A stretch of DNA of 64,000 bases from Heliocidaris erythrogramma (taxonomy: Eukaryota > Echinodermata > Echinoidea > Camarodonta > Echinometridae): the NCBI GenBank assembly GCA_025617745.1, contig CM046859.1, positions 28,385,371 through 28,449,370 on the forward strand, written 5' to 3'. Both the position numbers and the translations under genes were made by a program. The notes under the pieces were generated by a model. The model had not been told where the DNA came from. It did not search any database and saw nothing but the letters and a program-made list of their open reading frames with translations. Within the stretch, counting starts at the first letter, position 1. The number at the start of each line of letters is the position of its first letter. This document shows positions 1 to 64,000 of this stretch, in pieces.

Positions 1-296
1 GGCTACCGCTCCAGACCGGTGCGCAAACTTCAATCAGTGGTCGGACATACACTGTGTATATGACCCAAGATCACTGGTTGGAACTCCATTCCTCTTACAG
101 AAACGTCTGGATGCACGTTTAATGACCTGTTCTACTTGTAAATCCCACTTAAGGTTTGATTGAATGCTAACACCAAGCAGGCGAAGTGACGTTACAGACT
201 CCAAAACTTCATTTCCAATAGTAATCAAAGGTGAAGGTGGACCATAACAGGAAACTTACATGCATCACCTTACATTTTCAGCCTTTGGTTTCATTG
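1..296 (-). mobile_element. LINE fragment, region after the reverse transcriptase (part 3 of 3)
   Basis: Minus-strand reading from about 296 to 34 resembles the segment that follows the RT domain in CR1/L2/Jockey-type LINEs: a stretch ending LGVSIQSNLKWDLQVEQV, then basic residues KRASRRF. Two stops interrupt it upstream of 228, so it is dead. It looks like the downstream continuation of the RT fragment at 2700-3375, separated by the 297-2690 insertion. The element runs off the left edge of the window. Clade assignment is by motif only. Confidence 0.7.
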
Positions 297-487
297 AATT
301 GAACTCGCAGAGGGGGGGGGGGGGGGGGGGGGCACTCAACCTTTTTTAGTATGTGGGTGTGCCTCTGCCAATCGCAAAACAGGGGGCTAAGGAGCTGAAT
401 GGTTGAGGGTCTAAGGAGTGAAAGGGCTCATGGGCAGAGCTAATTTTGAGGGTCTGAAGAGCTAAAAATTAGTTGGGAAATCCCATT

Positions 488-950
488 TTGGAGGGTCTTG
501 GGAGCTAATTTTATTAAAGTAGTGTATTAATTGACTGTTTTAATTGACTAAAATAATATGTTTTGGTTTGATTTGGTAAATGTTAAGGTGTATTTCTTGC
601 ACCAAGATCAAAAATAGAAAATTTGATCTGAGTTATTTAGAACATACACAATTTACATTCAAGTCATAAAAGAATCACACTGGAACCAAAGCTTGTTTTA
701 AAACTCAAATAAAACTCAAATAAAAGGTTTATGGTCAGAGCGAATTTGGAGGGTCTAAGGAGCTAATTTTATTACAGTAGTGTATTAATTGACTGTTTTA
801 ATTGACTAAAATAATATGTTTGGGTTTGATTTGGTAAATGTTAAGGTGTATTTCTTGCACCAAGATCAAAGCTAGAAAATTTGATCTGAATTATTTAGAA
901 AATACACAATTTACATTCAAGTCATAAAAGAATCACACTGGAACCAAAGC
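488..950. repeat. Direct tandem duplication, unit about 258 bp
   Basis: The sequence from about 488 (GAGGGTCTTGGGAGCTAATT) repeats from about 746 with a few substitutions. Both copies contain TTTCTTGCACCAAGATCAAA and TCACACTGGAACCAAAGC. The second copy is cut at 950 by the next element; its continuation (CTTGTTTTAAAACTCAAAT) reappears at 1772, so 951-1766 is a later insertion. Confidence 0.75.
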
Positions 951-1422
951 CCGGGGGGCCACTCAGATATATGGGTGTACACCTGGGGGGCGTTTCATGA
1001 AAGGACTTGTCAGATATTTTATCCGACAAATTTGCTCTCAGCCAATCAGATGCAAGGATTTCAGTAGCTTATAACAGTTGTCGGATAAAATATCCGACAA
1101 CTTCCTTTCATGAAACGCTCCCCTGGTGTACACATGCGCGTCCAATAAAACGTGTAAAAGGGGTCCCTTTTCAGGTGGAACGCGTAACGCGCGTTACGCG
1201 TTAAGGGGTCCAAAAACGCTGATTTTCAACAAAAAGGGGTGCTTTTGACTAATCTGGCCGAAGTCAAACCTGTTTAGGGGGGTTGGATGATTAAAAACCG
1301 CGCAAAAATCCTCGTTTAGGGGTCTTTTTTCATCCAAGTATAAAACCTTAGGGGGTATTTTGAAAACCCATGGACACGCATGTGTACACCCATATATCTG
1401 AGTGCCCCCCCCCCCCCCCCGG
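951..1422. mobile_element. Inverted-repeat element with poly-G ends
   Basis: The left end CCGGGGGGCCACTCAGATAT and the right end (ATATCTGAGTG plus a long C run and GG) are inverted copies; the match continues through ATGGGTGTACACATGCG. No transposase is encoded. A smaller MITE at 983-1125 sits inside the left arm. The same GGGGGCACTCA end occurs at 311 and, inverted, at 2668-2688, so this is a family. Confidence 0.65.
983..1125. mobile_element. 143-bp MITE, hAT-like
   Basis: The left end CTGGGGGGCGTTTCATGAAA and the right end, reversed CAGGGGAGCGTTTCATGAAA, are near-perfect inverted repeats. A second inner pair is built on TATTTTATCCGACAA. GTGTACAC is found at 975-982 and 1126-1133, an 8-bp target duplication. 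Eight bases and a CAGGGG-type end fit hAT non-autonomous elements. The host arm reads without a break if this piece is removed. Confidence 0.75.
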
Positions 1423-1435
1423 AAGCGAACTTTTT

Positions 1436-1766
1436 TTCCCACGAACTTTTTGTCACTATCGTCCTTGACGCATGCGCAACTTTGAAATAGCCCTACAATG
1501 CTTGGAGTTGGAGTTTCAAAGTTTCATCCTACTTTAGTAAAAATAAAAATACAAGACGTTATTTTTGTAATGTCCAAACTGAGAGTCGAACCCACATACC
1601 TCAGGTTAAATGTCCGAGGACTAACGCATCTCGCCACAGCAAGACGCCGGGAGCAACCGTCATTATATCGCTTAAGGAATAGACCCTATGATTGCGAAAT
1701 TGATTTAGATCGGAAAGGATCAGGTGCGCATGCGCCAGGGAGGACGGGACAAAAAGTTCGTGGGAA
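1436..1766. mobile_element. TIR element containing a tRNA-like segment
   Basis: Nineteen-base perfect inverted ends TTCCCACGAACTTTTTGTC lie at 1436-1454 and 1748-1766. No transposase is seen. CCAAAGC before 951 and CCAAGGC after 1766 could be the duplicated target of the whole 951-1766 block. The short reading frames inside cross the tRNA-like part and are not convincing. Confidence 0.6.
1572..1652 (-). repeat. tRNA-derived (SINE-like) segment
   Basis: On the minus strand an A-box-like TGGCGAGATGCG is followed about 35 bases later by a B-box GGGTTCGACTC. The stems do not all pair, so this is tRNA-derived rather than a working tRNA gene. Confidence 0.4.
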
Positions 1767-2699
1767 CCAAGGCTTGTTTTAAAACTCAAATGGTGTATGA
1801 TCACTTCACCTAATACCGGCCATGTCATAATACCGATCATTAAGCGTATCATGGCATCTAGCGCGCGTCTTGCAAATCAACCCATGGGACTACGCGTAGA
1901 ATGCCTAGCAACGTTGAGAACAGCCAAAGTAGAGCAAGATGAGGAATAAAAACGTAATTATAATCAATTTTTTGTTAATTTTTCATATTTTCATTAAAAT
2001 AATCTCTTTTCATAAATTGCCATTGACTATGTGCAGGGGTCGGTATTACGCACTTCTCCCTCTATGCGTAAAATGAGATGACTCTATTGCAACGTCATTT
2101 CTACAAGAACGCGCAAGTATTATCGCTCGTTAGTACCTGGATCTTGTTCCCCAGTATTTGGGTAATAGTCTGATGAATTTTCATTACGTTTCATGAAGAA
2201 TCTTTGCCGTAGTCGTTGGAAACATCGTTAAGAGGCCGGTATTAGGTAAAGGCATCATACTGTATACCACCAAGATATGTGCACGCGCACATATGCAGTT
2301 CTAATTTTAGCTGCTCCCGATCTCACTACTCTGGTACCCATGCGGTGCATGTGCTGAGCTGAGTCCAGTGGTAAGAATAGTTCAGTGGTATGCACTGAAC
2401 TCGATGTCGCATGTAGATTGATCTCGCTGAGCTTGCCGCTAGCACTAGGCCGCCCAGCCCCCCCCCCCCCCCCCCCCCGCTGCGCTGGCCTGGGAGGCTA
2501 GGGGGCGACCGTTCCCGGACAATGGGCTGTGCGCATTGTTTTCTAGGGAGCGAGTCGGAAGCCAATCGAGGTGCGGTTAGTGAAAATCGCATATCATGGG
2601 AGCTGCCCGAGAAGGTTGAAAATGGGGGACGTCACAGCGGCACATATATGTGTGACATTATATATGAGTGCCCCCCCCCCCCCCGGGCTCGCCCCATGC

Positions 2700-3375
2700 T
2701 GATAAAGCATCCACATGATACTGTAGATGACTTGACTCTAATGGACAACTTCAGCAATAGTCAAGTCATCAACATACTTCCATCTCTTTGTAGTAGTCTC
2801 GACAGCGTCGTTGATCATAATCAGGAAGATTACCGGGCCAAGTTTGGTTCCTTGTGGAACCCCACATGATAGCTCTTGGTCGGATGATGATGCACCACAG
2901 TATCGAGTTGTATGCGTACGTTTCGTGAGAAAACTAGCTATCACTGGGATGATGGCCGAGTTGACATCCATTTGAATCAGCTTCTGTAGAGCCTTTGTAT
3001 GGTCGATGAGGTCAAAGGCCTTCATGAAGTCGATTGTGCAAAATTTAATGATCGTGGCATGATGACTTGGCTTATCTAGGCCCCGTTGAAGGAGGCTAAC
3101 TAGGTAATGTGACACAGAGCTGCCTTTCATGTTACCAAATTGCTTTGGATCATTTTGGTCTTTGATATCAGCCATCACTCATTCTGCCAGGAAGCCTTCG
3201 AAGACACGCGCTATAATTGGGGTGATTGAACTTCGAAGCTGATTGTATTCGGTGACTGGTGATGTATTCGGAACGGGACACACTGCAGTTTTCCAAGAGC
3301 TTGGGAAATGACCGCTGCTAAGACAGTTATTGAAGATGTTGGTCAGTAGTAATGAGAATTCATACGCAAATTCCT
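2700..3375 (-). pseudogene. LINE reverse transcriptase fragment (part 2 of 3), CR1/L2/Jockey-like
   Basis: This is the RT palm of a non-LTR retrotransposon, which would copy its own RNA at a nicked target. Visible motifs on the minus strand are FCTIDFMKAFDLIDH (motif A), SCGVPQGTKLGPVIFL (motif B) and KYVDDLT (motif C, catalytic YVDD). The frame continues upstream from 3178 to 3375 (SGHFPSSWKTAVCPVP) with one stop near 3178, and another stop follows the YVDD region. The piece is bounded by the 3380-4326 insertion upstream and by the poly-C-ended block downstream. It is inactive. Family level is confident; clade is a guess from motif style. Confidence 0.8.
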
Positions 3376-3379
3376 TTAA

Positions 3380-4326
3380 AGATCACATTACAAGAAAATT
3401 CCATCAAAGTAAATATTGGCTTAATACTTTTTATTGCATATATGGCATAAATTAAACAAGGTTATCCAAATTTAACGCTTGGAAACATTTGAAGTAATGA
3501 TTATTATCAATTATAAAACGGTAAAATACAGCCCCCGATATAGCAGCTGAAGAGCTCCTCGAACGCTGCTGAGATGTGTGACGACGCACCAGGGGCCAGT
3601 CCTGTCTAAGCAGACGATGTCCCATAACATCTTACACATTTTTCAGTGCCTGTTTTGTCATCTCCTCTTCACTTTATTTCTCTTACTTGACTAGCGTCAG
3701 TCTTAATGTTAGTATGTTGCCTCACTCTTAACTTCGTGTATGGTATTATTTTTAAGGAAATATGCAGCGTTAAAAAAAATAAAGGAATCAGTTACTTGTA
3801 AACAAAATAAGACGCCATTGTATTTTCAGCTGCTTGCACCGGGGCATGTTCGGCGTTTCAAGAGGGAACTAATACCATCCATGCTATTATTCGGAGGGCT
3901 TTTCAATTTGAAAATGGGGTTTATTTCATTGATCATTGACCCTTCTCCTGTGTATTTACAATCAAACGGTTTTAGTTATCAGAATCAGTTTCACTTTCCC
4001 TTTTAGAATCGTGTGAAATAAGGTCATGTTAAATATACCAAACTCTTTATAATTTGATAAATAATTGCATTGCAATTACGTTCATTCATTATAGGACGTC
4101 GTCTGCTTAAGCAGGATCGATCCCTTGTGTGACGACATCAAAACATCGCTATATTTCTGGCGAATCCTCGGATATTCCAGATGCTTAGAAGAGCTTTTAT
4201 TTATGTTGTTTTTATAATCATCAGATACGCAGTTGACATAAAACTTATACGATTGCCATCTGTAAGCTTCCCAGTTTCTAGTGATACATTAATTGCCATA
4301 TTTGTGATTTTCTTGTAATGTGATCT
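3380..4326. mobile_element. 947-bp TTAA-flanked inverted-repeat element inserted in the LINE
   Basis: TTAA at 3376-3379 and 4327-4330 flanks inverted ends AGATCACATTACAAGAAAAT, which match perfectly over 20 bases. Removing it joins the two LINE reading frames, so boundaries are firm. TTAA duplication fits piggyBac-type integration, although the AGATCAC end is not the usual CCY start. Inside, about 3575-3630 and 4090-4138 form a second, imperfect inverted pair built on AAGCAGACGAYGTCC, suggesting a nested element. A small frame at 3740-4006 has a counterpart in the copy at 21488-22246. No transposase is recognised. Confidence 0.8.
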
Positions 4327-4330
4327 TTAA

Positions 4331-4940
4331 GAGTCGGATGGGGATATCAGTGGGATGTCCAGCCTTTGATGCATTCAACCTCCTGAGTCGTTTGTAGACT
4401 TCCTCCCTATATCTATGGTTGGAGGACGAGGCCCAGGAAGGCAGCCAAGTTGAGAACTGGAAGTTCATTACAGACCCTAGCAAAGTGACAGTTCAATTCA
4501 TGAGCAATCTCTGATGGAAGTTTATCTGTGTCCTGCAACAATAGTGAGGGTTTACGCATTCCAGATAGATTCCTTATCTGCTGGTGCCATTTACCAGGTT
4601 CCCTCTGTTTCAAATGTTCAATTTTCCGAGCATAAAAATCCTTCTTGGCCCGGACAATCTCACGCTGCCAAGATTTCGTGTTTGTTTGTAGGCACGATCA
4701 TCCCCTCGATGATGTTATCAGCCGTCTGATATAGTTGTTGATCCATTCTTTATCATTCAGCCGATGGACAATGGAAATTTGTTCAAAGTGTATTCTATAC
4801 TATATACCAGATGTAATGATTTTTTTGGAACCAGTCAGCTTTCCTATCGGTATCAATCAACTCGTCAAGATCAGACCAATCCGCTTGCGTTATTCACTGC
4901 CCAAAAGATCGCACAGAGGAGTCTCGGAAAGGTCGAAAGT
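4331..4940 (-). pseudogene. LINE fragment, upstream of the RT core (part 1 of 3)
   Basis: Minus-strand frames read NDKEWINNYIRRLI, then SWQREIVRAKKDFYARKIEH, EPGKWHQQIRNLSG and KRLRRLNASKAGHPTDIPIR (the RT entry region), in the order typical of CR1/L2/Jockey-type polyproteins. A further WSDLDELIDTDRKADWFQ frame extends to about 4890. Stops and frame changes break it. The reading resumes across the TTAA element in 2700-3375. Beyond about 4940 no LINE coding is visible, so the element appears 5'-truncated or its endonuclease is lost. Confidence 0.7.
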
Positions 4941-5360
4941 AATATATTCCGGGAAAAATAATCGCGTATTAATATTTTTTGCTCATAAACCCCGACAAAA
5001 TATGAAACAGAAAATGAAATATTACCTTAGAGCAAAGGAGTTCAGTTAGTAAGAATTTTCCTTTGTCGCAATTTGTTTATTTTCTAGATATAGTTTAATA
5101 CATAGAGACTATTTTGCCTCAAATTTTTTACGGAAAATAATATAATGGCAGTGCATCCGACATTAAACTGAGCGCAATACGTGCGCCCAATCACTATCTG
5201 AAAATCGGATGACTAGTTATGTTAGTGGCACTCGGAGTTATCTATAAGAAACAGAGGCATTATTACAAATAACTACCATTTCTATCCATCGAGCGATATC
5301 TGTGTCGTATTATATAAAATATAGATATATTTGTTATCGAAAAGGAACATTTCGTATTTC
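4941..5360. other. AT-rich stretch without a recognised gene
   Basis: CTCATAAACCCCGA near 4981 recurs at about 58143, so at least part belongs to the flank family repeated through the window. The overlapping frames here at 4735-5049 resemble no known protein. Confidence 0.5.
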
Positions 5361-6113
5361 AGCATTCAGCTGGAATAGCTGTGAATTAATCCAATTTTAA
5401 GCAACATAATCATTTCAAACAAAATTTTAAGATATTTTGTTATGGCCCATGCATCTTAATGCGAAATGGACTGCGCAAACTACATTCTCTTTTATTCTAT
5501 TTTATGAACTCGAATTTGCAAATACATTTCGATGAAAAGAGAAGTACGTATAATGTTTGAAATCAGCTTCTAAGAAAAACTATATCTATTATGAATATTT
5601 AAATTAGTGCGTAGAGAATTTACGCAAAAACACAAAACGGTTTTATTATCTATTTAATTTGGATCTTTATTTTTCCAAAGCCACAATAAAGTTAGGCCTA
5701 AAGAGCTGTTCGTATAACATGCATGACATTTTTAAAAGTAAGTTAGCAGAAAAGGGTTGTCAAAGCAAAGATTGACTTGACGTTCTCTTCAAGAAACCAA
5801 ATGATTACGATTTGTAGAGAATTCTATTCTTACAATATATATATAGCATACAATATGTGTATCAATACCGCACAAAATGGGCCATCCAAGTCCACGATTA
5901 TGGTTTATACTGATAATCCCGCAGATGGAACACACTCTGTTTTGACACTTTAAGACAATTTATAAAAAAAATCTTGAGCCTGTCCTAACTTTGCTAGTCC
6001 AGTACAGGGTATATGAAGAGCAGTTTCATTGGTCAGACCCTCTGTTACGCGTTTACCAGCTGGTAAGTATAACGCAAGCCGGTAACTATAACGCAAATGT
6101 CGGAGCGGTCGTT
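5361..6113 (+). repeat. Duplicated 5' flank of a TRIM unit, copy 1
   Basis: It shares long colinear similarity with 20460-20700, 49463-50796 and 58200-59570. Shared words include TTTCAAGATATTTTGTAG-like, CAGAAAAGGGTTGTC, TTTTGACACTTTAAGACAAT and AGACCCTCTGTTACGCGTTT. No coding region is seen. It leads directly into the promoter-like module at 6114, and I interpret it as upstream sequence of a TRIM gene. Confidence 0.65.
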
Positions 6114-6266
6114 GGGAATACCCACTGCCGATTTTTGATCTTCACAATTGAAGTGTTGGCCTACCTGATCGTGAAGCCGGAAGTACCATCTGTTATGTTA
6201 GTAAGCACTTCGACATGTTCATATTAATGACAAGCCTGGTTTTCTACGACACATGTTACTTTAATG
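6060..6266 (+). promoter_or_regulatory. Promoter-like module 1 and candidate first exon of TRIM-A
   Basis: The box GGGAATACCC lies at 6114-6123, followed by GATCGTGAAGCCGGAAG and an exon-like stretch ending in a splice donor (TTTAATG then GTAAGTT at 6267). The same layout occurs at 20715 and 59582. No TATA box is obvious in this subfamily. In the 59582 unit the module lies only about 0.9 kb from the intron sequence that precedes the TRIM coding exon, so 6114 is the best candidate promoter for TRIM-A. Exon use is inferred; no transcript was seen. Confidence 0.5.
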
Positions 6267-7036
6267 GTAAGTTAATTTGATATGATTTATATCAATTATT
6301 AATATATTAAGAAGATTATAATTCATCCAGTAAACGTTGCCAATTAACGATATTCAGTGAATCAACAATTAATAATATATTTGCACTTGTAGATATAATG
6401 TAGCTGTACTTATCTATATGAAACTGTTAAAGTGTTATTCGATCTGCTGAGCTCCAACATAATTTTATATACTGACTAAAAGATTGATTTTTATTGTTAT
6501 CATAAAACTGCATGATAGACAAACTTCTCTAGATTTAATACACTCTATAACATACTCCCATAGATACTAGCAGCTTTTATTTTAGTTGGTTAATTCAGAA
6601 ATCATTTAAAAACACACCAGAGGTTCTGTTTGACACCACTGGTCATTTAAGCTGGCTTTGCCCCCCCCCCCCCCCCCCATCGACTTTGATTCTCGTGGCA
6701 TGGGGGAAAGGGGGCGGGGATCGGGGATGTCCATGCCTCATTTTCAGGTTTTGCAAAAAACCACTAAAAGAAAAAGGGAAAAAGCGGGGGAAGTGAGAGA
6801 AAAAGGCCTAAAAAGGCGCTACAAGCCGTTATTTTTCTCTCAAAATTTGCTAAAACATCAAAGTTTTCGCGCTTCGCGCGGGAAGGGGGAAATAGCTCTT
6901 CTCTCCCTGCACCCACCCTGGATACATACAGTGCAATATTGCCTCCAAATAACTGAAAAGCAGTCAGGGCGTCGAACTTTAACTTTCCGCCTATAAAAAA
7001 ATGTTTGCTACATGCAAGCCGTTTATCTTTCTCTCA
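6267..7036 (+). repeat. Putative TRIM-A intron start with a poly-C tract and satellite unit
   Basis: It contains a poly-C run (6660-6678) followed by ATCGACTTTGATTCTCGTGG, recurring at 51405 and 60205, then the first of the roughly 190-bp tandem units (AAGCCGTTATTTTTCTCTC, CTGCACCCACCC, AACTGAAAAGCAGTCAGGGC). The satellite is broken at 7036 by the LINE insertion and resumes at 13641. Confidence 0.6.
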
Positions 7037-7048
7037 AATTTTTTTTTT

Positions 7049-7871
7049 ATATTTATGCTTTTATTATAAATCATCAAGAATCACAATATTTACAAAATAT
7101 TGACATGATAAGAATATTAAAAAAAATACATGTATATATAAAAAGAAAAAGAAAAAGAGGCAGAACAATAATTATGTAAAACCTTCAATATTGATTAGGA
7201 ACAAGCTCCGAGACTGACAAAGGATGTATGATAGAGACACCAACCAGTATTTGCCTCACCTCCCTACTTAAGGCAGAATTATAATATTAATGATAGCGGC
7301 CTCACTGACAATCTGAGAAAAAACAAAACAAAACCAAACAGAAAACCACATGCAATGATAGCGACTCATAGAGCCGAGCCGAGTAGCAGGCAAACAAGGC
7401 TTCAACACCCAACCTGTGCCCACTCACATCCCTACCCCAAACCCCCCCCCCCCCCCCCTCTTTCTCTCTCTCTCTCTCTCTCTCCTTCTCCCTCTTCCAC
7501 CACACACACATACATGTATGCACACACACACACAAGATCATGCCGCTACCCGGACTCGGCCCGATAAGTCAATTCGTATCTTGCCGCGAGCACGAGGCTT
7601 GGAGGTAAATATCTACCATGCATGGTTGCTACGAGAAACGAAATGCAGGGGGTCAGGAGGTCATGCGATTGCCAAAATAAAAAGAAGTTACAGGATAAAT
7701 CTCGGAGATCGTTCTTGATGTACATGAACTGGCACATATGATAGGATACATGTAGCATTACAACATACAGGCGTCAACATAATTATGTAACCGATACATG
7801 GTAAAGTAAAATGACATTGGGTATAAAATACAAATGGCAAGAAAAGAGAATCCCTATACTTATAGGGAAAA
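7049..7871 (-). other. LINE 3' UTR with microsatellites
   Basis: Non-coding on the minus strand. It contains, on the + strand, a poly-C run (7441-7458), a CT repeat (7460-7485) and a CA repeat (7501-7535). These low-complexity tracts generate several spurious frames. Poly-T at 7039-7048 marks the A tail. Confidence 0.75.
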
Positions 7872-10800
7872 TTAAATTTCAAAACGCCATTTCTTGAAGT
7901 GGGCATTTAACTTGTTTTTCTTCTTTGCTAAATAATATTCAATATCCTTCTGTCTTTTAACAAAGGCTTTGAATGATAAAGTATTGGGAATAGTATTACT
8001 GAACTTGCAAGTATGAATATGATATTTCATTAACAAAAATAAGTAAGAAACAAACTTATCATTACAGATTCCAAAGAGTTTTTCAAAATTTGTAACTGTC
8101 CTAACATAACTATTCTGGGAAATAGTGGCTAGGAGGTCCTGCCAAATTGGGGTAACCTTTTCACATTCACAAAATAAATGGATCATTGTTTCTTCCTTTT
8201 TATCACACAGGGAGCAATTAGGAGAATCCTTTCGTTTAATCTTAAATAAGAAATCATTCAATGCAATGGCTTTGTGAAAAATCTTGAAATAAAAAGACCT
8301 CAATTTAGTATCAATAGTGCAAAGGAAATTGGTATTGTGGATCTTTTCCCAATCAATGGTTACTGGTACAGTTAATTTTTCGCTCCAAAATTCATATCTT
8401 TTGTTCGGGGTATGGAAACCTAGTAATAAATTGTACGTATTTCTGGGGACTTTTTTCATGTTCACTAGTTTATGGACAATTGTTTCATAAACTCCTGTTA
8501 TATCGGGATCAAAGTTCCTCATCCACTCTTCAGGTATATTCTTAATCAAGAAAGTGAATTTCCTCCTGTCTGTACAAGGGATACCATAGTCCAATATGAG
8601 TTCCTCGAAAAGTTTATGACCAGGGAGAGGTGGATTGAATAAATCAGATAAACAAAGTACATTTTTATTGAACCAAGAAGGATAAAAGAAATGTGATTTA
8701 GATTTTGAACGAATTAATTTGTTATACCATAGAACTTGACATGCACCAAGTTCTGAAAATTTATTACCATAAAACTCAGTTGTAGCTTCTTCTCTAAATA
8801 AGTACCAACTTCGTAGTGATTCAGCAAGCTGTATATTACCAATAGAATTTAAGACCTTCTCAGGAGCATGAGATTTCCACAAAAGTTGGACTTCTTGATT
8901 AAAATTTTCCAGAAAGGAAAGCTCAATATCTTTCCACGGGGCAATAAAATTATCATCCAATAATAATTTAACCCACATCATTTTTTGAGCAGTAGCAAAG
9001 GAAAACGGGTCAACCATTTTGAGACCTGCATGAATATAGTCGTTACACATTATTTTTCTCTTGACTCTGTCATTACCTCCATTCCAAATAAATTTAAAGA
9101 ACAATTTGTTCAAAGTTTTGAAGAAGGACGTTGGTAATTTAATAGACAGGACTGAAAATAGGTATAATAGTTGGGGCAATACAAGCGTCTTAATAATACA
9201 AACTCTGCCAATTAGTGAAAGGTTTCTGGATCTCCAACAGTTTAAAGTTTGTTCTAATTTTCTAAATTTCTCTTTGTAGTTTAAGTCGTAAATTCGTGCA
9301 ACATCGAGTGAAAAAATGACCCCTAGACATTTAAATTAAGATCTTTTCCATGAAACACCTTGATTAATATACGGGTAACATTCATTTCCTTTCTTTGAGC
9401 CGATCCAGATGGCTTCAGTTTTGCTGAAATTTATGTTGCAACCAGAGAATTTACCAAATTTAAATAAGGTTTCAAAGAGATGGGAAAATGAATTATTTGA
9501 ACCATCTAAAAAGCATACAGAATCATCAGCAAACAGGGATAATTTGACATCTCTATTTTTGACTGGAATACCTTTAATTGAATTGTTTTGTCTTATGGAA
9601 AGGGCCATTATTTCTATTACAAGTAAAAATAAATAAGGAGAGATTGGACATCCCTGGAAAATTCCTCTTTCCATAGAAATTCGTTCTGTAAGAAAACCAT
9701 TGTTCAAAACATAAGAATGGCGCCCAGCATATAGAGTTTGAATGCAATCTATAAATTTTTTGCTAAAATTAAACTTTTCCAGAGTTAGAAATAAAAAATC
9801 GTGGGAGACACTATCAAAGGCCTTCTCAATGTCAAGTAGTAAAATAGATCCTGGAATATCATTCATTTCAGTATATTCAATTACATCCAATATTAAACGA
9901 ATGTTATGCCCAATGTTCCTACCTTTCATAAAACCGGATTGATCACTATGAATAAGATCATGCAAGCAACTTTTAAGCCGGTTTGCAAAACACTTAGCAA
10001 CAATTTTATAATCTGATGTCAACAGTGTAATAGGCCGATAATTTTTTATGAGGAGAGTGTCTCTATCCTTCTTTGGGATGAGAGTGATTATACCATTTCT
10101 TTGTGAGGGGGACAAAATCCCATTTCGTAAAGAAAAATTTAAGGAATTCATCAGCATATCACCAATGTCAGGCCAAAATAACATATAAAATTCAACAGGT
10201 ATACCATCAAACCCAGGTGTTTTATTCCTGTTCATTGATTTGATAACATTATACATTTCTTGATTTGTAAGAGGGGAATCTAAAAGTTGTTTTTGATCTT
10301 CTGATAATTGTGGAATATTGATTTTATCGAAAAGAGATTCATCAATGTCCTTTCTGTCAATTATCCCTTGGGCATCATCTTGAAAGGAATATAAATTAGC
10401 ATAAAAACTTTGAATTTCTCTTAAGATTCCAACTGGGTCAGTAATCACGTCACCTTGAGAGTTTCTTAGTCTAGAAATATTTTTCTTATGCCAGTTCCTG
10501 TTTTCTAAATTACAAAAATATTTGGTACTTTTCTCTCCTTCCTCTACCCATCTAACCCTGGATCTTGTGATTAATCCCTTTGTCTCAAAATCATAGATTT
10601 TGTTCAATTTGTCTTCTAATTCTTCTAATTTTGTCAAGAGGGGATTATCATCATTGGGAGGGATGGTATTTGACAATTCTAGCCTTATCTTATCAATCTC
10701 AACTAATAGCTTATCCTTTACTCTATTTCTTTCTCTTTTCTTCCTGGAGGAATATTCCATAGTAACCCCTGAAATAACACACTTAAGAGAGTCCCATATA

Positions 10801-11651
10801 ATGTTGGGGTTACAATCTGAATTTTTATGGTTTTCTTTAAAATCGGTAATTGTATCTTTAATTAATTGAACAAAATCTGGATTATGGTTGAGGTAGTGAC
10901 AATTCATTTTCCAAAAACCTCTCCCCCTTTTAGGTTGATTGTCATTAAATAAAATTTGAACAATAGAATGATCTGAATGTATTCCAGGTAAAATTTTAGA
11001 CCTTACACAATTATCTATAAAATTACCTGAGACTAGAATAAAATCAAGCCTGGATAAAGCCCTTGGATTTTTCTGATGTCGAGTGTATTGTCTTAAGTTA
11101 GGATGAAAGTGTCTCCACGCATCAACAAGTCCGAATTCTTCAATTAAAAGAGATAGCATTTCCCTTGAATTTTTGTTTGAATGTTGTGATCTTGAACCCT
11201 GATAATCCAACTGGTTGATTACTAAGTTGAAATCCCCACCTACAAATAGAAAAGGACTGTTTAGCTTGTCTATTTCAGCAAAAACTTTTAAGAAGAAGTC
11301 AGGATCATCCTTATTAGGTGCATACAGGTTAACTAAAGTCACTTGTAAATCATTTAAGACTGCCTTTAATATAATAAATCTTCCATCAGGGTCACTAAAA
11401 ATAGTGAGTACCTGAACAGCGACAGTTTTTCTAATCAAAATGGCAACTCCTCTACTGGCAGAATTAAAACTTGAAAAAAAAGCAAGTTCACCCCACTGAC
11501 TTTTCCACAAAATTTCATCTTTTTTATCGGAATGTGTTTCTTGCAAAAACACAATATCAGTACCTAAACTTTTCAAATAACGCAAAATTTTCTTGCGTTT
11601 ATAAAAATCTTGGAGCCCACGACAATTAAAAGTATTTAGTTTTAAAGCCAT
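7872..11651 (-). pseudogene. LINE ORF2: endonuclease plus reverse transcriptase, one premature stop
   Basis: One continuous frame of 1260 codons is interrupted only by TAA at 9336-9338, leaving 771 aa and then 487 in-frame codons. Residues 1-230 form an APE-type endonuclease (FNCRGL, FLQETH, VGGDFNL, SRLDFILV, HSDHSIV). The RT spans roughly 470-760: NYRPITLLTSDYKIVAK, LLLDIEKAFDSVSHDFL (motif A), RGIFQGCPISPYLF (motif B), LFADDSVCFL (catalytic FADD). The rest carries the L1/Tx1 C-terminal region (LSLIGRVCIIKTLVLPQLLY) and a knuckle CSLCDKKEETMIHLFCEC. It would nick target DNA and reverse-transcribe LINE RNA. The stop, in KRS-stop-FKCLGV, removes the C-terminal third. It may be a single mutation or an allele. 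Confidence 0.9.
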
Positions 11652-12690
11652 GGTGGGGGAATATTACATTCAAATGCTACATGCCATATTATTTGATGAT
11701 TACATTGAACTTCATCTATCATGAAGGTTGCATTGAGTCCCATAACACTAAAAAAGAGAACGTTCTGCCACATAAGTATAAATGAAAAAAAAATAAATAA
11801 AAAGGAATAACAAACAGGAAAAAAAGAGATAATTACAAGTATATAAAAAGAAGGCGAAAAACGTGCAAGGTAAAGAACAAGGTTTCAAATAAAAAAAAAC
11901 AACCTTGTTATACACGTAAACAGATAAAAAATGGCAATGGCTTAAAAAATACCCAAAAATTCGAGCTGGTGAATCTCAACGTGTCACTATGATCATCACA
12001 CAATGAACAAAAATTAGGCCTACACATAATTTATGAACCGGCCTTCAAATGCTCCAAAGTCCAATCGCCCATGTGACGTCATATACCACGTACTAAACAA
12101 AAACGAAACAAAAAGTAAAAAGTTAAAATTCCTAACCCAAGACTTTCTACAAACAATTTTGAATGATGGCCAATCAAAAGTCCAAATAAAAAGGACCCAT
12201 TATTAGGCATGTCAAAAAAATAGATGGAAAAACCAATCCATATTACCAACACAATACTCATTATGTAACAAAGTACATGAATTTGCTGTAGTGAAGACAT
12301 TACACTGTACACTTTTAAGCCCACTAATTCGTGGTAAAGTTCTTATCAACCTGCAAGTGTATTCTGTTTAATAAAATTCCCCAAGTCTTACTGATTTTGA
12401 GACCCTGCATATTTCTGTTGTAGTCAAAAGATGAATTCTATGGTACCAATATTGGACTAAAAATCCAAAGATATTATCAAAAATAGCATGACATAATGTC
12501 CCATGGTACATGCACCATTATTGGGCTAAAACTACCAACAGACTACACATAGTACTAAAAGATCAAAGATCAGAATAGTGATTGACAAAAATAGCAACCA
12601 GTGAATCATGACCAGTTGTTTAAAAATAGTCAACAGGAAAAACAGGCCATATCACATGTACAATCAAGTTTAAGAACATGAAAAATGGGC
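11652..12690 (-). other. Spacer between LINE ORF1 and ORF2
   Basis: About 1 kb of AT-rich sequence. The 81-codon frame at 12079-12324 is hydrophobic and low in complexity and resembles nothing I recognise. A long inter-ORF spacer is unusual for mammalian L1 but is seen in other L1-group elements. Confidence 0.5.
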
Positions 12691-13488
12691 TTATTCAACG
12701 AAGATCAACTTTCCATTGTTATTCCTGAAAGCTAGCCTTGCAGGGTAGATGAAAAAGGGCTTCTTGCCTTCCTTCTTCAAACGCTTTAACTCTTCCATTC
12801 TTTCTTGTCTCAACCGTTGGATGCGTCTGGAAAAATCTTCTGACACGGATACTTTCCCTCCTCTGAACAAACTCTCCTTCTTCAATTTGGTGATGCAGGC
12901 CTTACGTACCTCCTCCTTGGCGACATAAGAGGAAAAAGCAATGTGAATGATCCTCGGTTTATCCCTATCAGATCCATCTTGAGACCCTTTGAAGGTTGGG
13001 GTGCGGTGGCACCTCTCGATGCTGTAGCTGGAAGACTGCACTCCAACAAAACCAGAAATGAACTCTCGAACTACCTCCAGGCAATTCTCCTTAGCTTGCT
13101 CAGTGACACCATGTAAAATCAGATTGTTTCTTCTGCCCCTGTTTTCTAAGTCATCTAGTTTGAGAAGAAGATCAGCATTTTCTTTCTTCAGTTTCTTCAT
13201 TTCAGCTACAACTGAATCCACCTGAATAATGCATGCCTCTAGTTTCTCCTCATTTTCCTTCGTCTTTACGGTGAGCTCCTCCAATCGGTTGATTATCAGT
13301 GAATCGATGCGTTCCTCCATTCGATTGAATTGTTGAAGATAGCTCACAAACCAGGCCGGAGGGGAATCCCCCGCCCCGGTACGTCCGGCGGGCTGTGGTA
13401 GCAGGTTCTCGGTAGAATCCAGTTCCAATTTCTTGGGCCGGCTTGATGCTTTGTCTGGAGTGCTCAGAGCTCTTTTATGAGACGACAT
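12691..13488 (-). CDS. LINE ORF1: L1-type RNA-binding protein
   Basis: 265 aa with no internal stop. A basic N-terminus (MSSHKRALSTPDKASS) is followed by a coiled coil at about 55-120 rich in E, K and L, an RRM-like segment starting near ENRGRRNNLILHGV, and a C-terminal domain (KPRIIHIAFSSYVAKEEVRK, then KVSVSEDFSRRIQ). This order matches L1 ORF1p (Transposase_22), which trimerises and coats LINE RNA. No zinc knuckle is visible, unlike many Tx1 ORF1 proteins. It lies upstream of ORF2 within the same element. It is intact, so the element may have been active recently. Confidence 0.85.
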   Translation of the reverse strand: MSSHKRALSTPDKASSRPKKLELDSTENLLPQPAGRTGAGDSPPAWFVSYLQQFNRMEERIDSLIINRLEELTVKTKENEEKLEACIIQVDSVVAEMKKLKKENADLLLKLDDLENRGRRNNLILHGVTEQAKENCLEVVREFISGFVGVQSSSYSIERCHRTPTFKGSQDGSDRDKPRIIHIAFSSYVAKEEVRKACITKLKKESLFRGGKVSVSEDFSRRIQRLRQERMEELKRLKKEGKKPFFIYPARLAFRNNNGKLIFVE

Positions 13489-13640
13489 TAAGGCATTATA
13501 TCCAAATTTGTCTATACAAATAATGAAGACGGTTCAAGTCATTAAAATATCACCTTTACTTTTCACCAGCTGAGAATTTGGGAAAATTTGCGGTCTTTTC
13601 ACAGACACATGTTGCGGTGTTAGCAGCCAAGGGCGCCCTG
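13489..13640 (-). promoter_or_regulatory. LINE 5' leader
   Basis: About 150 bases between the target duplication at 13641 and the ORF1 start. In this class of LINE the leader carries the internal promoter; no specific box is recognised here. Confidence 0.5.
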
Positions 13641-14140
13641 ATCTTTCTCTCATATTTGCTAAAACGTCAGAAATAACTCTCCTCCCCCTGCACCCACTGT
13701 TACATACAGTGTAATATTGCATCCAAATAACTGAAAAGCAGTCAGGGCGTCGAACTATAACTTTCCCGCTAAAAAATTGTTTGCTACGAGCCGTTTATCT
13801 TTCTTTCAAATTTGCTAAAATGTCAGAACTTTCGCGTATCGCAGGGGAGGGGGAAAATCCCTCTCCATGCACCCACCCCTGTTACATACAATGCAGTATT
13901 TCGTCCAAATAACTGAAAAGCAGCCAGGGCGTCGAACTAACTTTAAAAAACTATAAAAAAGTGTTAGGAGCCGTTATCTTTCTCTCCAAACGTAGAGCTC
14001 TCTCGCTTCGCGCAGAAGGGAGGAACCCCTCCCCCCCCCCCCCCCTTCCTGCACCCACCCATGTTACATACAATGCAGTATTGCATCCAAATAACTGAAA
14101 AGCAGCCAGGGCGTTGATCTAACTTTCCGCCTCAAAAAAG
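13641..14140 (+). repeat. Satellite of about 190-bp units
   Basis: At least three units share CGAGCCGTTATCTTTCTCTC, CGCTTCGCGC, CTGCACCCACCC, GTTACATACA, CCAAATAACTGAAAAGC and AGGGCGTCGAACT. It continues the array broken at 7036. Related arrays lie at 51540-51977 and 56476-56920, and a single inverted unit lies at about 39930-40090. Confidence 0.8.
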
Positions 14141-14144
14141 TGTT

Positions 14145-14640
14145 ACACTCTAAAAACTCAAGTGCTATTTTTAGCACCTAAAGATTTGGAGGCAGCACCT
14201 GTAAAGGCACACATAGGGTTATAATAGTGTTATAATTCAACACCAGTCCAAGTGCAACTTTAAACACCTTAAGTGTAAGCCTTTTTACACTTCTGGTGCT
14301 ATTAGACGCATGCAGCTCGCAAAAACCACACTTCTAGTGCATTAAATAACCCATTTTAGAGCCCCCAAAACGGCACTACTAGTGCTAACACTTTTGCACC
14401 CAATATAGTACTAAAGAACATACACAAACAGTATGCACAAAATCACACCTGTAGTGCTGAAAACTCACCCTTCTATAGTCTGTTAAACAGCCCTACACTA
14501 AGGTCTAGATTTTATTTTTAGATTGATATGAACTGATTGTATACATGATGATGTGGACTAAAACCATGGCATGTGGATTTAAGTGGCAATTTCGGAGGTT
14601 TAATTGTTCCATTTCGGCAATCCACAATCGTAACGAAAAA
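14145..14640 (+). mobile_element. CACTCTAAAAACT element, copy 1
   Basis: It begins TA then CACTCTAAAAACTCAAGTGC and contains many AAGTGCTA and TAGCACTT words in both orientations. It continues through GACTAAAACCATGGCATGTG to CAATCCACAATCGTAACG. Copies lie at 56922-57440 and, inverted, at 62820-63487. A TA target and CACT-type ends suggest a Tc1/mariner-related non-autonomous element; no transposase is seen. Confidence 0.6.
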
Positions 14641-15703
14641 CGAAAAAAAATCGTAGAGAGAAAAACCTTAATCTTTATACGGATTACGCACCCCAAAATC
14701 CGCAGGGTTAATGCACTAGAAAGCTCGGTGGCTTTGCGTTCTCGCATAATTATTAGCTTTCAGGATCTCGTAATTTCGCGCCCCCAGTAGGCCTATATAG
14801 CTCTTAAATAGCTTACAGGGTTCAAAAATAAAGATGTATTTGCTTTGCTCGCTATATCACGTATGTTTCATATGACTCCTGCTAAATATTGCGCCCCCGA
14901 TGTAGGATAAGTGTATAAAACAGCATTTGCAAAGGTTCAACTTTTGAAAGAAATCTCAACTTCAGGTATAGCCTTGCTGAATTTATCGACTCTTTCTCAA
15001 GCCTTTCAGGATTTTCGTTAGTTTTGCTCCCGATTGTAGAAGTGAGTGAATAGGAAACCGCTTATCAATGTGTAAAACTGGAGCTTCGTAACCGCTCAAT
15101 TGCAAAATTTACTGGGTAAAATGCCCAAGAAATTGCGTTTTTTAGGGTTAAAAATTGACAAATTTGCCGCTCGGTCGCTTTGCTCCTTCGTTGACGAAGA
15201 TAAGTTTGGGCACTCGGGGGGGGGGGGGGGGGGGGGGGACTTCGTTATTTTTGCCCCGGGTACCATAATCCCTAGTATCATGAACACGGATCGACACCCC
15301 TGTGGCCCCCCTATTGAAAAAATCAATAGGCATCATAAGGTCACGCCCGGGTCCCTCGGCCTACAAAAAGGAGCATTGTGTCGCAACTTTATTTCTTTTC
15401 ATGACCCCCCCCCCCCCTCCCCCTCCACCGTCAACTATTAGACCGGACCATTATTTCATTTACATGCAATAATAGGCCTATATCTTTAAATGGGAAGTGG
15501 TGAAAATAAAGTAATCAATTATCTTTCAAGAAATAAATAATCGGGTGAATAGAGAAATCACATAATCTCAGCCTATATCCGTGGCAACAGTGTGTCTGTT
15601 GCTTCACATTCTCCTAAATGAACTGCTCTAACCACTAATCAGACCTCTCTTATAATATCCAGTACGTGTTTTCTTCTTGTTTTTGCATGCCATGCTCTTC
15701 TAG
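14641..15703 (+). other. Rest of putative TRIM-A intron, repeats and poly-G
   Basis: No gene is seen. A poly-G tract lies at 15216-15238 and a C-rich tract at 15405-15425. From about 15330 to 15570 it matches 60420-60670 (CGGCCTACAAAAAGGAGCAT-like, TTAGACCGGACCATT, ATTATCTTTCAAGAAATAAA). The intron ends in a pyrimidine tract and CTCTTCTAG at 15695-15703. Confidence 0.55.
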
Positions 15704-15713
15704 ATATCATAAG

Positions 15714-17549
15714 ATGGAAGGTGACTTCAAGAATGTCAATGCCCAAATCCTGGAGTGTCCCGTGTGTCTAAATATCTTCAGCGAACCCAAGCTCCTGACT
15801 TGTGCTCACACCTTCTGCAAGGGCTGTGTAGAACGTCTCATGGAATGCCATGCTAATGATGATGATCTAAAGCTATTGTGTCCAGTTTGCAGAGAGCCTA
15901 CACAGGTCCCCAAGAGAGATGTCAGCCAGTTACAGACCAATCTGGCTTTAAAGTCTCTTGTGGAAGACGTTAAGAATCAATACCAAAACTGCACCAATTG
16001 TAAAACCAAGGAGAAGCCCCAAGCTGTTGTCTACTGCCAAGATTGTGGCAAGTATCTTTGTTCCACTTGCCAAACCAAGCACTCCCAGTGGGAAAGCTTC
16101 AGCGATCATGAGGTGTTAGCCGTAAGTAAGATCACATCAGGCAATGTACCAGTACGAAGATACCGAAAATGCAGGAAACACCCGAAAGAAGACGAAGAAT
16201 GCTTCTGCTCTGGTTGCAGGATGTTCATCTGCTTCAGGTGTGGTGTAATGGAGCATGCTCACAAAGGACATCAAATCATCGATGCATCGGCCTTTGAAAA
16301 GGATCATAAGGAAAACATTGGGGAACTTAAATCCAAAGCCGACAAGAAATCTACTTGCATTAAGATATATATTGACTTCATCGATGAGCAGAAGAAGCGA
16401 GTGAGCAATGTAAGGAACCAGTGCATAGGTGATATCAACAAAGCCTATGAAGAATCAGTTCGACTGTTGACAGAGAAGAAAAAACACCTCGTTAATGAAG
16501 TCAAGACAAAGACCAACGAAGTGGATGTAGAGCTAGACAGGATGAAGGGTGCAGCTCAACAGCAGATCTCTCAAGTGACCACGATGACTGATCTTTTAGA
16601 AAACGGGACGAAGGTACCATTGGAGAAGGAGGCTTTGGCTGCACACCACACGCTATGTCAAGAACTACAAGAGACCTTAGAACAAGATGATCCGGACCGC
16701 AAGCAGGTTAGGTTATCGAGCAAGAAAGGAAAATGTTTCGCTTTTGAGAGAAATGTGGGGACCAATGAACTGAGTCTTGGTAAGATTGCTGATTCAGTGG
16801 GTAAGAATAACGCCTTGCCCAAAAAGAATAGCATGAATGTCATGGCTCCTACACCAGACGGTAGGATGGCAATTGGATGCTGTACGGGAGGAATCGAGAT
16901 CTTCTCTGCTGATGGTCAGCTACAGCAGACAGGGCTCAAGGATGTCTTAATCTATGGAATAGGATTCCTCTCCGATAGACAGTATGTTGTACTAGATTGC
17001 AGAGACAACATCACATTGTACACAACAGAGTGTAAAATTATGGATGCAAGGTTTGAGACTCTTAATAAAGATGAAGGTGGGGTAGGTGATCTCACTGTAG
17101 ACAGCAATGATCAAATCTATGTCAGCTACAAGAAAGCTGAGAAGATCCAGGTGTTCTCATCAGCAGGTGGTAAGGCTATCAGGGAGATACCATGCGATGG
17201 ATACAAACCTTGGCAAATCATTAGCAGTGATGGTTTATTGCTAATTAATTATAGTGGTACAACAATAACCATAGATTACGAAGGTAAGGTCAAACACAAG
17301 GTAACGAAATCATTTTTTTTCCCAGCTCCTTGTTTCACTCAAGATAATTCAGTCCTGATCGCCTGGGTCAACCATGATGAAGGGTTGGTCAGTATCGAGG
17401 AGTACACCACCGAACTAACGCATGTCAAGACACTCATCTCTGCTTACAAGATTAAGAAGTCTCAGAGAGACATGTGGTACTATCTGCGGGAGTTCCGATC
17501 AGGAGAGATTGCCTTCTGCACTACCGATAGACTCTACATCTTCAACTGA
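15714..17549 (+). CDS. TRIM-A: RING/B-box/coiled-coil E3 ubiquitin ligase
   Basis: 611 aa, uninterrupted. RING (C3HC4) uses C15, C18, C30, H32, C35, C38, C56 and C59. B-box 1 is about 93-132 (C93, C96, C108, C111, C116, C119, H123, H132). B-box 2 is about 153-186 (CRKH, then CFRCGVMEHAHKGH). A coiled coil follows at about 190-300, then a beta-propeller-like C-terminus of about 270 aa in the TRIM2/3/32/56/71 style without crisp NHL repeats. The family transfers ubiquitin to proteins and includes development and antiviral regulators; the target here is unknown. Met at 15714 is chosen because a splice acceptor ends at 15703 and TRIM-B starts at the same residue. The frame open to 15666 runs through the acceptor. 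Polyadenylation signals follow at 17629 and 18127. Confidence 0.92.
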   Translation: MEGDFKNVNAQILECPVCLNIFSEPKLLTCAHTFCKGCVERLMECHANDDDLKLLCPVCREPTQVPKRDVSQLQTNLALKSLVEDVKNQYQNCTNCKTKEKPQAVVYCQDCGKYLCSTCQTKHSQWESFSDHEVLAVSKITSGNVPVRRYRKCRKHPKEDEECFCSGCRMFICFRCGVMEHAHKGHQIIDASAFEKDHKENIGELKSKADKKSTCIKIYIDFIDEQKKRVSNVRNQCIGDINKAYEESVRLLTEKKKHLVNEVKTKTNEVDVELDRMKGAAQQQISQVTTMTDLLENGTKVPLEKEALAAHHTLCQELQETLEQDDPDRKQVRLSSKKGKCFAFERNVGTNELSLGKIADSVGKNNALPKKNSMNVMAPTPDGRMAIGCCTGGIEIFSADGQLQQTGLKDVLIYGIGFLSDRQYVVLDCRDNITLYTTECKIMDARFETLNKDEGGVGDLTVDSNDQIYVSYKKAEKIQVFSSAGGKAIREIPCDGYKPWQIISSDGLLLINYSGTTITIDYEGKVKHKVTKSFFFPAPCFTQDNSVLIAWVNHDEGLVSIEEYTTELTHVKTLISAYKIKKSQRDMWYYLREFRSGEIAFCTTDRLYIFN

Positions 17550-17628
17550 CACATTAATGAGAAAGTGGCTCCTATTGCAATCACACCCGGGTTTCTACCT
17601 TAGAACACGAAGAAAAATCATTGGGCAA

Positions 17629-17634
17629 AATAAA
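17629..17634 (+). terminator. Polyadenylation signal of TRIM-A
   Basis: AATAAA about 80 bases after the stop codon. A second AATAAA at 18127-18132 could give a longer 3' UTR. Confidence 0.5.
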
Positions 17635-17640
17635 CGGGAA

Positions 17641-20160
17641 GGTCTGAGATGTTTTCTAGTGTAAACGCTTACTACGTGTTCTACTGGCAATCAGTGAACA
17701 GAAACAGAAATTTATGAGAAGCCAGAAAGCAGATTTCTGTTTGGAAAACAGGACACTACTAGTACATATGATTAGTATTATTATTTTACGATTATCATTT
17801 ACATTTCTTGTAAATGATAACAACAAGTGTTCTGAATCATTCAAATCGATTTTCGAATCAAACAAAATAATGTTAACTATTCTTCCGTCATTGCAAGTTT
17901 CGATCACTTCATGTCAAGTATCATGTGCAGTTATTCATCTACACGTAGCTATAGATAGTTAGATATACATAGATAGAACGATAGTTCATTACTGATGATT
18001 TGTTGATCATGTTAATATTGGAGTGGTTTTGAATTGTAATTGAAGAGATATAAGTAAGTTTACTTATATTTGAACACATGTATTTTGAAAATTAAGAATA
18101 CTATCATTGTTGTTATGTGCAGCGCTCAATAAAGAGGTTTACATTTTATGTATTATATATTACTAACATTAGAATCTGATTTTAAGTTCATAAAGTGTGT
18201 ACACAAATTCACCTAGAATTGTTTACTATTCAAATTTGATTTCTTTTAGATAAGTTAGTGAAAATGGGTAAGTCTAAATTCTGTTGCAATTTAGGCTGAA
18301 GATAATGATCATAAATAATAATATGCTACATTTATATAGCGCATTACGCGAATACTTCATGCGTTTTACAGTGTTATTTATTAGTTAGAATGTTAGACGA
18401 TGGAGTGCTGTCAAATCCTAAACATGTACTATAAATTTCTGTTTCATTTTCTCTGGTGAAAATAGTAGTTTGTGTTTATACCGTTGTAAAATCAATTTTA
18501 AAATGTCATTGATAATGGAAAACATATATCACTAACGTAAAAATGTCCTTATCCCTTTATTATTGATCAAAGTTATGTTCATAATTTCATATAGGCGTAC
18601 ATCCCTGCGTGTTCAGTGTGTTCACATAGTCGACTCTGTGAAGATGATTTCACACTGTGTTTCACACTGTGGACACACTGTGTTTTTTTCTGGTGGGGAT
18701 GTTATATCGATTATTATATGTTTTTCTAGCAAAGAAAAATTCTTGTATCAATCGTTTTCATTACAGTATCATTTCATTTGTCTAGTTACCGATGAAATTA
18801 ATTTGAATCCGTGATTGAGTAAGGAAAAAATGCTTCAGATACTATTAAACATTTATCGTTGACGCGAATACAAAAAACCAAAGACGCAAAATAGTATCTC
18901 CATTCTAAATTTGGTGATAATCATATTTCCTGAAAGATTTCCAGTACATTTACAATGCAACTACTTTATTTTTATTTGAGAGGTTTTAAAAGTTCCTTTG
19001 ATTCTTTGAAGAACGTGAGAGAAAAAAATGGGATAGACCTTTTTGTCGAAATATCTCAAGTTAGTTTGTGATTTATCTGGATGATCCCTTCTAGATATCA
19101 ATGCATAATACATACATGACTTACATGTATACACATTTCTTTTTATCTCTTTGTTTTGTTGTTAAAAATTAAACTAGCATTGACTCTCGATCCTTCTTTG
19201 TACCATGATTACGCCAATAAACATCCCTTTCTAAATTGAAAGTTCATGTTTGTAAAGAAGATATTGTTTTAGTTATTCTTTAGGAACATCATCATCATCG
19301 AGAGAGAGAGGGGGGGGGGGGACAGACGGACGGGGGAGGGGGTAGAGAGAAAGGGAGAGTTAGTGATAGATCATTGTAGATTGTTAGCATGGTTATAGCC
19401 CATGCAAATGGTATAGGCCTATATACTTTGGCAATGGCAACATATGCCACACTGGTGTTGCTATATTTTTAGTAACATTTACAAACTGAAAATAAGTGGG
19501 GCGAATCCGGGAACCATGAAAAGTGAGAATTTCAGTGGTCATCCCACAGTCTATTAGGGAGTGGCAGTGAGAAAGAGAGAGAAAGAGAGAGATTGGGACA
19601 TGGAGAGAAAGAGAAAGCAGAATACGGAATGAAGAGGGATGTGAAGCACATAATTCACCTTGGCCTTGATCTCACCGAAAGGGTCAGTGCGCTCTGGCGA
19701 TAATGGCTCCGCGTCAGTTTTGTACACTTACCGAGTTCTATAAACTTTCCCTCCACCAAACACTATACCATCTCCTAAACCTTACGCTTAACCTAATCTA
19801 ATACCCAATTGCAAAAATAACTCTAACCCGATACCTTTGACGAAATAAAGTCCGTAGCGGAGCACCAAGTGAAAGAGGGAGAGTCAGTACGGTGAGAGAG
19901 TTTTAGAGGAAGAGAGAAAGAGAATGACAGTGGGAGATAGAGTCAATGAAAGAGTGAGGGGGATAGAGAGAGAGGTGGCAGAGAGAGGGGGAGAGAGAAA
20001 GATGGAGAGAGAGAGAGGGAGGGAGAGAGAGGGAAGGAGGGGGGGGGGGGGGGCAAGAGAGACAGTAGGAGAGGGTAAATGAGAAAGTTGGCTGAGGGGG
20101 AGGCGGGGGGGGGGGGGGTAATGACATAGGGATTAATACAATTTTGCTTCACCCGCTTCT
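17641..20160 (+). repeat. TRIM 3' flank and intergenic copy a
   Basis: No gene is seen. It is colinear with 35880-38860 and, from 18170 on, with 23690-25500 and 28041-29860 (ATCTGATTTTAAGTTCATAA, AGAATTGTTTACTRTTCAAA, TTACATTTATATAGYGCATT). It ends in purine-rich GA tracts (19300-19360, 19560-19620, 19870-20110) with G runs. This copy lacks the SINE found in the other two, giving an empty site near 19060. Confidence 0.7.
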
Positions 20161-20300
20161 ATTGATCTGTGTGAACGGTAGGTGGGAAAACCCAGTGTCT
20201 ATAAAGGGTATCATGTCATCACTTATTTGACATGTACTTGATCGTGAACTCGGAAGCACAAAATGTAATATTGGAACTCCTAATGATGACCATGCTTATT
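20161..20300 (+). promoter_or_regulatory. Promoter-like module 2
   Basis: The variant box GGGAAAACCC lies at 20184-20193 with TATAAAG at 20200-20206, then ATCATGTCATCAC and GATCGTGAACTCGGAAG. The exon-like part decays after about 20290, with no GTAAGTT donor. It seems an orphan copy. Confidence 0.5.
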
Positions 20301-20690
20301 TTAGCTTGTAGGTTGAGGTTTTATGCACTTGTTAAATTAGCAAAGGGTTTTTAGATACATTTTAATGAAAAAGAAATAAAATGACTAAAACAAAAGTTTA
20401 TTAAAAGTAATTGCTAAAAGAATAAGCAAGAACATCGCTTCATTTTCTATTTAATTTGATATTTATTCCCACATATGCCAAATATATATTAGGCATAAAA
20501 TTTATAACATTGGAGTAAACTGACAGAAAAGGGTTGTCATTTATAAGCAAAGCTTGAATAGACGTCCTCTTCAAGAAACCAAATGATTACGATTTATAGA
20601 AAATGCAATTCATAGAATTCTATATAAATATGGAACAAGAGGTCAGACCCTCTGCTACGCATTACGACTGACAAAGGTCTGTGCTGGTAA
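20301..20690 (+). repeat. Short flank copy of the first subfamily
   Basis: AAACTGACAGAAAAGGGTTG and CGTCCTCTTCAAGAAACC match 5740-5800 and 59200-59250. No gene is seen. Confidence 0.5.
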
Positions 20691-20873
20691 ACTACTGCAA
20701 ATGTGGGAACGGTTGGGAATACCCAGTGCCGAAAAATATAATTATTTCACAATTGAAGTTTACCTGATCTTGAACCCGGAATCACCGTGTGTAACATGTT
20801 ATGTTAATAAGCTCTTGGACATGTTCATTTCTCATGACAAGACTGCTTTTCTACGACACATGTTACTTTATTG
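20691..20873 (+). promoter_or_regulatory. Promoter-like module 3 with exon-like end
   Basis: GGGAATACCC at 20715-20724 is followed by CTGATCTTGAACCCGGAA and a donor TTTATTG then GTAAGTT at 20874. It belongs to the same subfamily as modules 1 and 7. No TRIM coding exon follows before the next unit, so it may be an orphan. Confidence 0.5.
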
Positions 20874-21487
20874 GTAAGTTATTTTTATATGATTTATATA
20901 AATTATTCATATATTTCTAGAAAGATTATAATTCATCTAGTAAACGTTGACTATTAACAATGTTATGAATCAGTCATTAAAAAAATATATATATACTTTT
21001 TGATATCATAGCTCTACATGATTTGTCCTATGCCCTAAAGAGGGAACGAGCTTGTTCGGAAATTTTGGCGCATAAATACGGTACAGTATAGGTGGTAACA
21101 ATGCATCACTATACACTGTCATCATTTATTTCATCTGTAGACTCTCTATTGTAGCTGTATATGTAGGCCTTTATCAAACTCTTAATACAGATTAAACGAT
21201 TGAACGTTTAACATGATTATATTACTGCATGACAGACCTATGTACTTCCTCTGATTTCAGCACATTTTATATCTTACTCCCAGACTCTAACTTTCAGAAT
21301 TTATTTTAGTTGATTAATTTATCAATCATAATGCCCTCTGTGATTATATCAGGCGCAAACTCTTTCCTACCACTCACACCTTCATTAACATACTAGTAAG
21401 AATGATTTTAATGGCGCCATCGACCACAATGGGTAAAGAACAGTGTTCCGCAATGTTAAAAAAACTTAAAGTAGCTATCCAAAGAGA
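20874..21487 (+). other. AT-rich sequence after module 3
   Basis: The first part resembles the putative intron after module 1 (TATCATAGCTCTAC-like, GATTATATTACTGCATGA). Otherwise no gene or named repeat is seen. Confidence 0.4.
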
Positions 21488-22246
21488 GTCACAAATATGG
21501 CAATTAATGTATCACTAGAAACTGGGAAGCTTACAGATGGCAATCGTATAAGTTCTATGTCAACTGCGTATCTGATGATTATAAAAACAACATAAATAAA
21601 AGCTCTTCTCAGCATCTGGAATATCCGAGGATTCGCCAGAAATATAGCGATGTTTTGATGTCGTCACACTAGGGACCAATCCTGCTTAAGCAGACGACTT
21701 CCTATAATGAATGAACGTAATTGCAATGCAATTATTTATCAAATTATAAAGAGTTTTGTATATTTAAACATGACCTTATTTCACACCATTCTAAAAGGGA
21801 AAGTGAAACTGATTCTGATAACTAAAATCGTTTGATTGTAAATACACAGGAGAAGGGTCAATGATCAATGAAATAAACCCCACTTTCAAAGTGAAAAGCC
21901 CTCCGAATAATAGCACGGATGGTATTCGTTCCCTCTTGAAACGCCGAACATGCCCCGGTGCAAGCAGCTGAAAATACAATGGCGTCTTATTTTGTTTACA
22001 AGTGACTGATTCCTTTATTTTTGTAAAACTGCATTTTTCATCAAAATAATACCAATAATTAAGAGTGAGGCAACAGACTAACATTAAGACTGACGCTAGT
22101 CAAGTAAGAGAAATAAGTGAAGAGGAGATGACAAAACAGGCACTGAAAAATGTGTAAGATGTTATGGGACATCGTCTGCTTAGAAAGGACTGGTTCCTGG
22201 TGTGTCGTCACACATCTCAGCAGCGTTCGAGGAGCTCTTCAGCTGC
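21488..22246. mobile_element. Second, truncated copy of the TTAA-flanked element, inverted
   Basis: It is the reverse complement of roughly 3543-4300, with a few substitutions and small indels. The terminal 20-base inverted repeats and TTAA are missing at both ends. The small minus-strand frame at 21791-22084 matches the one at 3740-4006 (VTCKQNKTPLYFQLLAPGHV shared), with a different N-terminus. Confidence 0.75.
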
Positions 22247-22354
22247 AGGAGCAGCCAACTGTAAAACCGCCCATAGATTGCGACTTGTCGCTTCCTTTAA
22301 AATGGAAGGTAACTTCAAGAGCGCGACTCTCCACTTAATCGCGCGATCCCAAAA
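22247..22354. other. Short unique junction
   Basis: About 108 bases between the truncated TTAA element and the tandem duplication, with no recognised feature. Confidence 0.4.
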
Positions 22355-22369
22355 TACTCGATGAACCCG

Positions 22370-23345
22370 GACGTAACCCAGACGCCATAATTTCAAAACA
22401 ATCGCAAAGCTTGGACGAACTCCTTTTGTCCGCACAGAAGGGGTTCGTACGATTGAATGTAGGCGGCTTCCAGAAAGCGTAAATGCGCTGAGCTTCTGGC
22501 CCGGGACATAATTGCGAATTGATCGTCAGCATAGCTTTGTGCGCAAGCTGGATTGTTCAGCAAGTGGATACCAATCGCTGAATTGCATTTGGGTATCTTT
22601 GGTCTGTTAGCGTGCATTTCAGATTTGCAGGTACGGACGGGCTGCATGCGCTGATTGGTTGTACGGTTCCGAATAGTCGAGGGGACGGGTTGTTTAATGC
22701 GATCAGCCAACCGCTGAGTAGTACGGCCCACGTACCTGGCATCGCACCGGCACTGAAATTGGTAAATAACAGGGATAACATTACACAAGTGGGGGTGGGT
22801 AGTATATCCTTGCTAGTTGACGGTAGCATCCTGCGTGTAGAAAACACAATGCGTGTCGAAACCGCGTAATAGCAACGTGACACTGCGTGTTTGATCTGAC
22901 TGGCGTATTTGTCAGATACCTTACCCATCCAGGGTAGTTTGAGATACACGGGGCATTTGGCAGGTCCAAATTTGGTGTCAGACTTGGATTGTGCCTCCAG
23001 CGTCCGTGTTATGGTGCGAGATATAACATGCTCAGGGTAACCATTGTCAAGGAGAGTAGTTTTGATTTTCGCGATTTCGGGAGCTAATTTGCACTCAGAG
23101 CAAATCCTAAGGGCGCGGCACACTAAGTTTCTAATGAGCCCAATCTTGTATGAAGTTGCACGTACTGTACGAGTCCCACGCCCGGTGAATGTGGGCTTGC
23201 GGTAGACGGAAGTGATAAATTTCCCATCACTTCTCTCCACGAGAACGTCGAGAAATGGGAGCGCATTGGACAGTTCAATTTCACATGTGGATTTTAGCGC
23301 GGGATGGAGCCGGTTCGACTGAACCGGCTCCATCCCGCGCTAAAA
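22370..23345 (-). pseudogene. Penelope-like element fragment: RT end plus GIY-YIG endonuclease
   Basis: Minus strand. The first frame starts near 23333 with the end of the RT (LPFLDVLVERSDGKF, VYRKPTFTGRGT) and a linker (PVYLKLPWMGKVSDKYA). After a frameshift near 22870 a second frame (22788-22393) gives the GIY-YIG nuclease (CRCDARYVGRTTQRLADRI). The RT catalytic core is missing, so this is a 5'-truncated dead copy. The 3' end coincides with the start of the tandem duplication at 22355. It is a different family from the element at 53070-56022. Confidence 0.85.
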
Positions 23346-23354
23346 TTCACATGT
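23283..23354. repeat. 34-bp inverted repeat with a 4-base loop at the Penelope-like 5' end
   Basis: Arms 23283-23316 and 23321-23354 differ at one position and enclose GACT. The arm contains GCGCGGGATGGAGCCGGTTC. It sits exactly where the element's coding frame begins and the MITE half begins. The copy at about 27642-27713 is identical. Confidence 0.9.
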
Positions 23355-23683
23355 TCATTGTTCTGTTATATAGAATAGTTGATGATAGCCAAAAGAGATG
23401 TTATCTGAAGAAAAACAGAAAAAAAAAGCATTCTACTGACAACACTTCTTGTAAAGCCCATACATTGTATACACAAAATTATTTTTTGTGACTTTCGTCA
23501 TGAATATGTGCTATATCTCCGCAACCGTACCCTGATTTTCACAAATAGTCTTAAAATGTGCGCGAGACATAAAAGAAAAAAGTCATGAAATTTCAGCACG
23601 AGATCTTTTCGCGTTAAAAAATTATCGCCAAAAATGTTGAGGGGGGGGCTAAATTAGCCCCCCCCCCCCCGGGCTATTGAGGG
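23345..23683 (+). mobile_element. Right half of a piggyBac-like MITE
   Basis: It matches 49985-50314, ending GGGCTATTGAGGG then TTAA at 23684-23687. The left half is replaced by the Penelope-like fragment. A G run, CTAAATTAG, then a C run forms a small hairpin near the right end. Confidence 0.75.
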
Positions 23684-23687
23684 TTAA

Positions 23688-25500
23688 TACTAACCTTAGA
23701 ATCTGATTTTAAGTTCATAAAGTGTTACACAAATTCACTTAGAATTGTTTACTGTTCAAATTTGATTTTTTTTTTTAGATAAGTTAGCGAAAATAAGTAT
23801 AAAATTCTGTTGCAAGTTATGCTGAAGATAATAATAAAAAATAATATGTTACATTTATATAGTGCATTACGCGAAACTGAACAATGTGCTCCACAGTGTT
23901 ATTTGTTAGTTAGAATGTCAGAAGATGAAGTGCTTTCAAATCCGAAACATGGACTATACATTTCTGTTTTATTTTCTCTGGTGAAAATAATAGTTTGTGT
24001 TTAGTGTAAAAATCAATTTTAAAATATCATTATATATAATAATGGAAAACAAATCACTAACGTAAAAATTTGTCCGTTTTCCTTCATTATTGATAAAAAA
24101 TTATGTTCATAATTTCATATAGGCCTACATGTTATATCGACAAGTTTTTCTAGCAGTAAGAAATACTTGTATCAATCTGTTGTCACTACCATTTTATTTT
24201 GTCGAGTTACCGATGGCATTGATGTATCATGTCGTGTCTGAGTAACGAAAGGATAGTAAGATACTATTAAACATTTCTTCGTCATTGACGCATAAGTTAA
24301 TAATCCACAATATAGTCAACTAAGAAACCCTCGGAAATCGATTGAAATAACTCATGAACATGAAATATGTGTGTATTAGCTTCCATTTTTGTATACCTTG
24401 CAATTGTCACGAACGCGTTAGAATACAAAGAATCAAAGAGGCAAAATAGTATATTGATCCATTACAAATTCGATGATCATGTTTCCTGAAACATTTGCAG
24501 TAAATTTATGGACATGTACAGTGCAACTACTTTCATTTTTATTTTGAAGTTTTGAAAAGTTCCTTTGATTCTTTGTCTGAAGAAAGTTAGAATAAAAAAT
24601 GATAAAATAATGGGTTAGACCTTATCGCACTATAACTTATCAATATAACTAAAATAATTTTGTGGAGGTGTTGTGGATCAGTGGATAAGTCCCTGGACTG
24701 TGAACCACGAGGTCCGGGGTTCGAATCCCACCGCAGCACTAGCGTCCTTTGGCAAGACGTTAATCTACATTTGCCACTCTCCACCCAGGTGTTAAATGGG
24801 TACCCGGTAGGATGCGAAAGTTAATGTCGTTTGCTTAGCATGTGGACTGGCTGGAATACTCCCCAGGGAGCGGATAAAGTGCACACATTGTGTGCGGGCA
24901 TGTCAGAATCCGATGACCGGGGTAATAATATATCTGTAAAGCGCTTAGAAACACAACCATGTATTAGGCGCTATATAAAAGCGGAATATTATTATTATTA
25001 TTATTTATCAGGATGATCACTTCATCTACATTTATATATTATTGTATACATTTCTTTTGATCTCTATATGATTTGTTGTTAAAGCATTAGATTAGCGTTC
25101 TCCTTCTTTGTAAATTAAAGTTTATGGTTTTAGAGAAGATATTCTTTCAGTTTATGAGGACATACTTTAGGAACATTCTCGAGACAGAGGAGAGAGGGAT
25201 AAATGGAGGGACGGGGAGGGGGTAGTGAGCGAGGGAGAGTCAGTGAGAGAGACATAGAGACAGAGACAGACAAAGGAAGACGAGAGGGAGATATTTTGAG
25301 AAGGTGGCAGAGACAGAGAGGGTGGAAGAAAGAGAGGGGAGAACCATAGAGAGAAAGAGAGAAGAAGAAGAATGGTGAGGAAGCATATAACTCTCTCAGT
25401 GGTTCATCTCACCTGAATATACCCTTTATCTCTACGAAATAAACTGAGATCATGTTGTTATGTTCGATAATGGCGTAGCGATAAAATAACATTTCACTAC
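23688..25500 (+). repeat. TRIM flank copy b with purine-rich tract
   Basis: Colinear with 18170-20160, interrupted by the SINE at 24661-25006. A GA-rich tract at 25180-25370 precedes the promoter module. No gene is seen. Confidence 0.7.
24661..25006 (+). mobile_element. tRNA-derived SINE with ATT tail
   Basis: The tRNA-like head has an A-box-like TGGATCAGTGG and B-box GGGTTCGAATCCC; the anticodon-position triplet reads GTG. A body follows (AGGTGTTAAATGGGTACCCG, GTAAAGCGCTTAGAAAC), then GCGCTATATAAAAGC and an ATT-repeat tail. The related flank at 19060 lacks it. The two small frames across it are artefacts. Confidence 0.8.
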
Positions 25501-25690
25501 TTCACCCGGCTTCTGTTGATCTGTGTGAACGGTCTGTGGGAATACCCAGATCTATAAATAGCATCATGTCATCACGTATTTGACGTGTATACTTGATCGT
25601 GAACTCGGAATGCAGTATAGGAACACCCATGATGATCGTGTTTATCTGTCATGCACAAGATTGGTTTTCTCTAAATATCTTCATATATTG
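25501..25690 (+). promoter_or_regulatory. Promoter-like module 4 (orphan copy)
   Basis: CTGTGTGAACGGTCTGTG is followed by GGGAATACCC (25538-25547), TATAAATA (25553-25560), CATGTCATCACG, GATCGTGAACTCGGAA and an exon-like end TATATTG with donor GTAAGTT at 25691. It is identical to module 5, but no coding exon follows before copy 2. Confidence 0.6.
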
Positions 25691-26596
25691 GTAAGTTGTT
25701 GTTGTTGTCATGTGATTTATAATTCCTTCGCTTTTTGGCTCTCATAAATGAGAGTCATCCTGACAATTGTGAAATAACCAACTTGGATTAGAGCAATAAT
25801 CGTATGTAAGATTCCAAATGGCCTATTGTAGGGTCGGTGTTAATGATTGTTATGAAGCTCAATGTAGGATAAACATGTATTAATATAATATGGACTGGGC
25901 TTGAGGGGGAAACAAAATTTGCGTGAACTAGAATTGCTTTCGTCTTCGACTCGGGCATTACGATTCTAGTGAGGGCAATTAAAGTTGTATTCCCTGAAAG
26001 TGCCAGTCCATATCATTATTATTAACAGATTCAGACATCTCGAGCGGTCTCGGAAATATTGTTAAGAATTGCAGTATATTGCCCACTATTTAACACGCAA
26101 AATCCCATTGACTTTCGAGACCGGGCAATAAACAATTTATCTGCCCGCAATTTTGTTGGCTTGTCAAAGCCGGGCAATAAAATGTAAAAAATGCATTGCT
26201 CAGATGTCTGATATGGTTAATAATGCATTATATTCCCCTAAAAGTAATGATATTTTAAGGTATTTTAAAAGGATTTTTTTTTCTCGCTTGCTGCTGTTAT
26301 CATTGAACCGGTAAATACGTTTTGGGCTGATAGGTACCCCCTTCCCCCATGTAGGCTATATGACTCTCATTCATCGGTTGCTTTTTTGTTGGCAGATGTA
26401 TGATAAAATTTGTTGTTATCCGTCTAAACTTTTACGAGTAGTTAATAGGCCTATCTAAATGAGTTAGATGAACTTTGTACGGTGACTTGTGAATACTTCT
26501 ATTTGCTGATTGCTGATACATAGGCCCGTCTCTCAAAATAACGCAATCTTGTTTTTGATCAAGTCACAGCTGTCTGCATCAGACTTTCCAACATTC
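25691..26596 (+). other. Intron-like sequence after module 4
   Basis: Same as 30045-30950. It includes an imperfect inverted pair at about 26025-26225 (ATTCAGACATCT and AGATGTCTGATATG) enclosing repeated GGGCAATAAA words, probably a degraded MITE, and a short stem CTCTCATAAATGAGAG near 25740. No gene is seen. Confidence 0.5.
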
Positions 26597-26716
26597 TTAT
26601 GTATTGCTTTGTTTCAATATGGCACGAAAAAGAGACATGATAACGAAGCTTTTCGACCTGCACTCATCAGGTTATCACGCAGGTATATAACAAATTACTT
26701 GAAATCAACTATATTA
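26597..26716. other. 120-bp spacer between duplication copies
   Basis: Not shared with the other copy boundary. It contains TTATGTATTGCTTTGTTTC where the continuing intron at 30951 reads ATTTTTGCATTGC, so there may be slight residual similarity. Confidence 0.4.
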
Positions 26717-26731
26717 TACTCGATGAACCCG

Positions 26732-27700
26732 GACGTAACCCAGACGCCATAATTTCAAAACAATCGCAAAGCTTGGACGAACTCCTTTTGTCCGCACAGA
26801 AGGGGTTCGTACGATTGAATGTAGGCGGCTTCCAGAAAGCGTAAATGCGCTGAGCTTCTGGCCCGGGACATAATTGAGAATTGATCGTCAGCATAGCTTT
26901 GTGCGCAAGCTGGATTGTTCAGCAAGTGGATACCAATCGCTGAATTGCATTTGGGTATCTTTGGTCTGTTAGCGTGCATTTCAGACTTGCAGGTACGGAC
27001 GGGCTGCATGCGCTGATTGGTTGTACGGTTCCGAATAGTCGAGGGGACGGGTTGTTTAATGCGATCAGCCAACCGCTGAGTAGTACGGCCCACGTACCTG
27101 GCATCGCACCGGCACTGAAATTGGTAAATAACAGGGATAACATTACACAAGTGGGGGTGGGTAGTATATCCTTGCTAGTTGACGGTAGCATCCTGCGTGT
27201 AGAAAACACAATGCGTGTCGAAACCGCGTAATAGCAACGTGACACTGCGTGTTTGATCTGACTGGCGTATTTGTCAGATACCTTACCCATCCAGGGTAGT
27301 TTGAGATACACGGGGCATTTGGCAGGTCCAAATTTGGTGTCAGACTTGGATTGTGCCTCCAGCGTCCGTGTTATGGTGCGAGATATAACATGCTCAGGGT
27401 AACCATTGTCAAGGAGAGTAGTTTTGATTTTCGCGATTTCGGGAGCTAATTTGCACTCAGAGCAAATCCTAAGGGCGCGGCACACTAAGTTTCTAATGAG
27501 CCCAATCTTGTATGAAGTTGCACTGTACGAGTCCCACGCCCGGTGAATGTGGGCTTGCGGTAGACGGAAGTGATAAATTTCCCATCACTTCTCTCCACGA
27601 GAACGTCGAGAAATGGGAGCGCATTGGACAGTTCAATTTCACATGTGGATTTTAGCGCGGGATGGAGCCGGTTCGACTGAACCGGCTCCATCCCGCGCTA
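26732..27700 (-). pseudogene. Penelope-like fragment, duplicate
   Basis: Same as 22370-23345 with an extra 4-base deletion near 27520 that splits the first frame in two (27691-27485 and 27485-26919). GIY-YIG frame at 27150-26755. Dead. Confidence 0.85.
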
Positions 27701-27704
27701 AAAT

Positions 27705-28037
27705 TCACATGTTCATTGTTCTGTTATATAGAATAGTTGATGATAGCCAAAAGAGATGTTATCTGAAGAAAAACAGAAAAAAAAACATTCTACTGACAAC
27801 ACTTCTTGTAAAGCCCATACATTGTATACACAAAATTATTTTTTGTGACTTTCGTCATGAATATGTGCTATATCTCCGCAACCGTACCCTGATTTTCACA
27901 AATAGTCTTAAAATGTGCGCGAGACATAAAAGAAAAAAGTCATGAAATTTCAGCACGAGATCTTTTCGCGTTAAAAAATTATCGCCAAAAATGTTGAGGG
28001 GGGGCTAAATTAGCCCCCCCCCCCGGGCTATTGAGGG
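27705..28037 (+). mobile_element. Right half of piggyBac-like MITE, duplicate
   Basis: As 23345-23683, with shorter G and C runs. It ends at 28037 before TTAA (28038-28041). Confidence 0.75.
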
Positions 28038-28041
28038 TTAA

Positions 28042-29860
28042 TACTAACCTTAGAATCTGATTTTAAGTTCATAAAGTGTGTACACAAATTCACTTAGAAT
28101 TGTTTACTGTTCAAATTTGATTTTTTTTTTTAGATAAGTTAGCGAAAATAAGTATAAAATTCTGTTGCAAGTTATGCTGAAGATAATAATAAAAAATAAT
28201 ATGTTACATTTATATAGTGCATTACGCGAAACTGAACAATGTGCTCCACAGTGTTATTTGTTAGTTAGAATGTCAGAAGATGAAGTGCTTTCAAATCCGA
28301 AACATGGACTATACATTTCTGTTTTATTTTCTCTGGTGAAAATAATAGTTTGTGTTTAGTGTAAAAATCAATTTTAAAATATCATTATATATAATAATGG
28401 AAAACAAATCACTAACGTAAAAATTTGTCCGTTTTCCTTCATTATTGATAAAAAATTATGTTCATAATTTCATATAGGCCTACATGTTATATCGACAAGT
28501 TTTTCTAGCAGTAAGAAATACTTGTATCAATCTGTTGTCACTACCATTTTATTTTGTCGAGTTACCGATGGCATTGATGTATCATGTCGTGTCTGAGTAA
28601 CGAAAGGATAGTAAGATACTATTAAACATTTCTTCGTCATTGACGCATAAGTTAATAATCCACAATATAGTCAACTAAGAAACCCTCGGAAATCGATTGA
28701 AATAACTCATGAACATGAAATATGTGTGTATTAGCTTCCATTTTTGTATACCTTGCAATTGTCACGAACGCGTTAGAATACAAAGAATCAAAGAGGCAAA
28801 ATAGTATATTGATCCATTACAAATTCGATGATCATGTTTCCTGAAACATTTGCAGTAAATTTATGGACATGTACAGTGCAACTACTTTCATTTTTATTTT
28901 GAAGTTTTGAAAAGTTCCTTTGATTCTTTGTCTGAAGAAAGTTAGAATAAAAAATGATAAAATAATGGGTTAGACCTTATCGCACTATAACTTATCAATA
29001 TAACTAAAATAATTTTGTGGAGGTGTTGTGGATCAGTGGATAAGTCCCTGGACTGTGAACCACGAGGTCCGGGGTTCGAATCCCACCGCAGCACTAGCGT
29101 CCTTTGGCAAGACGTTAATCTACATTTGCCACTCTCCACCCAGGTGTTAAATGGGTACCCGGTAGGATGCGAAAGTTAATGTCGTTTGCTTAGCATGTGG
29201 ACTGGCTGGAATACTCCCCAGGGAGCGGATAAAGTGCACACATTGTGTGCGGGCATGTCAGAATCCGATGACCGGGGTAATAATATATCTGTAAAGCGCT
29301 TAGAAACACAACCATGTATTAGGCGCTATATAAAAGCGGAATATTATTATTATTATTATTTATCAGGATGATCACTTCTAGATATCCACGCATCTACATT
29401 TATATATTATTGTATACATTTCTTTTGATCTCTATATGATTTGTTGTTAAAGCATTAGATTAGCGTTCTCCTTCTTTGTAAATTAAAGTTTATGGTTTTA
29501 GAGAAGATATTCTTTCAGTTTATGAGGACATACTTTAGGAACATTCTCGAGACAGAGGAGAGAGGGATAAATGGAGGGACGGGGAGGGGGTAGTCAGTGA
29601 GAGAGACATAGAGACAGAGACAGACAAAGGAAGACGAGAGGGAGATATTTTGAGAAGGTGGCAGAGACAGAGAGGGTGGAAGAAAGAGAGGGGAGAACCA
29701 TAGAGAGAAAGAGAGAAGAAGAAGAATGGTGAGGAAGCATATAACTCTCTCAGTGGTTCATCTCACCTGAATATACCCTTTATCTCTACGAAATAAACTG
29801 AGATCATGTTGTTATGTTCGATAATGGCGTAGCGATAAAATAACATTTCACTACTTCACC
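28042..29860 (+). repeat. TRIM flank copy c with SINE and purine-rich tract
   Basis: Duplicate of 23688-25500. The GA tract spans about 29550-29720. No gene is seen apart from the SINE. Confidence 0.7.
29016..29360 (+). mobile_element. tRNA-derived SINE, duplicate
   Basis: Identical in layout to 24661-25006: A and B boxes, body and ATT tail. Present in the same place, so the SINE predates the tandem duplication. Confidence 0.8.
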
Positions 29861-30044
29861 CGGCTTCTGTTGATCTGTGTGAACGGTCTGTGGGAATACC
29901 CAGATCTATAAATAGCATCATGTCATCACGTATTTGACGTGTATACTTGATCGTGAACTCGGAATGCAGTATAGGAACACCCATGATGATCGTGTTTATC
30001 TGTCATGCACAAGATTGGTTTTCTCTAAATATCTTCATATATTG
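29861..30044 (+). promoter_or_regulatory. Promoter module 5 and candidate first exon of TRIM-B
   Basis: GGGAATACCC at 29892-29901 and TATAAATA at 29907-29914, with a start expected about 25-30 bases later. The untranslated first exon would end at 30044 (TATATTG) with donor GTAAGTT. It lies 1.9 kb upstream of the TRIM-B ATG with a good acceptor between. The box is one base away from a Rel/NF-kB consensus (GGGRNNYYCC). Function is inferred from recurrence and position. Confidence 0.6.
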
Positions 30045-31819
30045 GTAAGTTGTTGTTGTTGTCATGTGATTTATAATTCCTTCGCTTTTTGGCTCTCATA
30101 AATGAGAGTCATCCTGACAATTGTGAAATAACCAACTTGGATTAGAGCAATAATCGTATGTAAGATTCCAAATGGCCTATTGTAGGGTCGGTGTTAATGA
30201 TTGTTATGAAGCTCAATGTAGGATAAACATGTATTAATATAATATGGACTGGGCTTGAGGGGGAAACAAAATTTGCGTGAACTAGAATTGCTTTCGTCTT
30301 CGACTCGGGCATTACGATTCTAGTGAGGGCAATTAAAGTTGTATTCCCTGAAAGTGCCAGTCCATATCATTATTATTAACAGATTCAGACATCTCGAGCG
30401 GTCTCGGAAATATTGTTAAGAATTGCAGTATATTGCCCACTATTTAACACGCAAAATCCCATTGACTTTCGAGACCGGGCAATAAACAATTTATCTGCCC
30501 GCAATTTTGTTGGCTTGTCAAAGCCGGGCAATAAAATGTAAAAAATGCATTGCTCAGATGTCTGATATGGTTAATAATGCATTATATTCCCCTAAAAGTA
30601 ATGATATTTTAAGGTATTTTAAAAGGATTTTTTTTTCTCGCTTGCTGCTGTTATCATTGAACCGGTAAATACGTTTTGGGCTGATAGGTACCCCCTTCCC
30701 CCATGTAGGCTATATGACTCTCATTCATCGGTTGCTTTTTTGTTGGCAGATGTATGATAAAATTTGTTGTTATCCGTCTAAACTTTTACGAGTAGTTAAT
30801 AGGCCTATCTAAATGAGTTAGATGAACTTTGTACGGTGACTTGTGAATACTTCTATTTGCTGATTGCTGATACATAGGCCCGTCTCTCAAAATAACGCAA
30901 TCTTGTTTTTGATCAAGTCACAGCTGTCTGCATCAGACTTTCCAACATTCATTTTTGCATTGCAGACACATATGTGCGGCGAAAGCATTGACTTGATTTA
31001 CCCAAAGCACAGAGAATTGCATTTTACTACTCATCCTTGACTTTGGGGGGAAGAATCCGCTACAATTAGTGTTCATCCATTCAAAACATAATTCATCTTT
31101 GTTTCATGCACATGTAATTCGAGATCCCTCACAATGGGAAAATGTTCAATATTCAAAACATCTGAATGTGACAGAAAGAAAGGGGGATCAATTTTCCTTC
31201 TTTTTCAACTTACCTTTTTCTTCAATTTTGATTAAAGAGCGAGCGGCCGAAAAGAACATGTTGAAATACATGTAGCAAAGTTTGTAGGCGCATGAATTAG
31301 TGTAAAGTCCAGCTCACACGTTTCCTAACATGTGTACAGCATCATTTACTGGTACAGTCTCATGAAATAAGTGATATCGTTTAAAAAGTGACTGCAAAAT
31401 TAAAATTGCAAACAATAGTTTTATGAGTTAATTGCCTTCTCAGGCTTGATAGCTCAGGCAATGACGCAATCGAAATTACGTCTCGTGTGAGCTGGGCTTA
31501 AGACATCAAATTGTAAACTTAAAAGTTTCATAAATTTGAAATCTGATCATCTCTACACAACGGAGACCGGTGTAAACTACCTAAATCCTTACTATTCCAC
31601 AAGATGAATGTCATCTATTTATCTTGAGTACTGAGAAAGCAGGTAGGATATAGTAATGCCTTAGAAGCATATGGCGTTTATTCCAAAGAGGACGTGTGCT
31701 AGATATCGAGATCAATGCCTTAAATATTTAGTGCTTTGAACCTGGGACCCCCTCCCCACTACAACAGTTTTGGCCAATGAGGTTTATATTATCTAATTAT
31801 CATTATCATTCTCTCTTAG
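30045..31819 (+). other. Candidate TRIM-B intron
   Basis: Donor GTAAGTT at 30045 and acceptor CTCTCTTAG ending at 31819 give 1775 bp. From 30951 it is unique to this unit. The small frame at 31069-31275 is not recognised and lies within the intron. Confidence 0.55.
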
Positions 31820-31829
31820 ATTCCTAAAG

Positions 31830-33641
31830 ATGGAAGGTGAATTCAAGAATGTCAGTGCCCAAAGCTTGGAGTGTCCTGTGTGTCTTAATATCTTCAACGA
31901 ACCCAAACTCCTGTCATGTGCTCACACCTTCTGCAAGGCTTGCCTAGAACGTCTCATGGAATGCCATGATGATGGCCAGAAGCTACTGTGTCCAGTTTGC
32001 AGAGAGCCAACACAGGTACAAGATGTAAGCAAGTTTCAGACTAATCTAGTTTTAAAGTCTCTTGTGGAGGACGTTAAAAATCAATATCAATGTTGCACCA
32101 AATGTAAATCTAAGCAGAAACCCCAAGCTGTTGTCTACTGCCAAGACTGCGGCATGTATTTTTGTACTAGTTGCCAAATCAAGCATACCCAGTGGGAAGA
32201 AGATCACGAGGTGTTAGCTGTTAGTGAGGTTGCATCCGGGAAGGTACCAGTACGAAGATACCGAAAATGCCGGAAACACCCGAAAGAGGACGAGGAATGC
32301 TTCTGCTCTGGTTGCAGGATGTTTGTTTGCTTCAGGTGTGGTGTAATGGAACATGCTCACAAAGGACATCAAATCATTGATGCATCGGCCTTTGAAAGGG
32401 ATCATGCGAAAAGCGTCATGGAACTGAAGTCCAAAGCCGACATTAAACAAACTTCCATCAATAAGTACATGGATTTAATCGACGAGCAGAAAGAGCGCGT
32501 GAGCAATGTGAGGAACCAGTGCGTAGATGGTATCAACAAAGCCTATGAAGAATCGGTTCGACTGTTGACAGAGAAAAAAACCCTCCTCATTGATGAAGTC
32601 AATACCAAGACAAACAAAGTGGATGCAGAACTAGACAGGATGAAAGATGCTGCTCAACAGCAGATCTCTCAAGTGACCACGATGACTGATCTGTTAGACA
32701 ACGGGGCGAAGGTACCATTGGAGATGGATGCTTTGGCTGCACACGACACACTATGTCAAGAATTACAAGAGACCTTAAGGAAAGATGATCCTGACCACAA
32801 GCAGGTGAGGTTATCGAGCAAGAAAGGAAAATGCGTTGCTTTTGAGAGAAATGTAGGGACCAATGAGCTAGGTCTTGGTAAGATCGTTGATTCAGTGGGA
32901 AAGGATATTGCCTTGCCAAACAACGATTGCATGATTGTCATGGCTCCTACCCGAGACGGTAGGATGGCAGTAGGATGCGGAACGGGAGGAATCAAGATCT
33001 TCTCTGCTGATGGTCAGCTACAGAAGACAATGCTTAGTGATGTCAAAATCTGTGGAGTAGGATTCCTTTCCGATGGTCGGTATGTAGTACGAGATATCAG
33101 AAACAATATTGTACTATACACACCGGAGTTTAATAAACAGGATGAAGGGTTCGACACATTTAATGACGGTGGGCTTGGTAATCTCTCTGTAGACAGCAAT
33201 GATCAGATCTATGTGAGCTACATTAAAGCTAAGAAGATTCAGGTATTCTTATCAGTAGGTGGAAAGGCTATCAGGGAGATGCCATGCGACGGATACTTAC
33301 CAAAACATATCATATGCTTTAATGATTGTTTGATCGTTAAACATAATTGCACCATAACGATTATTGACAAAGAAGGTAAAGTAAAACACGAGGTAACTAA
33401 ATCGGGCGTTGATGCATCCCCGTGTTTGACTCAAGACAATTCTATCCTGATTGCATGGGTCAACCATGATGTTGGGGTGGTCAGTATCGAGGAGTACACC
33501 ACCGAACTAACGCACGTCATGACTCCCATCTCGGCTTACAAGATTAAGAAGTCTGAGAGATTTATCTGGTACTATCTGCGGGAGTTCCGATCTGGAGAGA
33601 TTGCCTTCTGCACTACCGATAGACTCTACATCTTCAAATGA
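31830..33641 (+). CDS. TRIM-B: RING/B-box/coiled-coil E3 ubiquitin ligase
   Basis: 603 aa, uninterrupted, and closely similar to TRIM-A along its length. RING residues are C15, C18, C30, H32, C35, C38, C54 and C57, so the loop before the last pair is two residues shorter than in TRIM-A. B-box 1 is about 90-130 and B-box 2 contains CRKHPKEDEECFCSGCR and CFRCGVMEHAHKGH. A coiled coil and a propeller-like C-terminus ending FRSGEIAFCTTDRLYIF follow. B-box 2 is almost identical between paralogues, while the propeller region differs most (for example around 33290-33420), as expected if it contacts targets. The start is set by the acceptor at 31819 and matches TRIM-A. Polyadenylation signal AATAAA at 33698. 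Confidence 0.93.
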   Translation: MEGEFKNVSAQSLECPVCLNIFNEPKLLSCAHTFCKACLERLMECHDDGQKLLCPVCREPTQVQDVSKFQTNLVLKSLVEDVKNQYQCCTKCKSKQKPQAVVYCQDCGMYFCTSCQIKHTQWEEDHEVLAVSEVASGKVPVRRYRKCRKHPKEDEECFCSGCRMFVCFRCGVMEHAHKGHQIIDASAFERDHAKSVMELKSKADIKQTSINKYMDLIDEQKERVSNVRNQCVDGINKAYEESVRLLTEKKTLLIDEVNTKTNKVDAELDRMKDAAQQQISQVTTMTDLLDNGAKVPLEMDALAAHDTLCQELQETLRKDDPDHKQVRLSSKKGKCVAFERNVGTNELGLGKIVDSVGKDIALPNNDCMIVMAPTRDGRMAVGCGTGGIKIFSADGQLQKTMLSDVKICGVGFLSDGRYVVRDIRNNIVLYTPEFNKQDEGFDTFNDGGLGNLSVDSNDQIYVSYIKAKKIQVFLSVGGKAIREMPCDGYLPKHIICFNDCLIVKHNCTITIIDKEGKVKHEVTKSGVDASPCLTQDNSILIAWVNHDVGVVSIEEYTTELTHVMTPISAYKIKKSERFIWYYLREFRSGEIAFCTTDRLYIFK

Positions 33642-33697
33642 CACAATAATAGGGCATTTCCACATGAGAAGGGCAAAATCAGCTAATTCTAAATACT

Positions 33698-33703
33698 AAT
33701 AAA
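33698..33703 (+). terminator. Polyadenylation signal of TRIM-B
   Basis: AATAAA 57 bases after the stop codon. Confidence 0.6.
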
Positions 33704-33720
33704 GATCGCTTTAATTGTTC

Positions 33721-35879
33721 CAAATAGCCAAATCCTTAAATTAAAAGAAACTGAAAAATACTATAGGTTTTCCCGCTCATTTTCGTCAAAATGTCAACCA
33801 ATTTTATAAAATGTGCATTCAATTTCGTCTGGGACACTTTGGAATGTGCGAATGCTCCTTTCAATTTCGTCTTTGGTCGATCAATGTCGTTAAATCGTCA
33901 TTCATTTTCGTTATTTGTGTACAAATTTTCGTAAATTGCAAATCAAATTCGTCGGTCACAGTGGCTGGGCACGATAAAGCAGAATCAATTTCGTCTATGT
34001 GCATTCCTTTTAGTCAGAATTTCAATCAAAATCGTCACTCAGACATACAGTGTAATTAATGTTGCGATTCTTGCGTTTACTTGCAACATTTCAGTTGATT
34101 CAATCATAAAAACACATTTTTTTGTTTACAGCACACACAACCTCACTCATATTTTCACAATATCCACTTCAATTATGCTCATACATACATTACATTATAC
34201 AAGTGACACAATATATATAAAATGTCATTAAAGGCAATATGATTGGATGCAACTGAACCAGTGTATATTCTCCAAACATAAATGAATATATACAACATAA
34301 AACATGAGAAACATAATCTTCATAGTTCGTGGTTAAGTGAAAACTTTCCATAAACATAAAATCTGCCCATTTCTGAATTACATGGCATGAACATAATACC
34401 TTTTTGTTTAATTATATATATATGTGATAATGCATAACAATTTCTACAAAAATATATACTTCCGATAACATTTATTTGAATATCTTTTCCTGTTTGGCCA
34501 AATTTGTAGTAACGGAATTACCATCATGCATAAAAAGGTTAAAATGTGATTGAGAAGTTGGAACACGTGTTTCATGCATATATCGTATGTGAAGTACAAG
34601 CTCTGACGTGTCATTAATTACTTTACATATGGTTATAGAAAAGAGGAATGTTTCAGTTTTAGACGACATCGATTTTATGAAAAAGAGCCCAATTTATTAT
34701 AAAACACTGTTCTGATTGTTTGTTTTTTGGTCTTGGTATAATTATGGCGGTTTAAATATTCACCTATCATTCATTTTTGCTTATCACTCTGTCGTTAGAG
34801 TTCCTGTCAAAAATTTGCAAACTCTTTTGAATTTTCTTTTATTTATATTCTGGCAGACATTAATACAGAATAAGTATTAAAACTAAAGCTGGCTTTAGCT
34901 TTACAGATAATTAGGTTTTCCATGTGATTTTCACATACATGTAAGATATAAAATGCAATTTACCATACTGTCACTCAATCACACTTGTTTGCTGTTTTGC
35001 TTTTTCATGTCAATCCTTCACAGTGCCTTTAAAGGTTCTCCTTTTGATGGTCTAGAGAGATTAGGTGACTAACTTGCAAGTGTATCTTTTTAAGGATTTT
35101 AATAAGTAGAGGAACACCGTGATAATTTTTCATATGCGAAGAATAGCCAATGAATGATTGAGTTAGTATTGATTTTAAATATTACGTAATTCCGTTACCA
35201 TAGCTATTATGCTAATTTGTAATATGGAATATTGTTTCAATAATCATGCTTATTTACGCTGATGATTAAATTCCTGCAACTCAACTGACAAAATTAAACA
35301 CGAATAAACCAAGCAGTTGCTGCTTACCTCAACTAAAAATTTGTAATCTTACCCATTTCCAGTATATTCACAGAATACCTTTTCATAATGGCCTTATGGT
35401 ACTCATTTTAATATGTTTTATTCACTCGAGATTGCTAATAAAAATTTATCAACATTTAAGTTTACAGGATATTGAAGAACTTATAGTTTTCTTCGTAAAT
35501 TCAGAAGATGTAATTCCGTTACCAATGACTTATCTAGGAAAAAGAGCAATATTAATTTACTACATATCTGCCATGTTATTTTTAAACCTCTTCCTATCAC
35601 AATTAAGTTGAATAAACAGAAAGCTGAATCAAACATGAATCTGGTATAATTGGCTTGTACATTTCAGAGGATATTGAATGGAAATGAGAAATTTAAAAAT
35701 GCCACCATTTTCTGATAATTCTGTTGCCACGGTATATATACCAGAATATAATTAATTTAAGTGAAAAATGTTGGGTATGAAAGAGTTCAGGTGAAAGAAT
35801 GAGTACATCTGCAGATTATTAAATGTGAGCAAAAAAATCTCCAATTTGTAATTCCGTTACCGTGGAATTGCCCAATGAT
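33721..35879. other. AT-rich intergenic region with short recurring words
   Basis: No gene is seen. From 33780 to 34030 TTTCGTC and ATCGTC recur about eight times, keeping an 82-codon frame open by chance. GTAATTCCGTTACC occurs at 35186, 35510 and 35848 and inverted at 34509. The small frames here resemble no known protein. Confidence 0.5.
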
Positions 35880-36805
35880 AAGAAAGTGGCTCATTATGCA
35901 GTCATATACCCGGGTCTAGCTTACACGAAGAAAGCAATGGGCAATTTAAGCGGGAAGGCGGGCTCTCAGACGAAGCGGATTCAAATTACTTGCCGGAAAT
36001 ATTTACGAGTAAAAGCTTTCTGCTGATTGTCTTTCCTGTCTTGAGTAACCCTAAAAATCTAATCTCAGCCTGATTATTAATTTTGCATATTCATGTATTG
36101 ACAATTCTGTCTTGTGTACAATACGAATTTATGGAGAAATTTCCTTTTTTTTGGGGGGGGGGGGTGATGCTTGTTACCCAATGGTCCAAATTTAACAAAT
36201 TTGGCATCAAAAGATTAAAGACTCCAGGCTCAAAGTCATGAAAGCTGGCGACACAAAATAAATTATCTTCAAACATATCGCTGCAAGCGTCCGGGGGGGG
36301 GGGAGGGGTGCATGGGTTGATTCTGCCCCCGGCCCTTTTGAAAATTTAATTTATAGTATAGTAGAGCACACTCGTTCCATCCCGAAAGAAAGTATTGATA
36401 ACTTTCTTCATGGTACTAGGAATTTTGTTATTAAGCTTTTCTACGAACAGTTATTGCTTAATAAAATCTAGGACACCAGATATGTTTATTATTTCATGAT
36501 TATCATTTGCACTTATTGTAAATGATACAACAAAAGTTCAAAACAAGATACCGTACAGAATTGTCATAACAGTCATTGCAAGTTACTAACACGTCATTAT
36601 AAGTACAATGCGCAGTTATTCATCTACCTACGATATTTCATTACTGCATATAGGGATGATTGGTTGATCTTGTTATTATTGAAGTGGATCGAATTGAAAT
36701 TGAAGAGGTAAAAGTATATTTCAATATGTAAACAAATTTTTAGGCATTTTACTCCAAGTGTTAAAGATCGTATGCTCGATCTGTAATGAAAAACACAAGG
36801 CAGAA

Positions 36806-36900
36806 AAAATTGGAACCAGCGGGATTCGAACCTGTCATCTACTGCTTGCCGGGCAGCGACTTAACCACCAGGCTATTCTGGTTCACGGCCAAGTCACGAT
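36806..36900 (-). repeat. tRNA-derived sequence
   Basis: On the minus strand GAACCAG and CTGGTTC pair as an acceptor stem. It has an A-box-like TAGCCTGGTGG and B-box GGTTCGAATCC. The anticodon-position triplet is GGC, but base 33 is C and the T stem has mismatches, so it is a SINE head or tRNA pseudogene, not a tRNA gene. Confidence 0.55.
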
Positions 36901-36978
36901 GAACTGAAATCAAATACCCAAGATCCTCTTCTTTCTGATTCATTAATATTCAACGGTCCGCCGTAGACAATGGTTAGT

Positions 36979-37046
36979 AAACGAAGAAGCTTGATGGGAG
37001 AAATTTGTTTACAAATTAAAATTCCTCCCATCAAGCTTCTTCGTTT
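36979..37046. repeat. Perfect 22-bp inverted repeat
   Basis: Arms 36979-37000 and 37025-37046 contain GAAGAAGCTTGATGGGAG and its complement, with a 24-base AT-rich spacer. It lies next to the tRNA-derived segment and may be part of the same mobile sequence. Confidence 0.8.
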
Positions 37047-37257
37047 TATATTTCAATACTTTGAAAATTAACGAATACTAACATTGCTATTAATTAGCAT
37101 GTGCATCCCTCAGTTAAGAAGTTCACATCTTATGTATTATAACTATATGTTTACAATTTTAATTTTAGAAAATGTGTACACAATCTCACCTACATTGATA
37201 GAACTACATGTATTTACTATTGACATTTGATATTTTTTTTAGATAAGTAAGTGAATA

Positions 37258-37517
37258 CAGGGGCGGATCTAGCTTTTCTCCAAGGGGGTGGTTTGACCCA
37301 ACTTTTTTTTCCGCTATTTTGTGATGTTTTCCTGGCATCTACTAACGCAATGGAGACCATAAAAAGCAGTCCTGTGCTATAGCAACGTACGGTGTGGGTC
37401 TAGACATATTATGATGGCGTTTTTTATGCACATTAAATTTTTACTTGGCAGCCCAAGGGGGGGGGGGGGGGTTAAAACCCCGAAACCCCCCCCCCCCCCC
37501 CCGTAGATCCGCCACTG
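37258..37517. mobile_element. 260-bp MITE with GGCGGATC ends
   Basis: The ends CAGGGGCGGATCTAG and, inverted, CAGTGGCGGATCTAC are flanked by GAATA on both sides (37253-37257, 37518-37522). The paralogous flank near 18260 lacks it. G and C runs fill the right half (37457-37502). CAGKGGCGGATC-type ends suggest hAT. A partial relative lies at about 57898-57980. Confidence 0.65.
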
Positions 37518-38860
37518 GAATATCAGTAAGTAAAATTCTGTTGCAATTTAGTGTGTAGATAAAGTGCTTTCGAAACAAGTACCATTTTGTTTTTTTCTCT
37601 GATGAAAATGTTAGTTTGTGTTGATAAACTAATTTAAATTTACGTAATTTAATGTTGGAAAACAAATACCACTAACGTAAAATTAGTGCATATCCCTTTA
37701 TCATCGATCAAAATTCTTCATACACATGTTATAATGAGAATTTTTCTCCAACAGAGGGAAATTTTTGTATCTGAGTGTTTTCACAGAAATACCTTGCCAT
37801 CCCATTTGACAGACTATAGATGAAGTATGAATATCGTGACTGAATAACGAAAGAATGATGCCATCAAACATTGATTCGTCCTTGACTCAAAAAGTGAGTC
37901 CACATTTTTATGGACAGCAAGCAAATTAGGAACGCCACATTTATTGACATCGAGTGAAATATTTCTCATGAACATGAAATATGTGTATTAAAAATAGTTT
38001 CCATTTTCTTATACCTTGCAGATATCCAACAAGCGTTAGAAAACAAAGAACCAACGAGGCAGAATAGTTACATGTATCTCTATTAAAAGTTCTGTGATAA
38101 TCATTTTTACTGAAGACTTTCCAGTATATTTATTTACATACCACGTAACTTCTTTCCTTTTCATCAAACAAATTTGAATACCCCTAGTTCTGATTCTCTG
38201 AAGAATGTTTTTAAAAAAATAAGAAATTCACGGGATAGACCTTTTCGGACTATAATGTGCCAGGGCATCGCAACCTATGGTCGTAACTCAGTCATTTTGT
38301 GATTTCTCTTGATGCTCCCTTATAAATATAAATGCATGTATTGCATTCATGAATTTCTTTTTATCTCTGTTTGTTTTCATTTTCAAAGAAAGAAATTGAC
38401 AGTATTCTTATCTGTATCATGATTACGCAAATAACATTCCTCTGACAAAAATTTATGTGTGTTTAGAAGTGCTACATTTATTCAGTTTTCAGGCCTTATT
38501 TTGTTAAAGGAATATGTCATTATCAAGAGAAAGAGAGAAAGAGAGGGTAAAAGGAGAGAGGCAGAAGGGAGAGGAGAGAAAGAGGAGATAATCAGAGAGG
38601 GATAGTCAGTGAGAAATAGAGAGAGACAGAGACAGAGCAAGATGACAGGGAGACAGTTTAAGAGGAGGGGGCAGAGATCCAAACTGAGCGTGGGAGGGGA
38701 GAGAAGAAATAGAGAGAGGGACAGTGAGGGAGGGGAGAAGAGAGGAGAAGAAGAAGAGATATATGAAGCATGTAATTCACCTTGACATCTCAATTCACCC
38801 TGTACATCTACGAAATAAACTGAACTTATCTTAAAATGCCCAATAAGGTGACTATTCTAT

Positions 38861-38997
38861 TGATCTGTGCGAACGGCGGGTGGGAATACCCAATATACTA
38901 TAAATAGAATCATGTCATCACGTATTTGACGTATAGTTTAGTTGATCGTGAACTCGGAAACAGAAGATGTAATATTGGAACTCCCATAAATCTTTGG
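38861..38997 (+). promoter_or_regulatory. Promoter-like module 6 with decayed donor
   Basis: GGGAATACCC at 38882-38891, TATAAATA at 38899-38906, then CATGTCATCACGTATTTGAC and GATCGTGAACTCGGAA. The donor position reads GTAATTT (38997) instead of GTAAGTT. It is followed by a decayed TRIM unit. Confidence 0.5.
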
Positions 38998-40124
38998 TAA
39001 TTTGTGAACTTTAAGGGTTGGTTTACTCTATCAAATTAATGCATGCACTTGAACATAAATTTTATCATAAAACGTGGCGTCCTCCCTCCCTTCTGGAAGA
39101 AAATAAAACTGCGGGAAAAGGGTGAAGTGGAAAAAAACCAAAGAAGAGATTTTAAAAAGTGATGTCGGTTTATGAAGTTGACCCCTCCCCTTTACTGAGC
39201 AAGTCTGGATACTGGGGGAGCGAAATTACGAGATCCTGAAAGAAAATAATTATGCGAGGGCGCAAAGCGCCCGAGCTTTGGAAAATTTTCGCATTTCAAA
39301 CCTTAAAAAACTAGATTTCTAGTGCACTTACCCTGCGGATTTGGGGGCGCGTGATCCGTAAATATTATGATTTTCCTCATTTCCCCCTATATTTCTTTCT
39401 CTCCTTTGCGTTTTTGCGCCCCCTCCAAGTGCTGCCCGGGGCACGTGCCCACCTGCCCCTAGATACACCACTGAGTGAAGAGACCGAGCGGGGGTGGGAG
39501 GGGTATCCCCCTCCTACATCAGGGAATTTTTCAAAAATCTGTCTTTAAAACTTGCATTTTAGAGCATCCCAAAATGGTTTTTAAAGGAATGCACGGATCT
39601 ACGCCAATGAACGGAACCCCTTGGTTGAGAATAATTGAAATATTGATTGCGAGCGAACGAATTTACTTCGATATTTCCGCATTGAAATCATGGCATTTCT
39701 TATTTCCTTACTTCTTTTCATTAAAGATTGTGATAGTATTTCAAGATCAAACATCATGAGTTTGGATAATTATTAGTTTTAAGTTAATGTATCATAATTC
39801 TTATTTATTTCTTCCAAAAATATTGGGGGGGGGGTATAATACACACCATCCCCACCTCAATTTTTTTTTTATATATACCCGCATCCCCCCAGGATCGACA
39901 CCCATGGTAACAGGAGTGGGTGCAGGGAGAGGAGAGTTATTTCCCCCCTTCGTGCGCGAAGCGCGAAAACTTTGACGTTTCAGCAAATTTTGAGATCCCG
40001 ATAACGGCTTGTAGCGCCTTTTTAGGTCTTTTTCTCTCGCTTCCCCCGCTTTTTCGCTCTCGCTTTTTTTTATTGGCTGAATAGGGGGCCATGGCTCCCC
40101 GGTGCCCACTGCCTACGCCAGTGG
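38998..40124. repeat. Mosaic of repeat fragments
   Basis: It contains several dispersed repeat pieces: GCGCAAAGCGCCCGAGC (39260), CCCCTAGATACACCACTG (39457), an inverted unit of the 190-bp satellite (about 39930-40090) and CTACGCCAGTGG (40113), a common inverted-repeat element end. No gene is seen. Confidence 0.5.
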
Positions 40125-40335
40125 TTGTACTTGATTACAATAACAACATTACATTGTACACAACAGAGATTGAGCAGCTTAGTGTAGAGTTCGAAACTCT
40201 GAGTGACGAAGAAGGCGGGTATTGTAGACAGCGATGTTCAGATCTATGTCAGCTACAGGAAAGCTAAAAAGATCCAGGTATTCTAATCAACAGGTGGGAA
40301 TGCGATAAGGGAGATACCGTGCGATGGATAGAGAC
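40125..40335 (+). pseudogene. TRIM pseudogene fragment (propeller region)
   Basis: It matches TRIM-A 16988-17200: AACATYACATTGTACACAAC, CAGATCTATGTCAGCTACA, GATCCAGGTRTTCT and GGGAGATACCRTGCGATGG. Frameshifting gaps are present (near 40220 and 40290) and a stop (ATTCTAATC) follows. Only about 210 bp remain; RING and B-boxes are gone. The preceding module 6 and flank d show it once belonged to a full unit. Confidence 0.85.
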
Positions 40336-40440
40336 AGATGTATCGCATTATTATAGGCCTATGAATTATCATGATTATTGAAAAGGCAATTTAATATTTC
40401 AGCTTGAATAGCTGAGAATTTAATGGACGTTCCCTAGTTA

Positions 40441-41203
40441 TGTTTGTGCGCACCTCAGCTGCGCATCCTGGTTGGTTGTGTTACGTCATCACAACACCGG
40501 GAGAGTATTGCGCGCAGTTAAAAAAATGTATACGCACATTTAACACAATGCTTAATAATGGGTACGCAATTGTGCACAGTAAGAAGAACCCGGTAAATAT
40601 AGATGAAATCAATATTTAAATAAGTAAATATAGATGAAATCAATATTTCTGTACCTGCGAAATCTATACCAAATATTAAATAGCTTGAGCTGAAAGATAA
40701 CATTCGATGCCCCTTATGAATTTTCTATAGGCAAAGTAAAGATGGATGTCCTTTGGAATTCATAGTCATGGTCATCTACCTCCCACTTTTTTGTACACTA
40801 AATTAACACAAAAAGATAGCTGGAGAAAGAAATTCAAATAATTATATGCCGAAGAATCATTTGTCTATGACCTGGGTTCTTAATTATTTTGTCAGGTGCA
40901 TGGCCAGAAATATTCTCGAAATTACGTCGCGGGCCACTGAGTATTACACATACATACAAAAAATGTATGGGACTGGCGTATCTTGCCCGAAAACATTGTG
41001 TATTCATTTTCTGGTTTTTCAATTCAGTTTAGCGAGCAAAGCGAGAAAGCCAAAGAAATTGACACATTAGAACCGTGAAATGTAATTTCGTCATCAAAAT
41101 GTGCTAATTCAGAAAAGATATAAAAAGTACAACGAGAATGCCAGGTAATTTTGATATTCTCGGGAGGGGGCTGCAACCCCATCCCATCCCCATACACTTC
41201 CGT
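40441..41203. other. Left part of the composite insertion
   Basis: No gene is seen. A short direct repeat AAATATAGATGAAATCAATATTT occurs twice near 40594-40650. The frames here are short and unrecognised. Confidence 0.4.
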
Positions 41204-41221
41204 ATGGCAAGCCATTTTACT

Positions 41222-41540
41222 ATTTAAAGTGATTTTGTGATATCACGAATTCGAATTTGTGATATCACGAATTCGAATTTGTGATATCAAGAATTCGATT
41301 TTGTGATATCACGAATTGAATTTTTGATATCACAAATTCCCATTGGTTAAGCACATAAGCCCAATTATTGATATCAACAAATCGAATTTGTGATATCACA
41401 AATTGAATTCGTGATATCACAAATTCGAATTTGTGATATCACTAATTGAATTTGTGATATCACGAATTCCATTTTGTGATATCACTAATTCCATTTCGTG
41501 ATATCACTAATTCCAATTTGTGATATCACAAAATGGCAAA
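41222..41540. repeat. Left array of palindromic 22-bp units
   Basis: About 13 units of TTTGTGATATCACGAATTCG-type sequence. Each contains the 10-base palindrome GTGATATCAC and often GAATTC. Unit variants use AAATTC, ACTAATTCC and AAGAATTCG. Confidence 0.9.
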
Positions 41541-41580
41541 GGAATTCTAGCACTCATGTTGTGCAAAAATCACTTTGATT

Positions 41581-41756
41581 TCGAGCATTAGTTTTGTGCA
41601 GAAATTCAGCTTGGTATTCGAGCGTTAGTTTAGTGCAGAAATTCAGCTGTGTATTCGAGCGTTAGTTTAGTGCAGAAATTCAGCTGTGTATTCGAGCGTT
41701 AGTTTAGTGCAGAAATTCAGCTGTGTATTTGGAGCGTTAGTTTAGTGCAGAATGTA
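41581..41756. repeat. 36-bp minisatellite, left arm
   Basis: Four to five copies of a unit with CAGCTGTGTATTCGAGCGTT and AGTTTAGTGCAGAAATT. The inverted array lies at 43310-43485. Confidence 0.9.
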
Positions 41757-43309
41757 GTTTAAGTTTGAATAAAAATAGCAACAGAGTTTTTGCATCCATA
41801 TCCTTCACTGGAAACGATTTCAAAATAATTTTAGACGAATTGATACATGTAAATTGATTGGCAACATATCAAGAATTCAATTAATGATATGTTGTCAATT
41901 TAAATGAAACCCGCCAAGCTATTTCATATATTTCCGAGTTTTCATTGTTTAATGTATATGTATTTGTTTTTATTAAAATATCACGTAAAAAGAATTCATG
42001 GTCTCACTTGCATTCCTTAGATTTATATTTAAAGCAAGTAAATACTCTCAAAATCAACTTATTTTTTTGTAGATTGGCAACATATCAGTAATTCATTTCG
42101 TGATATGTTGCCAATTTGTTGTTAGTCGGATTGGAGTACCGTATCATGCAGTTGCCCACGAGCAGGCATAGCCACGTGGCCGCGCGGCCCAGCCCGGCGC
42201 GGGCCCGGTCGGTAAAATAAACACTGACTGTCGGGGACTTGCAGCCATCACCATACAGCTACAAAAGGCCTGTAGAGACGGAGAACTCGAGCTCCACACG
42301 TGTATACGGTGCACGTGCTAGCATAGCGAAATGCAACACGTGCATGCATGCAATTCATGATCAGGGCATGGAACGTACCACTCGTAGACAGGATCTCTAT
42401 GGCTAGTATACGGTACATGAAATTGGCAACATATCACGAAATGAATTACTGATATGTTGCCAATTTACGAAAAAATAAGTTGATTTTGAGACTATTTACT
42501 TGCATTAAATATGTATGCTAAGCAATGAAAAATGGAAAATATATGGAACAGATTGACGGGTTACATATAAATTGACAACATATCATTAACTGAATTCTTG
42601 ATATGTTGCCAATCAATTTACATGTATCAATTCGTCTAAAATTATTTTAAAATCGTTACCAGTGAAGGATATGGATGCGAAAGCTGTTGCTAATTTTATT
42701 CATACTTATACTACAATCTGCACTAAACTAAAGCTCGAACTTTCGGCAATCACCATACAGCTATGTACAAAAGGCTACAGTACAGAGGGAGAACTCGAGC
42801 TCCACACGTGTGCTTCTATACGGTGCACGTGCTAGCATAGCGAAATGCAACACGTGCATGCATGCAATTCAGGGCATGGGACGTAGGCCTACCACTCACA
42901 GACAGGATCTCTATGGCTAGTATACGGTACATGAAATTGGCAACATATCACGAAATGAATTACTGATATGTTGCCAATCTACTAAAAAATAAGTTGATTT
43001 TGCGACCATTTAATTGCTTTAAATATAAATCTAAGGAATGCAAGTGAAACCATTAATTCTTTGTACGTGATATTTTTAATAAAAGCAATTATATATAATT
43101 AAACAATGCAAACTCGAAAATATATGAAAGAGCATTGCGGGTTTCATTTAAATTGACAACATATCATTAACTGAATTCTTGAGATGTTGCCAATCAATTT
43201 ACATGTATCAATTCGTCTAAAATTATGTTAAAATCGTTTCCAGTGAAGGATATGGATGCGAAAACTCTGTTGCTATTTTTATTCAAACTTATACTACATT
43301 CTGTACAAA

Positions 43310-43485
43310 ACTAACGCTCGAATACACAGCTGAATTTCTGCACTAAACTAACGCTCGAATACACAGCTGAATTTCTGCACTAAACTAACGCTCGAATACA
43401 CAGCTGAATTCCTGCACTAAATTAATGCTCGAATACACAGCTGAATTTCTGCACTAAATTAATGCTCGAATACACAGCTGAATTC
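43310..43485. repeat. 36-bp minisatellite, right arm (inverted)
   Basis: Five copies containing AACGCTCGAATACACAGCTG and AATTTCTGCACTAAACT. Confidence 0.9.
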
Positions 43486-43985
43486 GTGATATCACAAATT
43501 CGATTTCCAGATATCACAAAATCAAATTCGTGATATCACAAAATCGAATTTGTGATATCACAAAATGGAATTTGTGATATCAAGAATTCGAATTTGTGAT
43601 ATCACGAATTCGAATTTGTGATATCACGAATTCGAATTTGTGATATCACGAATTCGATTTTGTGATATCACGAATTCGAATTTGTGATATCACAAATTCT
43701 CATAGGTTTATCACATGAACCCAATTTGTGATATCAAGAAATCGAATTTGTGATATCAAGAATTCGAATTTGTGATATCACGAATTCGAATTTGTGATAT
43801 CACGAATTCGATTTTGTGATATCACGATTTGAATTTGTGATATCACAAATTCGATTTCTTGATATCAAATATTGGGTTTATGTGATAAACCAATGGGAAT
43901 TTGTGATATCAAAAATTCGAATTCGTGATATCACAAAATCGAATTCGTGATATCACAAATTCGAATTTGTGATATCACAAAATCA
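43486..43985. repeat. Right array of palindromic 22-bp units
   Basis: About 20 units of GAATTTGTGATATCACGAAT, more regular than the left array. It also holds ATCACATGAACCCAATTTGT and its inverted form, which pair within the array. Confidence 0.9.
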
Positions 43986-44019
43986 CTTTAAATAGTAAAA
44001 AGGCTTGCCATACTTCCGC

Positions 44020-46436
44020 ATACACCCGAATGCATGGCCTATCTAAGGACTGAGGAAGAATTTCAGAATACACATCCCGGTATCATAAATAATAATATTA
44101 TTATCCTTATTTTTCTTTGTTTGATGATAACTCTTTGGTTTGACTATTTTTCAAATTATGCGTGGTAGGACATGCTATGATAACTCCTTGGTAGGACAGG
44201 GAACAGATAATTATGATATGCTAATTGCGAGCGAACGAAGCGAGTGAGAAAAAAAATTGACACCTGTAATCATACCGATAGTTAGGATATTACTTAAAAC
44301 TTAAGATTTTTTTTCAAATTAGATATTTTGGCGGGCCGCATGAAATCGTCTCGCGGGCCGCAAGTGGCCCATGGGCGGCACTAATTTAGAACAAGGGGTC
44401 TATGCCATTATGTCTAATGATCATTATCCATACAGTCAAAGACATGAGCAAATGATGAGTAAAATGTCACGTAAAATGACTAACAATTTCCTTCTTTTTA
44501 TACACTGGTTCAAAAGTGTGCGTTTGACTGTCACATGAACTGTTAATTCACTCTTCGTACGTAGAATATAGACAATTGCAGGTTATGTCGTTACCGTGAC
44601 ATTTATGTTTGAAATAGTCGTGAACAGGCGCGCCAGAAGGTGTTTTTTTTTTTTTGGGGGGGGGGGGGGGCAAACACTTTGAGGGGCCCCACCTCACACG
44701 CTTGCTACCTGCTTACAGCCCTACAATATTTGAAGCACTGTAATCATCAATTGTTTTTCAATATCCCTCCTTACACCAGAAATGGGGTTATTTTGTTTCT
44801 ACATTTTGTGTACAAATCTTTAAAAACATTTTGCTATACCGGCACCTCGCTGCCTGAATATGATGATATTCAGGCACCTTGCAAAATTATTTTATTATAA
44901 AAATGCGGGGGCGCTGCAGCCCCGCCTCGTACACCTATGGGGCTATTCATGCTAAAAATCCTTAGGAGAATATTGGAACTCAGCCACCAAGAGAATGTTT
45001 TAAAGCATATTAGAGAATCATTGAACATTTTTTTCTTTTCTTAAGACGGAACAGTTTTAAACAGAATTTAAGCAAATTATGACTATTTTTTCTTCGTATG
45101 ACTACTTGGTGAGGGGTGTAGCGACCGAGCGAAAAAGTTGCTTTCGTAATACATGTATTGATATTTTGCATTCAATAGAAACTTTACACACAGGCAGGTC
45201 ACAGCTTACTTAGAATTGTGACTCATATAACATGAAATATAGTTATATAACTATATAAATTAGATAACATTCTTGCGATAGGGTGGGAACAAAACGAGGA
45301 AAGCCCCTGCCCCACACATACGTGTTAATAAACACTGCATTTATTGAAATGCGAGAGATCGTAAGTATCGATTTAGATTTGGATTATTCAATGTTGAAAC
45401 TACGTATTTTAGAGCACAAAAATGTTTCCATTAGTAAACTGCAAAATGATTGATGTCATATAGCATATTTTTGAGGAGGAGAATAATAACGACATTTTCC
45501 CTTCTTTTTAGGCACAGAAAAGTACCTGCCACACCCATGCGCTTCGGGGCCTTGTAATATAGAAGAGATATTGTAAAGTCAAATGATCAATGTTGCCATT
45601 AATGTGAGAGGGAGTATAGCGACTGAGCGAAAAAAGAGAATGTAGAGGAATTTTATATTAGAGCAAACGTTGGCAAAGTAAATCTTGTTCTTACATTGTT
45701 TAACTTAAAATAATATTTCTTGTCTTGCGAGGGGCCCCTCTGAGGGGACAGAACATATTATTGCAAACAGGAAAATTAAGATTATTGTGTGTTGAAACCA
45801 TGCATTTCGCATCGCTAGAAAATTATTCGTTATACCCCTATCCGCCCCTCCTTTAATAGTAGGAAAAATCTGCCACTTTGCTTTTGTCGCCACTGGTGGT
45901 AGACAGTATTAATACTGGAGATACCTTGTTCCTATATATCTGCATGTAAGGGAGCGGAGCGACCATGTGATGGTGATACCTCGCCTTTTGGAGCACTAGA
46001 AAGGTGATCGCAATACTGCAAGTTTTATTGTCTTATGGGGGAGGGGGGGGGGGCGGGGGTAGAGGGGAAAATATACAATAGATAGGGTTTCTAAATGTTA
46101 AGAAACATTGCGTCTATCAATATAGTAGGGACCGTGGTGATAGAGTGCGATTTGTTAAAATTTTAAATACTGAACGTTTGCATTATTATTATATCACTGA
46201 CAAGGCAGCTTATTATACAAGTCATCTTTGTCATGGTTGTAATGCGAAATCAAGTAATTTTTTCTTCCGAGGGGATCCGGGAGAGGGGGTCCCCCTTTTT
46301 GAATGATTGGTGGGGAAAATTATCCCTCTGCCCACCCCCTCCCCCGCGCTTCCGGTGCCTATGGTCGTGAATGTATATAAAAAAATATCAGTTACATGGT
46401 GACATGTCTGATAACAGGCAACGAGCATTTGTAAGT
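44020..46436. other. Decayed repeats, no gene recognised
   Basis: AT-rich, with a T and G run at 44642-44670 and a G-rich tract at 46037-46060. Degenerate words of the type AGCGACCGAGCGAAAAA occur near 44230, 45118, 45617 and 45955. The small frames at 44640-44900 and 45705-45893 look accidental. Confidence 0.45.
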
Positions 46437-47158
46437 TTAAGACTCTCCGACAAACGGGGGCGCTGCTAGCACAAAAACCAGTACATGGACCCCCTTGTGC
46501 AAACTCTCTCTTCCTTTAGTATACTTCTCTCTACAAATCTGGAAACTTTGGTAAAATGACATGGATTTTGAATGTACAGTAGAGTTATTTCGAACCCATC
46601 CCCTTCCTACACTGTTTCCCATCCAGCCATGCACAGTTTTCGCTATTTTTGTGTGTTTTTGACTTTTTCCGCCACCTAAGGTTGCTGCAAGCAGAAAAAA
46701 CGAGTGCATGGACCCCCTTTTTTTTTATTTTCTCCTAATAGAGTATGTAATTCTCTACAAATCTTGAAAAATTTACGAATCTGGCATGGATTTTGAATGT
46801 ACAGTAGAGTTATTACGAACCCATCCCCTTCCGACACAGATTCCCAGCCGGCAGCCATGCACAGTTTTCACTAGTTTTGCGAGTTTTTTACTTTTCCCGC
46901 CACCTAAAGTTGCTGCTAGCACAAAAACGAGTGCATGGACCCCCTTTTTTAAACTTTCTCCTTCTGCAGTATACAATTCTCTACAAATCTGGAAAAATTT
47001 ACGAATCTGGCATGGATTTTAAATATACAGCAGAGTTATTACGAACCCATCCCCTTCCGACACAGGTTCCCAGCCAACCATGCACAGTTTTCACTAGTTT
47101 TGCGAGTTTTTGACTTTTTCCGCCAACTGAGGGCGCTGCTAGCACAAAAACGAGTGCA
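46437..47158. repeat. Tandem repeat, unit about 230 bp (first part)
   Basis: Successive units start at GCGCTGCTAGCACAAAAAC near 46458, 46680, 46908 and 47131 and share GAGTGCATGGACCCCCTT, TACAAATCTGGAAAAATTTA, GGCATGGATTTT and TTACGAACCCATCCCCTTCC. The array is cut at about 47158 by the LINE and continues at 48918. Frames on both strands here are repeat artefacts. Confidence 0.85.
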
Positions 47159-48917
47159 AGGATAATTTTTAACAATAGAAGTATTTGTTTTCGAAATAAA
47201 ATGATCTTTGATGCTGATCTTTTTTATAAAGGAATATTTAAAGCATCAGATATAACAGTTGGAGGTAATTTTAAACCAATCTCTTATTTTTATAACTTAG
47301 GTTTTACCACCGACAGCCTGATCAGGATTCAAAAAATATTTTCAGTCATTGAACAGGAATGGATACAGAGTGATTTTATACATGTGGATACTGAACATTT
47401 TTAAATAGATCTGAAGATCTTTGGTCATATACAAAAATTTAGCGATTTAAAGTCTGTACGGTTATATAATCACTTTATTGAACAAATTCAAAGAGAGTAT
47501 ACATTAAAGATTACGGATGGAAATGTTCAACATGATTTTGGAACTGGGATGTTTAAAGAAATATTTACAAGACTGAAAAATGCATTTGTTATTAATAAAC
47601 AAAGGGAGTTTCAATACAAATTATTGCATGGGGCTATATATACGAAACAGAGACTCTTTCAATTTGGTTTCGAGTTGGATAATCTATGTTCCATTTGTAA
47701 AAATCAAGTTGAAACATACCAACATTTGTTTTTAGAATGTCCTAAAGTTAAACAATTATGGCAGGACATTAGTAAAAAGCTACATCTAAGAGAAATTAAT
47801 ATAAATGATTGGAAATCCATTTTTATGGGACTATCGGGTAAAACGGTACGAATATATTTAATAAATTGTGTAATTTTTCTTGTAAAATACATATTTTTTT
47901 CTTCAAGAAAACAAGGCGAGCTGCCATCTCTACGGAAAATAGTTACTTGGATAAAAGATCACAGAGACGAAGAATATAAGAGGAAAAGGGGAAATTGGGG
48001 GTGCACTTAAGGAAATGGGAACAGATTGATGCATTTCTTTGATTTTGTTTTCGTTTGTTGTTTTTGTGTTGTTTTTGTGGGGTTTTTTTGTTTGTTATGT
48101 TTTGTTTTGTTTGTTTGCTTTTGTTATGTACTCATTACGGACAGGCAAACCCGAACTGGATGCATGCATGGGTGTTCGTATGTTGGGGGAGGGAGAAGGG
48201 GGGGGGGGGGTGCGAGAAGTGGGAGTGAGAATGAGTGAGTGTGATTGGTAGGAGAATCGTGAGGGGGAAGGGGTGGGTGGATGGGATGAGTGTGTAAGGA
48301 TGAGTGTGTAAGTGTGAGTTCGGGTGGGCCATGTATATCCTCCTCTAAGATTTTTTTTCTTTTTTAAATAAAGAATCGTTTCAAGAAATCATGTATAATT
48401 GATTTTTTTTTTCTAAATGCATTTTCAATGATCGATATATTGTATTTTTTTTCTTTCTAAAAAAAAAAGAGCCTTTGTTCTGTTATTCCGATTTTAAGAA
48501 GACCTTATATTGTTTAAAAGTATAATTGGTCTATGTAAACTTTGTTCTTTAGTTCCTTTTTGTCTGAATGTTATATACACTGCATTATGATTTAATGTGA
48601 TATTAATGTATCTTTCAAGACGAAGGAATAATATATTACTTGAAACAAAAAGCTCTTTATTATTACTATAAAGTATTATATGAAAGAAAATAGTTATATA
48701 TCTATGTCCAACGATTGATGCATTGTATTTTTCTTTTCATCGAAAAATAATTATGGATAATTTCAGAGAATTTTATAATTTTTACTGGTATTAATGTATT
48801 TCATTAAGTTTCCTTGTATATGCAAATTATTTTATATGTGACTTATCATGATTGTTTCTTGAAATGTAATATTGTTCTTGAGAGGAAGCAATAAAATATT
48901 ATTCAAAACAAAAAAAA
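47159..48917 (+). mobile_element. 5'-truncated L1/Tx1-like LINE
   Basis: It interrupts a 230-bp repeat unit at ACGAGTGCA, which continues as TGGACCCCC at 48918. It carries the end of ORF2, a long 3' UTR with TG-rich and G-rich tracts, AATAAA near 48890 and an A tail (48909-48917). No clear target duplication is seen. Confidence 0.8.
47180..48010 (+). pseudogene. LINE ORF2 C-terminal remnant
   Basis: A single frame with one stop (TAA at 47402-47404) covers the region after the RT. It contains RLKNAFVINKQREFQYKLLH and a knuckle region LCSICKNQVETYQHLFLECP, like the end of the 7872-11651 ORF2 (CSLCDKKEETMIHLFCEC) but clearly diverged, so a different family of the same group. The endonuclease and RT are absent. 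The stop is at 48008-48010. Confidence 0.8.
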
Positions 48918-49215
48918 TGGACCCCCCTTTTTAAACTTTCTCCTTCTGCAGTATACAATTCTCTACAAATCTGGAAAAATTTACGAATCTGGCATGGATT
49001 TTAAATATACAGCAGAGTTATTACGAACCCATCCCCTTCCGACACAGGTTCTCAGCCAGTTCTTACGAGTTTTGCGAGTTTTTGACTTTTTCCGCCAACT
49101 GAGGGCGCTGCTAGCACAAAAACGAGTGCATGGACCCCCCTTTTTTAAACTTTCTCCTTCTGCAGTATACAATTCTCTACAAATCTGGAAAAATTTACGA
49201 ATCTGACATGGATTT
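48918..49215. repeat. Tandem repeat, unit about 230 bp (second part)
   Basis: Completes the unit broken by the LINE and adds another starting near 49109. The sequence after 49215 keeps ACATGGATTTTGA-like words up to the right end of the composite insertion at 49458. Confidence 0.8.
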
Positions 49216-49741
49216 TGACAGAATAATGGGGATTTGTATATGACATTACGAATTCTGAGGTCTATCAATGGCCAAAAACCTGCGTTGACGTCATTCTGCC
49301 TGACACCCAATCATGGCACACTTCAGTGTCCCATAGAAAAAAAGTAAGCACATGGACCTATACTTTTCTATGCGTATTTGGGCTTCTCATGGACCAAAGT
49401 AACTGTGTGCAAAATTTGGTGAAACTGACATGGATTTGACTTTAACTAGGGAACGTCCTTAAGTAACATTATAATTTCAAACGAAAATTCAAGATATTTT
49501 GTAGAACCCCATCTTAATGCGAAATGGACCTAAAAAAAAAAAGATGATTTGAACACTAGTTCGGGGGATACAATTAAAGTAAACTCCTACAATATAAAGT
49601 ATAATCATACAATACATATACATGTACATTTAAGATGTATCAACATTGAACAAAATGGGCGATCCAAGTCCACGATTATGGTTCATACTGATAACCCCGC
49701 AGATTTAGTCTGCAGGCACAGATTCTATTTTGACACTTTAA

Positions 49742-50314
49742 CCCTATATAGCCTGGGTTATTTTGAAACTGCATAGCCCGGGGGGGGGGGGGGCTAATTT
49801 GGCCCCCCCCCCTCAGATCTCGGCCATTTATAGACCGATTGCAACCAAACTTGGCGTGTTTGTGTCTCATCATGTATTGTGCAAGAATGCATAGTCAAAT
49901 ATATGATATACATTGTTTTTCTTATTTAATTATGCAAATATGCAATTTTGTTTAGATTATTTGATGTTTTTAAATCTTTTGTTTTTCATTGTTCTGTTAT
50001 ATAGAATAGTTGATGATAGCCAAAAGAGATGTTATATGAAGAAAAACAGAAAAAAAAACATTCTTCTGACAACACTTCTTGTAAAGCCCATACATTGTAT
50101 ACACAAAATTATTGGAAACCGCCATTTTTTGTGACATTGGTCATGAATATGTGCTATATCTTCGCAACCGTACCCCCGATTTTCACAAATAGGGTCTTAA
50201 AATGTGCGCGAGACGTGAAAAAAAAGGTCATGAAATCTTTTCGCGTTCAAAAAATTATCAAAATGTCGGGGGGGGGGGCTAAATTAGCCCCCCCCCCCCC
50301 CCGGCTATTGAGGG
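49742..50314. mobile_element. 573-bp piggyBac-like MITE
   Basis: TTAA at 49738-49741 and 50315-50318 flanks ends CCCTATATAGCC and, inverted, CCCTCAATAGCC. The empty site is visible in paralogues (CACTTTAAGACAAT at 5946 and 59388). CCCT ends with TTAA fit piggyBac. Near each end a G run, CTAATTTGG or CTAAATTAG, and a C run form a hairpin. No transposase. The right half also occurs at 23345 and 27705. Confidence 0.85.
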
Positions 50315-50322
50315 TTAAGGCA

Positions 50323-50653
50323 ATAAGCCAGTTCGGGGTTAGCGCATGGTACTGAGATTGTACAAATGACCCCAAATATCCACAGATATTTTAGACATGG
50401 AGGGTCCCTTTATGTGCACTTCAGAAAAATAACCCTGGGAGTGATAGAGGTGCCTCATGAATAGCTTTTGTTTCCCCCTTTAAAAAGAATACTTCCACCT
50501 GGATATCATGGAATGCACCATTAGTGCATAATTGAATAATGATTACATGACATTCATGAGCACATATCGAATGTTAGTGTCAGTGGGTTTTAGAATTTGG
50601 TACAGATGACCTTTATCTGCTCATGCTCAGATTGCAACCCCGAACTGGCTTAT
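50323..50653. mobile_element. 331-bp element with ATAAGCCAGTTCGGGGTT ends
   Basis: Perfect 18-base inverted ends at 50323-50340 and 50636-50653. An inverted copy lies at 58818-59138 with one degraded end. An internal segment (GAGCAGATAAAGGTCAT) also occurs at about 61878. No coding. Confidence 0.8.
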
Positions 50654-50796
50654 TCCAACAACAAAAAAAAAATTCTTGAGCCTGTCCTAACTTTGCTAGT
50701 TTATAGCTGCGTCAGAAGTAGCTACACTGCACTACAGAGCATATGGAGAGCAGTTTCCTTGGTCTCAAAGGGCAGACCCTCTGTTACGCGTTCCCC

Positions 50797-51020
50797 GGGG
50801 GGGGGGGGTACTCGTTTTTCCTAAGGTTCATAATTCCGAAGATTCGTAATTCCAAAACACACATTTCCCATAGCAGGGGGTTCATAATTCCGAAAATGAA
50901 ATAGGGTTCATAATTCCGAACATTTGATGCATTACTCCGAAGGTTCATTATTCCAAAGTTTCGTAATTCCGAAAATGAAATAGGGTTCGTAATTCCGAAG
51001 GTTCGTAGTTCCGAAAATGC
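50797..51020. repeat. TAATTCCGAA minisatellite replacing a promoter core
   Basis: After a G run, about ten imperfect units of GGTTCRTAATTCCGAAAATG follow. Sequence on the left matches the flank just before the promoter box and sequence from 51030 (TTAACGATATTCCGTGAATC) matches the intron after the first exon, so box and exon have been lost. Confidence 0.8.
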
Positions 51021-51977
51021 AATAGAGCCTTACATTAACGATATTCCGTGAATCAATAATTAATAATATATTTGTACTTGAATGTAGCTGTACTTATCTA
51101 TATCAAACTCGATCTGCTGAGCTCCAACATACTGCCTTTGAAGTTTAATGTTATCATAAAACTGCATGATAGACAAACTTCTCTAATTTTAACACACTCT
51201 ATAACTACTCCCAAAGATACTAACGGCTTTTATTTTAGTTGGTTAATTCAGAAATCATAATGCCTTTTGTGATTATATAAGGCGCAAAATATTTCATGTC
51301 CCCACGTCTTCCTTATAACTAGTAAGACGGCTTTTAAATGTTTACAAGAAGGGCTAAAAAAACAACAGAGGTTCTGATTGACATCACTGGTCATTTAAGC
51401 CGGCTCCCCCCCCCCCCCAATCGACTTTGCTTCTCGTGACATGGGGGAAAGGGGGCAGGGGTGTCCATGCCTCATTTTCAGGATTTGCAAAAATCCACTA
51501 AAAAAAAAGCGAAAAAGCGGGGGACCGGAAGTGAGAGAAAAAGGCCTAAAAAGGCGCTACAAGCCGTTATTTTTCTCTCAAAATTTGCTAAAACATCAAA
51601 GTTTTCGCGCGGGAAGGGGGAAATAGCTCTTCTCTCCCTGCACCCACCCTGGATAAATACAGTGCAATATTGCGTCCAAATAACTGAAAACCAGTCAGGG
51701 CGTCGAACTATAACTTTCCGCCTAAAAAAATTGTTTGCTACGAGCCGTTTATCTTTCTCTCACATTTGCTAAAACGTCAGAAATAACTCTCCTCCCCCTG
51801 CACCCACTGTTACATACAGTCCAATATTGCATCCAAATAACTGAAAAGCAGTCAGGGCGTCGAACTATAACTTTCCCGCTAAAAAATTGTTTGCTACGAG
51901 CCGTTTATCTTTCTCTCGCGCGGGAGGGGTGGGGGGGGGGGGGGGAATCCCTCTCCCTGCACCCACACCTGTTACAT
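51021..51977 (+). repeat. Intron-like copy, poly-C and 190-bp satellite
   Basis: Matches 6337-7036 and then the satellite units. The array is interrupted at about 51977 in CTGTTACATA. No gene is seen. Confidence 0.7.
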
Positions 51978-53057
51978 ATTTAGCATAACGAGTATTGAGA
52001 AGATCTATCTAATTTTAGGGCAATGAATATTAATGTAAACATACATCAATTTCTCACTATAATCAATCACTAGACATGCATTAGGATTCAGAAAGCTGCA
52101 TTCATCACCTCTCAATCTCAAGTTATACTAAGATAAGTTCAATCAAAACAGATAGTTTTACATTAAACTACAATTTACAAAAATGAAGAGTTTATCTGAA
52201 ATTTATGACTGATGTTTATTAAGGCTTATAAACACAAGTTCCGTATACTAAAACATTAACTTGTGAGTAACAGGACACACTTCCTGTATGATGATCAATG
52301 ACAATTAAACAATTTGTCACTTGAATGTCAATACACAAAAATATCCATCACAATATTGACTAGTCAAAACATACTTGTCTGACCAAAAAGTAAGGTTTGT
52401 TTCAGAGAAACTGCTAATAAAGGAAATAATAAAGATGGCTACACATGTATTAATACCGTAATCAGTAATGATTACACCTTGATGTTACACTTTTAAAAGT
52501 GATATGATAAGAAGAATACCATTTGTATAGGTATTGGCAAAGGAAAAAATGCAAACTTTATACAAAACACTGTCAATGACAATGCAAAGGTTACACAAGA
52601 TAAAAAGAATGCACACAATGCAGGTTCACCATTAATACTGTATAACAGATATTACATGTGTTGGTATTCACGTTACAACTCACTATATATAAATGTTCTG
52701 AATTAAGCTTAGTTGAAGGCAGTAAATAATAAGATCAACCTTTGTCTGATCAGCCTAATGGACACAAAAAAAATCAAGATATTCGTCATGTCAATATTCA
52801 CACAGTGAACATACTGTTACAAAAGTATGAGATACTGTCTTCTTCTTGACATGGTGGTAGTAATTATTATGTAAACAGATCTAAACTGGAATATAAAGTG
52901 AATATTGGAATAAAAAGGGAGGCAAAAGAACAAAGGCTAAAGTCGAAGTAATCTATAGAAAATACACCTTGGTTAGATTAATAATAGAAGTCCTCCATTT
53001 GCTTCGCTGTAAAAATAATTTAAATTTAAATGTACTACTAGCAGATAGGAGTCTGTA
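51978..53057. other. AT-rich insert left of the Penelope-like element
   Basis: It interrupts the satellite together with 56035-56475. No protein-like frame, no clear inverted ends and no poly-A are seen, so its nature is unknown. Confidence 0.4.
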
Positions 53058-53070
53058 AATCAATTTTATA

Positions 53071-53293
53071 GATTGGAAGAGGTTCATCGTGGTGAAGAAT
53101 AATTGAAGAGAGTTAATCAGTTGTCTCACGATGTGCAAACGTAAACGTAGGAAGTCTGACGTTTCGGCTGCTAGATGTCAATGCCGTTATCCCTGTTAAT
53201 GTTATTCGAGTGCAATCGTTTACGTTTGCACATCGTGAGACAACTGATTAACTCTCTTCAATTATTCTTCACCACGATGAACCTCTTCCAATC
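53071..53293. repeat. 77-bp inverted repeat at the Penelope-like 5' end
   Basis: Arms 53071-53147 and 53217-53293 are perfect by eye, around a 69-base spacer. The spacer part 53174-53218 is the reverse complement of 55513-55557 in the coding region. Sequence 53095-53175 is the reverse complement of the element's 3' end (about 55950-56022). Confidence 0.85.
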
Positions 53294-55746
53294 TATTACC
53301 TCGAAGTATGGGCACACTGCCCTAAGACTCGTCCGAAGATACGAACCCTGCTCCAAACGACTCGCGAGATTTTCTAACCACCTTACTTTTCTAACGCGTT
53401 GTATTAAGATTTCCGTCATTCCCAAGGATCTTAAAGTTCGTCCACCCGTACCTACCAAAGTCGCACGCCTCGTTGCCATCAACACGTCACGTCGTTTCCT
53501 TCGCGAACGAATTCGTCTTACACGTATGACCATCAAGTCCCTTCGCCAGGAGGTTGATAAATGTACTACCCATATCCGTTCGACGTTCGCCGAAGAATAC
53601 CACACTGGAGTTACCGAACGCATCAACCACATCTACCGCATCGTTTTCGAGAAGAGCAAGACCCGTCAACAGGAGAAATACCGCAAACTTCGCGAATCGT
53701 CCGACGCTGTTCCCGCACGTTCCGGTTCCGAATCATGGGTGGTTAATCTATCCAAACGCAAACTATCTCCAGACGAGAACGCGCTCCTCAGCAAGGGGCT
53801 TAACTTTGCCATTGCCCCGGCCCGCGTGCCTGCTACTGAGATTATCGCAAAGGTTGAATCCTCCATCCGTAAGTGTAGCGCTGAGACTGTTAACTCAGTG
53901 CGCAGGGAAATTGGCGCGATCCTCGCCACTGCCGAGCCGCCAAAGCCCAACATCACGCCCGATATGCGCAAGGCCTTGAAATCACTCAAGGATGATGACT
54001 CGATTATGATTTTGCCCGCTGACAAAGGTCGCGCCAGTGTTGTTCTGGATACCGATGTCTACCGCGCTAAGATGTCCGATTTAATTGACTCCGGTCCGTA
54101 TCGCGATATTTAGAAGGATCCAACCGAGCGCCTCTGCCGCAAGCTTACTACCATCCTCCGCGGCTTCCTGAAGGATGGAGATATAGACGATTCTGTTTAC
54201 CGCCGTTTGAGACCTGCGCAGAAACAGCCGCCGAGGATCTATGGACTTCCAAAGATCCACAAGCCCGATATCCCGTTGCGCCCTATTGTATCATGCGTTG
54301 GCTCTTTTGCTTATAACACTTCGAAGTTCCTCGCCGATATTCTCGCGCCTCTAGTCGGTTTATCCGAGCACGCCGTCCGCAACTCCGCATCCTTCGTTGA
54401 TTTCCTGCGCAGCGAGACCATACTTGACCACGAAGTTATGGTCTCATTCGATGTGGTATCGTTATTCACAAACGCACCCATCAATGTCGCATGTGACGCC
54501 GCCCTTCTCAAACTTAGCTCCGATGCATCTTTGTCCGAACGCACTCAACTATCACCGGCGAAGATAGTTGACCTGCTGAAGTTTGTGCTGCATTCGACTT
54601 ACTTCATGTATAACGGTGATTTCTATGAGCAGCAGGAGGGAGCGGCAATGGGCAGTCCGGTTTCCGTTGTCATTGCTAATCTCTACATGGAGTCATTTGA
54701 GGAACGCGCGCTGGAGATCTGCCCACCCGATTGCGCCCCGAGGGTGTGGAAGCGCTACGTTGATGATACTTTCATCATCACCTCCAGATCATCCGCCAAT
54801 GATCTACTCGAGCACATGAACGCGCAGCAGCCCTCTATCCGTTTTACTATGGAGACAGAAAGGGACGAGCGCATCGCCTTTCTTGATACCATGGTGCACC
54901 GCGACACTGAAGGCCGTTTGACTTCTACCGTATACAGGAAGCCCACGCATACCGATCAGTATTTGGCTTTTGATTCGCATCATCCGAAGTCCGTCAAGCG
55001 CGGGGTAGTGAAGTGTCTCTACGAAAGAGCCTCACGAATCGTGTCCAAACCCCGAGTCATTTGTGAATCGCGCCTCCCGGAAGAAGCACACAACTCCCGA
55101 GGAACCTAGCCGTTTCAAGTCCACCATTGTTCTCCCGTATGTTGATAACATTGCGCACCTACTCCGCCGGCGCTTGGAAAAGCATGATATTCGCGTTGTG
55201 TTTAAGTCCGACACAACTATTCGCAGCCAGCTGGTCCACCCGAAGGACCCTGTCCTCCCGAATAGGCGCGATGGAGTTGTCTACAAGATCCCATGTTCGA
55301 CCTGTGACAAGGTTTATATTGGCGAGACTGGTAGACCCGTCGGGGAGCGCATGCATGAACATCGCCGGGATGTTCGCCTCGGACGCACTGATAGCTCGGC
55401 TGTTGCTGAGCATACTTGGACTGCCGAGCACTATCCCGGCTGGGATAATATCAGTTGCGTTGCGCAGGACAAGCACTGGTACACGCGCCGTATGAAAGAA
55501 GCTATTCAAATCCGATTGCACTCGAATAACATTAACAGGGATAACGGCATTGACATCCCTAACGAATGGTTATCTGCTATTCAGCGCCACACAGCTAACC
55601 GGTTAGAACCAGCCAAGGATAGCGCGCCCCCGCCGACACGGCAGGCAACAACGCCGCGCCCGGTGATTGGTCAACGGCAGCGACCAATCACAGCGCCGAC
55701 ACGGCAGGGAACAATGCCGCGCCCGGTGATTGGTCAACGGCAGTGA
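53277..55746 (+). pseudogene. Penelope-like polyprotein: reverse transcriptase plus GIY-YIG endonuclease
   Basis: About 820 codons from the Met at 53277. The N-terminal part includes a Penelope signature (IMILPADKGRASVVLD). TAG at 54111-54113 interrupts just before the RT core. Then come RIYGLPKIHKPDIPLRPIVS, motif A MVSFDVVSLFTNAP, motif B QQEGAAMGSPVSVVIANLYM, motif C RYVDDTF and YRKPTHTDQYLAFDSHHP. A one-base insertion in a C run near 55050 shifts the frame. The GIY-YIG nuclease follows (YKIPCSTCDKVYIGETGRP, RMHEHRRDV), then a proline-rich tail. The RT is related to telomerase, and the nuclease would open the target. GC content is clearly higher than in the surroundings. Confidence 0.92.
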
Positions 55747-55757
55747 CCAATCACAGC
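55632..55757 (+). repeat. Two 63-bp tandem repeats at the ORF end
   Basis: Units start with GCCGACACGGCAGG at 55632 and 55695. Each carries GTGATTGGTCAACGGCAG and CGACCAATCACAG-type words, an inverted CCAAT pair. The repeats are both the last codons and the start of the promoter-like region. Confidence 0.85.
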
Positions 55758-55845
55758 GCGAGTGGTCCGAGCGTACATCCGGCCGCTCCGGGCTATTTAA
55801 GACCCGCTCAGCGTGATCTCGGCTCATTGTCTATGACTAAGGCAA
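55745..55845 (+). promoter_or_regulatory. Promoter-like region in the Penelope-like 3' part
   Basis: CCAAT (55747) lies about 45 bases before a TATA-like CTATTTAAG (55793-55801), followed by GACCCGCTCAGCGTG and GATCTCGGCTC. In Penelope elements transcription starts in such terminal repeats. Start site is not shown. Confidence 0.5.
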
Positions 55846-55948
55846 GCTGATCCACCCGAAGGACCCTGTCCTCCCGAATAGGCGCGATGGAGTTGTCTAC
55901 AAGATCCCATGTTCGACCTGTGACAAGGTTTATATTGGCGAAACTGGT
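55845..55948 (+). repeat. 104-bp duplicate of the endonuclease start
   Basis: A copy of 55229-55332 with about two differences, lying outside the ORF downstream of the promoter-like region. It would be the first transcribed coding-like sequence if that promoter works. Confidence 0.85.
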
Positions 55949-56034
55949 ATAGCAGCAAAAACGTCAGACTTCCTACGTTTACGTTTGCACATCGTGAGAC
56001 AACTGATTAACTCTCTTCAATTAATCAATTTTAT

Positions 56035-56475
56035 GTTTGGAATACGAAGCAGCGACTTGAGCAAGAAATACGCTGAAATCGAAGAAAAATCCTGGCTCGA
56101 TTGTTCTCGCTAAGTAAAATACAGTGTAGTGACTTTTGTAGTGTAGAATGTAATGTAGAGTGTAGTCCATTATCAGGTGTGCGATGGAAGAAGAGCGAGT
56201 AAAGCCGTGCACAAAAATGCATTATAACTAAAAACGTTATTGTATACATTCAATAGACACGCTCAATACTAATTAGAAAATCAACAAGAACATAAATCAA
56301 ATACTCATTAATACCTTAACTTAGTATAATGTAATAAATAGCGATTTGGAACATATATTTTGTTGATAATAATCTGTATACAAAAATTTGTATAAGTAAA
56401 TAAGAAAATATAATAAGTAACAATATTAGCACTTTTAAATCAAAACATGAATATTCATGAAAAATGACGTTAGTT
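56035..56475. other. AT-rich insert right of the Penelope-like element
   Basis: Continuation of 51978-53057. No gene is seen. The satellite resumes at about 56487 (ACATACAATGCAGTATTTCG). Confidence 0.4.
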
Positions 56476-56921
56476 AACAGCAGTGCTACACATACAATGC
56501 AGTATTTCGTCCAAAAAACTGAAAAGCAGCCAGGGCGTCGAACTAACTTTCCGCCTATAAAAAAGTGTTACGAGCCGTTATCTTTCTCTCAAAACGTAGA
56601 GCTCTCTCGCTTCGCGCAGAAGGGAAGAACCCCCCCCCCCTTCCTGCACCCACCCCTGTTACATACAATGCAGTATTTCGTCCAAATAACTGAAAAGCAG
56701 CCAGGGCGTCGAACTAACTTTCCGCCTATAAAAAAAGTGTTACGAGCCGTTATCTTTCTCTCAAAACGTACAGCTCTCTCGCTTCGCGCAGAAGGGAAGA
56801 AACCCCCCCCCCCCTTCCTGCACCCACCCCTGTTACATACAATGCAGTATTTCGTCCAAATAACTGAAAAGCAGCCAGGGCGTCGATCTAACTTTCCGCC
56901 TCAAAAAAGTGTTACACTCTA
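56476..56921 (+). repeat. 190-bp satellite, third array
   Basis: Three units with TACAATGCAGTATTTCGTCC and CAGCCAGGGCGTCG; C runs vary in length. The open 152-codon frame across it is a by-product of unit length. It is followed directly by the CACTCTAAAAACT element, as at 14140. Confidence 0.8.
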
Positions 56922-57440
56922 AAAACTCAAGTGCTATTTTTAGCACCTCAAGATTTGGAGGCAGCACCTGTAAGGGCACGCATAGGGACTGCACAAATTG
57001 TGCTAAAGTAGCACTTGTACAAGTGTTATAATTCAACACCAGTCCAAGTGCTACTTTAAACACTTTAAGTGTAAGCCTTTTTACACTTCTGGTGCTATTA
57101 GACGCATGCAGCTCGCAAAAACCACACTTCTAGTGCATTAAATAACCCATTTTAGAGCCCCCAAAACGGCACTACTAGTGTTAACACTTTTGCACCCAAT
57201 ATAGTACTAAAGAACATACACAAACAGTATGCACAAAATCACACCTGTAGTGCTGAAAACTCACCCTTCTATATCTATGTTTAACCGCCCTACACTAAGG
57301 TCTAGATTTTATTTTTAGATTGATATGAACTGGTTGTATACATGATGATGTGGACTAAAACCATGGCATGTGGATTTAAGTGGCAATTTCGGAGGTTTAA
57401 TTGTACCATTTCGGCAATCCACAATCGTAACGAAAAAAAA
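56922..57440 (+). mobile_element. CACTCTAAAAACT element, copy 2
   Basis: Colinear with 14145-14640. It includes GCACAAATTGTGCTAAAGTA, absent from copy 1. The right side ends at AATCGTAACG. Confidence 0.6.
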
Positions 57441-57449
57441 GCACACACA

Positions 57450-58110
57450 CCGACTTTGTTTTTGTGTTAGAAAAAAAAAATCAGAAATTCACGGTATATA
57501 CAATTTCGGACTGTAGTGTGCCAGGGCATCGCAACCTATGGTCGTAACTCGGTCATTTTGTGATTTCTCTTGATGTTCCCTTAATGCATGTATTACATTC
57601 ATTAATTTCTTTTTATCTATGCTTGCCTTTATTTTCAAAGAAAGAAATTGACATTCTCCTTCTCTGCATCATGATTACGCAAATAATATTCCTCTGGAAA
57701 AAATTCATGTGTGTTTAGAAGTGCTTCATTTATTCAATTTTCAGGTCTTATTAGTGTTAAAGGAATATAACATTATCAAGAGAAAAAGAGAAAGAGAGGA
57801 TAAATGGAGAGAGGCGGAGGGGACAGGAAAGAAAGAGGGGGAGATACTGAGAGAAGGAGAGTCAGTGAGAAAGAGAGACAGACAGAGACAGACATTGGCG
57901 GATCCAGGGGGCACTTCCAGCCCGTGCCCCCCCCCCTTTTGGAAGAGAAGTGTGCATTTTGACCATAGACGATCCGCCATTTTCTCGATTGTGCCCCCTC
58001 CCCCCTTTTAGAATGAAGACCTTTTTTTTTTTTTTTTTTGCTTGTCAGGGAATTATGGAGGGAAACTGGACCCCCATAACCCCCTACTGAGCGAATTTGG
58101 TAGGTTTGGC
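57450..58110 (+). repeat. TRIM flank remnant with GA and poly-C tracts
   Basis: 57490-57780 matches 38228-38520 (GTGCCAGGGCATCGCAACCT, GTGATTTCTCTTGATG). A GA tract follows (57775-57890), then GGCGGATCCAGGGGG, C runs and a T run at 58022-58039. No gene is seen. Confidence 0.6.
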
Positions 58111-58554
58111 AAAAAAAAAAAATTTGTCAGGAAAAGTGTTTGCTCATAAACCCCGAACAGAATATAACCTTCAAGCAAGGAATTGTAGGTCTGTTAGTCC
58201 GAATTTTCCTTTTTCGCATTCTTGAATAGCTTTGAATTTAATCTAATTATAAGTAACATCATAATTTCAAACGAAATTTCAAGATATTTTGTAGTGCCCC
58301 ATCTTAATGCAAAATTGACCTAAATAAAAAAAAATGTTGATTGCAAACTACGTGCTTATTTTAGTTTTAATGAACTTGTGTCACAATGGCAAAGGGATTT
58401 TGCAGATAGGCCTACATTCCGATACAAGAAAATTATAATGCATAAAATCAACTTCATTGGAAAACTATATACTTTTAAAGCATATTTTAAAAAAAAATAC
58501 GAAAGAATATGCGCAAGAACACACGGCTACATTATCTCTATACTTGGGGGATAA

Positions 58555-58790
58555 CCTAGCTACTCGTAAGAACCGCTATTCATAACGCGTGACTAAATGA
58601 ATAGTGGTTTGTATGAATAGCGGTCGATCTAAATAGCAAGCAAACCATAGACAAATTACCTCGCTATTCAAAAGGACCTCCATTCATTAGGACCGCTATT
58701 CATAAGGACCGCTATCCATAACGCGTGTTAAATGAATAGCGGTTTTCTATGAATAGCGGTCCTTATGAATAGCGAACGGACCCCATATTT
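58555..58790. repeat. Cluster of CGCTATTCATA words in both orientations
   Basis: GACCGCTATTCATAA and its complement ATGAATAGCGGTC occur about ten times over 235 bp, with CATAACGCGTG in two places, making a palindromic block. Confidence 0.8.
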
Positions 58791-58817
58791 GGATCTCTAT
58801 TTTTCCATATACCCACA

Positions 58818-59138
58818 ATAAGCCACTTCGGAGATGCAATCTGAGCATGAGCAGATAAAGGTCATCTGTACCAAATTCTAAAACCCACTGACACTAATAT
58901 TCGATATGTGCTCATGAATGTCATGTAATCATTATTCAATTATGCACTAATGGTGCATTTCCATGATATCCAGGTGGAAGTATTCTTTTTAAAGGGGGAA
59001 ACAAAAGCTATTCATGAGGCACCTCTATCACTCCCAGAGTTATTTTTCTGAAGTGCACATAAAGGGACCCTCCATGTCTAAAATATCTGTGGATATTTGG
59101 GGTCATTTGTACCATGCGCTAACCCCGAACTGGCTTAT
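58818..59138. mobile_element. Copy of the ATAAGCCAGTTCGGGGTT element, inverted
   Basis: Right end AACCCCGAACTGGCTTAT is intact; left end ATAAGCCACTTCGGAGAT has changes. Interior is the reverse complement of 50341-50635. Confidence 0.75.
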
Positions 59139-59570
59139 AGTTTATGGACTACAGAGTTGTTCGCATAAAATGTATAATATTTAAGTAAACTGGCAGAAAA
59201 GGGTTGTAATTTATAAGCAAATTTAAGCTTGAAAGGGCGTCCCCTTCAAGAAAAACGATTTATACAGAATTTTCTTTCTACAATGTATATTTACACAATA
59301 CATGAATGGGCAATCCAAGCACATGATCATACGATAACCTCGCAGATTTAGTCTGCAGGAACAGAATCTACATGTATTTTGACACTTTAAGACAATTCCA
59401 TAAAAAAATTCTTGAGTCTGTCCTAACTTTGCTAGTCTATAGCTGCGTCAGAAGCAGCTACACTACAGGGCATATGGAGAGCAGTTTCCTTAGTCTCAAA
59501 GTTCAGACCCTCTGTTACGCGTTTTCCAGCACAGACAAAGGTATGTGCTGGCAAACTACCGCAAATGTCG

Positions 59571-59710
59571 GAGCGGTCGTTGGGAATACCCAGTGCCGAT
59601 TTTTCATTCCATCGTGAACCCGGAAGTACCATTTGTTAAGTTAGCAAGTTCTCTGGCATGTCTATTTTTCACGACTAGCCTGGTTTTCCACGACACATGT
59701 TACTTTATTG
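59571..59710 (+). promoter_or_regulatory. Promoter-like module 7 with exon-like end
   Basis: GGGAATACCC at 59582-59591, TCGTGAACCCGGAAGTACCA and an end TTTATTG with donor GTAAGTT at 59711. Same subfamily as modules 1 and 3. No coding exon follows. Confidence 0.55.
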
Positions 59711-60670
59711 GTAAGTTAATTTGATATGATTTATATCAATTATCAATATATTTTTATGAAGATTACCATTCATCCAGTAAATGTTGACAGTTAACGATGT
59801 TATGAATCAATATTTAATAACATATTTCCAGATATCATGTAGCTGTACTTATCTATATCAAACTGTTATTCTGCTGAGCTCCAATATACTGCATGATTAA
59901 AAGATTGAAGTTATTATTACCAAACTGCATGATAGACAAGCTTCTCTAATTCTAACACACTCTATATAACCTACTCATATAGATACTAACAGCTTTTATT
60001 TCAATTGGTTAATTCAGCAATCATAATGCCGTTTGTGATTATATTATGAGGGGCGAAATATTTAATGGCCCCACGTCTTCATTAACTAGTAAGACGGACC
60101 AGAAGGGCTAACCCCCCCCCCAAAAAAAAAAAACAAACAAACAAACAAACAAACAAACTCATAGGTTCTGATTGAAATCACTGGTAATTAAGCCAGCACC
60201 CCCCCCCCCCTCATCGACTTTCCTTCCCTGGCATGGGGGAATGGTGGGAGGGGGGGGGGGGGGGGTGTGTCCATGCTTCATTTTCAGGTTGTGCAAAAAA
60301 GGCCAATGGCCATTTAACACAACAGGCATATCTTCGTAAATCCCATGCCTGCTCGGTCGGACCCTTTCAACTTCTGAAGCCTGTAAAGGATAATGTAAAG
60401 GGTTGTAATAAATAATAAACAATAGGCATAATAACACTACGTCCGGGCTCTCGGCCTCCAAAAAGGGGCATGCATTGCAACTTCATTTTTTTTTTCATGA
60501 AGACCCCAACCCCCCCCCCCCCCCCCAACCCCTCCCCCCTCACCGTCAACGATTAGACCGGACCATTCTTTCAGTTAGATATAGGCCTACATGTTTAATT
60601 GGGAAGTCGTAAAAATTAATTAATCAATTATCTTTCAAGAAATAAATCATCGGGTGAATGTAGCTATTAG
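59711..60670 (+). repeat. Intron-like sequence of a unit lacking its coding exon
   Basis: The start matches 6267-6660. 60420-60670 matches the end of the TRIM-A intron (15330-15570). The coding exon expected after 60670 is absent and a G-rich tract (60684-60711) follows. Poly-C lies at 60107-60120, 60199-60210 and 60510-60526, and a CAAA repeat at 60130-60160. No gene is seen. Confidence 0.6.
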
Positions 60671-61500
60671 TCTGGGAGCCTAAGGGGGGGGGGGGGGGGG
60701 GGGGAGGGGGGGGTCCATGCTCGGACCCTCAGGACGCTTCAAATATCTCAAGTTCTGAAGCCTAGCTGTAAAGGATAATGTAAATTAAGGGCAGCAGTAA
60801 ACAATATACATAATAATAGACCTATATCTGTAAATTGGAAGTCGTGCAAATTTATTTATTTATTTATTTATTTCTGCTTGATTTCTCAATTCATCAAATA
60901 ATGGAATGCATACGTTATATAAATTATGCGATATACAATAAAATGGAACATCATGACATTAATACATCTTAAACTACAAGGCTAATCGTAGGATTATAGA
61001 AAGAGAAATCAAACAAGACGGTTTTTATAATAAGCCGAGGCTTGACAGCATGAAAGCCCTTTGAGATAAAATATAATGATAAAATAATGAGAGAGAGAAA
61101 GAGAAAAAGATACAGAGAGAAATAGGGATGAAGAGAGGAGGATAAAGTGAGGCAATTGTACCTTTCCAAATATTTTAAATAACAACTGTATTAACAATAG
61201 AGAGTTAATCATCCGGTTTGAGAGGCAGACAAGACATGATATTAACATAATATCAAGTGGTAAACTCGTTTTGTAAATTAATATCATATCTGCCTCCCAA
61301 AGAGGTGAAAATGTGAAAATGTGCCAAGTCATGGGTCCTATTTACAGAGTACATTAAAGTCATGTTTTTTTTTTAATTTCGGGACGAAGGGAATTCCATA
61401 CATCAGGGCCAGAGTGTCTAATAGAATTATGTGCAAGAGCAGTCCTGGGGTAACGAAATAAACTGAGATCATGTTCTTATGTTCGATAATGACATAGCGA
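60671..61500. other. Low-complexity and AT-rich stretch
   Basis: G runs (60684-60711), a TTTA repeat (60852-60875) and GA-rich sequence (61080-61145). From about 61445 (AACGAAATAAACTGAGATCA) it matches the lead-in to module 4. No gene is seen. Confidence 0.5.
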
Positions 61501-61649
61501 TAAAAAAAACATTTCACTTCACCCGGCTTCTGTTGATCTGTGTGAACGGTCTGTGGGAATACCCAGCATCTATAAATTGCATCATGTCATCACGTGTTTG
61601 ACGTGTATACTGTCTTGATCGTGAACGCGGAAGTATAAGATATAGTATA
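61501..61649 (+). promoter_or_regulatory. Promoter-like module 8, exon split by an insertion
   Basis: GGGAATACCC at 61555-61564, TATAAATT at 61571-61578, CATCATGTCATCACGTG and GATCGTGAACGCGGAAG. The exon-like part continues at 63490 (GGAACACCTATGATGATC) and ends at 63563 before GTAAGTT. Confidence 0.6.
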
Positions 61650-61845
61650 CACTGTAAAAACTGTAGTACTGAAACACGAGTGCTAATTGGAAGTTTGCAC
61701 TTGACGTGCTATTTCTAACACCTCACGTGCCATTTGCGTCTGGGAGATGATAAGGTGCAGAAAATTGAGTGCTAAAAGTAAGTGTTGAATGTTAGGACGC
61801 TTGTTTTACACTTCAAGTGCTGACCAACGTCCCGTGATTTAATAA

Positions 61846-62493
61846 GCGATTTCGTAATTAGGATTTGCGCATGAGCAGATAAAGGTCATTTGACATAAAC
61901 TGGCATGTTCGTTTAAAATGCACTGAGATAAGCGTCGACTGTGTAATGATTATTCATATATTCATTTAATTATACTTTTCATTAAATCCACTGAAAAGCA
62001 ACAAAGTGTTCATTGATGGTTGGTATTTGACAGTCTGCCAAATGATAGCCAACTTGCAAACAATGCGCTTTCCCAAGTGTTCATTGACGTGCTATTCTAG
62101 TCACCTGGTCTACGATGTCTTTCTTTCATAGAGTTTAAATTCTTTAGGTTGCTATGTCGGGCAAGCTTACGTATTATCTTTCTTTGAAAAGATGCCTATC
62201 CTAATGAAAAAGGGAAAGGTCATTTGCGAAAAGTTGCTCATGGGCCAATAGACCTGTTTACTCAGTGATTCAAATTTATGGATGTTTCTTTCCTGGGGAC
62301 CTAGTAACGAGGTATCCATTAACATGTTATTAATGAATGAACTACAATACTTGGAATCGAGTTTGCATACATTGCTTGTTGCTATGTCTGACAAGCCTCT
62401 GGCAAGCTTTCAGGTTGTCAAGAACAACCTTTGTTTCAAAAGTATGTATAAAATTTGAATCACTTATTAGTAAACAGGTCTATTACGAAATCG
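61846..62493. mobile_element. Nested element with AATAAGCGATTTCGTAAT ends
   Basis: The left end near 61848 and the inverted right end ATTACGAAATCGCTTATT (62476-62493) match. A second inner pair (GACCTGTTTACTCAGTGATT near 62249 and its inverted form near 62460) suggests further nesting. No coding. Confidence 0.55.
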
Positions 62494-63332
62494 CTTATTA
62501 CGCAACTGTAGTGCAAGAGCCATCATCTGCTGCACAGGCATGGCGTGGTAAGTAAAACTTTAAGACATTAAATTTAGAACTTCTTTATGCCAATAAAGGT
62601 ATCAAATAATATGATAATTACATTAATTTTTGTGGTGGTGGATATGAAACATGATGAAAAGCAATGAAGTGGAAATGCCATGTTTCAGCGTGTGGCCAAC
62701 CGTCTACGGTACGCGTTGTCGTTGACATGAAAATTGTTGATCAGCCAGGCATGGGCCCCGATCGACCGCACGGGCCGGGCCGGGCCTGGGAAGTTTGGAA
62801 GGCAGTGTGTGTGCTTTTTTCGTCACGATTGTGGATTGCCGAAAGGAACAATTAAACCTCTGAAATTGCTACTTCTTGGTCTAAAGTAATTCTCAGATGA
62901 TTAAATCCACATGCCATGGTTTCAGTCGATATCTATGTATATAACCAGTTCATATCAATCTAAAAACAAAATCTAGACCTTAGTGTAGGGCTGTTTAACA
63001 GACTATAGAAGAGTGAGTTTTCAGCACTACAGGTGTGATTTTGTGCATACTGTTTGTGTGTGTTCTTTAGCACTATATTGGGTGTAAAAGTGTTAGCACT
63101 AGTAGTTCCGTTTGGGGGCTCTAAAATGAGTTATTTAATGCACTATAAGTGTTGTTTTTGCGAGCTACATGCGTCTAATAGCACCAGAAGTGTAAAAGGC
63201 TTACACTTAAAGTGTTTAAAGTAGCACTTGGACTGGTGTTGAATTATAGCACTTGTACAAGTGCTACTTTAGCACAATTTGTGCAGTCCCTATGCATGCC
63301 CTTACGGGTGCTTCCTCCAAATCTTGAGGTGC

Positions 63333-63451
63333 CATGGGCGCCAATCCTCACAGGAATTCTATTCAAGTGGGGGGGGGGGGGACACCCCATTGTTGCATCC
63401 AGGTGTGTCCCTCCCACTTGAATAGAATTCCTATGAGGATTGACGCCCATG
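63333..63451. mobile_element. 119-bp MITE with CATGGGCG ends
   Basis: TGAGGTGC at 63325-63332 and 63452-63459 is an 8-bp target duplication. About 38-base inverted ends include AGGAATTCTATTCAAGTGGG, around a G run and GACACCCCATTGTTGCATCC. hAT-like by duplication length. Confidence 0.8.
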
Positions 63452-63487
63452 TGAGGTGCTAATAATAGCACTTTATTTTTTAGAGTG

Positions 63488-63640
63488 TAGGAACACCTAT
63501 GATGATCATGTTTATTTTTCATGCACGACAAGACATTTTTCTCTAAATAATCTTCATATATTGGTAAGTTGTTGTCACGTGATTAATAATTCCTTCGCTT
63601 TTTGGCTTTCATAAAATATGAGTCATACTGACCATAGAGT
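63488..63640 (+). promoter_or_regulatory. Second half of module 8 exon and donor
   Basis: GGAACACCTATGATGATC to TATATTG (63563), then GTAAGTT. The next bases (TTCCTTCGCTTTTTGGCT) match the intron after modules 4 and 5. Confidence 0.6.
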
Positions 63641-63789
63641 ACCGAAGTGATGACGTCACAAAAAGCTATTTTTTCATTCTGACATTTTTTATACCATATC
63701 TCAAAGGAACATGGTGAAAAACATCCAGAGCCCAAATTTTATGGCAATTGGCTCATTGGGCCCCGAGATATGGCCGCATGAATACCTCC

Positions 63790-63875
63790 TTAGCCCCATT
63801 GAAGTCAGTGTTAAATTGGCCTGGTTCTAAACTGTTAAGAACCAGGCCAATTTACACTGACTTCAGTGGGGCTAA
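63790..63875. repeat. Inverted repeat of about 38 bp
   Basis: TTAGCCCCATTGAAGTCAGT with AAATTGGCCTGGTTCT and their complements, two to three differences, around a loop of about 9 bases. It lies in a region without a gene (63641-64000) and may be one end of an element that runs past the window. Confidence 0.8.
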
Positions 63876-64000
63876 TTAGATATTCATATAGCCATACCTT
63901 GGGCCACCATGAACTGATTCATGTCAAATTTGATGTGTGAACGATTTCCATCATGCTCTACCTAAATATGGTCATAAAAATACTGAAATACAAAAATGAC

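What the first reader, a model, noticed from the sequence alone, without database searches (positions are those of the whole stretch)
6060..63570. Eight copies of a promoter-like module with a near-invariant GGGAATACCC box in a TRIM cluster
The box occurs at 6114, 20715, 25538, 29892, 38882, 59582 and 61555, with the one-base variant GGGAAAACCC at 20184. Two subfamilies exist: one has TATAAA about 5-8 bases after the box, the other lacks it. Both are followed by a GATCNTGAA-CGGAAG word, and in most copies by an exon-like end with donor GTAAGTT. The box outlasts surrounding decay. It is one base off the Rel/NF-kB consensus, notable beside a gene family often used in innate immunity. That it binds Rel is inference.
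Basis: partly seen in the sequence, partly recalled or inferred. Interest (0 to 1): 0.75.

Follow-up and report, generated by a model that had tools for sequence, protein, structure and literature searches.

The report
Conserved promoter box of TRIM genes
In a sea-urchin-like genome, a 12-letter DNA word that looks like a binding site for the immune regulator NF-kB sits just before the TATA box, or in the matching place, of TRIM genes in several chromosome clusters, which suggests that one kind of switch controls part of this enlarged immune gene family; nobody has yet tested whether it does.

Summary
The eight modules are the promoter plus first exon of tandemly duplicated TRIM genes in an unnamed, sea-urchin-like 1.06-Gb genome, not a dispersed repeat: exact box plus GATC word (a pattern that catches 5 of the 8 window modules) has 8 sites genome-wide, reversed control 0; seven lie in this TRIM cluster, one 0.9 kb before a TRIM gene on C21. 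A box-masked profile finds the same eight modules; all keep the box (7 exact, 1 one-base change). Between the two subfamilies box cells are 97.5% identical, other ungapped cells 51%.

The box reaches further. Divergent TRIM genes on C9 carry TGGGAATTCCCA, a perfect NF-kB palindrome; a C19 cluster carries TGGGAATACCCA. TGGGAAWWCCCA-N2-5-CTAWAA has 39 sites (control 2); 37 have a same-strand TRIM start within 20 kb, 0.03 expected. Ten of 16 TRIM upstream regions sampled outside C7 lack GGGAAWWCCC.

Most likely a Rel/NF-kB site; the same 10-mer is published as an NF-kB and an Ikaros site. Binding, transcription and induction are untested. Promoter types and coding exons appear to have been recombined.

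The parts
6037..6278 (+). Module A: box 6114-6123, GATC word 6167-6182, donor GT at 6267; presumed promoter and exon 1 of T1
   Evidence: first module upstream of T1, 9.6 kb, with retroelement ORFs between
20134..20262 (+). Module B with one-base box variant GGGAAAACCC at 20184-20193, TATAAA 20200; donor lost
20647..20885 (+). Module A: box 20715-20724, donor GT at 20874; no TRIM coding exon directly after it
25485..25697 (+). Module B: box 25538-25547, TATAAA 25553, donor GT at 25691; tandem-duplicate of the module at 29892, without its own coding exon
29839..30051 (+). Module B: box 29892-29901, TATAAA 29907, donor GT at 30045; presumed promoter and exon 1 of T2, 1.9 kb upstream of its ATG
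38832..38966 (+). Module B: box 38882-38891, TATAAA 38899; donor lost; TRIM fragment 1.2 kb downstream
59507..59722 (+). Module A: box 59582-59591, shortened spacing to CATCGTGAA word, donor GT at 59711; followed at 60414-60659 by a match to the region just before T1
61502..61639 (+). Module B: box 61555-61564, TATAAA 61571; exon 1 interrupted by about 1.85 kb of inserted sequence
63484..63635 (+). Displaced exon-1 tail and intron start of module 61555 (GGTAAGTT at 63563)
15714..17549 (+). T1: TRIM coding exon (RING, B-box), 611 aa plus stop, acceptor AG just before 15704
31830..33641 (+). T2: TRIM coding exon (RING, B-box, long helix, beta-propeller), 603 aa plus stop
40124..40330 (+). TRIM coding fragment with a stop inside, 1.2 kb after module 38882
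22354..30963 (+). Tandem duplication: 22354-26607 and 26716-30963, 99% identical, carries module B twice and ends before the T2 coding exon

Best explanation
Each module is the 5' end of a TRIM gene: proximal promoter (box; in B a TATA box 5-7 bases later) and a short first exon that splices to one large coding exon. The box, TGGGAAWWCCCA in its wider form, is a conserved dyad-like factor site, most likely bound by a Rel/NF-kB dimer that raises transcription on immune or stress signalling, so that TRIM genes in several unlinked clusters share one input. The modules spread with the genes by tandem and segmental duplication; some copies have no coding exon directly after them. A and B 5' ends look older than the T1/T2 coding split and were recombined with coding exons, probably through intron 1. 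Shown by sequence: anatomy, conservation, genome-wide association with TRIM genes, presence of Rel-homology-domain exons in this genome. Inferred: transcription start, splicing, identity of the factor, inducibility, mechanism of exchange.
For: Box-masked profile recovers the same 8 modules, all with the box; box 117/120 identical A-B cells against 767/1500 elsewhere, 1 parsimony change in 10 columns against 172 in 125; A-B similarity confined to promoter plus exon 1 (z 11-12) with introns and upstream at shuffled level. Box plus GATC word: 8 sites genome-wide, control 0, 7 in the C7 TRIM cluster and 1 before a C21 TRIM gene. GGTGGGAATTCCCA: 20 of 29 sites in C9 TRIM regions, 19 of the 20 on the TRIM strand. 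TGGGAATACCCAGT: 14 of 17 sites in TRIM clusters. Composite: 39 sites, control 2; 37 of 39 with a same-strand TRIM start within 20 kb, 20 of 39 within 2.5 kb. Same 10-mer published as NF-kB site. Rel-homology-domain exons at four loci. In S. purpuratus coelomocytes TRIM genes rise after UVB (PMC13043383, passages).
Against: No transcript, chromatin or binding data. The bare 10-mer has 1466 sites genome-wide, so box alone does not mark TRIM genes; with looser spacing 47 of 65 kB-TATA sites lie outside the TRIM clusters known here, near the reversed control of 34. Ten of 16 sampled upstream regions of TRIM genes outside C7 lack GGGAAWWCCC within 2-4 kb. Cluster members are copies of one another, so 39 sites amount to about five lineages. 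The C7 form misses the strict kB consensus by one base, and across 18 modules the left half TGGGAA never changes while the right half does in two, which also suits Ikaros or CSL. Five of 8 window modules have no TRIM coding sequence directly after them.
Confidence: 0.6

Rival explanations
1. The box is a site for an Ikaros-type zinc finger or for CSL/Su(H) (Notch), not for Rel.
For: GGGAATACCC is the core of the Ikaros probe IK-BS1 (PMC3747153, PMC10836806, PMC8548914; passages), and subfamily A even shares TTGGGAATACCC with it. TGGGAA is unchanged in 18 of 18 modules. YGTGGGAA (CSL consensus, recalled) overlaps the box in 3 of 8 window modules.
Against: The right half CCCA is kept too in most copies, and C9 genes carry the palindrome TGGGAATTCCCA, which does not fit the Ikaros word TGGGAATRCC (recalled). 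YGTGGGAA is absent at the box in 5 of 8. Whether this genome has an Ikaros-type gene was not searched.
Confidence: 0.17
2. The box binds some other, unknown factor or is part of an unusual core promoter of TRIM genes.
For: The box lies at a short, nearly fixed distance before TATAAA (5-7 bases in 5 of 5 B copies); other blocks (GATCGTGAAC, TGTGTGAACGG) are conserved too.
Against: The three box forms all fit GGGWWWWCCM (Dorsal consensus, recalled), and the same 10-mer is a described NF-kB site.
Confidence: 0.18
3. No selection on the box: it persists because the copies are young or kept alike by gene conversion.
For: Within A flanks are as alike as the core; several C7 modules are recent duplicates.
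Against: Introns and upstream regions of A and B have no detectable similarity left, yet the box is kept; conversion tracts of 12 bases between diverged flanks are unlikely; the box recurs before TRIM genes 45-65% identical to T2 on C9 and C19.
Confidence: 0.03
4. The module is a transposable element or dispersed repeat.
For: Several copies lack a coding exon; the window holds retroelement ORFs.
Against: Box plus GATC word has 8 sites in 1.06 Gb, 7 in one TRIM cluster and 1 before a TRIM gene; all 8 window copies lie on the TRIM strand; the ends of similarity differ from pair to pair.
Confidence: 0.02

Closest known systems
NF-kB site GGGAATACCC of the SOD2 second-intron enhancer (PMC5745496, one passage seen)
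   Same: identical 10 bases; stress and immune context
   Different: an intronic enhancer in mammals, not a promoter box a few bases before TATA; no binding shown here
Ikaros probe IK-BS1 (PMC3747153, PMC10836806, PMC8548914; passages seen)
   Same: identical core GGGAATACCC, in subfamily A TTGGGAATACCC
   Different: a laboratory probe for vertebrate lymphoid factors; the C9 form TGGGAATTCCCA departs from it
Enlarged TRIM family of Strongylocentrotus purpuratus, raised after UVB in coelomocytes (PMC13043383, passages seen)
   Same: same protein family; T2 is 55-61% identical to the S. purpuratus proteins listed
   Different: the passages seen mention no promoter element
Immune gene families with shared promoter sites (vertebrate MHC class I enhancer A, interferon-response elements of antiviral TRIM genes; recalled, no call)
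   Same: a common cis element serves a duplicated immune family
   Different: here the site lies at a short, nearly fixed distance before the TATA box in B-type promoters and is shared by distant paralogs of an invertebrate

Membership tests
Rel/NF-kB (kB) site | sequence fits a kB consensus | tested here: inconclusive
   8 of 8 window boxes fit GGGWWWWCCM, 0 of 8 fit GGGRNNYYCC; the C9 form GGGAATTCCC fits both. Consensus words recalled.
Rel/NF-kB (kB) site | bound by a Rel dimer and needed for induction | not testable with these tools
   no binding or expression data
Rel/NF-kB (kB) site | Rel-homology-domain proteins exist in the genome | tested here: met
   PF00554: 10 exon matches over the cut-off at four loci
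Ikaros site | TGGGAATRCC-type word (recalled; probe seen) | tested here: inconclusive
   7 of 8 window boxes fit TGGGAATRCC, 8 of 8 fit TGGGAAWRCC; the C9 form TGGGAATTCC does not fit
Ikaros site | an Ikaros-type gene exists in the genome | not tested
   paper searches gave only general remarks; the genome was not searched for it
TRIM proteins (T1, T2) | RING, B-box, coiled coil, C-terminal domain | tested here: met
   RING and B-box by Pfam; long helix 185-290 and beta-propeller in the T2 model, mean pLDDT 67, RING part low; propeller like NHL domains of Thin, TRIM2, Brat
Transposable element | many dispersed copies with common ends in both orientations | tested here: not met
5S-rRNA-derived element (TGGGAATACC is also in 5S rRNA, recalled) | match to a 5S rRNA model | tested here: not met
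   no Rfam match in the window at gathering scores; around module 59582 with E up to 10 two chance matches, neither 5S; other modules were not searched at that laxer threshold

The most novel reading that the evidence does not exclude
TRIM genes spread over several chromosomes form one regulon: a kB-TATA core promoter (TGGGAAWWCCCA, 2-5 bases, CTAWAA) that is close to exclusive to TRIM genes in the genome, has been kept across paralogs down to about 30% protein identity, and is passed between genes as a promoter-first-exon cassette, so that newly duplicated or recombined coding exons come at once under the same Rel-type switch.
Probability: 0.38. Interest if true: 0.78.

Novelty: new member of a known kind. 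Interest (0 to 1): 0.62.

Why it matters
Sea urchins have much enlarged innate immune gene families, and how such a family stays under common control while its genes multiply, die and recombine is little known. A short sequence signature that picks out TRIM genes across the genome makes that testable: it predicts which TRIM genes answer to Rel signalling and which do not, it can point to members a first search did not list (it led here to TRIM genes on C8, C21 and C4), and it offers a case in which promoter type and coding exon seem to have separate histories.

Tried and rejected
Dispersed repeat or transposon: rejected. 5S-rRNA-derived piece: no support. Ascertainment by the box itself: tested by masking the box; same eight modules. 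Search of viral contigs for the GATC word: 0 hits, uninformative for an animal genome. Literature on a sea urchin TRIM promoter element: the rows listed by the searches showed none; beyond the passages named I saw listings only, capped lists, in an open-access library. The comparison within A as evidence for selection: rejected, flanks are as alike as the core. Core-promoter words DPE/MTE were considered for GATCGTGAAC from memory and not pursued. A looser kB-TATA pattern was tried as a harder test of specificity: 65 sites, 18 in TRIM clusters, 47 elsewhere, reversed control 34, so it is the spacing and flank, not the mere neighbourhood of box and TATA, that marks TRIM genes.

Dropped or chosen rows. 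Box plus GATC word needs the exact box and a gap of 18-48 bases; it misses window modules 20184, 38882 and 61555, so 8 sites is a lower bound. In one search I used 99 TRIM places: 73 of the 77 (4 second fragments dropped), 25 chosen from the listed matches, and 1; the C8, C21:10 Mb and C4 places were sought because of the hits. One search scored 73 of 767 candidates, 150 of 525, so TRIM counts are lower bounds. The pattern was itself drawn from TRIM examples.

Exon 1 of B is not proven to be noncoding: in the joined T2 leader the frame is open with an in-frame ATG 30 codons upstream, whereas the T1 leader has in-frame stops (exon starts there are my assumption). I take the MEGEF/MEGDF start as the true one; its M is invariant in the 30 aligned sequences.
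Full report
What was given. A reader saw eight copies of a promoter-like module around the box GGGAATACCC in a TRIM cluster. Every coordinate is right, all on the + strand. The box with its flanks is TGGGAATACCCA in 7 of 8 and TGGGAAAACCCA at 20184. In 64 kb the exact 10-mer is expected about 0.05 times.

What the window is. T1 (15714-17549) and T2 (31830-33641) are single coding exons with RING and B-box domains. The listed relatives of T2 are Strongylocentrotus proteins (55-61% identity) and Lytechinus proteins (49-57%), plus a few from unnamed sources (best 120 of 224 shown), so the animal is sea-urchin-like. The T2 model has a long helix and a beta-propeller resembling the NHL domains of Thin, TRIM2 and Brat (mean pLDDT 67, propeller mostly 83-93). 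A TRIM fragment lies at 40124-40330. T1 and T2 differ by dN 0.13-0.14 and dS 0.32-0.42. The window is G000:C7:28385371-28449370 of a 1.06-Gb genome in 26 contigs.

Anatomy of a unit. Promoter (box; in B TATAAA 5-7 bases later), first exon with the words GATCNTGAA (7 of 8) and CGGAA (8 of 8), donor GTAAGT, intron, acceptor, coding exon. Module 29892 lies 1.9 kb before T2; module 6114 lies 9.6 kb before T1, with ORFs of a retroelement (endonuclease and reverse transcriptase) in between; module 38882 lies 1.2 kb before the TRIM fragment. Module 25538 is the copy of 29892 in a 4.25-kb tandem duplication at 99% that stops short of the coding exon. GGTAAGTT occurs six times on the + strand of the window, always at a module.

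Is the box specially kept? A profile with the box masked finds the same eight modules plus the displaced exon tail of 61555, so the count is not an artefact of looking for the box. Between subfamilies A and B the box is identical at 117 of 120 cells, the other ungapped columns at 767 of 1500; on a tree built without it the box has 1 change in 10 columns, the others 172 in 125. A/B similarity covers promoter and exon 1 (z 11-12), while introns (z -0.7 to 0.7) and upstream regions (z -2.4) are at or below the level of shuffled sequence. Within A the comparison is uninformative. In 264 kb of C7 plus the C21 copy I count 18 modules: 13 exact, 3 GGGAAAACCC, 1 GGGAATAGCC, 1 GGGAATACCA; TGGGAA is unchanged in 18 of 18, though at least four of them are near-identical duplicates of others.

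Promoter and coding exon seem to have separate histories. T1 (A) and T2 (B) share their coding exon from 23 bases before the ATG, and parts of their 3' flanks (z 11.0 and 19.5), but their introns show no similarity. The C21 gene has an A promoter, yet its coding part is nearer T2 (78% over 222 aa) than T1 (73% over 229 aa). The simplest reading is recombination in intron 1; this is inference from few genes.

Genome-wide test. Exact box plus GATC word: 8 sites, reversed control 0; seven in the C7 TRIM cluster (five of the eight window modules and two more), one on C21 followed 0.9 kb later by a TRIM coding region. The bare 10-mer has 1466 sites against 644 for the reversed pattern, so the box alone is no marker. 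Upstream of TRIM genes on C9, mostly 56-65% identical to T2, GGGAATTCCC stands in 5 of 6 regions sampled; the module profile aligns that place clearly in 3 of the 5 (E 1e-7 to 2e-6), weakly in one (0.83) and not in the fifth. GGTGGGAATTCCCA has 29 sites (control 1), 20 in C9 TRIM regions, 19 of these on the TRIM strand, 9 elsewhere; 18 of 29 have a same-strand TRIM start within 20 kb. TGGGAATACCCAGT has 17 sites (control 0), 14 in TRIM clusters on C7, C19 and C20; 12 of 17 have a same-strand TRIM start within 20 kb. The composite TGGGAAWWCCCA-N2-5-CTAWAA has 39 sites (control 2); 37 of 39 have a same-strand TRIM start within 20 kb and 20 of 39 within 2.5 kb, with about 0.03 expected within 20 kb. 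The two exceptions lie inside the C7 cluster. Seven sites lay outside the clusters; one of each group was read (C8, C21:10.7 Mb, C4), and 3 of 3 gave a TRIM-like ORF 0.2-0.4 kb downstream: RING and B-box by Pfam for C8 and C21, by alignment to T1 alone for C4 (28.9%, E 2e-15). One search places TRIM matches 0.3-0.4 kb after 5 of the 6 C8/C21 sites; the sixth, C8:29821595, has none listed within 19 kb.

Limits of that test. Genes of one cluster are copies of each other, so the hits amount to about five lineages (C7/C21:16 Mb, C9, C19/C20, C8/C21:10 Mb, C4; my grouping by place and identity). The composite pattern was drawn from TRIM examples. With looser spacing and flank 47 of 65 hits lie outside the TRIM clusters (reversed control 34). 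Of 16 upstream regions sampled outside C7:28 Mb, 6 hold GGGAAWWCCC and 10 do not within 2-4 kb, among them all three on C20 and those on C2, C15, C18, C7:17.5 Mb, C19:35 Mb and C9:42.8 Mb; a promoter may lie further off, as in T1. The TRIM clusters at C6:11.9-12.1 Mb, C21:24.4-25.1 Mb and C21:27.8-28.0 Mb have no site of the composite pattern. So the box marks some TRIM lineages, not all.

Which factor? GGGAATACCC is described as the NF-kB site of the SOD2 intronic enhancer (PMC5745496, one passage) and is the core of the Ikaros probe IK-BS1 (PMC3747153, PMC10836806, PMC8548914; passages). The forms AATA, AAAA and AATT, between TGGG and CCCA, suit a dyad dimer site of Rel type; GGGAATTCCC fits the kB consensus in full, but not the Ikaros word TGGGAATRCC (both recalled). 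Against this, GGGAATACCC misses the strict kB consensus by one base (0 of 8 boxes fit GGGRNNYYCC), and the left half is kept better than the right. Rel-homology-domain exons exist at four loci; an Ikaros-type gene was not searched for. I put Rel at about 0.6 and Ikaros or CSL at 0.17. In S. purpuratus coelomocytes TRIM genes are among the genes most raised after UVB, and NF-kB is named among the signalling genes raised (PMC13043383, passages); this fits but does not test the idea.

Verdict. The new points are the reach of the box to unlinked TRIM clusters and the separate histories of 5' ends and coding exons.

Noticed in passing
window 7872-13488: Minus-strand ORFs with reverse transcriptase and endonuclease domains (a LINE-like element, broken into several ORFs) lie between module 6114 and T1, in the presumed first intron. 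The chance near-match GGGAATCCCC at 13362 falls in its last ORF.
   Followed up: no
window 22354-30963: The 99% tandem duplication gives T2 two nearly identical upstream promoter-exon-1 copies (25538 and 29892), both with intact donors, so T2 might use alternative first exons.
   Followed up: partly
G000:C7:28513028-28529490: A second copy of the A-T1-B-A stretch: T1-like gene 99.5% identical at 28524214, with its three modules, about 123 kb from the first.
   Followed up: partly
window 53175-55746: ORFs with a partial reverse transcriptase match (PF00078 below cut-off) that recall a Penelope-like element (label from memory).
   Followed up: no
G000:C2:2063427-2067505: Four copies of GGGAATACCC spaced about 1.32-1.39 kb on one strand, apparently a tandem array unrelated to TRIM as far as seen.
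   Followed up: no
whole genome G000: GGGAATACCC is 2.3 times as frequent as the same pattern read backwards (1466 against 644), most of it not explained by the TRIM sites.
   Followed up: no
G000:C21:8.26-10.29 Mb: GGGAATTCCCTGGTATAAA occurs five times, a second repeated kB-TATA arrangement with another spacing; genes beside it were not looked at.
   Followed up: no
window 474-485: TGGGAAATCCCA, another GGGWWWWCCC-type palindrome, next to a direct repeat (487-692 and 745-950) and not part of a module.
   Followed up: no
G000:C8:29.80-29.85 Mb and C21:10.51-10.85 Mb: Clusters of short TRIM-like ORFs (RING and B-boxes, about 220-240 aa, about 33% identical to T1), several with a TGA inside the match; they may be first exons of longer genes or truncated TRIMs.
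   Followed up: partly
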